Below, one piece after another: positions 1 to 64,000 of a stretch of DNA of 64,000 nt. The translations under genes were made by a program, and so were the position numbers. The DNA lies in the NCBI GenBank assembly GCA_034440635.1, contig JAOTON010000386.1, forward strand, positions 1,839,001 to 1,903,000, read 5' to 3'. A model generated the notes under the pieces. That model searched no databases and was not told the DNA's origin. It saw only the letters and a list, made by a program, of their open reading frames with translations. Within the stretch, counting starts at the first letter, position 1. The number at the start of each line of letters is the position of its first letter. The stretch is from Lepas anatifera (lineage: Eukaryota > Arthropoda > Thecostraca > Lepadidae).

Positions 1-4
1 CGTC

Positions 5-290
5 ATGGATGACAAATCTTATTTCACACTTACAGCGAGCAACATGCTCGGAAGTACGGGATTTTACACAGCGGCAGGCGGCGACGTTCCTTCGCGCATC
101 AAATACCACCCGGGGGCCAAGTTTCCGCAGAACGTTATGGTCAAGACCTCCATTTACCCAAGAGGAGTTTCCAAGTTTGTCTTGATTTTGAGCAAGGAGA
201 GTTTCGGTGGTACCGTGTCCACGAGCGCTGCATCCGCAGAATATTGTTGTCTTTTCTGGAAGAAAAGCAGTGGCGGCGCTTTCATAGAAG
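5..290 (+). pseudogene. Tc1/mariner-type DDE transposase, catalytic-domain fragment
   Basis: The frame opens with MDDKSYFTL, close to the MDDESYF block that carries a catalytic aspartate in a Tc1/mariner-like transposase group common in invertebrates. It continues with GFYT, a KYHPGAKFP-type stretch and RGVSK, all in the family order. Around position 185 the family similarity moves to another frame (VHERCIRRI-like), so there is at least one frameshift. The similarity stops near 290 and resumes at about 1110, so an insertion or rearrangement splits the gene. Upstream parts lie outside the window. The family assignment is from remembered motif order; dead state is seen directly. Confidence 0.6.
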
Positions 291-299
291 CACATTAGG

Positions 300-1105
300 C
301 ACTGCCTAGCCACTTTTAAATGTCGAATTAGGTATGTATTTTATATTAAGTAAATATAATTTGAATCGATGTTTAAGTTACAGAGAATATTACTTTTTCG
401 GATCACTGGGCCAAAGAGCCGATGATTTGCATCACTGACAATCTCCGTTCGCAGCTCCTACCGCCAACAAATGTGAGGTGAGGCACTTCGCAACTCAGCT
501 GAACCTGCCCAACCCCATGGCGAATCCAACGTGTGCTTTTTGATTGACATCTCTAATACCTCATTCATTTAGACGCGAGTACTGGCTCGTTAAACTAGCA
601 AATTTGACATGTCATGCGACTCTTTAATCCGGCATCTGTGACACGGGCGCTAGCGATCTCGCTCTCCCAGGTAACCATTAATTTTTGGCTTCTTCCACAA
701 TATCCGCCTTCCATCTTCTGAGCGAGTTTGGAATCCGCCTCCTCACAGGGGGTGGATCCAGGGCAAGGGCGATCCGAACCCAAATTGAAATAGAAGGAGA
801 AAATAAGTCCCCTCAGGAAATTAATTTTACAAAATATTAAACTGAGGACTTTTTGTCGTTAAAATCTGTTAAACGTCTTTGCTCCTTCGGGAAGTGCGTC
901 CTCAAAAATGAAAATAACCCCTGCACAAGTTAATTCCTGCTGCCCTACGCTGCAATGGTAAAACGTTTGTTTTTTCCTCCTGGCCTTGAGTTTACCTCCC
1001 TCTCCAGCCCACCTGCTGGATCCGCCCCTGTCCCCTATCATGTAAAAATGTTGGGCGACGTCTTTGCCTCTTAGCCAATCGTGCCTAGGCTGCTATAACG
1101 TTCAA
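300..1105. other. Sequence splitting the transposase; contains a hAT-like repeat
   Basis: No convincing gene. Positions 731-1027 are bounded by inverted ends: CAGGGGGTGGATCCAG on the left and CTGGATCCGCCCCTG on the right, the CAGNGGYGGATCC type seen at other hAT-like MITEs in this window. I could not see a clean 8-bp target duplication. The rest is unassigned and may be inserted sequence. Confidence 0.35.
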
Positions 1106-1109
1106 ACAC

Positions 1110-1486
1110 CGCCACTGAAGAAAAGTACCCGGGCCATGATATGGTCTTCTGGCCTGCTCTGGCAAGCGCCCACTATGCGAGGGAGACACTTTCCCTCTTG
1201 AGGGAGAAAGGGGTGCCAATTGTACCCTGCGGAGAAAATTCCTCGTACATCACAAATTCGACCCATAGGAGATTGGTCGGGCATGATCAAACAACAGGTG
1301 TACCATGGAGCCTGGGGAGCAAAAAAAAAAAAAAAACGAAGAGCAGCTGACCGCAGGAGTAAGGCGCAACAGATGCAGGAATACGTGAAGAGCATCGGCC
1401 CGGAGGTGCCGCGACAAATGATGACGCTCTCAGAGCGCGTGCGCCTGGCATCGCGTAGAGGCGTGGAGAATCTTCCATTCATCTAG
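1110..1486 (+). pseudogene. Tc1/mariner-type transposase, C-terminal fragment
   Basis: One frame reads YPGHDMVFWPALASAHYA followed by an EKGVPIVP stretch; a second frame continues QIRPIGDWSGMIKQQVYHG and ends in a basic tail. In the family these are one continuous C-terminal segment (FWPDLASAHY, then the terminal catalytic acid region RPIE.FW). Here the expected glutamate/aspartate position reads RPIGDW and the reading frame shifts near 1215. A 16-A run at 1321-1336 sits inside the coding remnant. It is the downstream part of the fragment at 5-290. Non-functional. Confidence 0.6.
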
Positions 1487-1489
1487 CTC

Positions 1490-1962
1490 ACGAGGATCGA
1501 TGACAAATGGTACTACTACAACGAAATTTGTGTGTTACACTGTTGCAATTCGCATGGGCTGGGATCGGAAACAAAAATCATTTTATAGTGACCACCTGGA
1601 AATACAACGGAGCTGGAACTTTGGGGAAAACAACACCGACAATATCGCTAATGTTGTGTGTCCTCGTAGGGTGGACAATCTGGTGAAAGTATTGCAAATG
1701 ACTCGGAAATGCTGCATAGTGTTGCCGGACTACTGGAAACGCACGTGAGAGGATGGAAACACGACGGAGTACAGGAACCACCAACTCGGAAGGCGGAGCC
1801 AGCGAGGCCTGAGTCGTCGACAAGAAATCGGCCGGAGAACTTCTGTTTTCCGCTCAACACAGACGGTTGAACCCAACGAAGCACAGCTGCGGAAGAAATT
1901 CGGCACTATGTGCGGTGCTGCACCCTTGGCAACCTCACAACCACAAACCCCTGTTCTTGTAC
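1490..1962. other. No recognisable feature
   Basis: Only short chance reading frames. Nothing I can assign. Confidence 0.5.
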
Positions 1963-1963
1963 A

Positions 1964-1965
<2 letters not shown>

Positions 1966-2009
<44 letters not shown>
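1966..2009. repeat. (AT)n microsatellite
   Basis: About 22 uninterrupted AT dinucleotides. Confidence 0.95.
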
Positions 2010-2010
<1 letters not shown>

Positions 2011-2575
2011 AAAAGGTCACCCATGAAATGTATCTTAAAATAAATAATCATTCGGTTAGAAACGCGCAAATACGCACACGTTTACTACATTTATGGGACA
2101 ATTATTCTACGGAATTGCATTCGATTGTACGGAGCGATGTAGAATTTACTACCGTTTCAAAATGTGCTCCAGATGCGCCCCTCGACGACGAAGGCACAGC
2201 TGGACTCGACGCGCAAAATTGTCTATAACACGAGCACAGTCTTCAACTGTGACAGCCTGTATCGGAGCTGTGATGGCGTCCTTTAGCTCAGATATGGTCT
2301 AAGACTTATTCTTATACACTGGGGGATTCCGGGATCGACCAAGGCTTGACACCACCATGTCTGGAAAAAAGCTGAAACTTTGTCTCCAGGTTACTTTTGG
2401 GCCGTTAATTACATTTTGGGCCGAGGCATTTTCGGGAGGTCACCATGTAGACTCATCTTTGATGCTTTATAACTAAAAAACGCATTGCCTGATTAACAAG
2501 TTTTGTATATCATTAAACTCATCTTGAACCATAGATTATTTTGCAAAAAGAAAATTTTCAAATTTTGGATGTATT
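2010..2575. other. No recognisable feature
   Basis: AT-rich spacer with only short reading frames; it grades into the minisatellite that follows. Confidence 0.5.
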
Positions 2576-2577
2576 TC

Positions 2578-3512
2578 TCAGATGCAATTCTCAGATGTAT
2601 GACACATGCGCCACACTGTGGGATACATGGGCCTCAGATGTGTGGCACATGCGCCACTCTGTGTGACACATATGCCTCAGATGTATGCCACCAACGCCAC
2701 AATGTGTGACACACGTGCCTCAGATGTATGACACATGCACCTCAGGTGTATGACACCAACGCCACAATGTGTGACACACGTGCCTCAGATGTATGACACA
2801 TGCACCTCAGATGTATGGCACATGCGCTGCGGATGTATGACACATGTGCCTCAGATGTATGACACCTGCGCCACAGGCCTATGACACATATGCCTCAGAT
2901 GCATGACACCTGAGCCACGGCTTATGACACATGTGCCTCATGTATGATGCATGCCTCAGATTATGGCACATTGCCTCAGATTATGACACCTCGCCACAGG
3001 CTTATGACTTATGTGCCTCAGATGTATGGCACATGTGCCTCAGATGTATGACACATCTGCCTCAGATGTATGACGCCTGCTCCACAGGCGTATGACATAT
3101 GTGCTTCGGATGTATGACACATTGCCTCAGACGTATGATGCATGTGCCTCAGATGTATGGCACCTGCACCTCGGATGTATGACACATGTGCCTCGGATGT
3201 ATAATAAATGTGTCTCGACTATATAGTGCCTTAGATGTATGACACATGTGCCTCGGATGTATGACACATGTGCCTCAGACTTATGATGGCCTCAGATGTA
3301 TGCCACATCCGCCACGGATGTATGACACATCCGCCACGGATGTATGCCACATCCGCCACGGATGTATGCCACATCCGCCACGGATGTATGACACACGTGC
3401 CTCAGGTGTATGACACATGCGCCTCAGGTGTATGGCACATGCGCCTCAGGTCTATGATACATATGCCTCAGATGTATGGCACCTGCGCCACAGGTGTATG
3501 GTATTCCGTCTC
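2578..3512. repeat. 22-bp minisatellite array
   Basis: Roughly 40 degenerate copies of a 22-bp unit of the form ATGTATGACACATGTGCCTC plus AG. Variants replace ATGACACATGTG with ATGGCACCTGCG or ATGACACCAACG. Units from 2940 to 3000 are decayed by short deletions, while those at 3290-3390 are very regular (CATCCGCCACGGATGTATG). Because 22 is not a multiple of three, the open frame across 3268-3720 cycles through three peptides and is best read as a by-product of the array. Confidence 0.9.
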
Positions 3513-3654
3513 AGCAGATCGCCGAATTTCTAACGGTGAAAGTTGCTTTGACCGGACATCGTCTTCAGTCCCAGAGCATGGGAGCTTCTGGGTTATCCTG
3601 TGGGGTGGGCAGTTGGAACAGGGTGCTCCTGCGTGCCGGTGCACTAGACTGTAT

Positions 3655-4860
3655 AACAACAAGGTTTCCATAGTCTTTATTGGCCCCAAAATAATTTTTA
3701 TCAGCGCAGTCTTTCACTAAGTTAATCTCTGCAGTTTTCCAAAAAGCCCGCCTGATGTAGGATGACATGTGCCTGAGAAATGCCATCGCCTATACGTTTG
3801 TCCATGCGATACTTTTGGTGACGACCCCGGCGGGTGTGGAGGTACCCCGTTGGCCTGCGTTTGCCGCGCACTGCAAGGCAGTAAGGGGCTGTTCACATAT
3901 CACGTGAGCCAGCATTGGTGGTGTTCGAATCCCATCATCCCCCTTTGTCAGAAATCTTCAGAAATTTCCAGGTCCCCCTTCCCTCAGCAAAAGTCTTATC
4001 CACATCAAAAACACTGGTGAAAGTCGCAGGGGTGTGGACATATCTCTCTGTAACCGTAGACCTATTGGTCCCTCCATAGAATTCGGTGAATGTATTACTA
4101 GGGTTGTTCAAAAAATATTTTTGTACTTTTCAGACTCGAACCCAGTTTTATCCCATTATATATTCAATTCTGATTTCAATGAACCACATTCCAAGCATCT
4201 ACGACAGCGGGAAAGATCGCCTCAAAAGGGTTAAAGATTTCATGTTTCAGGCGCGATTGGCTGCCCGGCGTTGCAGTCTCCCGTTGTTAAACTGGAATGA
4301 AAGGGGTGCATAACCTACCAGTAAAGACAGCGTGGCATGTGCGTGCGTATAAGAGCGGTATATTGGATTTAACATACAGGCATTTACTTGCCAGATGTAT
4401 TTGCAGCGCAATACAAGTGCATGTTATTCCACAAAAGACCTGAAATTAAATGGTTCAGCACCCTAGTACTCTAAACCCCGACAGAACAGGAATGCCTTCC
4501 GGAGGCGAACCTTTCTCTGACAACATTCGTTGGAGAACGTCGTTGGGGCAGGCGATTCTCCCTATTCTCCTGCGAACTATTTAAGAGCTCTGATACTGCT
4601 AGAGGAAGACTCTGCTGCCTATTTTTACCGTTTGGATGACTTACGAAATCTTCCACCAGCTTCACACCACACCACGGTTCTGTGGGACCGTTCACGACAG
4701 TAAGTTCTGGAATACCTTGAAACAGGGGAAGCTATACCAGTCGCCAGCTTCTCAACGGAGCCATTTCATGTCAGAATCTTTCAGATTCAGGCGCTCGAAT
4801 ACCAGCCAGCTTTCAGGAATGACAAATTGGCAGAGGCTTGGTACCGAGCCCAGCTCTTCA
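3655..4860. repeat. Left arm of long inverted repeat (family E)
   Basis: Two blocks, 3655-3757 and about 4030-4860, reappear in reverse complement at about 5870-6790. Shared landmarks include the segment around 3665 (GGTTTCCATAGTCTT), that around 4210 (GGGAAAGATCGCCTCAAAA) and that around 4470 (CTAGTACTCTAAACCCCGAC-like). The arms are diverged by many substitutions and small indels. A segment at about 3760-4030 is present only in this arm, so it was probably inserted later. No transposase seen. The arrangement suggests a foldback element or two inverted copies of one repeat. Confidence 0.75.
3840..4020 (+). mobile_element. Possible tRNA-derived SINE insertion
   Basis: Lies in the part of the left arm that has no counterpart in the right arm. 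It contains GGTGTTCGAATCC, which fits a Pol III B box, about 45 bases after GTAAGGGGCTGTTCACATAT. That last string also resembles the GGGGYTGTTCAC end of a Harbinger-type MITE at 26.2 kb, but no matching right end was found. The assignment is weak. Confidence 0.25.
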
Positions 4861-4864
4861 TAGC

Positions 4865-5395
4865 CTCTGTCGGAAACTTTAGCCTACCCAACTGAAAGGT
4901 GGATGGTTTTGCTGTTTAGGCCAGGTACTGTGTCACTGCCTTTTTTCCCTCCAGCATTGTGATTCTTATTTGCGAGGCAGATTATAACTTTCTGGTCACA
5001 AATAACAGTTGCGTTTGCACATTGACTTCAGCGCCTCTATACAACACCGGAGTATTTTTATTGAATCACATATCAGGGAATGTGCCTGGATCATCAGGCC
5101 CGGCTAGTGCTTTGTTTCTGGAAGACATGTCATGCTTTGTCTCTGTTTTCCTTGAAAAGATAATCACGAATTGCGCAAGCTGGCTTACGTGTGGCTGTCC
5201 GGAGAGATTGCCTTCAACAAATGACTGTTTTAAAGACCCGGAGCCCACCAGCGAGCCATACTCATGGAATATAGGACATTTATGGCATGAAGTGCGTGCT
5301 ACTACGGAGTCAGATTCCGTTCATCATTCCAGAAGATGCTTAAAGACTGTATATTATATTTTTTATTTTAACTACGCATCAACTGCTCAGGTCAT
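4865..5395. other. Spacer of inverted repeat; unrecognised 146-residue frame
   Basis: A frame at 4959-5399 (+) encodes 146 residues with nine cysteines and no motif I recognise. It sits between the two arms of family E and could be internal element sequence or chance. Confidence 0.2.
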
Positions 5396-5439
5396 ATGAA
5401 ATCAGAGGCGAGAGGGAAAGAATTAGCTTGGGCTAGAGC

Positions 5440-5562
5440 AGGGCGCCAGATTCTGCCTCTGGGTGGGCTCGAACCCACGACACCCAGCACATACAGAATG
5501 CCATTGGCCGAGCCGAGCGCAAGCGCTAACCGACTAAGCCACTCAGACCCATCGCGCGGCTT
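5440..5562 (-). mobile_element. tRNA-derived SINE (partial)
   Basis: On the minus strand TGGCTTAGTCGGTTAGCG fits a Pol III A box and GGTTCGAGCCC is a perfect B box. The gap between them is about 65 bases, longer than in a functional tRNA, and the anticodon arm does not fold as a normal tRNA. It is best read as a SINE head rather than a tRNA gene. It lies in the spacer of the family E inverted repeat. Confidence 0.5.
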
Positions 5563-5869
5563 TCCTTGTAAGTGGTTCTAAACCATGTATTTGGGTTCCT
5601 CCGTCGCGGATAGTCAGCTTTAGAGCCTTCTATGAGCCTCAAAGCTATCCATAAAATTCAGTGCAGTGCTTTCATTAAGTTAATATAGAAATCGCCCTGA
5701 ATGTGCTGAAGTCAATTTGCCATCAGCTGTGGTATCTGTGCACAGAAAGCTATATTCTGTCCCGCTGGTGAGAACCACCGTCTTGGAGGTAAGAAGCCAG
5801 TCGCACAATTGGCCAAAACAGCGAACAATCCACATTTGACTAGGGCAAGCTTAAGCTTCCGATAAAGGC

Positions 5870-6790
5870 TATGAAAAGCGCGGTAAATGCTCGGTACTAG
5901 GCCACAGCCAGCTTGTCACTCCTGACAGCTGGCTGGTATTCGATTGCCTGAATCTGAAATATTATTACCAGAAATGGCTCCGTTAAGAAGCTGGTGACTG
6001 GTATAGTTTATCCTGTTTCAAGGTATTCCAGAACTTAATGTGGTGAACGATCCCACAGAACGTGGTGTGTAGCTGGGGCAAGATTTTGTGAGCCATCCAA
6101 AGGTTTAAAATGTTCAGCAGAGTCTTCTTCTAGTAGTATCAGAGCTCTTAAATAGTTCGCAAGAGAATAGGGAGAAGCACCTGCCCAAACGACGTTCTGC
6201 AACGAATGTTACCAGAAAAAGGTTCGCCTCCGGAAGGCATTCCTGTTCTGTCGGGATTTAGGGTACTAGGGTGCTGAACCATTTAATTTCAGGTCTTTTG
6301 TGGAATAGCATGCACTTGTATTGCGCCGCAAATACATCTGACAAGTAAATGCCTGCATGTTAAATCCCATCTACCGCTCTTATACGCACGCACATGCCAG
6401 GCTGTCTTTACTGGTAGGTTATGTACTCCCTTTCGTTTCAATTTAACAACGGGAGACTGCAACGCCGGGCGGCCAATCGCGCCTGGAACATGAAATATTT
6501 AACCGTTTTGAGGCGATCTTTCCCGTTGTCGTAGATGCTTGGAATGTGGCTCATTGAAATCAGACTTGAATATATAATGGAAAAAGTGGGTTTGATTCTG
6601 GAAAGTAAAAAATTTTTTTTAATGACCCTAATGTATTACCTAGTGTTGGCATTGCCCGGCAGCAGAAAACTCTGCACAACCAGATGAGGGGGATTTTTTG
6701 GAAAACTGCAGAGATGAACTTTGTGAAATACTGCGCTGAAAAAGATTTATTTTAGGGCCAATCAAGACTATGGAAACCTTGTTCATCACC
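5870..6790. repeat. Right arm of long inverted repeat (family E)
   Basis: Reverse-complement counterpart of 3655-4860, ending at CCAATCAAGACTATGGAAACC opposite the left outer end. It keeps the same landmarks in reverse order. A third partial copy starts at 56.38 kb, which shows this is a dispersed family and not a unique inversion. Confidence 0.75.
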
Positions 6791-6929
6791 ATCATGTACT
6801 TACAGACGTGAAAATAGTGGCCTGAACTCTAACATACAAACGCAGCTCATCAGGTTTTTTAAGAACTTCCTTCATGGCATATATTGGACAAAATGTCGGA
6901 AAATAATCTCACGTTTAGCCTCTCAGCAC

Positions 6930-7430
6930 GGGAGTTGCTGGGGGAACCCGTCCCGTCGGGTGCTTAGCAAATGGCCCGAAAACTGCAACAAGCAGCGTCA
7001 CTGTGCCATTTCCGTACCATTTCCAATTTTTAAACTGGTGTCAAAATTTTGGGCCCAGGTCATTTAAGGTCAGGTCACCAGTGCAGGTAAGAGACCTCAC
7101 TTTCAAAAAGTTTTAGATAGCGTAAGAAAGAATGGGGTTGAATCTACTGACCATCCCGGATTTTCGATACAAGTGACGAGAAAGGTCAGGTACGAAAAAT
7201 AGCCTCTCGTTGGAAATGCATGGGTAAAATGGTTTAAACTCAATACTTTGGTGGGAATGAAGATACAACGCTTATGTTGTCCCTTTTGGACTTCCTCTCC
7301 CCGACGATGCTAATAATATGCGTTTTGACCCAATTTAATACTGACTTGACCTAGGCTAAGATAAAAACCAAAATTTGACCTATCAATGTCGTGCTGTATA
7401 TAACTTGTCCAGGGTGGGTAAGACTGTCGC
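6930..7430 (+). mobile_element. Degenerate TTAA-MITE fragment (family B-like)
   Basis: Contains the family B internal order: GTCAAAATTTTG, GGTCAGGTCACCAGTGCAGG, the AGATAGCGTAAGAAAG segment, the GGAAATGCATGGGTAAAATGG segment and a TGACCTAGG-type block. Terminal scaffold is degraded (GTTGCTGGGGGAACCC at 6950). It is older than the neighbouring copies. Confidence 0.5.
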
Positions 7431-7480
7431 TCCATAATCACTGGGATGTAATTACATACACCCCAGTCATTCTTTTATCC

Positions 7481-9090
7481 CTTTTCCGCACATTGACGGG
7501 GGGGCGGATATCCGCCCCCTCGGGTTTTTCGGAGATGTAATAAAACCACTGCGCATACCGCCGCCGTACTTGGTATGCCTTTACACTGGTCATTTTTACA
7601 ACTTTAGGCGAAATCTTAAGGTTGAGTCATCTCAGGTTAGGTCACCAGTGCAGGTAAAGTGACCTCATCCCAAACAAAGCTTAACCCGCGCCCCACCGGG
7701 GTCCGGCGCCACCTTCGCCCCACCGGGGGGCCATCGATGGCCCCCTCTAACTCCGAAAATATGGGCGTTAGCGCAAATCTGCAAAGTGCAATGGAAAGCT
7801 CGCGTGAATTCAGTAAGAAATTACTTCGCATGTTTTAGTGCTCAGGTCAATGGTTTGACCTCCAGAGGTCAAATTAGGTCAAGATCGGCTATTTTCACTC
7901 AAATATGCAATGATTAAGCAAACTGGGCATAACTCTTATGTCATTAGAGCTATTGAGGCCTGGTAAAGTACATTTGATAGCAAATTGCCAGTACTTTTTC
8001 CGCTATGTGGAACGTAAAGACCTCCCGCCAGTGGTTTGACCGCCAGAGGTCACCTCGTGACCTAATATGACCTGAGGTCACGAAAGGTCAAAAAGTGACC
8101 TTGCCGTATATCAAATGAAAGCCAGTGACAAGACAAACACGATGGTGTTTGTTTCACCGCTCTAGCTCAATTAGGTCAAAAGTTATTGTCCAAATACTGT
8201 TTTTGACCTCTGGTGACCTTGGATGACCTTGGAAAAGTCAAAGGGCAAATATGACCCCTGGGATCCGTGAAAGGGTGTCCAAAAACGTTGTTCTGAGCAG
8301 TCTGAGTATTTGCAATCATTTTTGTGGCTTTTATATCATGAAATAGCTTTTCCCCATGCTTTGTCAATGGGAGAGGTCGCCTCGTGACCTGACCTCAGTG
8401 CACGAAATCGAAAAATCCCGGATATACACCTTGTAGACCCTGGAGGGGTCATGAAGTGTAGGAAGTTTCAAATCGATCGACTTTGAAATGTAGCTCTTAC
8501 AGAGCTCTAAAGGTGAAGTGAGGTGACCTTGGTTGACCTCGTCTGGTGACCTGACCTTGGGTGACCCGGGGTAAAAAATTTCAGGGATGATGGGAAAATG
8601 ATGCAGTGAGAGGTAGAGCCCTCAACCGCGGTGCTGCGCCTCGTCGTTTTTCTGCTATCCCGGAAAAACCTTAGGGGGGGCCATCGATGGCCCCCGGTGG
8701 GGCGAGGGTTAAGATAGCATGAGTCAGAACAGGGTGAACAGGTCCGATTGAAACCCTTATCACATAATGGGCCCACCGAGTTCTGCAAAATACATTCCGG
8801 TGTTTGTGATATCGATTGCCTAAGGTTAGATATGAGCCATTGAAATACATGGGAAAATGGTTTATGCTGAATAACTTAGCAATGGATGGTGGTAAAACAT
8901 TTATTTTAACGGCATTAGGTTCGCCTCATCCTTGCTGTTTGAATAATATGCATTTGGCCTAATTTGATTTTAACTTGACCTCAGGTCAGGTAAATCCTAT
9001 ATTTGCCCTGATATGACCTCGGAAGGTCATATTATGGGCTTACTGCGAGGATGCCAATGGTCAAGATCGTTTTGCTCTATCTTTGCTAGG
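7481..9090 (+). mobile_element. Family B TTAA-MITE, interrupted and 3' truncated
   Basis: Starts with ACATTGACGGGGGGG and a palindrome GGGGGCGGATATCCGCCCCC, then a GGGTTTTTCGGAG stem. The internal sequence runs to 7680, is interrupted by another MITE (7685-8708), and resumes at 8709 with TTAAGATAGCATGAGTCAG. Uninterrupted relatives at 20.8 and 28.5 kb read straight through TTTAAGATAGCAT. The copy ends near 9090, before the right terminus. No coding capacity. The palindrome core is GATATC here rather than GGTACC. Confidence 0.8.
7681..8712 (-). mobile_element. Family A TTAA-MITE, 1,024 bp, with TTAA duplication
   Basis: The element spans 7685-8708, flanked by TTAA at 7681-7684 and 8709-8712. 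Both ends carry CCCACC/GGTGGG next to the palindrome GGGGGCCATCGATGGCCCCC. The hexamer appears twice at the 7.7-kb end (7692 and 7719) and once at the other (8696). The interior has many TGACCT/AGGTCA hexamers. It lies inside a family B copy, with the target site preserved as a single TTAA in paralogues, so the TTAA duplication is directly demonstrated. TTAA targeting is the hallmark of the piggyBac superfamily; no transposase is encoded. A nearly identical inverted copy is at 42.2-43.2 kb. Confidence 0.9.
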
Positions 9091-9164
9091 CAGGGGTGGA
9101 AAAATCTGCCAACTCGCCAACCAGTGATTGCGACAGACCTTGGCTTCTGAAAATATGCAGTGTA

Positions 9165-9754
9165 TCAGAGAACGTCTACGAAATCGGAACTTCGGCAGCC
9201 GCGGAGAAAACCAGATATGATCACTTCAACGTTTTCGAAGTCGCTGGAGGTTTTCAGCAGCAATCGTTCGGCCTGATACGCTGGGCAGTCGACCCAGCAT
9301 TGGTTGCGGTCGAACTTATAGCGCGGGAGTGGCCCTAGGATCACTACCCTCTTGGCAGCGCCCTTCACTGCGTTAAGGACGTTCCTGAAATCGGTCTCAA
9401 GGGAGGCGAGGTCGGGCGTCCATCGACCAGCTGATGTCCTCGGATAGAAGTCGTTCCCCGTCATCCAAATGATTATGGATCCAAGGGCGCAGGCGAAAGC
9501 TGAGGATGCTGCACGCCAGTGTTCCATCTCCTTGGTTATGCAGTGAGTGAGCTTTGCCCACGAGTGCCCGCCTCTTGAGCGGTGGACGATGATATCCGGG
9601 GGCGTACCTCGAAGCGGTGCTCAAACCAGGCACCCGTGGAATCCCCGATGAAAAGGTGGGCTTCGGCTCCATCCATCTCGGCGCTGGGGATGGCCCTGAG
9701 TTCATCGACATCTTCGTCGGAGATGATGAGGACCTCTGGATCTGGAGAAGCCAT
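9165..9754 (-). pseudogene. SGNH-hydrolase-like domain, frameshifted
   Basis: From an ATG at 9754 the frame gives an acidic leader, then HLFIGDSTGAWFEHRF: GDS is the nucleophile block of SGNH/GDSL esterases. One frameshift near 9598 separates this from SRGGHSW (block II glycine), and then IIIWMTGNDFYP (GxND block) and VVILGPLPRY follow in a single frame to 9165. The C-terminal D-x-x-H block is not visible, so the catalytic histidine is missing. A pyrimidine tract ending in CTGTTTCAG lies just upstream of the ATG and could be a splice acceptor. It sits 280 bp downstream of a gypsy integrase on the same strand, in the position some elements use for a third gene. Whether it belongs to the element is inference. 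Confidence 0.6.
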
Positions 9755-9759
9755 CGTCA

Positions 9760-10030
9760 ACTGAAACAGATATTGCAGGGGTAAATGAAACAGCACCTAG
9801 TTGCGGGTAACCATACTGGACGGATACCCATCGCAGTGACCGAGGTTCTTCAAGCAAAACAAAACTGATCATATTTCACTTCACGCTCTGAACTTTCAAT
9901 CAAAATATCAGACAGCCCCGGATTGGACGGTTCTGTCCCATCGCAGTGAACAATTGGGCCACCTGAAAAAAACGGAAGGACAGGAACTAACGACAAGACA
10001 CGGGGACATTGTATCGCACAGTAAGTTTGT
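9760..10030. other. Gap between integrase and SGNH remnant
   Basis: A 3' LTR would be expected here, but I see no match to the LTR at 15.1-15.55 kb and no clear polypurine tract. The minus strand carries two acceptor-like tracts (TTTTTTTCAG and CTGTTTCAG). Confidence 0.4.
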
Positions 10031-10035
10031 CAGTA

Positions 10036-11556
10036 TCATGCATGGCATTGAGAAAAGTGGGTCACAATATCACCAAATCGTGGCGGGGGTCGCCTATTCC
10101 GGCGAAGCTTTTGTTTCTGGACATTTTCGATATTTTCGCCCGACCCGTCGTAACGGACCTGATTGTCTTCGGTCGCAGCAGGGGTTAACGCAGCTGGCTC
10201 AGCCCCCGAAATGGGCGAGTCATCAGGCCTCAAAACCGAGTCACATTTACTGACTTGCCAAGAGAAGTGTGGAGGCCCTTCGATCTTCCACAACCGATTG
10301 AAGTGAACCACCTTGAGAACCCCTTCTCCGATCTTCTGGATTCTGTAAGTGACATCAGACAACCTTTTTACTACTCGATATGGCCCTTCCCATGGCGACA
10401 TAAATTTTGGGCTTAGTCCTTTTTTACGTTTTGGGTTGTAGAGCCAGACCTGGTCTTCGGGCTGCAAAAGCTTTGTTGATGCCTTGGCGTCTTTTCTCAG
10501 TTTCATGGCCTGTGACGACAGCTGGAGATTGGTCCGAACGTGCGAGTGTGTCTCGCTCAACTTCTGTCGTAGATCTCTGACATAGTGTGTGGTGGTCTCG
10601 TGGATTTCGTTGTCTCCTGGCGGTCTCTCTATCATCAGATCTATGGGAAGCCTTAGGTCTCTTCCCATCATAAGTTGTGCCGGCGTATACTGTGTCGTTT
10701 CATGCTCTGCCGACCGGTATGCCATCAAAAGAAAGGGTAAGTGCTTGTCCCAATCTTCTTGCTTACCCTTACAGCGCTTAGCGAGCTCTTGCCCTAGTGT
10801 TCGGTTGAATCGCTCAACCATTCCATCCGACTCTGGGTGCATAGGCGTTGTTCTTGTTTTTTCAATACCGAGGATCTGACAACATTCCCTAAATACACAG
10901 CTCTCGAAATTTCGTCCCTGATCCGAGTGGAGACGTAGGGGTACGCCAAAGCGTGAGAAGAACTGCTCCACCAGGACCTGAGCGACTGTGGTCGCCTCTT
11001 GATTGGGTATAGCATATGCTTCTGGCCATTTGGTGAAATAGTCCATAGCGACTAGAATGTATCGATTTCCACTACTGGACACTGGGAACGGCCCGACGAT
11101 GTCTATTGCCACCCGTTCCATTGGTGCGCCGGCATTGTGGATCTGCAAAGGTCCTTGTGGTGCTCTTGGTGGTCCCTTCTTTGCTGCACAGACCTCACAT
11201 GTTCTGCACCATTCGGTCACATCTCGCCGCATGCCTACCCAATAAAACCGCTCTCGAAGACGGCAAAGAGTCTTCTTGGTTCCAAAGTGTCCACTTGATA
11301 CAGAACCGTGGCTTTCTGCCATGATTTCCTCACGTTTGCTTCGGGGAACCACTACTAACCACTTTAATCTTTGGCCATTGGGTGATTCCCACGCCCTCTG
11401 AAGCAATCTTCCGGACAGACGCAGCATGTCCCATTGTGCCCAGTACCGTTTGGTGACACCGCTTGAGGAAGCAACATCTTCCCACTGCGGTCGTTCACTT
11501 CCCTGCTCCATGAAGACTATCAAGGGAGCAAGGTCTGGATCAGTTCTCTGAGCCAA
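10036..11556 (-). CDS. gypsy integrase (pol C-terminal part)
   Basis: Inserts the cDNA into the host genome. The 506-residue frame shows an HHCC zinc domain (H83, H90, C117/C120 with C123 near), then the catalytic core: D152 in AIDIVGP, D212 in HSDQG and E248 in GMVERF, giving D,D35E spacing. The C-terminal part carries KVVHFNRLW and a basic RRNRRPPPRFGD tail typical of Ty3/gypsy pol ends. No in-frame ATG begins it: the frame opens at about 11556 by a shift from the RNase H frame, so it is part of pol and not a separate gene. All catalytic residues seen are intact. Confidence 0.9.
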   Translation of the reverse strand: MAQRTDPDLAPLIVFMEQGSERPQWEDVASSSGVTKRYWAQWDMLRLSGRLLQRAWESPNGQRLKWLVVVPRSKREEIMAESHGSVSSGHFGTKKTLCRLRERFYWVGMRRDVTEWCRTCEVCAAKKGPPRAPQGPLQIHNAGAPMERVAIDIVGPFPVSSSGNRYILVAMDYFTKWPEAYAIPNQEATTVAQVLVEQFFSRFGVPLRLHSDQGRNFESCVFRECCQILGIEKTRTTPMHPESDGMVERFNRTLGQELAKRCKGKQEDWDKHLPFLLMAYRSAEHETTQYTPAQLMMGRDLRLPIDLMIERPPGDNEIHETTTHYVRDLRQKLSETHSHVRTNLQLSSQAMKLRKDAKASTKLLQPEDQVWLYNPKRKKGLSPKFMSPWEGPYRVVKRLSDVTYRIQKIGEGVLKVVHFNRLWKIEGPPHFSWQVSKCDSVLRPDDSPISGAEPAALTPAATEDNQVRYDGSGENIENVQKQKLRRNRRPPPRFGDIVTHFSQCHA

Positions 11557-12848
11557 GTCAACCTCCCCCGTGGACCGGCCCCGCTGCCTGTGGTATCAGG
11601 AGCGGCAGTATCCACAGGCAGGGACTCGACCAGGGATGTAGTGACTCGACATTGCCCACCAGGAATGCTTTCTTTCCGTTGGCAGTACTTACACCCATCC
11701 TGGCACGGCCGGCGACTCAAACCATCCGCGTTGGCGTGTTTCTTGCCAGGCCTATGACATACTTTGAAGTGGTATTGCCCTAGCCTAGCCAACCATCTGG
11801 CTAACTGTCCTTCTGGATCTTTCAGGCTTTGTAGCCAACGCAGTGCGGAGTGGTCGGTCCTAATCGTGAATGGGGTGCCATAGAGGTAATGGTGAAAATG
11901 TCTGACAGACTCTACGATGGCCAGGAGTTCTCTTCGTGTCGTACAGTAGTTTTTCTCTGGTGAAGTTAGAGAGCGGCTGTAGTATGTTACAACATGCTCA
12001 GACCCGTTATGTGATTGAGAAAGTACTGCCCCGACTCCACATCCGCTTGCATCTGTGTCTAGAATAAACTCCTTTGCTGGGTCAGGATACGTCAGTACCG
12101 GCGTACTGGTTAAGGCGTCCTTCAGTTGATCGAAGGATTCAGAACAAGACTCATCCCATGAGAAGGACACTTTGTCCTTCGTAAGGGCATGTAAAGGCGC
12201 AGCTATCGAGGCGAAATCCTTGACGAACCGCCTGTAATAGGTACACAGGCCCAAGAAGCTACGTAGCTCCTTCTTGGTCGAGGGAACCGGCCAGTCTCTT
12301 ACTGCTTTTGTTTTCATCGGATCAGTCATGACGCCATCAGCAGAAACAATGTGTCCGAGGTAACAGACTTCCTGCCGGAAGAGATTACACTTCTTGGGAT
12401 TCAATTTCAAGTTTGCGGCGCGCATGCGCTGGAGCACCTCTCGCAAACGGTTCAGTTCGTCATCGAATGTCTTGCCGAAGACAATGACATCATCTAGATA
12501 GACAAGCAGTGTCCTCCAGTGAAGCCCTGAAAGCACAGCTTCCATAAGTCTTTCAAAAGTCGCTGGGGCGTTACACAGGCCGAATGGCATGACTCGCCAC
12601 TGCCAGAGGCCGCTGCTGCTCGAGAAGGCCGTTTTCATCCTATCCTGCTTGGAGACTGAGATTTGATGATACCCAGCCTTGAGGTCAAGTGTTGAAAACC
12701 AGTGTGCTCCAGATAGTGCGTCCAAGGTGTCATCAATCCTTGGTAGGGGGTAAGAATCCTTCACCGTTGAATCATTCAACAGACGATAGTCTACGCAGCA
12801 ACGTAGTGACCCATCCTTCTTTTTACGAGAACCAAGGGGGACGACCAT
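11520..12848 (-). CDS. gypsy reverse transcriptase and RNase H (pol middle part)
   Basis: Copies element RNA into DNA. In the 442-residue frame the first catalytic aspartate is in STLDLKAGY (about residue 55) and the YLDD box is at about 117-120. RNase H begins around 254 with ILDTDASGCGVG, followed by RRELLAIVE and TDHSALRWL, so its acidic residues are present. The frame is entered by a shift from the protease frame: a run of five T at 12820-12824 (A on the coding strand) lies where six would keep the conserved VKKKDGS motif in frame. That is a one-base loss or a sequencing error. It ends 36 bases inside the integrase frame. Confidence 0.9.
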   Translation of the reverse strand: MVVPLGSRKKKDGSLRCCVDYRLLNDSTVKDSYPLPRIDDTLDALSGAHWFSTLDLKAGYHQISVSKQDRMKTAFSSSSGLWQWRVMPFGLCNAPATFERLMEAVLSGLHWRTLLVYLDDVIVFGKTFDDELNRLREVLQRMRAANLKLNPKKCNLFRQEVCYLGHIVSADGVMTDPMKTKAVRDWPVPSTKKELRSFLGLCTYYRRFVKDFASIAAPLHALTKDKVSFSWDESCSESFDQLKDALTSTPVLTYPDPAKEFILDTDASGCGVGAVLSQSHNGSEHVVTYYSRSLTSPEKNYCTTRRELLAIVESVRHFHHYLYGTPFTIRTDHSALRWLQSLKDPEGQLARWLARLGQYHFKVCHRPGKKHANADGLSRRPCQDGCKYCQRKESIPGGQCRVTTSLVESLPVDTAAPDTTGSGAGPRGRLTWLRELIQTLLP

Positions 12849-13984
12849 GGACTGTTCGATCGCTCTATCAGCCCCTGATCACTCATGTCCCTGATCATTG
12901 TTTCTGCCTCTTTACGTTTGGAAATCGGGATTCGCCGTGGTGGGAGCTTGATCGGTTGGGCTTGTCCTGTCTCGATGCGATGCTGCACCAAATTTGTTTT
13001 GCCTAGGTCATGATCCCCTGACGAAAACGTATCCGCAAAGTCTCCAAGGAGTTTTCTGACCCCTCTGCACTGGTCTTCTGTAAGACCCTGAGAGGACCGC
13101 TCCATCAGATCCTCGAGGTGTTCCGGAAGCTGCCCATCTCCCAAACTGCTTTGCATGGTTTGCGATGAGGTCATTACCTCGACTGGCTCACATTGACCCA
13201 CATACGTACCGGCCTGCAATCTGATCGGTACTTTGGACAGGTTTGCTACCAACACTGGAATGGAAGAGTTGGCTGTGTCCACGATCGTGCGACCGACCAC
13301 AACGCCTGAGCGCCTCACATGGCCTGATTCCACAAGTCCTGGATTATCGAAACCCCGTCCCTCAGTACTACAGCATAGCAATGTCTCCGATTCAGGTCTC
13401 AGCGTCGTCGTCTCGAAAACTCTGACCCTTAGTGTCTTAGACGGGGGCTGGTCCACGTCACCCAAGGTAATTGGTACCGTGATTCCTCTGATTTTCAGTT
13501 CTTTAGCAGGAATATCTAATTTACACTCATTGAGCTGTAGATAATCAAGACCAAGGATGCAGGGTTCATCCAACTCATCTGCCACATAGACTTGAAGATT
13601 CGTGCTTATGCCATGAACAGTCAGCTCGATCTCTTTCGGACCCCAGAGAGTTGTGCACCGGCCAGTGACATCACAAAGGCCTTCCTCAATCCTTGGTAGG
13701 GATGATCCGTCTAGCAGATCACGTCGAAGGAGTGTTCGGTTTGATCCTGTATCCACAATAAGAGGCCATTTCCTCCCGTTTATGGTTCCTTCCACCTTTA
13801 GACTTTTAACCTCCTTTGAGCACCGCGAAGTCGCAACATGCCGGGACTTTTCTGGCACATAGACCGACTGTTGTCCCACACCGTCGGTCTCTACTCGTTT
13901 CCCGCGCTTGTTCTCTCGCTTGAGGTCGATGATCTCTGCGGACAGAATCGCTTGATGTGGCCAGATCGTCCGCAGAGCCAGCAC
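12791..13984 (-). CDS. gypsy protease and start of reverse transcriptase
   Basis: The 397-residue frame contains LIVDTGSNRTLL, the aspartic protease DTG motif, at about residue 75-86, and LGLDYLQ further on. Its C-terminal third is the lead-in to reverse transcriptase (PPRRIPISKRKEAE, then SPWSSPLVLVK). It terminates about 30 bases after the A-run frameshift, where conserved RT sequence continues in the next frame. It overlaps the gag frame by about 94 bases in a different frame, which would allow the usual ribosomal frameshift between gag and pol. The annotated start is simply the first available codon; true translation probably comes from gag. Confidence 0.85.
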   Translation of the reverse strand: MLALRTIWPHQAILSAEIIDLKRENKRGKRVETDGVGQQSVYVPEKSRHVATSRCSKEVKSLKVEGTINGRKWPLIVDTGSNRTLLRRDLLDGSSLPRIEEGLCDVTGRCTTLWGPKEIELTVHGISTNLQVYVADELDEPCILGLDYLQLNECKLDIPAKELKIRGITVPITLGDVDQPPSKTLRVRVFETTTLRPESETLLCCSTEGRGFDNPGLVESGHVRRSGVVVGRTIVDTANSSIPVLVANLSKVPIRLQAGTYVGQCEPVEVMTSSQTMQSSLGDGQLPEHLEDLMERSSQGLTEDQCRGVRKLLGDFADTFSSGDHDLGKTNLVQHRIETGQAQPIKLPPRRIPISKRKEAETMIRDMSDQGLIERSNSPWSSPLVLVKRRMGHYVAA

Positions 13985-15042
13985 CCGTCATCCCTTACCG
14001 AGTTTCGTGGCTGCACACGAGAACTCTTTTTCGGGAAATTGTTGCCTGACATCAGCATCTCTAAAGACTTGAGCCGTCTCTGTATGTCTTCTAGAACGTT
14101 GTATTCAGATCGATTCTGCTCATCCCTGATTGTGTTCTGTGGTGCGGAGTGACGTGCAGCGTACCCAGACGCAACATGCGTGCGTGGAGAAGGAGCACCG
14201 GCAGATTTCCGAATGGCTTCGATTTCAATTGCCCCCGCCAAAGCCTCCTGAAGAGTGGCGGGGCGCGACTGCCGAACCATAATCTGTAGGTCCACATCAC
14301 TCAGTGCCTCCAGAAACTGATCACATGCCAGAGAATCCCTCAGCTCTTGTGAGGCTGGAGGGAAAGCCTGAGAAGCAAGCTTCTCGACATCCCGGGCTAA
14401 TGCTGGCAGTGGCTCCCCGGCAGCTCGCAGCCTCCTACGGAACTGTGTCCGGAACCACGTATCCTGTCGACCACAGCCAAACCGCTGTTCCAGTGCGTTC
14501 AACAGACGAGCATAGTCCCGTTTATCCTCCAATGGAAGATGGGAAAATACCTCCAAAGCAGGTCCTCTCAAACAAGCAACCAGCTCACCCAGACAATCTG
14601 CATCGTTCCATGCGTGCATGGACGCAACGGACTCAAACTGTGCCTGGAACGAGAGCCATGGAACAGAGCCGTCATAATCTTGAGGTTTCGCAAAATGCCG
14701 CCCCGCCGCAGATGCACCGGAAGCCGAAGCAGTGGAGAGACTTCCTACAGGAAGAGGAGGCTGAGGCACGTTTTGAGAGCCGAGATCAACGTTTGTGCAA
14801 GCCAGGGATTTGGAGATGCCTTCCACCTGGTTTGTCAGTGCTGCATGGTTAGCAGCTTGCTCCGTCAGTGCCCTACTCATAGCATCCAATGTTTTAAGGA
14901 TCTGTTCATCCGAAGCAGAATAGTCTGAAACAGACGCTGCAACAGCTCCCTCCGCGTTGGAAACATGCTTCGAATTCTCCGATAGGGGTAGTTCACCTGG
15001 GTCATCCTCCGTTACCCTTACCTTCGAACGAGTTCCAAACAT
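13891..15042 (-). CDS. gypsy Gag polyprotein
   Basis: Structural protein that packages element RNA. I choose the ATG at 15042 (MFGTRSKVRV), about 30 bases downstream of the primer binding site. Longer upstream codons lie inside the LTR and are unlikely. The 383-residue product has a capsid-like core (RLLNALEQRFG, EKLASQAFP) and a CCHC zinc knuckle CWLCGRSGHIKRFC near the C-terminus. It overlaps the protease frame by 94 bases. No internal stop, so this frame is intact. Confidence 0.85.
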   Translation of the reverse strand: MFGTRSKVRVTEDDPGELPLSENSKHVSNAEGAVAASVSDYSASDEQILKTLDAMSRALTEQAANHAALTNQVEGISKSLACTNVDLGSQNVPQPPLPVGSLSTASASGASAAGRHFAKPQDYDGSVPWLSFQAQFESVASMHAWNDADCLGELVACLRGPALEVFSHLPLEDKRDYARLLNALEQRFGCGRQDTWFRTQFRRRLRAAGEPLPALARDVEKLASQAFPPASQELRDSLACDQFLEALSDVDLQIMVRQSRPATLQEALAGAIEIEAIRKSAGAPSPRTHVASGYAARHSAPQNTIRDEQNRSEYNVLEDIQRRLKSLEMLMSGNNFPKKSSRVQPRNSVRDDGCWLCGRSGHIKRFCPQRSSTSSERTSAGNE

Positions 15043-15071
15043 TATGACGTGACCGCAGGTGGGTTTGGAAA

Positions 15072-15087
15072 TAACTTCTGACACCAA
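15072..15087 (-). other. Primer binding site
   Basis: Minus strand TGGTGTCAGAAGT starts one base after the LTR end (ACATAACA). TGG matches a tRNA 3' CCA end. I do not assign the tRNA. Confidence 0.65.
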
Positions 15088-15088
15088 T

Positions 15089-15555
15089 GTTATGTTTGCT
15101 CCTACTGGCCACGCAGTAGAAGTAGAAGAAATATACCAAGTAGGACCCAAGTAACGTATAATTCCAGTAGAACACAACGTATAAGAGAAATTGGCCACTA
15201 TATTGGTTTTGGCGTCAATCAGTAATCAGGGATACACACTAACACCGAAAACAGTGAGAAACCACGGTGGGCAGGACTGGCCAATGCAATGCTCGGAGAT
15301 CCCAGGGCAATGCACAACAGTGTCCCAGGGCACAGCGCTCGGAGAGCCCAAGGCGGCGTGCGTACCCTCCCCCGTCTGGCACTCGGAGATCCCAAGGCAG
15401 CCAGCCAGAGAGAGAGAGAAGGGAGGACTTACCCCGAGTAGTCTCAGCCGACTACTGCCCACCCGTGGCTGCGCCCGACCTGAGGTCACCACGCTTGGTG
15501 CGCATGTCACGTGACAAAGACAGTGGCACCATCTAGCGCCGATACGGTCATTACA
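15089..15555 (-). repeat. gypsy 5' long terminal repeat, 467 bp
   Basis: On the minus strand it runs TGTAATGACCGT to ACATAACA, so it has TGT/ACA ends. Its downstream edge is fixed by the primer binding site, its upstream edge by the TGTAATG end next to a tRNA-like repeat. No second copy was found, so the boundaries rest on end structure only. Confidence 0.7.
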
Positions 15556-15564
15556 AAAATCACG

Positions 15565-15660
15565 CCGTTGACAAGAATTGAACACACGTCCGCTGGGGTA
15601 CCACGCTAACACTCTAATCACTAGACCAGCGCACGCGGTGGGCACAGTTGTTCAATACAG
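15565..15660 (-). mobile_element. tRNA-derived SINE head
   Basis: Minus strand TGGTCTAGTGATTAGAG (A-box-like) and GTGTTCAATTCTTG (B-box-like). Continuation is cut by the gypsy LTR ten bases downstream. Not a functional tRNA. Confidence 0.45.
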
Positions 15661-15689
15661 CTGCATAACACTGCTTTCAATGGGGCCAT

Positions 15690-15898
15690 TTTAAGTGTTG
15701 GAGATGGGTCACTTGCTCTGGCCTGGTGACCTGACGTGCGATAATAGAAACTTTAAATTTGGAGACAAGCAGCGCAATCAATGAAAAATAAGGTGTGCCA
15801 AGGACATGCGGCCGCGCTTCGCGGTGCGGTTCTCTAGGACCATCGGAAAACTCATAAAGGGTGTCCAAACACCACCATTCCTCTCGGACGAGGATTAA
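15690..15898 (+). mobile_element. TTAA-MITE terminal fragment (family C2)
   Basis: Contains GGTGACCTGACGT, AATAAGGTGTGCCAAGG, a GC hairpin (GCGGCCGCGCTTCGCGGTGC), GGGTGTCCAAACACC and TCGGACGAGGATTAA. This is the same order as the terminus at 43.54-43.68 kb, including a TCGGA hexamer-like motif before the terminal TTAA at 15895-15898. Confidence 0.6.
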
Positions 15899-16084
15899 TA
15901 CAATTATAATGTTCTCTACTACCCTGACAGCTCAAAACCTACTGGAAATGGGACATACATACATTTTGCTGACATTTAGCTTTCTAAGTTCAAGCATAGT
16001 TTTCCCTTCTAATAGCGCATGTTTAAAAAGCCATATCAGAATACCTGAGTGATGTAAAATAACTGAAGATGGGTCCCGTGGCCT

Positions 16085-17780
16085 GTTCTATGTCCACTTC
16101 GTTTTTCTGTCAGAAGGTCATTGTCATCTAGATGCTGGTAAACTCGCCGGAACATGACTTTTTAAAATATTTTTGATAAACTGCATAATATGCTAATGGG
16201 CCGATAGCCTGCCACATCGGCGGTACTACCATTATTTTTAAATATTGATTTTACGATTGCTACTTTCCAATCTTTTGGGAATATTCCCCCGGAATTGATT
16301 TGTTGAATAGTCGGGAGAGAGGTTCAACTATAATGAGATCGATTGGCTTGGTAAATATTGCTGGAATCCCGTCTATGGCCCGTAGATTTATTTTGGTTTA
16401 GGCTGTTAATTACTTTCAGGACTTATCTTTCTGTTATAGTGGTCATGTTAAACTGCGGTGCATCATCCCTCTGAATGTAAGGGAGATCACTATTTTCACT
16501 GTTGGCTAGCTCTATTTGGGCAGGAAAGTATTGGTTCAGAAGCTCGGCATTAGCTTTATCGTCTGTCACCAGGTCCCCATTGTTGTTTTGAAGAGGTGGA
16601 ATCCCCACTGTTTTAGACCTCCCGGACATCTGTTTTAATATTGAGTGGTATTTGTGAGTTGCGTGCTTTTTCTCCACAAGAAGCTGTGCATATTTACACA
16701 TTCTTTTACTCTTTAGTTGCTTTGTCAGTATGGTCACTTTGTTTCTAGAGCGCCTTCATCTGTCCCAGTCATAATTATTATTTTCGCCTGAACCTTGTTT
16801 AACTTGCCTAGCTTTTGCAATTTTGAACATTCTATCCCGTTTCCTGATGAATTAATTCTTTTAATTCATTTGTTATCCAAAACTTATCTTGAGAGGTGGC
16901 TGCTACAGTTTTCGTTGGAATGCAGTCTTTGGCGGTCTTGCACGACGTTTATGTAAATAAGGCAGTAGAAGTCTGTGCCATTTTCCAGGATGTCGTTCCA
17001 GTTCGTTGTCATTAGTCGATGCGTTAGTTTTTGAGGGTCGAGCTTGGAGTAATCACAGACGTTCTCACGTTGCATGTACATACAGCGGGGGCAGGTGCTT
17101 TACCTTTTATTGATACGTAAATTGGATAGCGGTCTAAGTTACAAAATGAGGAGAGCAGTCCACTCTCCGTCACTAGGTTGTTGCCAGATCTGAAAATTAG
17201 GTCACGTAGGCTATGGGTGTCAACCCTCCGTTCTGGTTGGGTCTGTGCTCTGCTGGGAGAGGGATAGTGAGTCGGCTCTTTTTAGTGAGTCGGCTCTGGT
17301 TTTCAGCTTCCACTCATTTGCCGAGATAGGGGGATGTTTTAGGGAAGTGTTTGCAAAAAGCAATTTTCAGCGTTGAAATCTCCCATTACGATGAGTGTGG
17401 TCGGGTTATACTTTTGTGCGTTGCTTAGACTCTCAGCAAAATGGAGTAAAAACTCCTCGAGATGGTCAGATGTAAGATTAGGTGGGATATAGGCACTACC
17501 ACCTAAGAGGACGGTTTTTGCAACCTAATTTTCGTTCAAATTCATTCTTCCTCTCCTATTTCCAGATCAGGAAGTTGCGTGGATGCCAGAGACGTATGAG
17601 AATACATGACCACCCCAGAACGATTCCTATGAAACACCAGATGACTTTGGAAAATTGTTAATTATAAAGCGACTTTGATCAAAAGTGCTATCAAGTTTAG
17701 TTTAGGAGAGAGCTAGGACTGTAATGCCATTGGATTATAAAAAAAGTTCCAGCTCAGTCACGCTTCTGGCCGGCGGTGAT
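16085..17780 (-). mobile_element. Dead non-LTR retrotransposon (CR1/jockey group)
   Basis: Minus-strand translation in three broken frames gives, in order, an endonuclease (TKLDSTF, then YIPPN and LIVMGDFN), a linker (NGDLVTDDKANAELLNQYF at about 16540) and reverse transcriptase N-terminal blocks (WKVAIVKSIFK, AGYRPISILCSLSKIF, RVYQHL) down to about 16085. The endonuclease GDFN and the RT YRPIS blocks identify a LINE of the CR1/L2/jockey type. Stops and frameshifts are frequent (for example in place of the E of ETKLD), and the catalytic RT block is missing because the copy ends before it. Confidence 0.75.
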
Positions 17781-18074
17781 AGAATTAGTATTGGCATGTG
17801 CTAGTTTAAAGTACTTTGTAGCCTCTTGGCGACCAGGATTAGTTTCGATTCTCGCCTTAATAGAATGAAAAGTTATTCTCGATGTATGGATACATTCCTG
17901 ACAGGCGCGTTAGCTCAGCTTCTGGTCGCACAAAGCAGGTGTCCGCCGGCCGTGATGGAATCGCTGGCGCCACGACGTGCCGGCGAAAAGGTCCGCCAGG
18001 GGGCGGCCGGATGCGGGGCGGTGCGAGGCAGCCCCCCCTCCCTCCAACAACAAGTCCAGTTCACCGGATGTGAC

Positions 18075-18735
18075 GACACAGCTTGCAGGATACAACATGG
18101 GAAAATTGAATGATTAACCGTCTAAAATTTTCCAAAACAGAAGCCCAGACTCAATTTTTTTAATTTTGTCCAAGTTGTTCCCAGTCCGTCTGCTGGAGTT
18201 GGAGTCCCACTAAAGTCATCAAGGGACTTATCACGGAGACCACGACCCCACCACCCAAACGAGCAACTCCCACAATGAAGTGTTAATTTAGAAGCCAAAG
18301 TCCCACAAAGCACAGGGACGGCCGCCCCGCTCAGGTCACCCTCACACCAGTCAGTTGCCAGCCGACCTACGTCAGGTAAACTATTGAGCCCCGGAGCGTC
18401 CCAGGGGAACCGATCCCAAGCCTGTACATGCACTGCCACTGCATATTTCTGAGCAGCGGGCTGGAACCCAACGCTCTACCAACTGAGCTACCGGGTCGGT
18501 TATTTGTTGCGTTCGGGATAAACTTGATTACCGTGCATTCTCACAAATTCGTAGGCAGGCAGTGCCATTAGAAGCAGTTTGACACACAGCTCAAAGGTGA
18601 AGAAATTCCTCCACCCCTGTGTGACGTCACTCGGGCGTGAAGGAATTCCTCCTGAGCGTACCTTTAAGTACAGGTATCCTGGTATCCTGGGTGTGAGACA
18701 CCGACCGCACTGCACAGGTGCACACAACACTGGTA
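18075..18735. repeat. Family G repeat split by a SINE
   Basis: 18075-18162 and about 18505-18735 together match the uninterrupted copy at 36885-37140 (GATTAAATATCC / GATTAACCGTC; GGATAAACTT-ATTACCGTG; ACGTACCTTTAAGTA). The middle is the SINE at 18163-18499. Family G is about 255 bp, non-coding, origin unknown. Confidence 0.7.
18163..18499 (-). mobile_element. tRNA-derived SINE, family S2
   Basis: Minus strand begins ACCCGGTAGCTCAGTTGGT, a strong A box, followed after only about 10 bases by GGGTTCCAGCCC, a B-box-like motif, so the tRNA head has lost its anticodon arm. The body is shared with copies at 25771-26077 and 43690-43889. The 3' end is A-rich, as expected for retroposition, and the copy interrupts a family G repeat. 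Confidence 0.7.
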
Positions 18736-18739
18736 GAGA

Positions 18740-19435
18740 AGTAGAGAGAAACTTGATACATTGTTAGTGAGAGTTGCGCAATAGTACACTGGTGGCAATG
18801 ACCTATAGTGCTAGCACGGGAGTACGTGTTTCATGTTTATGTCAGTATGCATCGAAAATCCACTGATAGTTATTTTGTAGAGAAACATATATACTCTGAG
18901 AAGCATAAAACGTTCTGCGTGAGTAGTACCGGTAAAGCGATCTCTTGCGGAAAGCGATCTCACTTATCCTACCATACCAAAAGGAAACACGACACGGAGT
19001 GGACAAAATACTCACGCCCACACACACACTACCATTAGTAGATTTTGCTGAGATAATGGCCTCGATAATTTGAACACTGTCCGTATGTCGGTTGTATTAG
19101 CACCTGTGCTCTCTGCCAATATAAATCTCGTTGCAGGATGCTTGTCTTTTACTAGAAAAAAACACACACATACACATGAGGACACACCGAGAGAACGTAA
19201 ATAAAATTCGTTGTCCGCAGGGGATCATCAGGAACAAAGCACAAGCACAAAATGCAAAAAATAAAATACATACAAACAGGGGGATATTCCGAGAAACCGT
19301 AAATGAGCATTGCCATGGTGTCCACAGGGAACATATAGAACAGGAAGTTCAGGAAGTTCACATATAGTTCAGGAAGATGAGCAGAGCAAACTGATAGTCG
19401 GTGAGATAGCATTCGATATCAATAGTGTGAAGTAA
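18740..19435. other. No recognisable feature
   Basis: AT-rich spacer with short chance frames. Confidence 0.4.
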
Positions 19436-19437
19436 AT

Positions 19438-19968
19438 TTATCTGTTGCGGCCTAATGAAGTCATACTGGCCTTACTTGATTCGACCCTGCCGCCCCCCGG
19501 CTCGTTACCGCGTCGGCGGCGCCACTGGTGCGCCACATTAGGTGCCGGGCCGCCGTCCGGTGTCGCCCCGGCAGCGGAGCCAGGGGCGGTGCTGGAGTTC
19601 GAGCAGAGTGGGCCACGGTGTCTGACACCACCTCCCCGCCTGACCGGTCCCTGAATCTCCTGGTGCTGGAGGGCTCGGAGATTCCACGTCGGCGCCCGAG
19701 CCCTCACTGGTTTCCTCCTCACCTGTTGGGGTGCCTGAAGCCGCCACTGATGCAGCTGACCCAGCCGGGACTGACGCACGGGCGGGGACAGGTCCGGCAG
19801 ACGGGGGTTCTGAGGCCCAACGGGTCCAGCGCCAGACTGGGAGCTGCGGGAGTGGGGCAGTTCGTCGGCTGCGTCAAGAGCAGGGTACTTGCCCACGAGC
19901 TTCCGTACATCAGTTGCACATCTTTTTATCTTCGTGGGTCCATCTCGGGCTCCCACCTTGACCTTCAT
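19438..19968 (-). CDS. Unrecognised basic, GC-rich reading frame
   Basis: From ATG at 19968 (AGAATGAAGG context) the frame gives 176 residues: a lysine-rich start (MKVKVGARDGPTKIKRCATD), then a proline/serine/glycine-rich, arginine-rich body. No domain I recognise. The sequence at 19485-19870 is clearly more GC-rich than its surroundings and is open on both strands, so high GC alone could explain the length. It may be the start of a retroelement or the first exon of a host gene. I do not assign a function. Confidence 0.25.
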   Translation of the reverse strand: MKVKVGARDGPTKIKRCATDVRKLVGKYPALDAADELPHSRSSQSGAGPVGPQNPRLPDLSPPVRQSRLGQLHQWRLQAPQQVRRKPVRARAPTWNLRALQHQEIQGPVRRGGGVRHRGPLCSNSSTAPGSAAGATPDGGPAPNVAHQWRRRRGNEPGGGRVESSKASMTSLGRNR

Positions 19969-20059
19969 TCTTCCGGAGTCCGTCCAACAGCCGCCAAGTG
20001 TTCCCTTCCTTTTCAACTCCCGGGCAGCTTATATTACTGCGCTATTGTATTTTGTGAGA

Positions 20060-20520
20060 TTTTCTGAAATGTACACATGTCTCACCATTCTTCGTGTAAG
20101 CACACTGTCGGTGCCCTTGGTGTACATACACAAGGTGTCCTTCCCCGTTGGACGAAAAAATTATGCGACCACTGCCGGTAGGTACGTTTCGTTTTAAAGA
20201 AAATATAAAATTGTTGACGACAGTAGTTGCCCCCCATAAACCTCAGGGTGCCAAATTCTTAATTTTAATGTCTATATTCCAATCCAAATCGTTATGAGCA
20301 CTGGTGCAATCGGAATGGTGCAACCTGTGCAGTGAATGCCAGAGCCATCCGCAGCCCTTTTGGTGGAGTAAGAGCATCTCCCTGTAACACAGTCATTAAG
20401 AGTGCGATATTTTGTCAAATGCGGGCCAACTCAACTGTAAACAGTTGGTGAAAATGTGGCTGGTGCTCAGCCGATATCTGCTCAACTTTCACACTGCAAA
20501 CACACCATCTGGTCGAGGGC
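20060..20520. other. No recognisable feature
   Basis: Spacer without supportable gene; a hAT-like end (AGGCGGATCTAGCC) occurs at 20525. Confidence 0.4.
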
Positions 20521-20609
20521 AGAGGCGGATCTAGCCGGTAGGTTTGGGATGTGGAAAGCCAAAGCTTAAAAGCAGAAAAGCGTCACGCGGTGAAACATTT
20601 TACCATGAT

Positions 20610-21457
20610 TTAACACGCGGATTGACGGGGGGCGGGTACCCGCCCCCTCGGGTTTTTTCGGAGATAGCAGAAAAACGGCGGCGCGTAGCGCTGCCGTACT
20701 TGGCATGCCTTTTCCCTCATCATTTTTACAACTTTTGTGAAAATTTTAAGGTTAGGTCATCTCAGGTCAGGTCACCAGTACAGGTCAAGTGACCCGACCT
20801 CAAAAAAAGTTTAAGATAGCATAAGTCGGAGCAGGGTGAACTTATCCGATTGAAACTCATATAACATAATGGCCCCACCGAGTTCTCTAAAATATGTTCC
20901 GCTGTTTTTGATATCAATGACCTAAGGTCAGGTACGAGGCATGACCTCTCCATTGGAAAATTCATGGCAAAAATGTTTTTTTACGGAATAATTCAGTAAC
21001 GGATGATGATAGAGCATTTATTTTAGCTGCATTAGACTCGCCTGGGCTTTGCAGTTCTAATGATATGCATTTTATATAATTTGACCCTGACCTGACCTCA
21101 GGTCAGGTCAAATCCTTGATTTGACCTAGCAAGGTCAAATTATATATCATTCGATTCGGCTTACTGAGAGGGTTCATACAGTTCAAGTTGTTTTGCTTTA
21201 TCTTTACTTGTTCAGATGTAATGGCTGAAAAACTGAATTTACATGTTATCCCTATGACGGCATGTTTTGACCTCTCGTGACCTTAAATGTGACCTGACAA
21301 AAATGGTTTAAATGTTTTCGATGGAGAAGTGGATGGGCAGCCCAACGCCGTTTACCGTTTTTCGCTACCTACCGTGGTTCTCGAGATCTTAGGGGGCGGG
21401 TACCCGCTCCCCCGTCAATGCGAAGGTGGCTCAGACCCCCGTCAATGCGCGTGTTAA
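20610..21457 (+). mobile_element. Family B TTAA-MITE, complete, 840 bp
   Basis: TTAA at 20610-20613 and 21454-21457. Left end has ATTGAC (20621) then GGGGGGCGGGTACCCGCCCC and the hairpin GGTTTTTTCGG...CAGAAAAACGG. The right end has the palindrome GGGGGCGGGTACCCGC and GTCAAT twice (21414 and 21441, 27 bp apart). The interior has dense AGGTCA/TGACCT, including TGACCTGACC-TCA-GGTCAGGTCA near 21090. No coding capacity. Confidence 0.85.
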
Positions 21458-21559
21458 CTGGATGGTAGGTTTTGGGGGTAGGTAAAACCAAAAGTCGATG
21501 AGCAAACAAAAAAAACGTCACGGGGTGAAAAATGTGACCACAAGATTTATAAAAAACGT

Positions 21560-21757
21560 GTTTTTGCTCTCCAAGGCCCAATGTTTACATTGAAGTTGAC
21601 TGGTTCTGTTTGAAGTTGAGACTTGAAGCACAAACACCTTGCTTTTAAACTAAAGATGGGTCGGGGCAAAAGGAGGTCGAAAGCTTGGAGGAACATAGTT
21701 TTCCCCAATATTTTGCGTTTGGGGGAAATGCCTCTTTCCCCCTGGATCCGCCACTGG
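21560..21757 (-). mobile_element. hAT-like short repeat
   Basis: Ends at 21757 with CCTGGATCCGCCACTG, the reverse complement of the CAGTGGCGGATCC hAT-type end. The body is shared in the opposite orientation with 27840-28060 (CTCAACTTCAAACGGAACCAG block). The inner end is unclear. Confidence 0.5.
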
Positions 21758-21759
21758 TC

Positions 21760-22500
21760 GATGCCTCTGACTGACCGAGACATTAATGTGGTATGATCCG
21801 CGCTCCGAGACATTTACCTAGGTCCCATGCACATTACATAATTAATCACGACGGGCCAGTGTATCCGTGATACAATTACGACACGCATAGTGCTTTCGGC
21901 GATGGAAACTGGGTTTCAATCCGATTCTCGTTAATGCGCCTCTGACAAGATCCGACAGGAAATGGCCACCTTATTTTAAATATTTCCCTTGCAGTGCAAA
22001 GAGTAAATGAGAGTAGACCAATGCCTTGAGTAGACCGCTGGGGGTAACGCCATATTTGTAAATTTGGGTGAAGGGAGTGAAAGGAAACGTAACTGGTGCG
22101 CCAGAATTGTGGAAAAAATTGAGATTGAAGACTTTTGTATCCGTTACGGCTCTATCCTCATCCAAGCTAAAGTGTCATGGAAATCGTGATCCCTGTATCC
22201 TGATTATCAGCTCTATCCTGATCGCCTCTCGCTCTTCGAAACTAAGCCACTGATGTGGTTGGATTCACGCGCAGTTTCCGCGGGCGTATCAACTTTACGG
22301 CTGTATATAAACCTGGATGAATACTCCGCGCATGGGAGAGCATATCGTCATCTTAGCTCTCTCCTGCTCAGTGCACTGAATTGACCGTTTGAACTCGACC
22401 AAGGGATACACCGACGTTATTTTTGTCTGATTGACTGTATGTAATGCAATGGGCCGCATTGACATAATTTTTGGTGCTCCCCTTTCCAAAAAACTATCCA
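21760..22500. other. No recognisable gene
   Basis: A weak tRNA-like B box (GGGTTTCAATCC) at 21912 may be an old SINE. Nothing else assignable. Confidence 0.3.
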
Positions 22501-22506
22501 GTAGGT

Positions 22507-23745
22507 ATTCCGTCCTTGCGTGATCACGGTAAGTATTGAATTGATAGTGTGTGGTGTGGAACTTCACACGGTTTACATTCCGTCTCTGTGTGAACACTGT
22601 GAGTGTCGAATCGATAGTGTCTGTGGCAGAATCCTCGCACGGTTTATATTCCGTCTCTGTGAGAACACATTAAGTGCCGAATCGATATTGCCTGTCGCAG
22701 AACCCTCGCACGGCTTGCATTCCATATCTGTGTGAACACTATTGAATTGATAGTGTCTGGTGTGGAACCTTCACATGGTTTGCTTTCCGTCTCTGTGTGA
22801 ACACTATTGAATCGATAGTGTCTGGCGTGGAACCTTCACATGGTTTACTTTCCGTCTCTTTGTGAACACTATTGAATCGATAGTGTCTGGCGTGGAACCT
22901 TCACATGGTTTACTTTCCGTCTCTGTGTGAACACTATTGAATAGATAGTGTCTGGCGTGGAACCTTCACATGGTTTGCTTTCCGTCTCTGTGTGAACACT
23001 ATTGAATCGATAGTGTCTGGTGTGGAACCTTCACATGGTTTACTTTCCGTCTCTGTGTGAACACTATTGAATCGATAGTGTCTGGCGTGGAACCTTCACA
23101 TGGTTTACTTTCCGTCTCTGTGTGAACACTATTGAATCGATAGTGTCTGGCGTGGAACCTTCACATGGTTTGCTTTCCGTCTCTGTGTGAACACTATTGA
23201 ATCGATAGTGTCTGGTGTGGAACCTTCACATGGTTTACTTTCCGTCTCTGTGTGAACACTATTGAATCGATAGTGTCTGGCGTGGAACCTTCACATGGTT
23301 TACTTTCCGTCTCTGTGTGAACACTATTGAATTGATAGTGTCTGGTGTGGAACCTTCACGCGGTTTGCTTTCCGTCTCTGTGTGAACACTATTGAATCGA
23401 TAGTGTCTGGCGTGGAACCTTCACATGGTTTGCTTTCCGTCTCTGTGTGAACACTATTGAATCGATAGTGTCTGGTGTGGAACCTTCACATGGTTTACTT
23501 TCCGTCTCTGTGTGAACACTATTGAATCGATAGTGTCTGGTGTGGAACCTTCACATGGTTTACGTTCCGGTCTCTGTGTGAACACTATTGAATCGATAGT
23601 GTCTGGTGTGGAACCTTCACATGGTTTACTGTCCGTCTCTGTGTGAACACTATTGAATTGATGGTGTCTGGTGTGGAACCTTCACATGGTTTATTTTCCG
23701 TCTCTGTGTGAGCTCAGTAAGTGTTGAATCGATAGTGTCTGACGC
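22507..23745. repeat. 65-bp minisatellite, about 19 copies
   Basis: Exact 65-bp periodicity (for example the ACACTATTG block at 22801 and 22866). Each unit contains ACACTAT and ATAGTGT separated by 7 bases, giving a small hairpin, then GTGTCTGG, TGGAACCTTCACATGG and TTTCCGTCTCTG. Central copies differ at only a few positions (TGG/CGG, TTTACT/TTTGCT); the first three and last are diverged, as expected for array edges. No coding frame. Confidence 0.95.
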
Positions 23746-23769
23746 AGGTCCATCATTTGGACGCAGGTC

Positions 23770-24012
23770 TTAAAATATCAATGCGTGGAGGAGACTGTCT
23801 TCATTAAGCTTATTCATTTCATCCATCTGCAACATTGTTTCATGTTCAGCCTTTTTATCCTTACGGTTTTGGTGTGGCTCATTTTTAGCCTTTTCATCCT
23901 TACGGCTTTGCTGGTCAGTTGACTGGCATTCGCGTACATGGATATCCTCTTCCAAGACAAGACTTTGGGTCACCAGGTTTGATTGAATAACGTTAGGCTG
24001 CCTCAAGAACAC
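23770..24012 (-). CDS. Small lysine-rich reading frame, unrecognised
   Basis: 80 residues, with two related segments (SRKDEKAKNEP and NRKDKKAEHET) reflecting a short internal DNA duplication. Strongly charged. It could be a partial exon or chance. No signal for splicing or function is clear. Confidence 0.15.
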   Translation of the reverse strand: MFLRQPNVIQSNLVTQSLVLEEDIHVRECQSTDQQSRKDEKAKNEPHQNRKDKKAEHETMLQMDEMNKLNEDSLLHALIF

Positions 24013-24213
24013 CTATCCGCTGATCTCATTGTAGTAATCTGGCACACTGCGGTTCACCAATGCAATAACATTAATAACGGTGGTGCGCTTACGGCCCGGT
24101 CTTTAGCCGCGCTAGACTGGGGGGGACGTCTGTATCACATGCCAAGCTTTGGTGGTGTGCATTAGCCCAGTGGGCTTGCTAAGTATGCGAGGACGTGAAA
24201 ACACGTGAGAAAG

Positions 24214-24880
24214 AGCTAACACCCGCACTGGAGAGGGGTCTGGCACTAACGCGCACTGGAGGGGGGGTTGGTAGACCCCTTGAGATCTTCGAAACTAAGA
24301 GGCTTAGAAAAATGTTGGTTGGGGGTGGGTGGTCTACATCATACTCAATTTTCATTGACCTAGGTCTGTATCTTCAAGGTCAAACGAGGTTATAAATGTT
24401 GAATCTTGGCTGTGCTGGGGACCTATTAGAAAATGCCGTAATTGTGCGGAAAAGGTCGGAAATATGTTAAAAGCGAACTAGGGTCATCTAGGGAGGGTCG
24501 CAACGAATCTTACGTATCACTTTGGGGTCAAGATCATTCAAGGCCTCTGACCTATGACGCCACAATATGATATATTCCCTATAATGTATGTACACTGTAA
24601 CTAGCACTACAGCACTATAGCAACCGTTCAGTGGGAAATGAGGATTAACCTTTACACACAACCTTTGGCCTTGACCTTTACTTTGAGTTACCTCTATGAC
24701 GTCATAACATAATTTACGTCAGACTGGGTAGTGCCATTTGACGGGAAGTTCTGGGGCCAATGACCTGGGAAGTGCTGGTATGACTGACTTGCGATCTTTG
24801 ACCTTGAGCTTGACCTTCATGTGAGGTGACTTTGACACATCATCGCCTGTGTATGGCGTTATAACGTCACCACTCGGTCT
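24214..24880 (-). mobile_element. TTAA-type MITE variant (family H), degenerate
   Basis: The left edge is a two-hexamer terminus in reverse: CTAACACCCGC-ACTGGA, then CTAACGCGC-ACTGGA, with hexamers at 24227 and 24255 (28 bp apart), followed by a G-run and CCTTGAGATCTTCGAAAC, which matches the family B CTAAGATCTCGAGAACC block. The interior has AGGTCA/TGACCT hexamers, for example TTGACCTTGAGCTTGACC. The terminal TTAA is degraded and the other end is not identified. Confidence 0.55.
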
Positions 24881-25118
24881 CCAATGTAAGAAAACTGGTC
24901 CGACCCCGCAATTGTGGCGATCTCAAAATGTAGATCTGACTGAAAGATTATAAGTCAAAGTATCACTTTTTGCTTATATCATAGACTAATTTGGAAATTA
25001 TTTTACAAATCGACGTGCCTTTGAACTGTCTCAAATATGGTCGAGCATTGTTCTTCGGTTACGAGCGGTTCTCAGGCCACCTCGGAAAAATAGGTAGGGG
25101 CTTCCGAGGGTTCCCTCT

Positions 25119-25333
25119 AGGATGTCCACTGGCAAATCCAAGGGGGGACTAAAGGTTGCCGTGGCCCCTCCAAAGCCTAAAATATTATCTTTTGGCCACC
25201 AAGGAAGTAATTTTCGCTGTTTATTTTTCTAAAAATACTGTTTTCCCGATTTTTTTTCAATTTAGCCCCCCCCTTCAAAACGTTGGTTTGGCCTCCTCCA
25301 AAAGCTGCTCTTGGATCCGTCAATGAGGATATC
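25119..25333. mobile_element. hAT-type MITE, 199 bp, 8-bp duplication
   Basis: Element 25127-25325 with ends CACTGGCAAATCCA and TGGATCCGTCAATG. Flanks AGGATGTC (25119-25126) and AGGATATC (25326-25333) match at 7 of 8 bases. An 8-bp duplication with these ends fits the hAT superfamily. The body resembles the copy at 30685. Confidence 0.8.
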
Positions 25334-25660
25334 GGTAGGTCTGCAGAACACAAAAATTATATGCTGGCCCTGAGCGAGATAACCCTAACCGACAGCCAAC
25401 CGGAAGCCACGGTCAAACGCTCATATGAAACAGGACGCACCATTGACTGGGACGTAAAAGTAATCACTTTCGACTCCAGAACAGAACAACGCCAAATTGG
25501 ATAAGCCATTGAAATCCAAACAACAGCAGAAGAAAAACTAAATAGAAATATAGGAAAATGTGTATTATACAAGGCTGGCTTGACATTCTCAAGCAAAAAT
25601 GAAGATATTGTTCCCCTGAATGTACTGAATTGGATATGTAGTGAGTGTGTTGTCATATCT
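25334..25660 (+). pseudogene. Possible GIY-YIG retroelement C-terminal fragment
   Basis: A frame reads HKNYMLALSEITLTD, then SYETGRTIDWDVKVITF, then TEQRQIG, a stop, and EAIEIQTTAEEKLNRN-like sequence. The order H...IDW..VKVI......R..EAI.I....LN resembles the C-terminal part of retroelement-associated GIY-YIG nucleases, such as Penelope-like elements. The stop at about 25503 and the lack of the GIY/YIG core show it is a fragment. Assignment is by remembered pattern only. Confidence 0.35.
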
Positions 25661-25770
25661 TCTTGTTTCTCTTCATAATGGAGCCAAGATGACCCTGAAA
25701 CCGGTCGTATTTTGAATACAACCGTTGGCTTTGCATAACGTTAAAACTTTTAACCGTTTTTTTAATACAT

Positions 25771-26077
25771 TTTGTCCAAGTTGTTCCTAGTCCGGCTGCT
25801 GGAGTTGGAATCTCACTAAAGTCATTAAGGGATTTATCACGGAGACCCCGACCCCACCACCCGAACGAGCAGCTCCCACAATGAAGGATTAATTTAGAAG
25901 CCAAAGTTTAGCATCCCACAAAGCACAGGGACGGCTGCCCCGCTCAGGTCACCCTCTCACCAGTCAGTTGCCAGCCGACATACGTCGGGTAAATTATTGA
26001 GTACCGGAGCGTCTCAGGGGAACCGATCCCAGGTCTGGGCATGCACTGCCACTGCATGTTTCTGAGCTACCGGGCGA
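25771..26077 (-). mobile_element. SINE, family S2, second copy
   Basis: Closely matches 18163-18499 from TTTGTCCAAGTTGTTCC to the tRNA-like end GAGCTACCGGGCG. The tRNA head is shorter here. Lies right after the GIY-YIG fragment. Confidence 0.7.
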
Positions 26078-26197
26078 CTCAGAATGTATTTAATATAAGC
26101 CATAAACCAAAGGGGGACGATTTTTCACTATTTTTCCCTTGCTGCCCCCGCCCCCCCCGCACAAACCGTTTCAGCAGAATCCGTAGAGAAGGGTCAA

Positions 26198-26640
26198 TAA
26201 GGGGTTGTTCACGTATGATGTCGGCCACCAAATAGGGAAAGGATCTGGCTTTGTCTTATTTTGTGCCAAGAGGGGCGACGGGTCTGACTTTTTCGGACAT
26301 CTGACGGGGTGGAGGTCAATCATCGACTGCCATGGAATTGTTTTATTGAGCCAGAACTGTGCAGGCCGAGGGTAGTTGAAGAGCGGGTACTTCGGTGTTT
26401 CGCAGTCGCACCCTGTGCCCGCTGCTACCAGCTGCCCGTACCGACTGAGCATTGCAGTCCTGCGGCGTCTCTGCCTGATTTCCCATGTTATCCGCCGTTG
26501 CTGTTGAGAGGGAGAGGCCTGGCAATTTCTGACGATTGCTGGCGAAGGGGCAGGTGGCCAGCCATTTTCCGACTATTTCTGACAGAGGGGGGTCCGAACA
26601 TCCCCAAATTTGGCAGTCGTCATATGTTAACAGCCCCTAA
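26198..26640. mobile_element. PIF/Harbinger-type MITE, 437 bp
   Basis: TAA at 26198-26200 and 26638-26640 flank inverted ends GGGGTTGTTCACGTATGA and TCATATGTTAACAGCCCC. A 3-bp TAA target with GGGGYTGTTMAC termini is typical of PIF/Harbinger non-autonomous elements. No transposase. A short chance frame covers part of it. Confidence 0.65.
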
Positions 26641-26824
26641 GGGCGTGAACTGGGGAAGCTGAACGAGAAATGAGAAACAAATGAAGCAGCAATGGGGTTG
26701 CATTTATATTTAGCGAAACTGCCGCGAGGAAAGGCGACATGGGAGAGGATGCACCTACATTTGATATTTTGACAGCTATACCGGCTGCCCATATATCCCC
26801 TTTTCTTTATATTAATTTTAGTCA

Positions 26825-27349
26825 GTGGCTTCACCATCGAAAGTGGTTGGGGCCGGGCCTCGCCATTTCGGAAAAATGGACGACGGTTCACTTTTAGCAA
26901 CTAACTCAATTTCCACAAGTGTTATTGTACGAAGACGTTTGCAACAAAGGCGAACTAGATGGGTTGTTGAACTAGAATGGTGTTTTTGCATTGCACTGTT
27001 TTTCATAATCCCTTGGCGTTCGAGCCACCTGAGAACTAAAAACAACAAGAAACAGTTTTCTCCTTGGTTGTACCCCCAAACTGCTCTGACATTTCGTCTC
27101 CTCCCTCTCCGTCGCGGCTCTGCTGGGCCGGTCGGTCATCGTGCCGCGCAGCAGGCGACCTTCAGGGTACGCCCGCTAGTGGCTTTCATTGGGACGGTGG
27201 GTTTATTGCAATGGAGACTGGGCTTATTTCCGTTTGTCAGATGCCTTACTATCCGCGTGACCTGGTGGCACCCCCACTCCCGAATATTGCAGGAGACTTT
27301 ATTACAGCTAGCTAGGGTGAGGTTTAGCGTGACTGTCCGAACCCACTAA
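26825..27349 (+). CDS. Unrecognised 174-residue reading frame
   Basis: Basic N-terminal third (VIVRRRLQQRRTRWVVELEW), then one hydrophobic stretch (CIALFFIIPW) and a second around VAFIGTVGLL. No family recognised. No splice or promoter signal decides whether it is real. Confidence 0.2.
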   Translation: MASPSKVVGAGPRHFGKMDDGSLLATNSISTSVIVRRRLQQRRTRWVVELEWCFCIALFFIIPWRSSHLRTKNNKKQFSPWLYPQTALTFRLLPLRRGSAGPVGHRAAQQATFRVRPLVAFIGTVGLLQWRLGLFPFVRCLTIRVTWWHPHSRILQETLLQLARVRFSVTVRTH

Positions 27350-27359
27350 GCAAGCCTCC

Positions 27360-27838
27360 CTAGCAAAAACCTCACTGCAGTGGAAAGTGACATTTTTGTG
27401 ACTGACGGAGATGAAGCTTGTATGCCAAATCCCCTGAAAAGAATATCCCGGCATGTCTCAGCAATTACGCTTCTCAGGAGCAAACTGTTCCAACTAAGAA
27501 CCTTATTCTTATGGATTTGTTCAAATCAGCCAGGATAATCATCTGGCAAACTTAAGCATTAATTGGACTGTAAACATCGATAAGAGAGCCAGCTAAAACA
27601 ATGCAACTGATGGTCAAGTTAAAAGTTTTGACCAGAGGTGCAACGACTGACCAGCTCGGCTACTGGGGTAGGTGACACATTTGCATTTTCCAAGGTGCAT
27701 CACTGCGACAAAATAGACATCCTGGCTGAATGGTCTAAACTCAAATTGCGTGTTTCTCGAACGCCTGAATTAAGCGTGCAACGAGTATTTCAATTAAGTG
27801 ACTCATTTCTTCAATTGCACAGCGTACCATTAGTGAAA
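27360..27838. other. No recognisable feature
   Basis: Unassigned spacer. Confidence 0.4.
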
Positions 27839-27839
27839 G

Positions 27840-28060
27840 TGGCGGATCCAGGGGGAGGGGGAAATACCTATTTTCCCCCAAACGGAAAAGCTCGGGGCAA
27901 ATCAATATGTTTGCCTCCCCCAAGGCGGTCGACCTCCTTTTTGCCTCCACTCCTTCTTAGTTTATAAGCAAAATTTTGGTGCATCAACTCTCAACTTCAA
28001 ACGGAACCAGTTAAGCTGTTCGGTGTAAATATTGGGCCTTGTAAAGGAAAAAAGTATCTT
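27840..28060 (+). mobile_element. hAT-like short repeat, second copy
   Basis: Starts GTGGCGGATCCAGGGGG and shares its body with 21560-21757 in the opposite orientation. Right end not defined. Confidence 0.5.
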
Positions 28061-28283
28061 GAGCCCATATTATTCACTCTGTGACTTGTTTTGCTTTTTG
28101 CCTTAAATACCCCAAATAACAGCGTAACAGCGACTAAGCAATGTGCGTGGAATTCGGGTGTTATGTAGATACGACAGTGCGGACATAGTCTATAAAGGGT
28201 AACAAGTAACACAGAGGAATCTGAACCGCATGGAAATAAAACAGGATTTTAACTACGCTGGATCTTCCTATTGTATGATAATT

Positions 28284-29123
28284 TTAACTTGTGCATTGAC
28301 GGGGGGCGGGTACCCGCCCCCTCAGGTTTTTCGGAGACAGCATAAAAACGGCAGCCTGCAGCGTCGCTGTACTTGACATACCTTTTCCCTGATAACTTTT
28401 ACAACTTAAGTCAAAATTTTGAGGTCAGGTCATCTCAGGTCAGGTCACCAGTACAGGTCAAATGACCTGACCTAAAAACATTTAAGATAACATGAGTCAG
28501 AACAGGGTAAACTTATCCAACTAAAAATTATGTCACACAATGGGCCCACAGAGTTATTTAAAATTTGTTCCAATATTTTTTATATCGATAACCGAAAATC
28601 AGGTACGAGCCATGACCTCTCCGCTGGAAATACATGGGAAAATGATTTTTATTGAATAACTTAGCAATGAATAGAGATGGAACGTTTATTTTTACTTCAT
28701 TAGGTTGGTCTTGTCTTTGCAGTTCTATTGATATGCATTTTGACATAATTTGACCTTAACCAGACCTCAGGTCAGGTCAAATGACATATTTGGCCTGGTT
28801 TGGCCGATCGAGGTCATATTATATATCATTCGATTTTGCTTGCTGCGAGGATTTAAATGGTCTTAAATTGTTTTGCTCTTTCTTTACTTGTTTAGATGTA
28901 ATGACCAAAACCTTCATTTACGTGTTATCCCTATGATGGCATGTGTTGACCTCTCGTGACCTTAAAGGTGACCTGAAAAAAATTGTTTAAATATTTTCGA
29001 GAGAGAATTGGGTGGGCTACCTAAAACTGCTTACGGTTTTTCGTTATCTAGCGTGGTTCTCGAGATCTTAGGAGGGCGGCGCCCCCGTCAAAGCGATGAT
29101 GGCCCAGTCAATGCACATATTAA
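28284..29123 (+). mobile_element. Family B TTAA-MITE, complete, 832 bp
   Basis: TTAA at 28284-28287 and 29120-29123. Left: GCATTGACGGGGGGCGGG and the GGTACC-core palindrome; right: GTCAAA (29087) and GTCAAT (29107), here 20 bp apart. The interior reads uninterrupted across TTTAAGATAACATGAG, the site where the family A element entered the 7.5-kb copy. Confidence 0.85.
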
Positions 29124-29162
29124 TATGGTACATCTGTGCCTATTGGGCCCATAGACATAATG

Positions 29163-30293
29163 TTAACCCTATTTGCGGGGGCTAATATTGCCCCCTTCAG
29201 GTTTTTCGAGAATATCTCCGAAACGGTTTGCGATAGAACTTTGAAACTTCCTGACTTTTCCTAAACTAGACGGCAGGTTTTCTGAATTTTCAAGATTATA
29301 TATTTACCGGGGGAGCTATGGCTGGGTTTTTGGGGAGGTTCTATCCAAAACAAGTATTATCGTATGCGATGGGTTTTTGTAAAGGAAGCCGTCTCTGCTG
29401 ATCCTGATACCAGTTATTTGGTTTTATTATATCATTTTTTATATGAGATGGTAGTGCATTCACAATTGTACTATTTGTATTCATCAGGGGCGGTTACAGC
29501 AGTTCAAAATGGGGAATGTTATAAGAAGGACTAAACGTTAGTAGTGAGAAGACTGCTTACAGCCGTGTGCGAATACAATTGGGTATATGAAAATTAAATA
29601 GTTATAACCAATTCTAATTACCAGAGGCGTGTCCAGTCACCACATTTTCAAATGTATATTCCCAGCCAGTATCACCGCCGCGACTAATATCGTTGTATAT
29701 TGAAATGTGTTTCCAATACCCACCCCCACGAGAGTCTGATCCGCCTATGTCACCCCTTCCAGAGCTGCCTGGGAGGGTAAAATTATCAGAAATTAAATTT
29801 CACTAGTCGAGGGACTAATATACTCATGCATACCATTGCATATTGTTGGTATGTATTTTACCCCACTGTTTTACCTTACTGATCCGCCCCTGATGAGTTT
29901 TTACTTTTTCTATTTATTTATGTGTAAGATGCCAAGCAGTATATGACGGCTCTAATCCACGTAACAAAACTTTTAGTTGTTATATTTCCTCTAGTCCTGG
30001 TCCTGAACTGCCATTGAATTTCAATTTTTGCGTAACTGAGTATATGAAAATTTTGGGTATTATTTGTAAATCTGAACTAGTTTTGTGAAAATCGTACAAC
30101 AGAGAAAGGGTTATGGAAAATCTAAAAATACACAAAATTGTATATTTTGCACGACCTTCTCCTAAAAATAAAAATTTTGAATTTTTTTTCAAAATAAGTT
30201 TGAGCGAGGAATCTATGCACTTTGAATTTTCAAAATCGGCCGGTTAGATTACGATCTTAGGGGCAATATCCCCTGCGAAGTGGCCTAAGTTAA
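29163..30293. mobile_element. TTAA-bounded MITE (family F), about 1.12 kb
   Basis: TTAA at 29163-29166 and 30290-30293. Left CCCTATTTGCGGGGGC-TAATATT-GCCCCC; right GGGGCAATATCCCC-TGCGAAGTGGC. The left palindrome is followed by GGTTTTTCGAGAAT, as in families A and B. It begins 40 bp after the family B copy ends. Contains a probable nested hAT-like element. Confidence 0.65.
29485..29892. mobile_element. Probable hAT-like element nested in family F
   Basis: Ends CAGGGGCGG and GATCCGCCCCTG form a short inverted pair. I see no clear 8-bp duplication, so the call is tentative. Confidence 0.35.
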
Positions 30294-30299
30294 GTTGCA

Positions 30300-30670
30300 A
30301 AGGAACGCCGGAGAAGATGCAAAAACCTGGATCGAGTCCCTAAACTTGTATCAGAGCGTTCCTTCCTGATTCGAGAGTTTGGCATGACCCCCGCTTTCGA
30401 CACCCTTGCGTCTAAAACTCAACAATTTTTTACATTGCTATCCCTTTTGTTGATTAGTGGGGTTGAAGGTTAATGGGGGGGGGAATCTTTGACCAGAGTT
30501 CCCAATGGAAGCTACGTTCCCAATAATAACTATTTTCCTTATAAGAGATACGCTCCTAATCATGGAAAAATTACCCATAATGATAAACTCTCCCTCAAAA
30601 AAAAGGAAATTCCACCCAAAAAATGAAAATCCATGTCAGTGGGGGTAAACTGTGGTCAGTTCTAATAATA
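30300..30670. other. No recognisable feature
   Basis: Spacer, with short oligo-A and oligo-G runs. Confidence 0.4.
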
Positions 30671-30676
30671 GTTATG

Positions 30677-30887
30677 ATCCTAATCACTGGCGGATCCAAG
30701 AGGGGACCAAAGGGGCCTTGGCTTCCTGCAAAGCCTAAAATAGTACATTTTGGCCCCACAAAATGAGACAATTTTACCCGTTTTCCTTTTAAACACTATG
30801 TTCTCACGAGTTTTGCTCAATTTAGCCTCCAAAACGTTTGTTTGGCCCCCTCTAAAAGTTTCTCCTGGATCCACCAATGATCCTAAT
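30677..30887. mobile_element. hAT-type MITE, 195 bp, perfect 8-bp duplication
   Basis: Element 30685-30879 with ends CACTGGCGGATCCA and TGGATCCACCAATG. Flanks are ATCCTAAT on both sides (30677-30684 and 30880-30887), a perfect 8-bp duplication. Confidence 0.9.
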
Positions 30888-30889
30888 CC

Positions 30890-31690
30890 TGGTAACAATG
30901 ACCCATGATTGGAAACGCTGTTTTAAAAAATGAAAACATCTTCCAAAAAATGGAAACACATGTGTTAGTAACATGTGTTGCTGGCCGACTATTACCCCCC
31001 GGTCATCATACGAAACCTAACATGCGTATTTTGCCCATAGCCATAGATCTTTGACCCCAAAAATGGTTACCAATATCATATTTGAAATATGATTGGTAAA
31101 AAAACCTGTTTATGGCTGACTGGTCACATCTACGTTTTTGCTTATCATGTATCAGATATGAGGCGGCCGAGTATTTCTGGGTACACAATCGACAGCTAGG
31201 AGCAAAACATATAATCTGTAAGTATGCTGAATCATGACTGTGAGCAATAGTTCGCTAACAATAGAGCAAATACTGCCGAGCCTATTTTGCACAGATTCCA
31301 TTGCAGAGCGATCGTATCTGCTCCCGACATAATATAGCCATTGGCACGATGATGCACGCTCAGCGCACCACAACAATAGACTTTGAAACATTCCGTTTTG
31401 TTCTGGCCCGTGAACTTAGCGGATCTGGAATAAAAAAGCTCCTGAGTAGAATTTTGGGACTCGGATGTGTCATGCCTCCGCCTGAGGCGCATAGAGAACA
31501 GTGTTCTTTATGGCTTGGTTCGCATGTTTGGATTCCTGACCATTATACACATGCTAACTTGACTGCACTAATGGTAATATGCTGATGGATACCATCTTAC
31601 AAGTGTCCACTTGCTCATGATTTACAAGGAGACTGCTTTAGAGCCTTTTTTAAAGCTGTCAACTACCAAAGCAGCTAGAACGCTAAACGG
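30890..31690. other. 3' flank of Fuseless-like gene; nothing assigned
   Basis: Downstream of the minus-strand gene that ends at 31697. No confident polyadenylation signal. Short chance frames only. Confidence 0.35.
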
Positions 31691-31696
31691 CCGGCA

Positions 31697-32746
31697 CTAT
31701 TGCAAATCGAGGTATGCATCATCGTTTGGACGGTCAGGCTCATCTAAGCTTATTGTAGCTGGCTGTAACCACTCCAGCAAACCGCTGTTGAAGGTTACCT
31801 CTCCTAATCTAAGAACAGAATCAAAACCATTCCCCGCCAGTATTTTGAAGCCTAGAGAACACTGCAGCAAGTACAGCAGTTTTTGATGCTCTGGAATCGC
31901 CATCAAATCCAGAAATCCCCACATTCCCTTCCAGTAAATTACCACAGCCAGATTAGAGGCCAATGCTAGGAAGTCCTCCCTAACTTGCTGGACGCGGGAA
32001 CTATTCTTATCACTTGCAACCCAAGACAGCTTCACTGGTAACAGGATGCATCCTAGTAGACATAACGCTCCGATGAGAAGCGCAAGGGGTGCTGCTTTCC
32101 AGCCTAGAGGCATCATTGCGAGGTTTGCCAGACTCCACTGTCCACGCCAGAGAAGAATCACGAGGCTGTTCACTCCCAGTAGCGATACGACAGCGTCGCC
32201 AATCGCTGCCAAAGGTCGCTGGTCTGTGTCAGTACCCAGCAGTGTCTGTGGCGACCTCTCCGACACGGGCAGAAGCGACAGCTTCACTTGAGGCACTGGC
32301 GGCATGTTGGTTGATGTCGGCAGAGCCCGCATCATCACCAAAGCCACAGCCGCAGACACTGCGCTCACCACGTAGCTCCACACGCGGACTCCGATGGCGG
32401 CGTCTAGCAGAAGCCACCCTCCGCGCCAAAACAACACATCAACCACCGCACACACTGCGCTGTACACCAGATTCAAGCACGGTCTGGTGGAGAGCTCTTC
32501 AACTACCGCCTTCCTGAGGTACACCAGTGGGTAGCCAACCAGCGCCGCTAGCGCAAATGAAACCACTGCGGAGAGAAGCTGGCGTGCGGGCAGCAGCATC
32601 AAGTCCAGCAGACCCCAGATCCCCCGCCACACGGCCACGTGGGCCGGGCCCAGCGCTGTCAGCCACGTCAGTGTTGTCAGCACCGCAGCTGATCCGGGCC
32701 GTGATGTCATCGCACTGACGTCTGCTGAACTGCTAATCTCGGTCAT
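31697..32746 (-). CDS. Fuseless-like multi-pass membrane protein
   Basis: Intact 349-residue single-exon frame. It has about eight hydrophobic segments and a fourfold motif, W-R/K-G-x-W-x-L-x-(D/N): at W40 (VWRGIWGLLDL), W107 (FWRGGWLLLD), W200 (LWRGQWSLANL) and W272 (YWKGMWGFLDL). The spacings, 67 and 72 within each pair, suggest a duplicated four-segment unit. This pattern fits the Fuseless family of eight-pass proteins; Drosophila Fuseless acts at presynaptic terminals in calcium-channel function. Family membership is from motif recognition; the role here is inferred. Both loops and C-terminus are hydrophilic, and no signal peptide is evident. The start at 32746 sits in ACACCATGA, a good context, but identical contexts recur upstream in a 53-bp array. 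Lack of introns could mean a retrocopy, though no poly-A tail is seen. Confidence 0.65.
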   Translation of the reverse strand: MTEISSSADVSAMTSRPGSAAVLTTLTWLTALGPAHVAVWRGIWGLLDLMLLPARQLLSAVVSFALAALVGYPLVYLRKAVVEELSTRPCLNLVYSAVCAVVDVLFWRGGWLLLDAAIGVRVWSYVVSAVSAAVALVMMRALPTSTNMPPVPQVKLSLLPVSERSPQTLLGTDTDQRPLAAIGDAVVSLLGVNSLVILLWRGQWSLANLAMMPLGWKAAPLALLIGALCLLGCILLPVKLSWVASDKNSSRVQQVREDFLALASNLAVVIYWKGMWGFLDLMAIPEHQKLLYLLQCSLGFKILAGNGFDSVLRLGEVTFNSGLLEWLQPATISLDEPDRPNDDAYLDLQ

Positions 32747-33217
32747 GGTGTTACGCTGGTCACTGCACTGACGTCTGCTGAACTGCTAATCTTGGTCATG
32801 GTGTCACGCTGGTCACTGCACTGACGTCTGCTGAACTGTTGATCTTGGTCATGGTGTTACGCTGGTCACTGCACTGACGTCTGCTGAACTGCTAATCTCG
32901 GTCATGGTGTTTCGCTGGTCACTGCACTGACGTCTGCTGAACTGCTAATCTCGGTCATGGTGTTACGCTGGTCACTGCACTGACGTCTGCTGAACTGCTA
33001 ATCTCGGTCATGGTGTTACGCTGGTTACTGCACTGACGTCTGCTGAACTGTTGATCTTGGTCATGGTGTTACGCTGGTCACTGCACTGACGTCTGCTGAA
33101 CTGCTAATCTCGGTCATGGTGTTACGCTGGTCACTGCACTGACGTCTGCTGAACTGCTAATCTCGGTCATGGTGTTACGCTGGTCACTGCACTGACGTCT
33201 GCTGAACTGCTGATCTT
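32704..33217 (-). repeat. 53-bp tandem array over the gene start
   Basis: About ten near-identical 53-bp units. On the minus strand each reads ATGACCGAGATTAGC, TTCAGCAGACGTCAGTGCAG, then TGACCAGCGTAACACC. ATGs occur at 33170, 33117, 33064, 33011, 32958, 32905, 32852, 32799 and 32746, exactly 53 bp apart. The last one opens the Fuseless-like gene, whose first 12 codons are repeat sequence. Units differ by few bases (GAG/AAG; GTAACA/GTGACA/GAAACA). Each also holds a GACGTCA-type CRE-like core. Confidence 0.95.
32799..33170 (-). promoter_or_regulatory. Chain of eight overlapping upstream reading frames
   Basis: Each of the eight upstream ATGs opens an 18-codon frame (MTEISSSADVSAVTSVTP or close variants) that stops at a TGA overlapping the next ATG as ATGA. 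All eight are open. The overlap follows from a unit length of 53 (two more than a multiple of three), so it may be a passive result of duplication. If the array is in the 5' UTR, it would strongly affect initiation at 32746. Transcription through it is not shown. Confidence 0.5.
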
Positions 33218-33219
33218 GA

Positions 33220-33545
33220 AAGTTATTTTATGTCAGGGCCGCCTTTTTTAGCTGAACGCCACGATTGTCTCAGTATTTATGGTGGTCGCAGATTTTCACT
33301 TGATTGCACGCATTGCGTATTTTTGCACGGTCTCCAAACTTAAGAGCTTGAAACTGAGAGCGCCCCGACAGAGACCCCGGTCTGAACAAGAGGTTTGGGT
33401 AGCTGCCCCGGCTCGCACGGCAGCTGCTCGTCGGCTGCGCTATGGCGCTGTTTGCTCAGGTGCCAATGCTATCAAACTCATACAGCTGCACTTGTGCACT
33501 TGTGAAAGCGAGGCTTTATGGTGGGCGTGACACAGCCACGGGGCT
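33220..33545. other. Upstream flank of the 53-bp array
   Basis: Moderately GC-rich with short open frames on the plus strand. No TATA box or CpG cluster stands out. Could hold the gene's promoter. Confidence 0.25.
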
Positions 33546-33548
33546 GAA

Positions 33549-33991
33549 TTAAAGGGAATGTGGCACTTTTACAACGTGATTTTAACTGAGATAGCCAAGT
33601 TGTAAAGTATGCCAGAAAACCCAGTACTCAATGTATCATTTGTCTTGAAACTAAAAATTTCCGTGGAGAAAGGCTAAAAACCTACCTGAAATATACCCCA
33701 AATCTACCCCAGCCAGGCGGCCACAGTCGTCAGCTCTTGGTGTGACTACAGCGCTTACGTCACGGTGAGTAATCAGCCAATTGAAGCCCTTGAAGCCTAT
33801 TGAATATGGTAGTAGTTGCCAGGTCATGACGTCATCCACTGACAGAGATTTATTTTTCACCCTAGAGGAGCATTTGAAAATCATTGTACATTTTTCATAG
33901 AAATCATGGATGTTTTCATGATTTTCGACCAAAAATACCTCTATTAAAACTAAACTGCTGGATTCGACCAAGGTGCCACATTCCCGTTTAA
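33549..33991 (+). mobile_element. Family D MITE, copy 1 (443 bp)
   Basis: Ends TTAAAGGGAATGTGGCAC and GGTGCCACATTCCCGTTTAA. Internal landmarks are ACGTGATTTTAACTGAGAT, TGACGTCA-like sites and GGCTTCAAGG-type sequence. Five copies occur in this window. The palindromic ends allow either a TTAA or a TA target. Confidence 0.8.
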
Positions 33992-34112
33992 GATACTCCG
34001 AGAAACTGTACCTATATTTCCGAAGCTTTGGTTTATGCTTTAATGATTTAGCTTGTGATAAATACTTCGTCATGCTGAAAACTGCTCGCTGAGAACAGGC
34101 ACCTGCACTATT

Positions 34113-34310
34113 CACGGGTAACGTATACAATAATTGTGGGGATTTAACGACGCACCAAGTGCAAAGGTTATACGGCGTCGCCAACTCTCACTCTGTTGGG
34201 AGAAGTATGGGAGATAAGATCAAATTATTCAGAGGCTCCGCCGGGACCTGAAGCTGGCACCAAGAGTTTGATGTTATCCACTGAGGCACGCACATCTCCC
34301 ACGGGTAACG
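34113..34310 (-). mobile_element. tRNA-derived SINE, family S1, copy 1
   Basis: Flanked by CACGGGTAACG at 34113-34123 and 34300-34310, an 11-bp target duplication. Minus strand has a tRNA-like head (GTGCCTCAGTGGATAACAT; TTCAGGTCCCGGCGG) and a body shared with 60052-60242: GAGTTGGCGACGCCGTATAA, CTTGGTGCGTCGTTAAA, ending in a T/A-rich tail. Confidence 0.85.
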
Positions 34311-34319
34311 CATGTGCGT

Positions 34320-35280
34320 TATTACCAACCTACGTGCATATTTCATGCAGAAGTCAGAAAAAAACTATATGTTCCCTACGCAGACCAATTGATACCCCGA
34401 GATAATACGTTCTCTAGAGGAAAATATGACTGTGTAGTACAGCTCTAGATAATTCCAGCAACGACCCGTACTTTTCCCAGATTTTAAAATGATATTTATG
34501 ATTACACTGATGATTGAAGCAAATGTGAAAACCTGCATTGAGTGCAGAGCAGAGATAGGAATTTCTGGGCCCAGAGCTGGGCTAGGGCCCCTGAGAGGAA
34601 TTATGTAAGAGGTTCGTGACTTGTTCGGAGGGCCCCAAGCTGGATTGGTGTCCACTGAAGTGGCATTGAGCGTGTTTAACTAGTATGGATCCAATTAGTT
34701 TGGGCACATTATGCTGATCTCGCCCCTCCCCCCATGAGCTTTTTAGAGCCCTTAGCTCGTGTGGCACCCAGGGTTGGTGCTGGGCCCATTTAGCTGGCCT
34801 AGGGCCTACTGAAAATATATTTTGCAGAAGGTTTCTGACTTGATCTCGGGATCCCTGACCCAGTGCAGGAACTCTGAGAGACAACATTGTGCGTCTGTAT
34901 CCACAGTCATGTATCGGAAAGAAATCGTGGTTGTAAATGGTGTGTTTGCAGAAGGCCCGCTCTTTGTTATTCGCTCTGGTGTCAGTACTAGGGACAACGT
35001 TATGGGACCCTGTGTGAAAAGTGGTGGGAAGAGAAGGGGGGTAAGGGGGGACAAAACATACTCCGTCCTCTTCCACTCTCAGAAGTGGGGGACGCGTCTC
35101 CCCCTCCCCCAGCGGCGTGACCCATGATTCTATACACGAAAAAGTATCAAGAAAGTGGTTTAATGATAGCTATTGGATTTTTCATACACTCAAGGAACGA
35201 ATTTTCGTGGCATAATTACTGTTTATACAATTTGCTTGTATGGTGCACTTTTTTGTCTCGGAATTTGAGGGGGACAAACC
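34320..35280. other. Spacer with degenerate GGGCCC-rich sequence
   Basis: 34560-34860 contains repeated GCTGGGCTAGGGCCC-like motifs resembling the array at 36-37.6 kb. A 164-residue minus-strand frame (34582-35076) crosses it and is not recognised. Confidence 0.3.
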
Positions 35281-35285
35281 ATCGA

Positions 35286-35308
35286 GTGAGAGAGAGAGAG
35301 AGAGAGGG
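35286..35308. repeat. (GA)n microsatellite
   Basis: About 11 GA dinucleotides. Confidence 0.85.
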
Positions 35309-35524
35309 GGGTGAAGTTTAGACAATGAGCCAATTTTACGGAAACAGCATACTAGACCTAGCTATCGCCATACTGTAGCATGCCTCATAATTTTTTGGTT
35401 ATTTATTTATATCATCAAAATATTCATATGGTAATAATCATTTTGGGCTATAATGATGCGCCAACTGCTGGGAATTCTCAGAAGGGGAATACGCTAGACT
35501 TGAGCATTGAAATGTATTTTGATT

Positions 35525-35830
35525 TCACACGCTAATGTTGCCTACTGCTAACACGTTTTCATTGAGGACTAGATTAAAAAGCGCACGGTACGTTATAATC
35601 CCTGTCCTTTCAAAGACCGAGTCAACGACAGAGGTTTCGACCCGTATCTTATTTTGAGCTTCCGGAAAACATCTGATTAAATGCTCGAAGTGTGTTGAAA
35701 AGCGCATGTAGGTTTTACCTCCCGAGGAAGTCATGATCGGCTCGTGTAAAATCCTACTATCATGAGGCTTCATGCGGTATTTATAGACTTTTCCCGAATT
35801 TAAAAGTCTTCTTTTTCTTACGAAAAACAT
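35525..35830 (-). CDS. Unrecognised 101-residue reading frame
   Basis: MFFVRKRRLLNSGKVYKYRM start, balanced composition, no known motif. Could be a fragment of a retroelement or chance. Confidence 0.15.
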   Translation of the reverse strand: MFFVRKRRLLNSGKVYKYRMKPHDSRILHEPIMTSSGGKTYMRFSTHFEHLIRCFPEAQNKIRVETSVVDSVFERTGIITYRALFNLVLNENVLAVGNISV

Positions 35831-36248
35831 TCACTCCTGCGGCCCCGACCGGACCGGGACCCCCTGGTTTGAAAAGAGATCTCCATCCCGGCTCAGGGTG
35901 CCTGCTTTCTCCCCCTGTGGTTGCTTCCCCCTCGGGGCTTTCTCCGCTTATGCACCAGCTATTCAACTAGGTTAGGGCCCTAGCTCAATTTAGGGGCGCC
36001 CAACGGTCGGTGTATATCGATTCTCAGAACATCTCTAGGGGTCCATTCGAGCTCGTGGTCCCCAGCTCAGCTCAGGGGCCCTATAACTGTGCAGGGGGCC
36101 CCAGATCAGCCCAGGGGCTGTCCATTTGAGCACAGGGATTTCAAGATTAGCTTACGGTCTAGCTCAGCTCAGGGGCCAGGTCAGCTGTTCAAGGGTCAGA
36201 ACAGCTCAAAGGGTCCATTGAAGCTCAAAGCCTTCAGCTCAGTGGCTC

Positions 36249-36708
36249 TTAAAGGGAATGTGGCACCTTGGTCGAATCCTGTAATTTAGTATAATTAGGC
36301 GTACTTTTGGCCGAAAATAATGAAACAGCTCATGATTTCTCTGAAAAATGTAGGTACAATAAGTTCAACATTATGCTTTTTAAAATGCTCCTCTAGGGAA
36401 AGAAAGAAATATCTGCCCGCGAATGATGTCATGATCAGGCAACCAATACCATACTCGAAACGCTTCAAGGGCTTCGATTGGCTGATGCTCATTGTGACGT
36501 CAGCGTATGTCGTCACACCAACAGTCATGAAAGCTTTGGCCTGCTGCTAAGGGTACATGAGGGTACATTGCAGGTAGGTTTTAGCTTTTTCTTCGGAAAT
36601 CTCGAGTTCCAAGACAAATGATATATTGAGTACCGGGTTTTCCGACTTGCTTTACAACTTGGCTATCTCAGGTAAAATCACGTCATGAAGGTGCCACATT
36701 CCCTTTAA
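36249..36708 (-). mobile_element. Family D MITE, copy 2 (460 bp)
   Basis: TTAAAGGGAATGTGGCACC at one end and GGTGCCACATTCCCTTTAA at the other, a perfect terminal inverted repeat. Reverse orientation relative to copy 1. Inserted in the GGGCCC-rich array. Confidence 0.9.
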
Positions 36709-36884
36709 GTATTTCAGGGAGTCCCCAGACCACTTCAGGAGCCCCATCTCAGCACAGGGACCCCAGCTACATGAACTCAGATGGTCAGATTAGCTTAGGG
36801 ATCTGGATCAGCTCAGGGGCCCCAGGTCCAGCCCCCATCCAACAGCGAGAGCAGACTACCGCATGTAACGCCACCCCTCGTAGC

Positions 36885-37140
36885 ATATAACATGCAAAAA
36901 TTAAATGATTAAATATCCAAATTTTTGCTGAAAGAGGCTCAGAATCTAAAATAAGATGCCCATTCATTCCATTTCGGATAAACTTAATTACCGTGTATTC
37001 TCACAAATTCGTAAGCGGGAAGTGCCATTAGTAGCAATTTAACACACGGTTCAATGGTGAAGGAATTCCTCCACGCTCGTGTGAAGTCACTCGGGGTGGA
37101 GGAATCCCTCTTGAACGTACCTTTAAGTAAAGTTATCTTG
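36885..37140. repeat. Family G repeat, uninterrupted copy
   Basis: Matches the two halves at 18075-18162 and 18505-18735, without the SINE. Includes GGATAAACTTAATTACCGTG and GAACGTACCTTTAAGTA. Confidence 0.7.
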
Positions 37141-37604
37141 CCCCAGGTCGGCCTATAGAGGGTCTAAGAACAGTTCAGGAGGGCCAATTCAAGCTAATGG
37201 GCCCAGCTCAGGGGCCCTATAACTGTGCAGGGGGTCTAGACCAGCCAAACTCGCCCAAAGTTCAGCACAGGGGCCCCAGATTACCTCAGGGGTCAGATTA
37301 GCCTTGGGAGAACACCTCAGCTCAGAGGCCCCAATGTCGGCTGATATAGGGTCTTTGACCAGCTCAAGGGCCCATTCAAGTTCACGGCTCTCAGCTCAGC
37401 TTAGATACCCTAGAAAGATTTAGAGGTCCCAAACTAGCTTTGGGGCCCTCAGATCAGCTAAAGAGGCCCCAGATTAGCTTATAGGGTATCAGAGGTCAGT
37501 TCAGTGACCCCTCGAAATTGACTCATAGTACCTTAATCCAGCTCAGGTGCCCAGGTTAGCTTAAGAAGTTTCCCGGACAAGCTTTCGGGCCCGTTTAGGT
37601 TCTG

Positions 37605-38340
37605 TATGTTCTATTATAGTTTTTCGTTTAGGTTTCTTATTTTCTGTTACAGTTCTTTATATTTTTATCCGTTGCAGGGGCCCGCCACAGAAAAGTGGGG
37701 GACTAGTGGTCCTCCTGCCCCCCCCCCGTTTCCTACGCCTATGCGCTATGGTCACAATCTATTATTTCTCTGCACTTCGCCCCTCTTTCCATTCATGGGG
37801 CAAAGTGGACGGATTCCTTTTGCCCCGGTTCACCGTGCCCCATGCAACACAGTCTAAAAGAATGGGAGACCAGTCATCACAAGAGTGACAAATCGAGGCG
37901 AGGTTTTTCTAAACAATCAAGGGATCCGTACTGATTTCCAGCAGTTCAACAAAATAAAATCTGTGCTGCTCGGATGGGGTTTTGAAGACCACAAAGTGAA
38001 GCGCAAAAGTCAGCTAACAGCCTAAAAAGCCCACCTTTCTCCAACGCGCTGGAAGCGAAATGAAGAGACAGCTGACGGAGATGCGCGGGATGCGTTGCTA
38101 AGTAACGCTCAGAAGCACACACTTACGGCAGATCGCAGCACTTTGCAGAGTTATTCAGCTTTCTCCGCTTTGCCCCACTGTCCGCTTTGCCATGGTCTTC
38201 CCTATATCTATTTATGTTTAATGGCATTTGGAACAAACTACGGACGTTAATAAGTGACAGTAGAGTTGTGGCATGACGAGCCTATTTGCAATTACTTTAA
38301 AACTATACCGGTAAAGGGACTGAAAAAAATTGTGTATTAT
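37605..38340. other. No recognisable gene
   Basis: A hAT-like end (CCGTTTCCTACGCCTATG) lies at 37727-37744 near CAGAAAAGTGGGGG, resembling termini of the 63.4-kb hAT MITE. Otherwise unassigned. Confidence 0.3.
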
Positions 38341-38541
38341 AAATACATAAGCCAAATGATATATTGGGACCGAACAAGCGGACTATAAATTCAAACGCCT
38401 TTTTGAATAGTTGTGCTACAGCACTGATATTCCAGGAAAGTATTTGGCGTTCGGAAAAAAACTCATGGTCCTTCAAATTACTGATCTTGTTTTTTCCAGC
38501 TCGAGTCAATATATTTTTATTTATTTTAACACTCATCATAG

Positions 38542-38858
38542 CACATCGCGATCACCGATGGCAGCCGGATCACACTGAGGCGGAAGTGTACGCTCTCCTG
38601 GTGACTATAATTAACGATGTTGAGCAATGCGCCCAGTCGAGCAAGCCAGTTGGATCTGTCCAAGCTTCTGGGGAGACTGGTCACGTGACACCGGTGCCAG
38701 CACGAGATGAGTTCTATTCGGGGCTGCCTCCACCCACCCACCCACGGCCCTCATCAGATAAATCTCGAGTGCTGGGTGATATTGCTCCCCCTTCCACTTC
38801 AAGAACTAGCCGGACTACTAAGTGGTGGCGAAGAGGAGTGGATGCAGACCCTAATTGA
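38542..38858 (+). CDS. Possible terminal exon of a host gene
   Basis: A pyrimidine-rich tract (TTTTTATTTATTTTAACAC) and CATAG at 38537-38541 could be a splice acceptor. The open frame beyond encodes about 105 residues (HRDHRWQPDHTEAEVYALL, then a serine/proline/threonine-rich end) to a stop at 38858. GC content rises sharply at the putative junction. No domain recognised. Without a visible upstream exon this stays tentative. Confidence 0.25.
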
Positions 38859-38859
38859 G

Positions 38860-39080
38860 GGGGTGGGGGCCAATCCTCCAACTGGGAGGGAGCGGACCGA
38901 TGATTTCATAGCCCGACAGACCTAGTGTAAGCTAAATATCCAAGCACATCATCGTTCTGGGTGGGGATCATTGGTTTGATGGAAGCATTGGTTTGATTGC
39001 ATCGCTGATCTAGTGTAAACTTTTTTCAGTGTAACGAAAAAAACCCGACCCGACCCGAGCGAGCAACTCCCGCAATGAAG
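38860..39080. other. Spacer with SINE S2 tail fragment
   Basis: CGAGCGAGCAACTCCCGCAA at 39056 and GAAGGGTTAA match the S2 body at 18265, just before the family C1 element. Confidence 0.35.
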
Positions 39081-39082
39081 GG

Positions 39083-39957
39083 TTAACCTGCGCCCTGCTG
39101 GGCCTCCTGAGCCACCTTCGCCCTGCTGGGGGGAGGGGTGTTTGAAACCCCCTCGAACTCGCCCCCTATGCGGGATAGCGAAAAAACTCGAACGATGGTG
39201 GATAGCTCATACAAATTCATGACGAAACTATAGGAAAATTTTTGGATCAGGTCAATATTGAGGTCATGGCAGGTCAAAGAAGTTGGCATTGTGAGCTCTA
39301 GAAGGAAAGAAGCTTTTGGGTTCTAGCATCTGACAGAGTTGAGTTAGAATCATTTTGTAAGCACCATTCGCTTCCTCTCGTCATGGCGAATCGAATGATG
39401 TATAATGTGACCATACTAGATCAAAACACAAAAATGGCCTGACCTCAGGTCAGGTCAAGGTCACCTGTTGATCTCAAATAGTCAATATGCATATCAATCG
39501 ACTTGCAACAGCAATCCTAACGCAATGGTATGAAAATAAAAGCTATATCATCATTGCATGCAGAGTTATTGACCCAAGTCTGAAAACTGCTTAAGTAGCT
39601 CCAGATGACCTCTCAGAGGTCTCAGGCCAGCAATTGCAACATGAGCCTGGAAAGGGACCGATCCACTACTTCAATTTGGATAATATAAAGGCATTATCAT
39701 TTGTATCTACGCAAATACAGCCCAATATCTGTTTTCCATGTATTTCCAATGGAGAGGTCATGGTCCGTACTTGGCCTTAGGTCATCGATATGAAAAATCT
39801 CGGAACATATTTTGTAGAACTCGGTGGGTGGGAATATTATGTGTTGCATGTTTCAATCCGATAGATTCACCTATTTCTTACTTATGCCACCTTAAATTTT
39901 TTTTGGAAGTGAGGTCACTTGACCTGTACTGGTGATCTGACCTGAGATGACCCAAAC
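39083..39957 (-). mobile_element. TTAA-MITE variant (family C1)
   Basis: TTAA at 39083. Two-hexamer terminus with CCTGCT at 39094 and 39122 (28 bp apart) around GAGCCACCTTCGC, the reverse of GCGAAGGTGGCTC in family B. Then a near-palindrome GGGGTGTTTGAAACCCCC. The interior has TGACCTGAGATGA and GGTCAGGTCAAGGTCACC. The far end stops at CAAACTTAAAACCAGAGCTGC, without a terminus; family C2 at 43.54 kb stops at an equivalent junction. Confidence 0.7.
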
Positions 39958-39959
39958 TT

Positions 39960-41440
39960 AAAACCAGAGCTGCAAAAAATCTCAAATCTGTCGGGCACTT
40001 TCGAAAAAACCTCCAAATCTGTCGGGTGGTTAGGATAGGACTATTAAAATTGTCTAAAACCCATTCAATTGGTAAAATGTTCCTACTCATTTTCCACATT
40101 CTTAATAGAAAATACTAAAATTAGCATAAAAAACTTCTAGTTTGGCACCAATGGATATCATTATCCTTATTTTTGTGCTCTGATCCTTATATGTGTGATA
40201 TCCTTATTTTTCGTGCTCTGAAGCCGCCTATGGCAAATCTAGGTGGAATGACACAAGTCTATTAATTTTCAAAACTCTAGAACTGAGACTGTTCTTCGGG
40301 TTTTCAATTATCAGACGCGCTCAGGAAATTAAGGTTATCGGCAGAAACCTATAACAAACTGAATACCGAACCACCAATTCTCATTTTCTGGAGTCACCAT
40401 TGGTAAAGAAAATTTATTATTGGATGTAATTTGAGATTTGTGGACGTACAGCATACAAATAGTGTGCGTCAAAGTCAGCTCGACTGGGTCTTGAATGAGA
40501 CTCAGTCTTGAATTCAGATGATTTAGGTCACAGGTGGAAATATACAATAACATGAGAAGCAGCCCCCTTTTTCAGTCCTCTGCAGCCGCTATTGACGAAA
40601 AATGCTGCATTAGAATGAGAATAAGTGATATTTTGTTATTATGTTACATAGTCCAGCCCAGAATACTTAAAAATATAGTTTGCAATGGAAGAAAGCTGAC
40701 CTGGTTCCCATACCATGCGGTTACTTATGCCAGCTTCTGCAGATTTTCATGATTTCAGTTTTTTGGAGGTGGGAGGGGGTAATTTGGAAGGAACCCCCAA
40801 AATTTATATATGGATTTTGCTCTGATGGCCAGACGAACAAGATTGGAGGGGTACTTTTTTATATTCGAAGAAGTGTTTTTTTAAGGATCATGGCTACTTG
40901 TAGTTGAATGCAAACATGTAATATTAGCTTTCCATGACTTTTAAATGCATGTTTACATGAACAATGCTAAATTTTGAAGCTGTTGGCTATTTCAAAGTTT
41001 TTCACGCATTGCAGTGCTCATTTCCATGAGGGTAGGTGGTTTAGGATCTGAAGTTAATGAGGCTAATAAATAACCTTAAGTCAGTTAGATATTAAACATC
41101 AAATAAATATCATGTTTCCAAGGAAGTTAAGAGTAAAAGGAATGAGTAAAGGTTGCACTAGGCTGTGTTTTTGTTATATCTTTGTCCCCTTGACATAGAT
41201 CATAGGCATATTTAGGTAAGTGAATAAAATGAAATAGGAGAAATAGTTTGGTACTTAAAACTCAAATTAAAGTGGAAAGGTGAAGAGTTTTGTTTCTTTG
41301 GCATCTACAAATCCACTGATGAAGGTATGCAACCTTTGTGGTTAATTCTGGATAAACAGGCATTGGATTTAAAAGAAGACGGGAGGGAAAATCAAATGTT
41401 TTAGTCTAATTTGACCAGTTTGCTGGTAAAAATCATTTTT
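39960..41440. other. AT-rich spacer, no gene recognised
   Basis: Short AATCTGTCGGGCAC repeat sequence at 39980-40030 recurs at 43.49 kb. The remainder is AT-rich without supportable features. Confidence 0.4.
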
Positions 41441-41544
41441 TCCTTATTAATATCATTTAAAATTATTGATCAACAGTGAGCATAACGTACTGTGTGGAAA
41501 TAAATGTAAGCTGCCGAAATTACAACGAACACCACATGACTTAC

Positions 41545-41773
41545 TTGTTTGTTTTCTACCCACACTGTTCTGATCTGCCCGCTGTTTGATCCATGCTTCA
41601 AAACGACCTCCTTGGCCAAAACCACTGTTCCTGAACTTGCAGGGCAGCCCAGAATGCTTGATTCGCTGATGCTCCTTAAAAAAACGTTTCTCGCCAAAAT
41701 ACCCACATCCCTCAAATCCACATTTAAGCTTGACACGGGACGGTGGAAGGGGCTTCAGCTTAATCGGAGCCAT
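41545..41773 (-). CDS. Possible first coding exon with C2H2-like finger
   Basis: ATG at 41773 begins MAPIKLKPLPPSRVKL, then C-x4-C-x11-H-x4-H (CGFEGCGYFGEKRFFKEH, QRIKH), close to a C2H2 zinc finger, then basic residues. The frame runs into a canonical splice donor, ACAA|GTAAGT, at 41545/41544. After it the frame soon loses character. No downstream exon was identified at lower coordinates. If real, it is a nucleic-acid-binding protein; the finger spacing is slightly atypical. Confidence 0.35.
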
Positions 41774-41873
41774 TTATCAGCCCTTCAACTATGGACGATG
41801 AAATCCAGGCTCAACCAGTTTACTCAAGATGTATACCAAAGTAATGCAAGAGAAAAATAATCAAAAACACAAC

Positions 41874-42170
41874 CTTGCAACGTTTTGCCTCCACCACACC
41901 ACGGGATTCTAGGGCCTTGGCCTCCGCCATATCCACAAGGCAACACACCAAACCGCAGGGCTGCTTTTCTTCAAACCAAACATACCTTTTACACCGGCTT
42001 TGCCGCAAGGGCGCTGTTCAAACAGCGCCCTTACGGCAGCGTTGAGCGTACTTCCAAACGAAGGAAACTAAGGAAAAAAACTGTTTTGCCTGTCGCCTTT
42101 ACCTTTACGGCGGCCTGTCGGGCCAAGCTGTCGCGTGCTATGGAATACAAATCGGGCCCGACAGGCCAGT
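41874..42170. other. GC-rich segment with two strong hairpins
   Basis: About 42001-42038: GCCGCAAGGGCGCTGTT pairs with ACAGCGCCCTTACGGC, one mismatch, very short loop. 42113-42170: GGCCTGTCGGGCC pairs with GGGCCCGACAGGCC across about 30 bases. On the minus strand ATGGCGGAGGCCAAGG (41925-41940) is a good start context reading about 19 codons to a weak donor. Could be a promoter-proximal region for the finger exon or a decayed MITE. Confidence 0.35.
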
Positions 42171-42208
42171 GAAGGAATTTTTCCAGCAGAGGATTTTCTG
42201 GGTGACGT

Positions 42209-43241
42209 TTAACCCTCGCCCCACCGGGGGGGCCATCGATGGCCCCCTAAGGTTTTTCCGGGATAGCAGAAAAACGACGAGGCGCAGCACCGCGGTTGAG
42301 GGCTCTACCTCTCACTGCATCATTTTCCCATCATCCCTGAAAATTTTTATCCCAGGTCATCCAAGGTCAGGTCACCAGACGAGGTCAACCAAGGTCACCT
42401 CACTCCACCTTTAGAGGTCTGTAAGAGCTACATTTCAAGGTTGATCGATTTGAAACTTCCTACACTTCATGAACTCTCCAGGGTCTATAAGGTGTATATC
42501 CGGGATTTTTCGATTTCGTGCCCTGAGGTCAGGTCACGAGGCGACCTCTCCCATTGGAAAAGCATGGGGAAAAGCTAATTCATGATATAAAAGCCACAAA
42601 AATGATTGCAAATACTCAGACTGCTCAGAACAACGTTTTTGGACACCCTTTCACGGATCCCAGGGGTTATATTTGCCCTTTGACTTTTCCAAGGTCATCC
42701 AAGGTCACCAGGGGTCAAAAACAGTATTTTGACAATAACTTTTGACCTAATTGGGCTAGAGCGGTGAAACAAACACCATCGTGTTTGTCTTGTCACTGGC
42801 TTTCATTTGATATACGGCAAGGTCACTTTTTGACCTTTCGTGACCTCAGGTCATATTAGGTCACGAGGTGACCTCTGGCGGTCAAACCACTGGCGGAGGT
42901 CTTTACGTTCCACATAGCGGAAAAATTACTGGCAATTTGCTATCAAATGTACTTTACCAGGCCTCAATAGCTCTAATGACATAAGAGTTATGCCCAGTTT
43001 GCTTAATCATTGCATATTTGAGTGAAAATAGCCGATCTTGACCTAATTTGACCTCTGGAGGTCAAACCATTGACCTGAGCACTAAAACATGCGAAGTAAT
43101 TTCTTACTGAATTCACGCGAGCTTTCTATTGCACTTTGCAGATTTGCGCTAACGCCCATATTTTCGGAGTTAGAGGGGGGCCATCGATGGCCCCCCGGTG
43201 GGGCGAAGGTGGCACCGGACCCCCGGTGGGGCGCGGGTTAA
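42209..43241 (+). mobile_element. Family A TTAA-MITE, second copy, 1,025 bp
   Basis: Element 42213-43237 with TTAA at 42209-42212 and 43238-43241. It is the reverse complement of 7685-8708 with few differences over its full length. Single CCCACC at the left end; GGTGGG twice at the right. Same palindrome GGGGGCCATCGATGGCCCCC. No coding capacity. Confidence 0.9.
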
Positions 43242-43244
43242 AAG

Positions 43245-43537
43245 GCCCTCTGTGCATAAGGCCCTCTATTCAAAGGTCCCTCGATTCATAAGTCCCTCGA
43301 TTTTCCATCGGTTCTTGCCGCACACTGGCTTGATATGGGAGAGGTGCAAATTCATGAAAAACTTGTTGAGTGAAAGAGGTGACAATTCTAATATTGAGTT
43401 TTTTAGAACAAAAAATATTTTCTGTTTCCTTTCAATATTTTTTTCTCACAGATTGTAAGATCTGTCGCAGGACCATACCGTGCCCTAAAATCTGTCGGGC
43501 ACTTTATGACCCGAGAGCCCGACTTTTTGCAGCTCTG
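43245..43537. other. Short repeats, no gene
   Basis: 43243-43310 has four GGCCCTCT/GTCCCTCGATT units of about 20 bp. 43455-43537 has two GATCTGTCG / AATCTGTCGGGC units shared with 39.98 kb. Confidence 0.5.
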
Positions 43538-43680
43538 CTTAAAATGTTGAGAAAAGTTGCGAAATGAATCATGAATAAGGTGTGCCAAGTACGGCGGTGC
43601 TTTGCGCCGCCGTTTTTTCGTGACGCCGAAAAAAATCCGAGAGGGGGTGTTCAAACACCCCCCATCGGAGCGAGGGTTAA
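43538..43680 (+). mobile_element. TTAA-MITE terminus (family C2)
   Basis: Only the one-hexamer end remains: GTGTGCCAAGTACGGCGG, a GC hairpin, TTTTTTCGTGACGCCGAAAAAA, GGGGGTGTTCAAACACCCCC, ATCGGA (43664-43669), GCGAGGGTTAA. The last 11 bases are identical to the family A end at 8702-8712. Confidence 0.75.
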
Positions 43681-43689
43681 TTTAAAACC

Positions 43690-43889
43690 TAAAGTTTAAT
43701 GTCCCTCAAAGCACAGGGACGGCCACCCCGATCAGGTCATCCTCTCATCAGTCAGTTAAAAGTCGATCTACGACGGGAAAATATTGAGCGCCGAAGCGTG
43801 TCAGAGGAATCGATCCCATGCCTGTCACTGCATCTTCCTGAGCAACGGACCGGAGCCCAACGCCCCACCAGCTGAGCTACCGGGGCGGC
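43690..43889 (-). mobile_element. SINE, family S2, third copy
   Basis: Shares GCACAGGGACGGCC and the tRNA-like end GAGCTACCGGGGCGG with the copies at 18.2 and 25.8 kb; more diverged. The A-box region (AGCTCAGCTGGTGGGGCG) remains clear. Confidence 0.7.
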
Positions 43890-44178
43890 ATGGGGCAAAT
43901 CGCATACAGGCAAGAAACCAAGACACGGATATGCATAGGTTGACGTGACACATGTCAGATCAATAATGACTGACAGCTGGTGATTATCTGACCGCCTTCC
44001 TAAAGCCAGCCAATAATGTGGCGTTTACGGCGGCAGGTGGCAACTCATTTCAAACCTTTGTCCCTTGGTAAGCGAAATACCGTTATATGTGCTTCAAACT
44101 AGGTTATAATAGACTATAACTAGAGAATGATAGGCTAAGAATTAGAATTACGTGCAACCTAGGTTAGAATAGGCAGTA

Positions 44179-44433
44179 GGTAAAAACATAGGCGGATCAG
44201 GGGGCAAGGGGGCACGTGCCCCCGATCGACCCTCGGCGCCCCCTGAAAGGTCGATGGCGCCCCCTGAAATGTCGCTTCCCACCCCCCAGGATACAAAAGT
44301 CGGCGCCCACCGATACGATTTGGCGCCCACCTGATAGGTTTTGCCGGTCATAAGTGGCGCCCTCTGGTCCGGATGGCGCCCCCTGGAAGGTGCCCCTCCG
44401 ATCGGCAATCCTGGATCCGCCTATGGGTAAAAA
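44179..44433. mobile_element. hAT-type MITE, 239 bp, perfect 8-bp duplication
   Basis: Element 44187-44425 with ends CATAGGCGGATCAGG and CTGGATCCGCCTATG; flanks GGTAAAAA at 44179-44186 and 44426-44433. The interior has tandem GGCGCCCCCTGAAAGGTCGA units. Confidence 0.9.
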
Positions 44434-44439
44434 AACGTT

Positions 44440-45552
44440 AAACTAACTAGCTAACCTGAACTACGACTATTCAACTAAACAAACTCACAAATTTCACTAA
44501 CAATCTATCTGTTCTCTTACACTTCTCTCTTCTCCTATGCGGCGGCTGCCCAGCCGAAGAGGGGCGCTCCAGGCTCACCTCCTGGTTGCAGGGTAAAGAA
44601 CCCGCGACACCCTGTCCAGGTGCTCAGCAACAGTTTCTAAATAAACGAAAATTACTGCTTAAATGGAGGAACTCGGGTAACGTAACCAAAACGATCACTC
44701 GGTAACATGCAAAAAAATTATAAACTCCGAATTCCTTAACCGTGGCTGTCGGGCAGTCTTCTTCACGCACTCTGTGAATTTCCAACTGTAATTGGCTCGG
44801 CCTTCCTGCCTTAGCCACATCCATTCCCTCGCCAGTGTTGCAACACTTCGCGACCCATTAAAGTAATCCTCTCTCCCCTAAAAATTTCCCCACACACTTA
44901 AGAGGCGGGCAAATGTGTACTGCAGAGAACGCCTTATAAAAAGTCCTTCATAACAGTAATATAACTGATGTGGTAAGACGAAACGCCTGCTACTGGAGCT
45001 CACCTCTTGACGAGCCGCACGTTTCGCGGGTGGGCACTGCGCTGGCGCACATATTCTTAATCTCTTTGGGAGACCCATCAGCCCTCAGGGTTTTAAATGT
45101 TGTAACAGCGTCTCTCTCAGCTACTAGTGACTGGGTCTTCGGTCATCCTAGGGAGTTCAAGATAGAAGTGATACTGCTACTAAGTACTGCTAAGTGAGAC
45201 TGATGCTGGTCACAGTTTTATTGAGCCAGAGATGGCTTAAGGCAGCAAAGCTAAGAACTTCGGATTCTGTGTAGTAACTCATAGGCTGCTACACCCCAAA
45301 AATATATAGAAATTGTACATAGTATATGAGGAAAGACGTACGCCTGAATAAGTATTTCCAGAGCCTTCTTTTAAAGTAATGCTTGGATACTGAAATGGAG
45401 ATGAGGATGCCGTTACACTTTTGACACATGGGAAAACTGCGCCTACCTGTGCTTTTAGATCACTTTGGCAGGGGCCAAAATATAGTTCTCCCCGCTCTTT
45501 TTCGGAGGTCATGGCCGGATTGGCCCTTGTATCTGCCAATGCATGTAAACAA

Positions 45553-45590
<38 letters not shown>

Positions 45591-46432
45591 ATTATGTCCC
45601 TAAGCACAATACCTAGCAGATGATATTTTGTACCGGTACCGCAAAAGGTACGTAATTAGGCTTCAGAGGAGGCAAATTCAGGAAGTCGAGAAATTTTGAC
45701 ATCAATGAAGTCAATTTGGGAAAAGACGATTCATTTCAAAGATCCGATTGACCATTAGGTCGTCAGAGCCGCATGACGAAATCCATGGAGCGAAGCGGGT
45801 TGAGATTTCTCAAGAGGCTCTATTCTGCCGCCTGGCGGTTCTGGCAGTTGATGCCAGGCCTCTGCAATTGTGTAGGGTGAGAGCCCTTTTACACTAGAAG
45901 CTCAGGCTAAGGCCCCCGAATCTAAATTGAAAATAGTTTTTGAGAAATTTTGGAATAAAGGTTTTTAATTTTGTATTTTTCTCATTTTTATTTCTTAAGC
46001 GAGGAACATGAAATTTGCAGTTTTTTTGAGCCACCTAAGAAAAAAATTCGAACTGTTCTTACAATATTTATTGCGCCAAAATTCAGTATTTGTAATGCAA
46101 GCAAAAAGCTATTTACGTTTGACGGCCCACTTATAAGCTCGAAATGTCAGAAAGCACGCCTCACTTAGTTTAAAGACAGCCACCTGGAGGCACCTAGTTT
46201 AATTTTCTTGTGCTTAAGCATAGTTTCTAGTGTAAAACGTAAAATTCTGACCTAGTTTTTGTCATTCTGCTGGATTTTCTGCCGGAGTACTGCATTTTTG
46301 CTCATTTCATTTAAATCTTAATATCTCGCGATCTAATGCGCCGATTTGACTTTTCATTTTAAAAAATGAAAGAACATTGCTTCCGCCTGATAATATTTGG
46401 AGATGGATATCGTGATATTGAAATTTATTGTT

Positions 46433-46470
<38 letters not shown>

Positions 46471-46920
46471 CTAGTAGGAAACCTTTTATTTATAGCTTCT
46501 TGGTTCCGAGCACATGTCATTCACAAGTTCAGAATTGACATGGCTGAATAGGAAAGTTAATTGCAGTCATTTCATTCATTTACACTACCCACTTATCTCC
46601 AACGGCTTTCGAGTAATTCGTCCGAAAGGGTATTTCAAGGAGCTAAATTTCTCGGAACATGCTTACTTCTCACCATGGTTTCAAGTCCTTAGAATGAATG
46701 GAAGTGGATGAAATTTGGCATGAAGCTAACTTAGGATCCTGGGTCGTATCGCCGATACAAGTGATTATAGGCCAATATAATGCTTTGTTCGTCTTCTAGA
46801 AGTAGCTTTATACCATGCTTTTTCTGTACTAACACAGCACCCGGCGCCACGATCACGGCATCGTTTTGATTGAGTGATACCGGCCAGTGACCTCTTGACG
46901 GGTCACTGGTGTAGGGCTAG
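44440..46920. other. AT-rich spacer with microsatellites
   Basis: (TA)n at about 45557-45587 and 46437-46467. Short frames only. No gene supported. Confidence 0.5.
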
Positions 46921-46929
46921 TGGGAGTCG

Positions 46930-47030
46930 GTGCAGTGATGCGCAGTGGTATAGTAGTTAGAGGACCTGTCTCGTGATCGGGGGGTGCCCAGTTCGAATTT
47001 GGGGTTGACTGTGGGCTATTTATTACTTAT
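46930..47030 (+). mobile_element. tRNA-derived SINE head
   Basis: GTGGTATAGTAGTTAGAGG (A-box-like) and GTTCGAATTTGG (B-box-like) 45 bases apart. The anticodon loop does not pair as a tRNA should. Probably a SINE. Confidence 0.45.
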
Positions 47031-47684
47031 TTTAAAGAAAAGAATGATAACACTGACCTACGGGCTTATGAAAAGACACATTATGAATGAAATATGGTTT
47101 GCTTTCGGCACATTGTCATGCAGCTCTCCTGCGCCGGTGGGGCGTTAGCCCAAGTCGCAGACCGGGGTATTTTTGTGGTGAAGAGGCCCAATGATTGTCT
47201 AAATTAATAGCATGGAGCACTAAGGTCTGGTCCAAGGGTAACATTCCCAGTCTCATAGTTTGTACATATTGTTTGTGGAGTGTTGTGGGAATGACCTAGG
47301 ACCCTAAAAGATGATACAGATGACAGTAAAAGCGCTAAAAGACTGGCAGCCTAAAACGCCAAAGTCCAGAAACTAAAACGTCTCAACCCTAAAAAGCCCA
47401 AAAAGGCTACGTCAAGGTAAAGATAAGAAGAAAAAAGCGTGGGGTGAGGTAAATACAACGTTTCGGTCTTGGACCGTCGTCAGGCGAGGGGTGAAAGATG
47501 GAGGTGGCTAGAGGCCTGAGGTAACCTTTTTCCAAATACCGAGTGACTGGAGGCCTAAGGTAAACTTTTGGTCGAAACAAAAGTGTCGGCAGTCCCAATA
47601 CCCTCTTGCCGAAGGTGAAATGGAACAATGTGTATGGTGTGTTATGTCTGAGCATGCGTCTGAAAGTGTCCCCGTATGTCGAAT

Positions 47685-48296
47685 TTACCGCAAGAGTGGC
47701 CAGGAAGATGTTTGCGTGTTGAGAGTAGGTCTGTAGCGCCGAATGAGGAATGATTCTGCGATTTTTCTGTTTGGGCCATCACTGGCGTATTTTAGAATTT
47801 TGATGCTCAAGTTGTCTGCTGTCAGCTCATCATTCGGATGCATGGTTAATCTGTGTTGGCCGAAAGGTGTTTCCTGCCTCTTATTTCTAGCATCACCTAA
47901 GTGTTCGTTGAATCTTAGTCTAACGGCCCTCTGGCTCTCACCGATATAAAATGACCTGCCTGGTTCGCAAAGCTTACAATCTATCCTATAAATTACATTT
48001 TTGGCATGACATTTCCCATGGATACCTGCATGACAGGCGTGGCAGAAACGGCCTCCCCCAGGGCACTGCACTGGTTCCAGCGCGGATCTGACCAAAAGAT
48101 CCTTCAGGGATGTGCCGCTTCTCCACGCCACCCGCATGGGAAGGCCAGAATTTCGAACGATCCGCTTGACCCGGTCACCGAGAGCGTCGTCAACGAAAGG
48201 TAAAACAAGAGGCGCATCATTACCCCGATTTTGTGGTCTGGGGCGTGGATTTAGAGCTTCGACCTGCAGCTTTTTAAGGAGATGGTTCGGGTACAC
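47685..48296 (-). CDS. GIY-YIG endonuclease domain (Penelope-like)
   Basis: 203-residue frame. A cysteine-rich segment (CPGGGRFCHACHAGIHGKC) precedes the nuclease core: VIYRIDC (about 101-107, the GIY block), FYIGES (116-121, YIG block), R127 in RLRFNEH, and a C-terminal AESFLIRRYRPTLN stretch with the usual glutamate and asparagine. In Penelope-like elements this domain cuts the target DNA. It is separated from the RT frame by a one-base shift near 48300. The core residues are intact. Confidence 0.85.
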   Translation of the reverse strand: MYPNHLLKKLQVEALNPRPRPQNRGNDAPLVLPFVDDALGDRVKRIVRNSGLPMRVAWRSGTSLKDLLVRSALEPVQCPGGGRFCHACHAGIHGKCHAKNVIYRIDCKLCEPGRSFYIGESQRAVRLRFNEHLGDARNKRQETPFGQHRLTMHPNDELTADNLSIKILKYASDGPNRKIAESFLIRRYRPTLNTQTSSWPLLR

Positions 48297-48359
48297 ATTT
48301 TTGAGAAGAGGTCGAAAATCTTTTTGAGGCTCCTCTTACGAGGGCTTCCGGGTGAGGAT

Positions 48360-48752
48360 CTACGAAGTGCCCGAAGAAACTGAGATCGGATGACAGATTT
48401 TTGAGCGAGCAAGGTTGAGCCGAGTCAAAAGGGAGGATGATTGGAGCTGCCATCGGTTTGAAGAAAAGTTCAGTTGTGTATGCCCCGGACGTGGAAACCG
48501 TGATGAGCGTATCCAAAAAGGGATGGAACCAGACGTGCCGGTGTGCTCGATGGTGAGTTTTATGCTGGTATGAAACGAATTGATAAAATCGAAGTAAGAG
48601 TTTAGAGAGTCCTCGCCATGCGTCCAAATCCCCAATACATCATCGATATATCGCATGTAGGCGACTGGCTGATCATGTGGGCTAGGCAAAATCAAAGATT
48701 CCAGCCAGTTCATGAAGATGATGGCCAGTGGGGGAGCTACTCTGCTTCCCAT
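48360..48752 (-). pseudogene. Penelope-like reverse transcriptase fragment, left arm
   Basis: The frame begins MGSRVAPPLAIIFMNWLE and contains MRYIDDVLGIW, the catalytic YIDD box in Penelope-like style. All N-terminal RT blocks are missing because the palindrome axis cuts the gene. Further RT/linker sequence continues in a second frame (48274-48627), so the copy is frameshifted. Confidence 0.8.
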
Positions 48753-48814
48753 TGCGATGCCTTGCGTCTGCCTATAGAAGTTATCACCAAACCTGAGGTA
48801 GTTGTTGGTGAGAC

Positions 48815-48833
48815 CATTTTGTTGTTGACCATT
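48815..48833. other. 19-bp centre of the palindrome
   Basis: Unpaired spacer between the arms, TTTTGTTGTTGACC-rich. The arms close with GTTGGTGAGAC and GTCTCACCAAC. Confidence 0.9.
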
Positions 48834-48933
48834 GTCTCACCAACAACTACCTCAGGTTTGGTGATAACTTCTATAGGCAGACGCAAGGCATCGCAATGGG
48901 AAGCAGAGTAGCTCCCCACTGGCCATCATCTTC

Positions 48934-49400
48934 ATGAACTGGCTGGAATCTTTGATTTTGGCTAGCCCACATGATCAGCCAGTCGCCTACATGCGATATA
49001 TCGATGATGTATTGGGGATTTGGACGCATGGCGAGGACTCTCTAAACTCTTACTTCGATTTTATCAATTCGTTTCATACCAGCATAAAACTCACCATCGA
49101 GCACACCGGCACGTCTGGTTCCATCCCTTTTTGGATACGCTCATCACGGTTTCCACGTCCGGGGCATACACAACTGAACTTTTCTTCAAACCGATGGCAG
49201 CTCCAATCATCCTCCCTTTGACTCGGCTCAACCTTGCTCGCTCAAAAAATCTGTCATCCGATCTCAGTTTCTTCGGACACTTCGTAGATCCTCACCCGGA
49301 AGCCCTCGTAAGAGGAGCCTCAAAAAGATTTTCGACCTCTTCTCAAAAAATGTGTACCCGAACCATCTCCTTAAAAAGCTGCAGGTCGAAGCTCTAAATC
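48934..49400 (+). pseudogene. Penelope-like reverse transcriptase fragment, right arm
   Basis: Contains the same MRYIDDVLGIW block. Frame breaks differ from the left arm at homopolymers, for example one extra base near 48930, so neither arm has an unbroken RT-to-nuclease frame. Confidence 0.8.
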
Positions 49401-49963
49401 CACGCCCCAGACCACAAAATCGGGGTAATGATGCGCCTCTTGTTTTACCTTTCGTTGACGACGCTCTCGGTGACCGGGTCAAGCGGATCGTTCGAAATTC
49501 TGGCCTTCCCATGCGGGTGGCGTGGAGAAGCGGCACATCCCTGAAGGATCTTTTGGTCAGATCCGCGCTGGAACCAGTGCAGTGCCCTGGGGGAGGCCGT
49601 TTCTGCCACGCCTGTCATGCAGGTATCCATGGGAAATGTCATGCCAAAAATGTAATTTATAGGATAGATTGTAAGCTTTGCGAACCAGGCAGGTCATTTT
49701 ATATCGGTGAGAGCCAGAGGGCCGTTAGACTAAGATTCAACGAACACTTAGGTGATGCTAGAAATAAGAGGCAGGAAACACCTTTCGGCCAACACAGATT
49801 AACCATGCATCCGAATGATGAGCTGACAGCAGACAACTTGAGCATCAAAATTCTAAAATACGCCAGTGATGGCCCAAACAGAAAAATCGCAGAATCATTC
49901 CTCATTCGGCGCTACAGACCTACTCTCAACACGCAAACATCTTCCTGGCCACTCTTGCGGTAA
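49352..49963 (+). CDS. GIY-YIG endonuclease domain, right arm
   Basis: Identical 203-residue product to the left-arm frame, with VIYRIDC, FYIGES and RLRFNEH. Identical proteins on both arms mean the duplication is very recent or is kept identical by gene conversion. Confidence 0.85.
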   Translation: MYPNHLLKKLQVEALNPRPRPQNRGNDAPLVLPFVDDALGDRVKRIVRNSGLPMRVAWRSGTSLKDLLVRSALEPVQCPGGGRFCHACHAGIHGKCHAKNVIYRIDCKLCEPGRSFYIGESQRAVRLRFNEHLGDARNKRQETPFGQHRLTMHPNDELTADNLSIKILKYASDGPNRKIAESFLIRRYRPTLNTQTSSWPLLR

Positions 49964-50375
49964 ATTCGACATACGGGGACACTTTCAGACGCATGCTCAG
50001 ACATAACACACCATACACATTGTTCCATTTCACCTTCGGCAAGAGGGTATTGGGACTGCCGACACTTTTGTTTCGACCAAAAGTTTACCTTAGGCCTCCA
50101 GTCACTCGGTATTTGGAAAAAGGTTACCTCAGGCCTCTAGCCACCTCCATCTTTCACCCTCGCCTGACGACGGTCCAAGACCGAAACGTTGTATTTACCT
50201 CACCCCACGCTTTTTTCTTCTTATCTTTACCTTGACGTAGCCTTTTTGGGCTTTTTAGGGTTGAGACGTTTTAGTTTCTGGACTTTGGCGTTTTAGGCTG
50301 CCAGTCTTTTAGCGCTTTTACTGTCATCTGTATCATCTTTTTAGGGTCCTAGGTCATTCCCACAACACTCTGCGG

Positions 50376-51335
50376 TTTATGGCACCCTATCTTCAGCAGG
50401 CCTTCCGAGAACTTATTGTTTGTGGGGCAGATCGAGGAAGGTCCCAGAAGATGATTATGCGCTGGGGTGCTGAGTGCCAAATTTATATAGGCAAATATAG
50501 TCAGCGAATGAAAAATTCAATAGTTACAGGTTTGTGGGAGTCAACCGAAACACTTCTTTTAAGCTTTATTAAAACCCTGATTTAAATTTACGAATAAATT
50601 TATCGACAGATTTCCTTACTGCTATACGTCTGATGACTTCATATACACCATGATTGTTGAATTGAGCCATAAGCTCCACTTGAAAATGAATATTTTTTTG
50701 TAAGAAAACCCACAAATCAGTGTAAATTTTAGCTTGCTCGGGTGTCGCTCTCCACTTAGCACCCTGTGACTTGGAACGCTGAAATCAAGCCAATTTCCTC
50801 AATGGGAGAGTGCTAGGTCGATGCATAAGCCAAAATTGCTTCCCGTGTTTTCCTCTTCCAGAAGGAACGATAGCTTATGATGGGCGCAAGCTAGTTGAAC
50901 AAAAATAATTTTTCGGAAAGCTATAACTGTGTTGCGTTTCTGCGTCAAAATAAATATTTTGACTCATCCCTTAGTCACGGGAGGGAGCGCGACTAAATCA
51001 TCAAATAAAGTAATTCGCCGATTTTCCTAACATAACTTATATTGGGATACCAGCTATCCTTTCAGTTAAGTGTAAAAACCAGAGCCGGTTTTAGGGGACA
51101 CGTAATAGCTTCAACTGGTGAACAATAAGTTAACATAGGCAGGGGCGCTCATGTATCTCAATCACAGGAGGTGCACGTCGTCATGCCAGGAGAAAGGGTA
51201 AATTGATTAAGGGTATTATTCTGATGAAACACTCTTCACTTGGAGAGTACATGAAAGAGGGTATGAAGTGAGGATTCACACACCAGAGGCATATAATTCA
51301 TTGATTGGATGGTAGAAACGAAAAAGGTACATGCA
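50376..51335. other. No recognisable gene
   Basis: A 68-residue frame at 50379-50585 (MAPYLQQAFRELIVCGADRG) is not recognised. Rest unassigned. Confidence 0.3.
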
Positions 51336-51337
51336 AA

Positions 51338-51760
51338 TTAAAGGGATTGTGACACCTTCAAAACGAGATTTTAACTGAGAAAGTCAAGTTGTAAAGCAAG
51401 TCGGAAAACCCGGTACGCAATATATCATTTGTCGTGGAACTCGAGATTTCCGTAGAAAAAAGCTAAAACCTACTTGCAATTTACCCCTCATGTACCCTTA
51501 GCAGCTGGCCACATTTGTCATGGCTCTAGGTGTGACGACATCTGCTGACGTCACGATGAGCATACGCCAATCGAAGCCCTTGAAGCGTTTCCAGTATGGT
51601 AGTGGTTGCCAGATCATGACATCATTCATAGGCAGATTTGTATTTTTTTTAGAAGAATTATAAAAAAAAAAAAATATTATTATTTTATTTTTTTAAAAAA
51701 ATTTTTTTTTAAAATTACACTAAATTCAAGGATTCGACCAAGGTGCCACATTCCCTTCAA
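51338..51760 (+). mobile_element. Family D MITE, copy 3
   Basis: TTAAAGGGATTGTGACACC and GGTGCCACATTCCCTTCAA ends. The segment 51640-51715 has become a low-complexity A/T tract, unlike other copies. Confidence 0.75.
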
Positions 51761-51764
51761 GACA

Positions 51765-52675
51765 TAACATCTTGCAGCTGCAGGATTCATGCCAGATAAT
51801 AAATGCATAGGAAATAGTGTTTGACACGCGATCGAGAAATAGGTGGTCAATTATCGCTATTTCGCACCAAAAATTTTGTCTATTCGCTATTGGAGAATGT
51901 CTACTTAAGTTCGAATTGTAAATCTGTGACCGATGACCGCGATGTAAGTTTTTTTCGAATCAGTGAGAGGAGACAGGAGTCTGAGAAGGAAGCTGTCTGA
52001 AAACCATTCCTCGAACTCGGCTTCAGTGGAAGATAGCTGAAAAGGAACGAATCTTGCTCGATAGTGTACGAAAAATGATGACTTAACTATTTAGTCACTT
52101 TTTAACTTAGATTAATCATGAGAGGTTAAAAAGTTTTAACGGGTTTAATATGTAAATTCTGCTTTTTTACCTTTCTTTCGTATAAGCTCATGCCAGATAC
52201 ATTTTTGCAGATACCATTAGAATCCTCTTGCCACAGAAATTTAAATAGTGTAGGGGAAAGTGGTGGTCACGGACACCGTAACGGTAGTGTGAGTTTTCGA
52301 TGACTTAATGAGCTTTTTTCGTTCCTATTTTTGCTGTAGAGATACCTCAGACATTTATCTACCACTGTGCAAGCAGCTATGTGTCTGTCATTATCCTATT
52401 AAAGTTTGCGTAACATTTAGAAAAAAGTAGTAAAAGTCCATTTCGCCCCACTTAGTGGGATAACATGGTCACCCCATGGGGAAAGATGGATAAGATGAAC
52501 AAAGTGATCGAACCAGGCCTTGAATATTTCCATCTGCATTCAACCACTAGGCGACTGTCGTCCGTCACAGGAAAGAGGGTATTTTCTTACTTTTTCCGTC
52601 AAAGGGTCAAAGGGCTCATGCCTTTTCTGTTTTTTTATGACGGAGGATTAAAGTATCAATGGCTGTCGTGCAACT
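51765..52675. other. AT-rich spacer, no gene
   Basis: No supportable feature; CCCCACTTAGTGGG at 52447 is a small palindrome. Confidence 0.4.
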
Positions 52676-52678
52676 GTG

Positions 52679-53345
52679 CATAGGTTGATCCAGGATCGCC
52701 GATCAGGGGCGGGGCACCCTTTGGGGGGCACCATCCGGGCCAGGGGCGGGCGCGCACCCAGAGGGGAGATGCGGGCCCGGCCGCCCCAAACCCTTTGGCT
52801 CCAAAGTGCCGGCCCCATCCATGTGAGGCGCCGAAGGCGCCCTTCGAGGGGAAGGATGAGCCTTCACCTGACTTTTAGAAGGAGTGCCACGCTGACTGCC
52901 GTCCCTGCACCCAACATGCCGCCCCTCTACACTGACTGCTGCCCCTGCACCCAACACACCGCTCCCTAAAACAATTTACTATAGGTCTGTAGAACAAACA
53001 ATTCACCGCTTTCACCCCCCCGCCCCCCAGGATGCGAAAATTGGCCGCCCTTTGGGTGAACAAGTGCGCCCCTAAGGCAAAATGCCACCCCCTGCACCGG
53101 CCTGCTGCCCCCTCTCGTCAGCCACCCCTCCCCAATAAAAATCCTGGGTGCGCGCCTGCCAGGGGTGCCACTTTTGGAACGCAAAACCGATCAGGCGCGC
53201 GCCAAATCCTCTTGCCGGGCTAAGAGCGCCCCTCCCCGCTCCTGAGGGGAGGGGTTGGAAGCGACATTTTAGGGGGGCCATCAATCTCCCAGGGGGGCAC
53301 CGTGACCATTTCAGGGGGCGCTCCGGGTCGAGGGTTACACTTGAC
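52679..53345. mobile_element. G/C-rich hAT-like element, expanded
   Basis: Starts CATAGGTTGATCCAGGATCGCCGATC, the same end as the 44.2-kb hAT MITE (reverse complement of its right end). The interior is long, with GGGGCACC and CTGCCCCTGCACCCAAC units repeated. No matching right end, so it may be truncated near 53340. Long frames on both strands here come from base composition. Confidence 0.45.
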
Positions 53346-53349
53346 CCTG

Positions 53350-54285
53350 GATGACCCCCAAATTTAATTATATGTTCTCCAGCATTTCGGGCCCTATGTC
53401 TCCACCCCTCCCCCAAACCATCAGCCAAATCCGCCTCCGCTCAGGTGTATCGCTGGACCCCAAAACCCTTGATAAATGTATATATTTAAGCTTATATTCT
53501 ATAAAATTAAATATGCTGTTGTGCGGGGTAACATGGACACCATGTCCATCTTGCCCCACACGTGGTGTCCGTCTTACCCCACTTTGCTCTTCCTAAACAA
53601 ACTTGAACATGAATCGGACGCCATTGTGATTACACAGTCAGTGCCTGCGGTGAACAAAATGTAACATCTTGAAGAGCCATATTACGTAATACTAACAAAG
53701 TATCACTAGAAACATCCATGCAATGGCCTTACGACTTTGATTGTGAAAATAACACATGAGTTGCAGTTTTTAATTTTTGGAAAATTGTATAAAATCTAGA
53801 GAGCTCGCCGGACACAACGTTGCTCTGCGACCGACGTGCGCAATAAAAGGAAGCGTATTACACGCTTTTGCCGGTCGTGGCGCTGTCAGCTCATCCCAAA
53901 CAGGGGGTGTCCATCTTACCCACGGTGTCCATGACCCCCCACCTTCCCCTATAATATAGCCTTTCAAAGTAAATAATTTAAGTTGACCTGATGATAAGTC
54001 GGGTCAAGGTGTCATTAGTTTTGATGTGTTGTTCTGGCGCACATGAAACGACTCCGACAGGCTCAATGAATCTAAACTCAAACCTTCATGATTATGAAGC
54101 TCTTGACCTAAAAATAAAAGCCTGCCTGTGCCTCGAATGACCCCTCAGAGGTCACAGGTCCACATTTTCACATTTACAAGAAATTTCATAAAAAAGAGTA
54201 GGTACGAGTATTTCGGAGGCGGGTCAGATGACAAAAAAAACAGCTAGCTGGCTAATCCGACCCAATGCCTGAGTGCGAAAACAGT
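53350..54285. other. Spacer with a recurring GTGTCCATCTTACCCC motif
   Basis: GGTGTCCGTCTTACCCC (53564) and GGTGTCCATCTTACCC (53905) and related pieces at 52.45 kb. Family B-like TGACCTCAG remnants at 53.98-54.16 kb. No gene. Confidence 0.35.
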
Positions 54286-54288
54286 TGT

Positions 54289-54714
54289 TTAAAGAGAATT
54301 TGGCACCTTTATAACGTGATTTTAACTGAGATAGCCAAGTTGTATGGCATGCCAGAAAGCCAGGTACATACATAATGTATCATTTGTCTTGAAACTCAAA
54401 ATTTCCGTGGAGAAAAACTAAAAACACACCTGAAATGTACCCCACATGTACCCCAGCCAGGCGGCCACAGTTGTCAGCTGTTGGTGTGACGACAGCGCTG
54501 ACGTCACGGTGAGTAATCCGCAAATTGAAGCCCTTGAAGCTAATTGAATATGGTAGTAGTGGCCAGAGCGTGACGTCATCCACAGGCAGAGGTTTATTTT
54601 TCACCTTAGAGAAGCAATTTAAAAATAAAAATATTGAGCTCATTTCAAGATTTTCGGTTACGAATGCCCCTAATCACACTGAATTCCTGGTATCGACCAA
54701 GATGCCACATTTAA
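54289..54714 (+). mobile_element. Family D MITE, copy 4
   Basis: TTAAAGAGAATTTGGCACC and GATGCCACATTTAA ends, more diverged; same interior as copy 1. Confidence 0.75.
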
Positions 54715-55079
54715 GTCATAATTTTGGATTGCGGAATGAAAATTCCGGAATTAAAGGGGAACATCGGCGATCCTAATTGCGAAGTGGCTTGAAATTCAAT
54801 ATAAACTCCCGCGATCGATTTTGGGAAATGCACGACTACGGACTCGTGGGCTTAAGTTTCGCAGTGACCAGCACTGATAAAAGGTATATGTACATACATT
54901 CATCATATAAATTAGCATACATTCAAAGCCATAGGAGGGGCATGTGTTCACTCTGCCCCCTGTGTAAGCCTCTGAAAATAGGCACGCACCATCCTGTCCA
55001 GATTTTATTCTAACAAAATATCGCCCAAGCTTAAGAAAATTGTTATAGGAATAGAAAACCGGTAATTAAATAGGCGTAG

Positions 55080-56365
55080 GTGTTATCACGCGCATTGATG
55101 GGCATCTGAATCATCTTTGCCTTGGCAGGGGGGAGGGTCGAGTATGCGGCTCCTAAGATCTCGAAAACCATGGTAGTTGGGGAGACCGGTAAACGGCGTT
55201 AGGTAGCCCGACCTAAGCTCGGGGAGAGAGAGAGGGGGAGGGGTCGAGACCATGCTCGAGGGACCCCAGTCTACGTTTGGAGGGCTCCCGATAAAAACGT
55301 TGGGGTCGATGTTCAGGGATCCCTTGAGACCGATGCTCGAGGGGACCCCTCTAGACGAAGCTCGATGGTCTCCTGAGACCAGGCTTGAAGCTCCTGAGAC
55401 CAATGCTCGTACTTTGCTCATGATTCCCTGAATGCTAATGCTCGTGCCCACCCCTCCCCCTCCGAGAGCAATATTCGGGGAGGGGGACGAGATCAATGCT
55501 CGGGTGCCCCGAAACCAGTCATCCAGAGGCCCTCAATACCGATGCTCGGGGTGTTCCCTGAGACAAAGCTGCTCGGGAGCTCCTGAAACACAGCTCAGGG
55601 GATCCCCTGAAACTAAGCTCAGTGGCTCCCTAGGATCACTGCTCGTCTTTTGCTCCGGACTCCCTCGATACCGATGCTGAGGGGCCCCGCCGAGATCAAT
55701 ACTCGTCCTTCCCCCGAGATTAATGCTCGGGTACTCCCTGAGACCAATACTCCGGAGAACCTAGATACCAATGTTTGGAGGCCCCTGAGATGAAGCTTGG
55801 GGGACCCCCTGAAGCCAAGCTCGTTTCCCCCTCCCGAAAGCAATCCTCGTATTTTGTAGTGTATGAGGTCAGGCCAAGGGGGATCGGCGAAACCCAAAAC
55901 CCCCTTGGCTACGCCACTGATGAGATATAATGGAAAATGAAGGCATTTAAGTCATATCACCTGACGTAGAAAATATATACCTATCAAAATTATTTACCCC
56001 TTTCGAATTCCTTCAGCGAGCTGCGTCGAGTGATAAGTAGTATGACTGCAACGTCAAATTGTAGCTTTGACCTGACCTAAGGTCAGGTCAAAATTAAATT
56101 GGATCAACACGCATATTATTTACATCGCAGGGATGGGGAAGCCCGATAAGGTCAAAATGAACGCCATATCTTCCTTCCCACCTAAGTTATTGAGCCTAAA
56201 TTATTTCACCCATGCATTTCCAACAGACAGGTCATGACTCGTACCTGTCCTTAGAACACCTAAATAAAAAATCCCGAAAGTCACAGAACAGGGTTAACCA
56301 ATAAAATAGGTTAACTCTGTTCTTACTTATGCTATCTTAATTTTTCTTTGAAGTGAGGTTACTGG
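55080..56365 (-). mobile_element. Family B TTAA-MITE interrupted by an array
   Basis: 55085-55215 is a reversed family B right terminus (CACGCGCATTGATGGG; CCTAAGATCTCGAAAACCATGG; GGTAAACGGCGTTAGG). The interior resumes at about 56030-56365 with TGACCTGACC-TAA-GGTCAGGTCA, CATGCATTTCCAACAGACAGG and GAAGTGAGGTTACTGG. The section between is the minisatellite below. The other terminus is lost against a family E copy. Confidence 0.65.
55215..55870. repeat. Degenerate GACCAATGCTCGGGG array
   Basis: About 22 units of roughly 27-30 bp of the form CTCGGGGxxCCCTGAGACCAATG, heavily diverged. It sits inside a family B MITE copy. Confidence 0.7.
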
Positions 56366-56374
56366 ACGTTTCAG

Positions 56375-56620
56375 TCTAGGCCTCCATTCTTACGGCTGGA
56401 GGTAAATGGCACAAAAGCAAAGTTTTAACAGTCTTAATGGGCCCTAGCATTCCATTTATTTTACCAGCACAGTGTTTCAATAAGTAAATGGATGCAATTT
56501 TCCGAGAAGGCCCGCCCTCGTAGTGCTGTTTAACGGACTGTGCTCGGCTTTCTGCTGCCGGGCGGTGCAAGTACTAGGTAAGACAGCGGACCAATAGGTC
56601 TACGGCTTCACATATGATGA
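56375..56620. repeat. Family E fragment
   Basis: Matches the outer ends of the 3.66-6.79 kb inverted repeat (AGTCTTAATGGGCCCTA; CTTTCTGCTGCCGGGC; GACCAATAGGTCTACGG). Confidence 0.65.
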
Positions 56621-56624
56621 GAAT

Positions 56625-59030
56625 GGGACAGTCGGAAATGGACACCATCGTACTCTTTTATCCTATATTCCTTGCAATTATCTGATACGGGAGCGATGTA
56701 AAAATACTCCAGTCAACCTCAAATTTATTTACTTTAAATCCTATGGTTATGTATGTAAAAGTGTAGCTGCAGAGTTGAAATGCCTGTACCATTCACTGTC
56801 CTTTGGGGGGTGGCAAAATATATGATGCCCCCTTCTTGCGCTTGGGGGCATGACCGGAATACCTCTCCCCCTGCGTCCAAAGCCATATCACAATTTTTTC
56901 CAAATATATTTCCACTTTAACATGCATTTTATTTCTCTCCACAGCCACACCACAGCAGCCCCTCGCTAGCAGAAAACAAACAGGTCGCGTTCGACATGCC
57001 CTCCCTGTTCAATACATTGTACGCTGAGGTTGACCCGGTCGGCCGCTGATGGTGCCAAATGCCCCATCAGTACTCATCACCAACGCCGTCCCGCGGTACA
57101 AGAATTCGAGTCATAGATGACGCCCCCACAACCGACTCGACACCAACGCCATTTGTGGGGCATGTGCCATCAAACCGTGTAAAAAGGCAGTCACCTCATG
57201 CCTAGCATCGTTTGTTTATGCAATAAGGTCTCAGCTCGTTTTTTTTTGCTCGCCTAGATCCGACTCGTATTGCTGCTCTTGCGACTTTTGATCACCAGCG
57301 GTGTAAAACCTTGACGAACCTTTGAATATTCTATCATATTCATGACCTTTGTAAGTTTTCAGGTCTGGGGATTGACCTGGAGAGCGGTATGCTTCCTTTA
57401 TGTTTCCGCGAATGTTTATTGCGCTTTGTTAGTCGGCAAGATAAGAATGACAACACTTGTTTTCCACGATCCAGCTGATACTCCTGTGAATGTAGACGCA
57501 ACGTGCGGAAATTGGACTGTTATCAAGCGTGTTTTTCGGCATTGTTGAAATTGCATGCAATTTCAGCCTTATTAACCGACACCGAGCTATCTAAATCGAA
57601 ATCGGAATTCCCTTAAGGCATTTATCGTCTTGTTCGATCGACATTCCTATCGAAATGTAAAGTATTACTGCAAAGCTCGAGAGCCTTGTCAGTTTTAACC
57701 GCATATTAAATCGATTCAGGTCCAAATATCTCTATCCACTCTTTGATGTTATGTTTACATCGGGTCAATGCCTGCCAGACTTGAAATTGTGCTTCACTTG
57801 TATTATAGTTGTGGGAACGCCTAGAACATTGGTGGACAAAAATGCATTCTGAAGTCATTTCTTTCCGGTCAACGCAATAGTGCCTTGGCAGCGGGTATGA
57901 CCATCCTGGCCCCAGCCCCCTGTTCCTACGCCTATGATTCTTATTCTTTTCCGCATTTTTTCGATGCGTTTTGTTCTTAGTCATAATGTCAAGTTCTGAG
58001 ATATATTAACATCCGCAATCCACTCCAGAAGCTTTGAAACATAGCCTTTTGGAAACCTCACCGGTCGTCATTCATATTAATTTCAAAATGTCGGTTAGAA
58101 ATGGTGCTAAAATTAAGCACCATTATAAACACAAAATGTGCTAATAACCAGCTATCACCGCATCCCTTAAGCTCTTTGAAATTACAGCGAGAATCAATTG
58201 CATACGTCCCGCTCTGATTAAGTCTCAAACTTCAAAGTGCGAGGGAGGGTAGCTGATGGACTTCAATGGCCTGAAAATTGCACAATCATGCCTCAGGGCT
58301 GTAACTTTGCTGGATGAACTTACAATTGGCTGGCTAGCACAAAGGCCGCCAGCATTATGTATGCATGACAGCCGATATCATGAAGGGAGGAGGGCTTTAA
58401 ATGCTTGTTCTCTACCCAACTCCAGCGTGGTGGAGTCCGTCCCGGTTTGAGAACTGGTTCCAAGACGGAGGCAGGCTGTGGTAGTTGGTGCGTGCACCGA
58501 GCAGTCACTGTAACAGGCGTTTATCAAGACCATTGTCCACTTCTGCCAGACCGGCTGCGTTGTTCTGAATGCAGTGCAATTATCCATTGTTCCAGTGTTC
58601 AAGGGTCACTGTCACATTGATTCAAGACAAAAATTGCCTCTTCCGACCGGGGACGGTTCTCGAGAAAGCGTTCGTGACCTTTTCCGAAACGTCTTTCAAA
58701 TGAAAGGGTAATGGTGGTACGATGTGACAGAGTAATGGTTTAATTACTTCATCGGCTATTATGCCACTCACCAGTTTGATAGCTCTTGTGAAATGTCACA
58801 TGCTACGGGCGTTTGGTTGGGTTGCTTCGTGTTGTATTTATGAACGTTTGTGCTTTGTCACACGCTCAGTAACGGCGAGTGGAAATAACACACACTATGA
58901 AATAGTATGATTTTACCTGCAATGTGACTTTATCTTCCGTCTGATTACCTTTGGTATAAAAAACAGAGACGTTCCCAGCTGAGAAAATTCAGATCAAGCC
59001 ATTTCCGGACCGGCAACGACCTTCCTAGGA
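56625..59030. other. No recognisable gene
   Basis: Unassigned spacer. A hAT-like end (CTGTTCCTACGCCTATG) lies at 57920-57936. Short frames only. Confidence 0.4.
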
Positions 59031-59039
59031 AAAATCCGA

Positions 59040-60020
59040 GCCAACCCATGGCAAGGACAAGGTATAAACGGACTCCAATGCAAACAAGAGCTGCGCATAA
59101 CCCGACAACAGTCCAAATGAGGACACCGTATAACCCTAATCCAATTCAAACAAGGACAGCGTATAGCCCGACTCCAATGCAAACTCCAATGCAGCGTATA
59201 ACCCAACAATAGTCCAAATAAGGACACCATATTACCCGACTCCAATTCAAACAAGGATAGCGTATAACCCTACTCCAATCAAACAAGGGCAGGATATAAC
59301 CCGAGTCCAATCCAAATAAGGACACCGCACAAACCAGACTCCAAACCCAAATAAGGACAGCGTATAACCCGACAACAGTCCAAATAAGGACACCGTATAA
59401 CCCGACTCCAATTCAAACAAGGACAGCGTATAACCCGACTCCAATGCAAACAAGGGCAACGTATAACCCGACAACAGTCCAAATAAGGACACCGTATAAC
59501 CCGACTCCAATTCAAACAAGGATAGCGTATAACCCGACTCCAATTCAAACAAGGGCAGGGTATAACCCGACTCCAATCAAAATAAGGACACCGTATAACC
59601 AGACTCGAATCCAAATAAGGATAGCGTATAACCCGACAACAGTCCAAATAAGGACACCGTATAACCCGACTCCAATTCAAACAAGGACAGCGTATATATT
59701 GTGTCAAAATTCAGATAAGTATTCAGTTCAACATTTTGTCAGTTCAGATCTCAAGTCCGCGCGTATATAAAAAGTCTGTAGTGATCTCCCTTTTTTCTTA
59801 GGACGTTTTTTTGTATTGTGCGTGTGGATCATTGTATCCTGTATAGCTGTCATTTCTTTTTCTTTGATACGACATGAGCTGTAATTAGGGGCAACCTGTA
59901 ACTGCTCCATGACACAAAACAAGGACACCGTATAACCCGACTCCAATCCAAACAAGGACAGCATATAACCGGACTCCAACCCAAACAAGGACAGTGTTTA
60001 AACCGACTCCAATCCAAGTC
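59040..60020. repeat. 33-bp minisatellite, interrupted
   Basis: About 20 units of AACCCGACTCCAATTCAAAC plus AAGGACAGCGTAT at 59040-59698, then three more at 59920-60020 after a unique 220-bp stretch. Two alternating subtypes: CAACAGTCCAAATAAGGACACC and CTCCAATTCAAACAAGGACAGC. Since 33 is a multiple of three, frames stay open on both strands as 11-residue repeats (plus: YNPTPIQTRxA; minus: SRVIRCPYLDC). Confidence 0.9.
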
Positions 60021-60039
60021 CATCTGCGTACTGCAAGTC

Positions 60040-60254
60040 CATCTGCGCACTCACCCGGGGATGAGGTGGCTTAGTGGATTGCACCCTTGTCTTCTAAGCC
60101 ACCGGTCCCGGGTTCAAGTCCCGGCGGAGTCTCTGAATAAGTCGATCTGATCCCCAAAATCCCTTCCAACAGGGTGAGAGTTGGCGATGCCGTATGACCC
60201 TGGCAATTGGTGCGTCGTTAAACCCCAACAATTATTATTATTCATCTGCGCACT
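60040..60254 (+). mobile_element. tRNA-derived SINE, family S1, copy 2
   Basis: SINE 60052-60242 flanked by CATCTGCGCACT at 60040-60051 and 60243-60254, a 12-bp perfect duplication. TGGCTTAGTGG (A box, 60067) and GGTTCAAGTCC (B box, 60111) are intact. Body GAGTTGGCGATGCCGTATGA and TTGGTGCGTCGTTAAA shared with 34.1 kb; tail is ATT repeats. Confidence 0.9.
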
Positions 60255-60259
60255 GCAAT

Positions 60260-61240
60260 ATTATCTAGTTAAACCACACGTGAAGTATTAAATTTACAAC
60301 CTGCTATATCCAGAAAGCCGATTCGTCAGTGTCAAGCTATATCAAGATCATAAACTGAAAAATAAAAGCGAACTTAGATATTTAATTAGAGGCCATACCG
60401 GAGGTAAAAAACGATAACAAGTCCGTGAAAAAGACAAGATTTTGCACACCTTACAGTGACAAGCTGAGGGTCTATTTGTCAATATGTTATTTAAGATTTA
60501 AAAAGACCCAGAGGGTCTGGAAAATCCCTTTGGGTCTGGGACATTCCTCTGGGATGGGGCATATCCCAGAAGGTCTGGCTTAATCCCCTTTTGGTGACAA
60601 AGCCAGATCTTCTTGACTTCCATGTTTGGTTCGGAATTCTGTTGACGACACTTACACCTTTTTTACCTCTGGGCAACACTTTCCAGCTAAGTTGTATCCT
60701 TCAATTAGTAATTTCACGCTCGACTCTTAGCAAATGCAACGTCATGTTGATAGTTTCAACGCAATGCCTTCATAAGCACAAATCTTCCGGGCGCGATTAG
60801 CAGTGCGATGTTGATGTTGCCAACAGCCGGATGGCATTGAACGTGCAAATAAAGGGAACGCACACCTTTCTAGAGATCATCTTTGGGTAGACAAGTATGC
60901 TATAGGTTTGTAAAAAAAATCTGACTGTAGTTCCGTCAGAAGGCATTTATTCCAAGAGCACAGTGCTACAATTCAATAGTTGGATGTGTTAAAACAAAAG
61001 GAAATTGTTCTGCCCTGTCGTGGCGTCCGCCGATCCCTTTACTATGCGGGTGGACTGTATCGGTGATTGTGTCGGGTCGACGGGCGTGACATTGACCGGC
61101 AGCCAGTTAAGCCGAAAGCAGGCCAAGACAGCGGATGTGGTGGCGAATTACTGTGCTGTGCGGCGCAGGAGGGGGCGGTATGTCCAACCATAAGGAAAGG
61201 AAACACTACCACGAAGTCTTTGGTGGTTGGACACTGTCTT
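60260..61240. other. No recognisable gene
   Basis: 60500-60590 has a few GGGTCTGGxAxATCCC repeats. Nothing else assigned. Confidence 0.4.
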
Positions 61241-61249
61241 CCACTGATG

Positions 61250-61875
61250 CAACTGTCGGCCACTCTGCCCAGAGTAGCCGTCAGAGCTCAGTGTTCAGAC
61301 GGGGAAGCTGCTGCAGCTGAAGCCAATGTTGGCCACTCTGCCCAGAGTAGCCGTCAAGGCTCAGCTGAGCCGGGAGCTTGCTGCGCACTGGCAGCCTCGG
61401 GATTGTCCCAGCTGAGAAAATGCCAGTGACTCTGCCCAGAGCCCTGTCAAACCCCAGTTGAGACGCGGGAGTCGCTACAACTGAGCAAATGCCGGCCACT
61501 CTGCCCAGAGTAGCCGTCAAAGCTCAGCTGAGCCGGGAGCTTGCTGCGCACTGGCAGCCTCGGGATTGTTCCAACTGAGAAAATGCCAGTGACTCTGCCC
61601 AGAGCCCTGTCAAACCCCAGTTGAGACGCGGGAGTCGCTACAACTGAGCAAATGCCGGCCACTCTGCCCAGAGTAGCCGTCAAAGCTCAGCTGAGCCGGG
61701 AGCTTGCTGCGTACTGGCAGCCTCGGGATTGTTCCAACTGAGAAAATGCCAGTGACTCTGCCCAGAGCCCTGTCAAACCCCAGTTGAGACGCGGGAGTCG
61801 CTACAACTGAGCAAATGCCGGCCACTCTGCCCAGAGTAGCCGTCAAAGCTCAGCTGAGCCGGGAGCTTGCTGCGC
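61250..61875. repeat. 163-bp minisatellite, about four copies
   Basis: Long unit of 163 bp (frame starts recur at 61520, 61683, 61846), itself built from related halves holding CACTCTGCCCAGAG and TCAGCTGAG/CCAGTTGAG. The three central units are nearly identical; the first is diverged. Minus-strand frames (MTATLGRVAGICSVVATPAS) are set by the repeat. Confidence 0.9.
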
Positions 61876-61879
61876 ACTA

Positions 61880-63130
61880 GCAGCCTCGGGAGTTTTCTCG
61901 GCTGATCCGGAAGCTGGCGGCGCTGCCCAGCGCCGCAGCCACAGCTCAGCTGAGACGGGACACAGCACCGCTTAAGCGATGGCTGGCTAAACCAAAAGGA
62001 CAAGGTTGACCTCCCCAACCGCGGCGCGGCACCAACGACACAACTGGAAACCTAGCCGCCCGCTGGGTAATCCCTGACCAAAAGGCGCCGCTTTCACCCG
62101 ACCTGACCGCCGACTTAGCAGACAGAATTGGTATGTGCAGGTGTGAGGCAGGCTGATGGATGTCTAACTGGAGGCACTGGCTCTGTTCTTCTCGAAGGTC
62201 TCCGTGTTCCGACCGTTACTGCACTGTATAATCACTCGCACGGTGGTCTGAATGTATTTGCCTCTGGGTGCGCGAGCTGTGCCTGCCCGCTGGTCGTCTC
62301 CAGAAAATGCGTGCACACGCCGAGCGAACGAGAGAGAGAACCAGCGGGCACCACAGCTCAGGGCAGACTGATGCTGCCGGGGGCATGCCTCGCAGAGGAC
62401 ATCTCCTTGCCCTCCGGCAACATCTACCGAGACACAATAGCCTTCCGGCGCGTCACCGGCCGGTCGGCCACACATACATCACGCTGACACACACACGCAG
62501 TTTCAGCGCTGGCGGGCCACAGACCAGCTATTCCAACAAAGAACAGCATTCCAAAGTCGATTGCTAATGTCGAAGGGTTGGATGCCCCCACCCAGGCCAC
62601 AAATACAGGTGCTCGCTCCGCTGCCGCCGCCGTCACATCCGTCACCCAGCTCTGACGGCACTCTGTCTGCCGCCCATTGTTGCTGGAGTTCCGGCCAGGT
62701 CCTAACCACATTCCTCGCGGCCCCATGGCTGTACTGCGGTAGCCACGGGGAGCCGAGGCAATCATGTGGCAGGGCGATGCCGTTACCTGGCTGGGCCGAC
62801 GCAGCGGGGGGGGGCGACGGCGACGCCTCACTTCCCAGAAGAGGGTGGTTCTCACGGGCCCCTTCAAATTCGGCCTGCACACCACGGCAGGGGCGACAAA
62901 TCTTAACCGGTGCCGCCGCCAGCGTGGGTGGCCCGGCTGCCATGGTGGCAGCGACTCCGACTGCTCAGAGCCTGAGGACCCCGGTAGAGCGCGCACCCCC
63001 TCCTCCGCAACAATGCGGCTATCGCGCACGCCGACCAGCACCAGCAGCCACTGGAATGGTGACCGGCCGGACACGGCGGCGGAGACGAGCTGATAGGGGC
63101 CACAATGATTGCATGCATGCTATTTGTCGG
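61880..63130. other. GC-rich block with open frames on both strands
   Basis: High GC from about 62100 to 63110. The longest frames are 216 residues (minus, 62424-63074) and 190 residues (plus, 62561-63133). A plus-strand frame ends with an acidic segment (GGSDSDCSEPEDPGRARTP, near 62960), which looks more protein-like than the rest. No domain recognised. Could be a CpG-rich promoter/first-exon region or just GC-rich DNA. Confidence 0.2.
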
Positions 63131-63188
63131 TGACATGCCCTTTACATTTTCTCAAATTAATAATTTTGTTTTGCTTCTTTCATGCACT

Positions 63189-63860
63189 TTGAAGGGAATG
63201 TGGCACCTTGGTCGAACCCTGGAATTTAGTGTAATTAGGGGAGCTTTAAGCCTAAAATCATGGAAGCGTCGATGATTTCTCTGAAAAAATGTACAATAAG
63301 CTCAATATTTTAATTTTAAAATGCTCCTCTAGGGAAATAAATAAATATCTGCCTGTGGATGATGTCATGATCGACAACCATACGCGTCGGAAAGGGGGCC
63401 AGGGGGCCTCCCCCACTTTCTGGCCAAAATTTCCTGATCTCAGTCAACATGAGAGAAAGCCGGACATTCTTTTATCCAGCCGCTGCGGAAGGCAACGAGG
63501 AGCCCAAATTCGAACGTTTGTGGTCCTGATGTTGAAGTTTTTAGTCGCATCAGGTTGAAGTTTGGCTGCCCCCCACTTTTCTGCTTATGCTGACAACCAC
63601 TACCATATTCAATACGATTAAAGGGCTTCGATTGGCTGATACAGTGACGTTGGCATATGTCGTCACACCAACAGCCATGACAACAGTGGCCTGCTGCTAA
63701 GGGTACACGTAGGGTGCATTTCAAGCAGTTTTTAGCTTTTCTCTACGGAAATGTTGACTTTCAAGACAAATGATATACACAGTGCCGGGTTTTCCGGCAT
63801 GCTTTACGATCTGGCTATCTCAGTTAAAATCACTTTATAAAGATGTCACATTCACTTTAA
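63189..63860 (-). mobile_element. Family D MITE, copy 5, with nested insertion
   Basis: GAAGGGAATGTGGCACC start and ATGTCACATTCACTTTAA end. Removing the nested element and one duplication gives about 453 bp, in line with other copies. Orientation as copy 2. Confidence 0.85.
63373..63599. mobile_element. hAT-type MITE, 211 bp, inside family D
   Basis: Insert 63381-63591, flanked by GACAACCA at 63373-63380 and 63592-63599. Other family D copies have a single CAACCA-type site here. Ends TACGCGTCGGAAAGGGGG and CCCCCACTTTTCTGCTTATGCT-like are weakly inverted. The 8-bp duplication fits hAT. Confidence 0.85.
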
Positions 63861-63861
63861 T

Positions 63862-64000
63862 GTTCGTATTACTACTGACATGGAATTAGCAGACGTAGTC
63901 TCCACACCACCATTAAAATCTCGTAAAAAGGTTGAAGAACATGAGCAGGCGAGGAAACCAGCTCACACCTGTCGCCAACCAAATGTCGAACACCGAAAGC
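63862..64000. other. Window end, no feature
   Basis: Nothing assigned. Confidence 0.5.

Follow-up and report, generated by a model that had tools for sequence, protein, structure and literature searches.

Hexamer and palindrome words on a common piggyBac end scaffold among MITE families of Lepas anatifera

We analyzed a 64,000-nt stretch of Lepas anatifera DNA (assembly GCA_034440635.1, contig JAOTON010000386.1, positions 1,839,001-1,903,000 of the forward strand), referred to below as the window. It contains TTAA-flanked MITE ends of a common layout, in which a hexamer (X) and the core of a palindrome vary by family. In the copies measured, X occupies bp 8-13 of the end and the palindrome is centred at bp 22-27. 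The two ends of an element are asymmetric: a core-domain-type repeat plus palindrome is doubled on one side, where the second X was offset by 26-28 bp in the copies measured. Perfect palindromes of 20-22 bp occur in the window at 7500, 7726, 8676, 20628, 28302, 42228 and 43175. Both ends of A1, A2 and B are flanked by TTAA, which in H is replaced by CTAA. The following elements were found.

7470..7680, minus strand: left part of copy D, split by A1; X ATTGAC at 7492-7497, palindrome GGGGGCGGATATCCGCCCCC at 7500-7519
7681..8712, plus strand: copy A1 of MITE family A, bounded by TTAA on both sides; left end double-X, right end single-X
A1 double-X end, plus strand: CCCACC at 7692 and 7719; palindrome at 7726-7745
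A1 single-X end (right), plus strand: palindrome at 8676-8695
8709..9450, minus strand: copy D continued on the right side of A1; 8709-9087 showed homology to B
15751..15898, minus strand: decayed C2-like single-X end, TTAATCCTCGTCCGAGA, core TTTGGA
20610..21457, minus strand: MITE family B; single-X end at 20610, double-X end at 21457
20610: B single-X end, ATTGAC, core GGTACC
21457: B double-X end, ATTGAC twice, 27 bp spacing
24216..25095 (end approximate), plus strand: element of MITE family H with a double-X end; ACTGGA at 24227 and 24255, CTAA for TTAA
28284..29123, minus strand: MITE family B3; single X ATTGAC, 80% identity to B
B3 double end: ATTGAC as outer X and TTTGAC as inner X, 20 bp spacing (29087 and 29107)
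29163..29200, plus strand: single-X end of an R-type element, TTAACCCTATTTGCGGGGGCTAATATTGCCCCC
39083..39980 (end approximate), plus strand: element of MITE family C1 with a double-X end; CCTGCT at 39094 and 39122
C1 palindrome-like core: GTTTGAAAC; C1 body partly homologous to B
42209..43241, minus strand: MITE family A, copy A2; 97% identity to A1, opposite orientation
43538..43680, minus strand: family C2, single-X end; X TCCGAT, core GTTTGAAC
55083..55209, plus strand: decayed B-like double-X end, TTATCACGCGCATTGAT

An earlier note on this DNA had described one end layout with family-specific X and core, and re-reading the ends bore this out. The hexamers it named are present: GGTGGG as the complement at 7692 and 7719, GTCAAT at 21414 and 21441, AGCAGG as the complement at 39094 and 39122, TCCAGT as the complement at 24227 and 24255, and ATCGGA at 43664. 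The last 11 bases that it gave as common to A and C2, GCGAGGGTTAA, were found at 8702, 43670 and, as the complement, 42209. For B3, the 20-bp spacing was correct, but the inner X reads TTTGAC and not ATTGAC. The cores GATATC and AATATT also exist and belong to the copy at 7492-7519 (copy D) and to the end at 29163, respectively. The TTAA ascribed to the opening of H is actually CTAA at 24216. The proposal that X and core change strictly together did not hold, as copy D combines the X of B, ATTGAC, with the core GATATC, and a second exception is given below. The decayed ends at 15898 and 55083 were absent from the earlier note. For H and C1, no far end was found.

A1 lies inside copy D, at a TTAA that is duplicated around it. 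The corresponding empty site is also seen: homologous B sequence runs through this point with a single TTAA (GTTTAAGATAGC).

In the 1.04-Gb genome, the end pattern GCCACCTTCGCN6GGGG gave 35,553 matches, which are end matches and not each confirmed as a MITE, versus 2 for a reversed control; thus, a chance origin of the pattern can be excluded. When double ends were counted by the exact words of A and B only, 12,517 were A-A, 7,776 B-B, none A-B and one B-A. The X copies of one end, and the X of the opposite end, had been expected to agree. In our sample the class of X does agree, both between copies and between ends, but exact identity is less common: the two X copies were the same in 14 of 27 double ends, and the single-end X equalled the first X in 15 of the 20 copies (30 loci) with the single end located. 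Among the 13 double ends with unequal X copies, 8 differ by a base fixed in a subfamily (ATTGAC/TTTGAC, CCCGGT/CCTGGT).

Elements with the same kind of ends contain transposase sequence. The autonomous P element (C1623) is 4,274 bp long and has a 689-aa open frame that matches DDE_Tnp_1_7 (1.9e-64) and, over the core, T. ni piggyBac (6x67; phmmer, E 3.2e-70). In P, the catalytic Asp positions of which were matched to T. ni piggyBac by eye, D305, D389, D488, C636, C639, C662 and C665 are invariant in 11 aligned proteins, and C670, H673, C680 and C683 nearly so. The Cys-rich tail alone scored below significance against piggyBac (6x67; phmmer, -5.0 bits). In an end scan that included palindromes with odd centres, all 7 single ends of P had X = GGGGCT; 4 of 7 double ends had it in both copies and the other 3 showed small changes. 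The palindrome of P has one central base. Such ends flank a PF13843 match on both sides in P, C417 and C968, and one end each was seen in the PF13843 elements C978, C61, C1705 and C2056, of which C978 (41% identity) has another B3-type double end. Related piggyBac lineages in the genome show 34-62% identity to the reference copy over the matched pieces. Thus, from the matching layout and the piggyBac transposase sequence within like-ended elements, the MITE ends are piggyBac ends. Kolobok-type transposons also duplicate TTAA, but their termini are 5'-RR...YY-3' (PMC9587614), whereas the ends observed here start with CCC, CCT or CTC in A, C, M and P and with CAC in B, H and Q (compared with 5'-CC...GG-3' of piggyBac). 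On these termini and on the PF13843 transposase sequence inside like-ended elements, we rejected Kolobok as the mover; its chance is negligible.

Two of these elements provide a link to particular MITE families. C417 (46% identity to P) has ATTGAC/GGTACC at both ends, and its transposase match contains in-frame stops; its flanks match MITE B at 1-196 (88%) and 232-851 (82%). Its inner X is TTTGAC, that of B3, yet its flanks are closer to MITE B, in which the inner X is ATTGAC. C968 (51% identity to P, with the match confined to residues 299-473 and 626-685) carries the words of MITE family M, and its flanks match M at 1-367 (88%) and 339-1200 (87%). The MITEs themselves are short (0.65-1.2 kb in ten copies measured), non-coding and present in many copies, and B and M match autonomous relatives on both flanks. 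Judged by these alignments, B/B3 and M look like internal deletions of piggyBac elements that carried their words. A, C and H presumably had similar parents. It might be supposed instead that recombination or gene conversion shifted X/core cassettes between MITE backbones. Indeed, A, B, M and C have alignable bodies (52-66% overall) in spite of their different words. However, such true modular exchange is improbable, as between A and B it has to accommodate a single mixed double end beside 20,293 unmixed, counted by exact words. B and M each align with an autonomous relative of their own along most of the MITE, and their words therefore came with the backbone. Of the modules on a conserved backbone proposed in the earlier note, the backbone and the family-specific words are supported; for B and M, internal deletion from diverged autonomous piggyBac lineages explains the words better than swapping.

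The note had also suggested a search for piggyBac-like transposases with the same X at their own ends. These were found for B/B3 and M, but no autonomous partner of A, C, C1 or C2 was found among the transposase loci examined. We identified the element's own ends at 17 of the 30 top-scoring piggyBac loci (L031-L060), none with the MITE end layout; they were of three kinds (CCCGTTAACGCCCAGGG; CCCRTTAAGTACCA; CCCRRATCTGCCCA). Ends of the CCCRRATCTGCCCA kind were also seen at a few of the remaining 13 loci (4 kb scanned). C1395 has an H-like end, which may belong to a separate H MITE, and no end was present in the piece of C1392 examined.

We compared the single ends of five families, with segment borders drawn by hand: pairwise identity was 19/60 in X columns and 34/96 in core columns, against a mean of 0.74 in the remaining 63 columns. 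The hairpin loop was as variable as X and core (34/90), and the segments adjoining them (bp 1-7, G-run, C-run, hairpin arm and AAAAACGGCGGCGCG) showed 0.60-1.00 identity. When four MITE families were aligned over their full length, identity in X windows was 0.36-0.42, but 14-23% of body windows were equally low; accelerated divergence of X relative to the MITE body is therefore unsupported.

That X windows are no outliers would suit a view in which X and core are mere family labels, made uniform by a founder effect from a single master per family and drifting with no change in transposase preference. One internally deleted master would give uniform words, and the hexamers within one copy are often one base apart. 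However, the variable stretches fall on both known contact sites of piggyBac transposase, next to the conserved adjoining segments. In addition, C61, the second exception to joint change of X and core, has GGCGCT in both X copies of one end where P has GGGGCT, with the core of P, and the two halves of a palindrome change in step (GGTACC to GATATC), as would be expected of selected sites. We consider the label view unlikely, although less so than modular exchange.

The explanation we favor, and regard as highly likely, is that these MITEs are non-autonomous piggyBac elements, that X and palindrome are predicted sites gripped by the transposase, and that the words were kept from internally deleted parents. 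The transposase core (DDBD) would hold X, and a dimer of the CRD, the zinc-binding domain at the C-terminus, would hold the palindrome. This unit occurs once at one end; the other end, with X twice 26-28 bp apart, would offer room for a second transposase dimer, as in the model for T. ni piggyBac. The genome holds several related piggyBac lineages with different X/core words on the common scaffold, and their internal deletion would yield MITE families that retain the parental words, each presumably mobilised only by a transposase reading them. X and core are thus, by analogy, very probably recognition words; we infer that they are what the transposase reads here and that the words are mutually exclusive. 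It is possible, but much more tentative, that six or more piggyBac end codes, each excluding the others, share this scaffold and diversified because old-code MITEs soak up transposase; an autonomous lineage that changed its words along with its DDBD and CRD surfaces would escape and then spawn a new MITE family.

How transposases change their words, and how MITEs are paired with their movers, is hard to study because usually only one transposase and one end are at hand. The Lepas genome offers several end-word sets beside related transposases and approximately 20,000 exact-word double ends that record word pairings, which opens the piggyBac recognition code to direct testing. Transposon pairs that do not cross-react could result for laboratory use.

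The earlier note knew of no prior description, but the layout corresponds to end anatomy already known for piggyBac, which is asymmetric, with a core-domain repeat plus CRD palindrome doubled on one end (PMC7351741, PMC11707139). Literature searches of open-licence papers listed none that we recognised as reporting multiple end codes that share a scaffold within a single genome. Among crustaceans, Pokey and its mPok MITEs in Daphnia are a piggyBac family with MITE derivatives; several end words are not mentioned in the available portions of these reports (PMC3849761, PMC4912750). Coral CMITEs are a partial precedent: they are TTAA MITE families with varied terminal repeats on a common body, linked to piggyBac, and the TIR of one family is common to AmiPB1. 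However, they are ~100 bp long with an internal region of unknown origin, and the accessible part of that paper describes no hexamer-plus-palindrome words or doubled X (PMC2872659). In piggyBat of Myotis lucifugus, the repeated transposase-binding unit is likewise a hexamer (GCGGGA) followed by an imperfect palindrome, and the ends are asymmetric, but one end has three units 44 bp apart and the other has no palindrome (PMC11707139, PMC13405395); its sequence match to the P transposase is weaker (E 5.5e-26). The closest likeness is to T. ni piggyBac (LE35/RE63), which shares the TTAA target, a repeat at bp 7-16 contacted by the DDBD, a palindrome at bp 17-33 bound by the CRD dimer (centre about bp 25), doubling of the repeat on one end with an insertion between, RE bp 34-63 being almost identical to LE bp 7-35 at an offset of 27, and a related transposase core (PMC7351741). 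The Lepas words differ from those of T. ni piggyBac, form several sets that coexist in one genome, lie in our sample mostly on short non-coding copies, and accompany palindromes bordered by G and C runs.

In the ends studied here, hexamer X occupies bp 8–13 from the flanking TTAA, occurs once or twice per end, and is followed by a palindrome whose centre we call the core. All hexamer positions listed in the earlier note were confirmed in the window, as was its 20 bp X spacing for the window copy of family B3, and additional ends were detected at 15898, 29163 and 55083. Copy borders were set by blast of the window against itself, which gave two copies of MITE A:

7681-8712, MITE A1, 97% identity to A2
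42209-43241, MITE A2, 97% identity to A1

In the same comparison, A1 interrupts a B-like copy, D. MITE B is uninterrupted at the matching point and has a single TTAA there, and this empty site demonstrates the TTAA duplication. B and B3 were 80% identical, and stretches of C1, C2, D and A were ~71–82% identical to B; the end words of C1, C2 and A differ from those of B, and D keeps B's X.

AGGTCA/TGACCT, a nuclear-receptor half-site word, was 21-fold enriched in MITE copies (109 vs 38 in the remaining window). Other features were also observed in the window:

7840-8560, 20900-21290, 42340-43080, examples of MITE bodies rich in AGGTCA/TGACCT
2574-3523, tandem array, 22-bp unit
22549-23693, tandem array, 65-bp unit, ~17 copies
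32600-33322, tandem array, 53-bp unit
58982-60080, tandem array, 33-bp unit
61321-61897, tandem array, 163-bp unit
4148-6585, long inverted repeat, imperfect and split into three blocks with arms of 158, 371 and 173 nt (87–92%), possibly another foldback element
10036-15198 (minus strand), frames that by eye resemble integrase, reverse transcriptase, protease and a gag-like protein with a CCHC knuckle, the set of a Gypsy-like LTR retrotransposon
47306-50341, near-perfect and very long inverted repeat with arms of 814, 306 and 185 nt (100%), containing a 203-aa frame twice

The 203-aa frame presumably resembles a piece of a GIY-YIG nuclease, and the repeat is either a genuine Penelope-like pair arranged as a palindrome or an artefact of assembly.

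Genome-wide (1.04 Gb), the pattern GCCACCTTCGCN6GGGG had 18,249 + 17,304 matches and its reversed control 2; with both X free at spacing 27, there were 34,070 matches vs 14. In a non-random sample of 30 loci, the first in contig order, the pattern used located a TTAA-anchored double-X end in 27 (all but L003, L012 and L015), and two scans located the opposite end in 20 (14 + 6). The earlier note had asked whether the X copies of an element always agree. They did so for X class, within double ends (27/27, judged by eye) and across ends (20/20, with the core of the same type, sometimes not identical), but not for exact identity: outer and inner X were equal in 14/27 double ends, and the single-end hexamer equaled the outer X in 15/20 loci. 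Eight of the 13 unequal pairs carried a subfamily-fixed base (ATTGAC/TTTGAC, CCCGGT/CCTGGT). Counting exact words, which leaves out mutated ones, double ends were A-A in 12,517 cases, B-B in 7,776, A-B in 0 and B-A in 1.

We aligned single ends from A, B, M and C2-type MITEs and from the autonomous class P (below) and counted identical pairs per segment. X (19/60), core (34/96) and hairpin loop (34/90) were variable; the G-run (40/40), bp 1–7 (56/70), C-run (30/50) and AAAAACGGCGGCGCG stretch (200/246) were also scored. X plus core were less conserved than the 63 other columns with a column-shuffle p of 2e-5, the borders having been hand-set after the alignment was seen; with family Q included and R left out, X was 35/90 and core 51/145. 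When four MITE families were aligned over their full length, the windows at X fell at the 14th–23rd percentile of body windows, not lower, which gives no support for accelerated change of X. Its divergence is therefore that of weakly constrained body sequence, and the conserved part is the surrounding backbone.

A PF13843 search yielded at least 120 matches in the genome (116 scored among 711 candidates) and none in 14 control genomes. Among the 30 best-scoring loci, own ends were identified in 17, and no element had this layout as its own ends. At one of these loci (L050:386-389), a B-type MITE end lies immediately next to the TTAA that flanks another piggyBac element, and hence this MITE inserted at the other element's own target duplication. 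The lower-scoring class P has the X/palindrome layout as its own ends. Its reference element (contig C1623) spans 4,274 bp from single-X to double-X end, encodes a 689-aa open frame, and its single-X end reads TTAACCCGCGC GGGGCT GGGGGG TAAATTTTA CCCCC. A scan of 20 P-class pieces, several of which had no detectable end, located GGGGCT in 7/7 single ends and twice in 4/7 double ends, with small changes in the other three (L061, L084, L090). The P transposase matched T. ni piggyBac (6x67) with E 3.2e-70; its Cys-rich tail aligns with 6x67, the match of the tail alone being non-significant, and the Cys/His pattern of the tail is kept across 11 aligned proteins (one shortened). Its closest named relative was from the barnacle Amphibalanus amphitrite (51%).

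A protein search with P gave at least 70 matches (65 scored among 437 candidates), diverged relatives included. We inspected end pieces of four relatives and double-end pieces of four others:

Relatives of P by contig (identity to P over matched pieces) and their end words
C417 (46%), each end with ATTGAC and core GGTACC; TTTGAC as inner X
C968 (51%), single end CCGGGT, double end CCCGGT/CCTGGT
C61 (62%), GGCGCT twice, core as in P
C2056 (56%), CCCGCT and core GCAAAATTCGC at one end; no end found in the other piece
C978 (41%), double end of B3 type
C1705 (34%), CCTATTTCCG twice, core CAATATCGG, resembling the window end at 29163
C1395 (35%), H-like end, which may be part of a MITE
C1392 (55%), no end in the piece inspected

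Elements with piggyBac transposase sequence whose ends share X with MITEs, as the earlier note had envisaged, are present: C417 carries B/B3-type words and C968 those of M. The two C417 flanks match 1-196 and 232-851 of MITE B (L005 copy), and the two C968 flanks match 1-367 and 339-1200 of MITE M (L016 copy). Because both flanks match, B and M look, at the sequence level, like their autonomous element minus its middle. That two separate MITEs flank a transposase gene at these contigs is unlikely, since at three of the four ends the inward piece is longer than the MITE and has no partner end, and at the C968 double end, with 518 bp inward covered, the match stops after M's first 367 bp.

These are very probably non-autonomous piggyBac ends, with X and the palindrome as putative transposase-recognition words and the MITEs derived by internal deletion. 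Most likely, each lineage's X would be read by its transposase core DNA-binding domain (DDBD) and its palindrome by its C-terminal Cys-rich domain (CRD) dimer; the extra X may seat a second dimer, as in the piggyBac model, and an internally deleted MITE would retain its parent's words. We infer both the binding to X and core and the exclusivity of the words. Three observations fit this mechanism: a double end with both of its X copies altered, a palindrome altered symmetrically (GGTACC to GATATC), and the near lack of mixed A/B ends. A founder effect, with X and core as family labels uniform by descent from one master, is improbable; the shorter inward coverage at the C968 double side and the weak match of the P tail to piggyBac slightly lower the probability of the main explanation and slightly raise that of this one. 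The proposal that X and core always change together is contradicted by copy D and C61, where they changed separately; recognition would thus involve two words rather than a locked pair.

Both the end anatomy and the superfamily are already known. According to PMC7351741, the T. ni piggyBac DDBD touches bp 7–16 of the terminal repeat, a CRD dimer binds the palindrome at bp 17–33 (centre near bp 25), and right-end bp 34–63 nearly repeat left-end bp 7–35. The positions of X, of the palindrome (centre at bp 22–27 in measured single-X ends) and of the second X (26–28 bp inward of the first in double-X ends, then the palindrome) match these sites and the right-end repeat. piggyBat has the same type of unit, but another hexamer and palindrome (PMC11707139). 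Coral CMITEs, families with a common body and differing TIRs, offer a partial precedent for the families here (PMC2872659). As far as searches of open-licence literature show, several putative recognition words on one scaffold in one genome are new, as are the autonomous relatives of two MITE families and the genome-wide counts.
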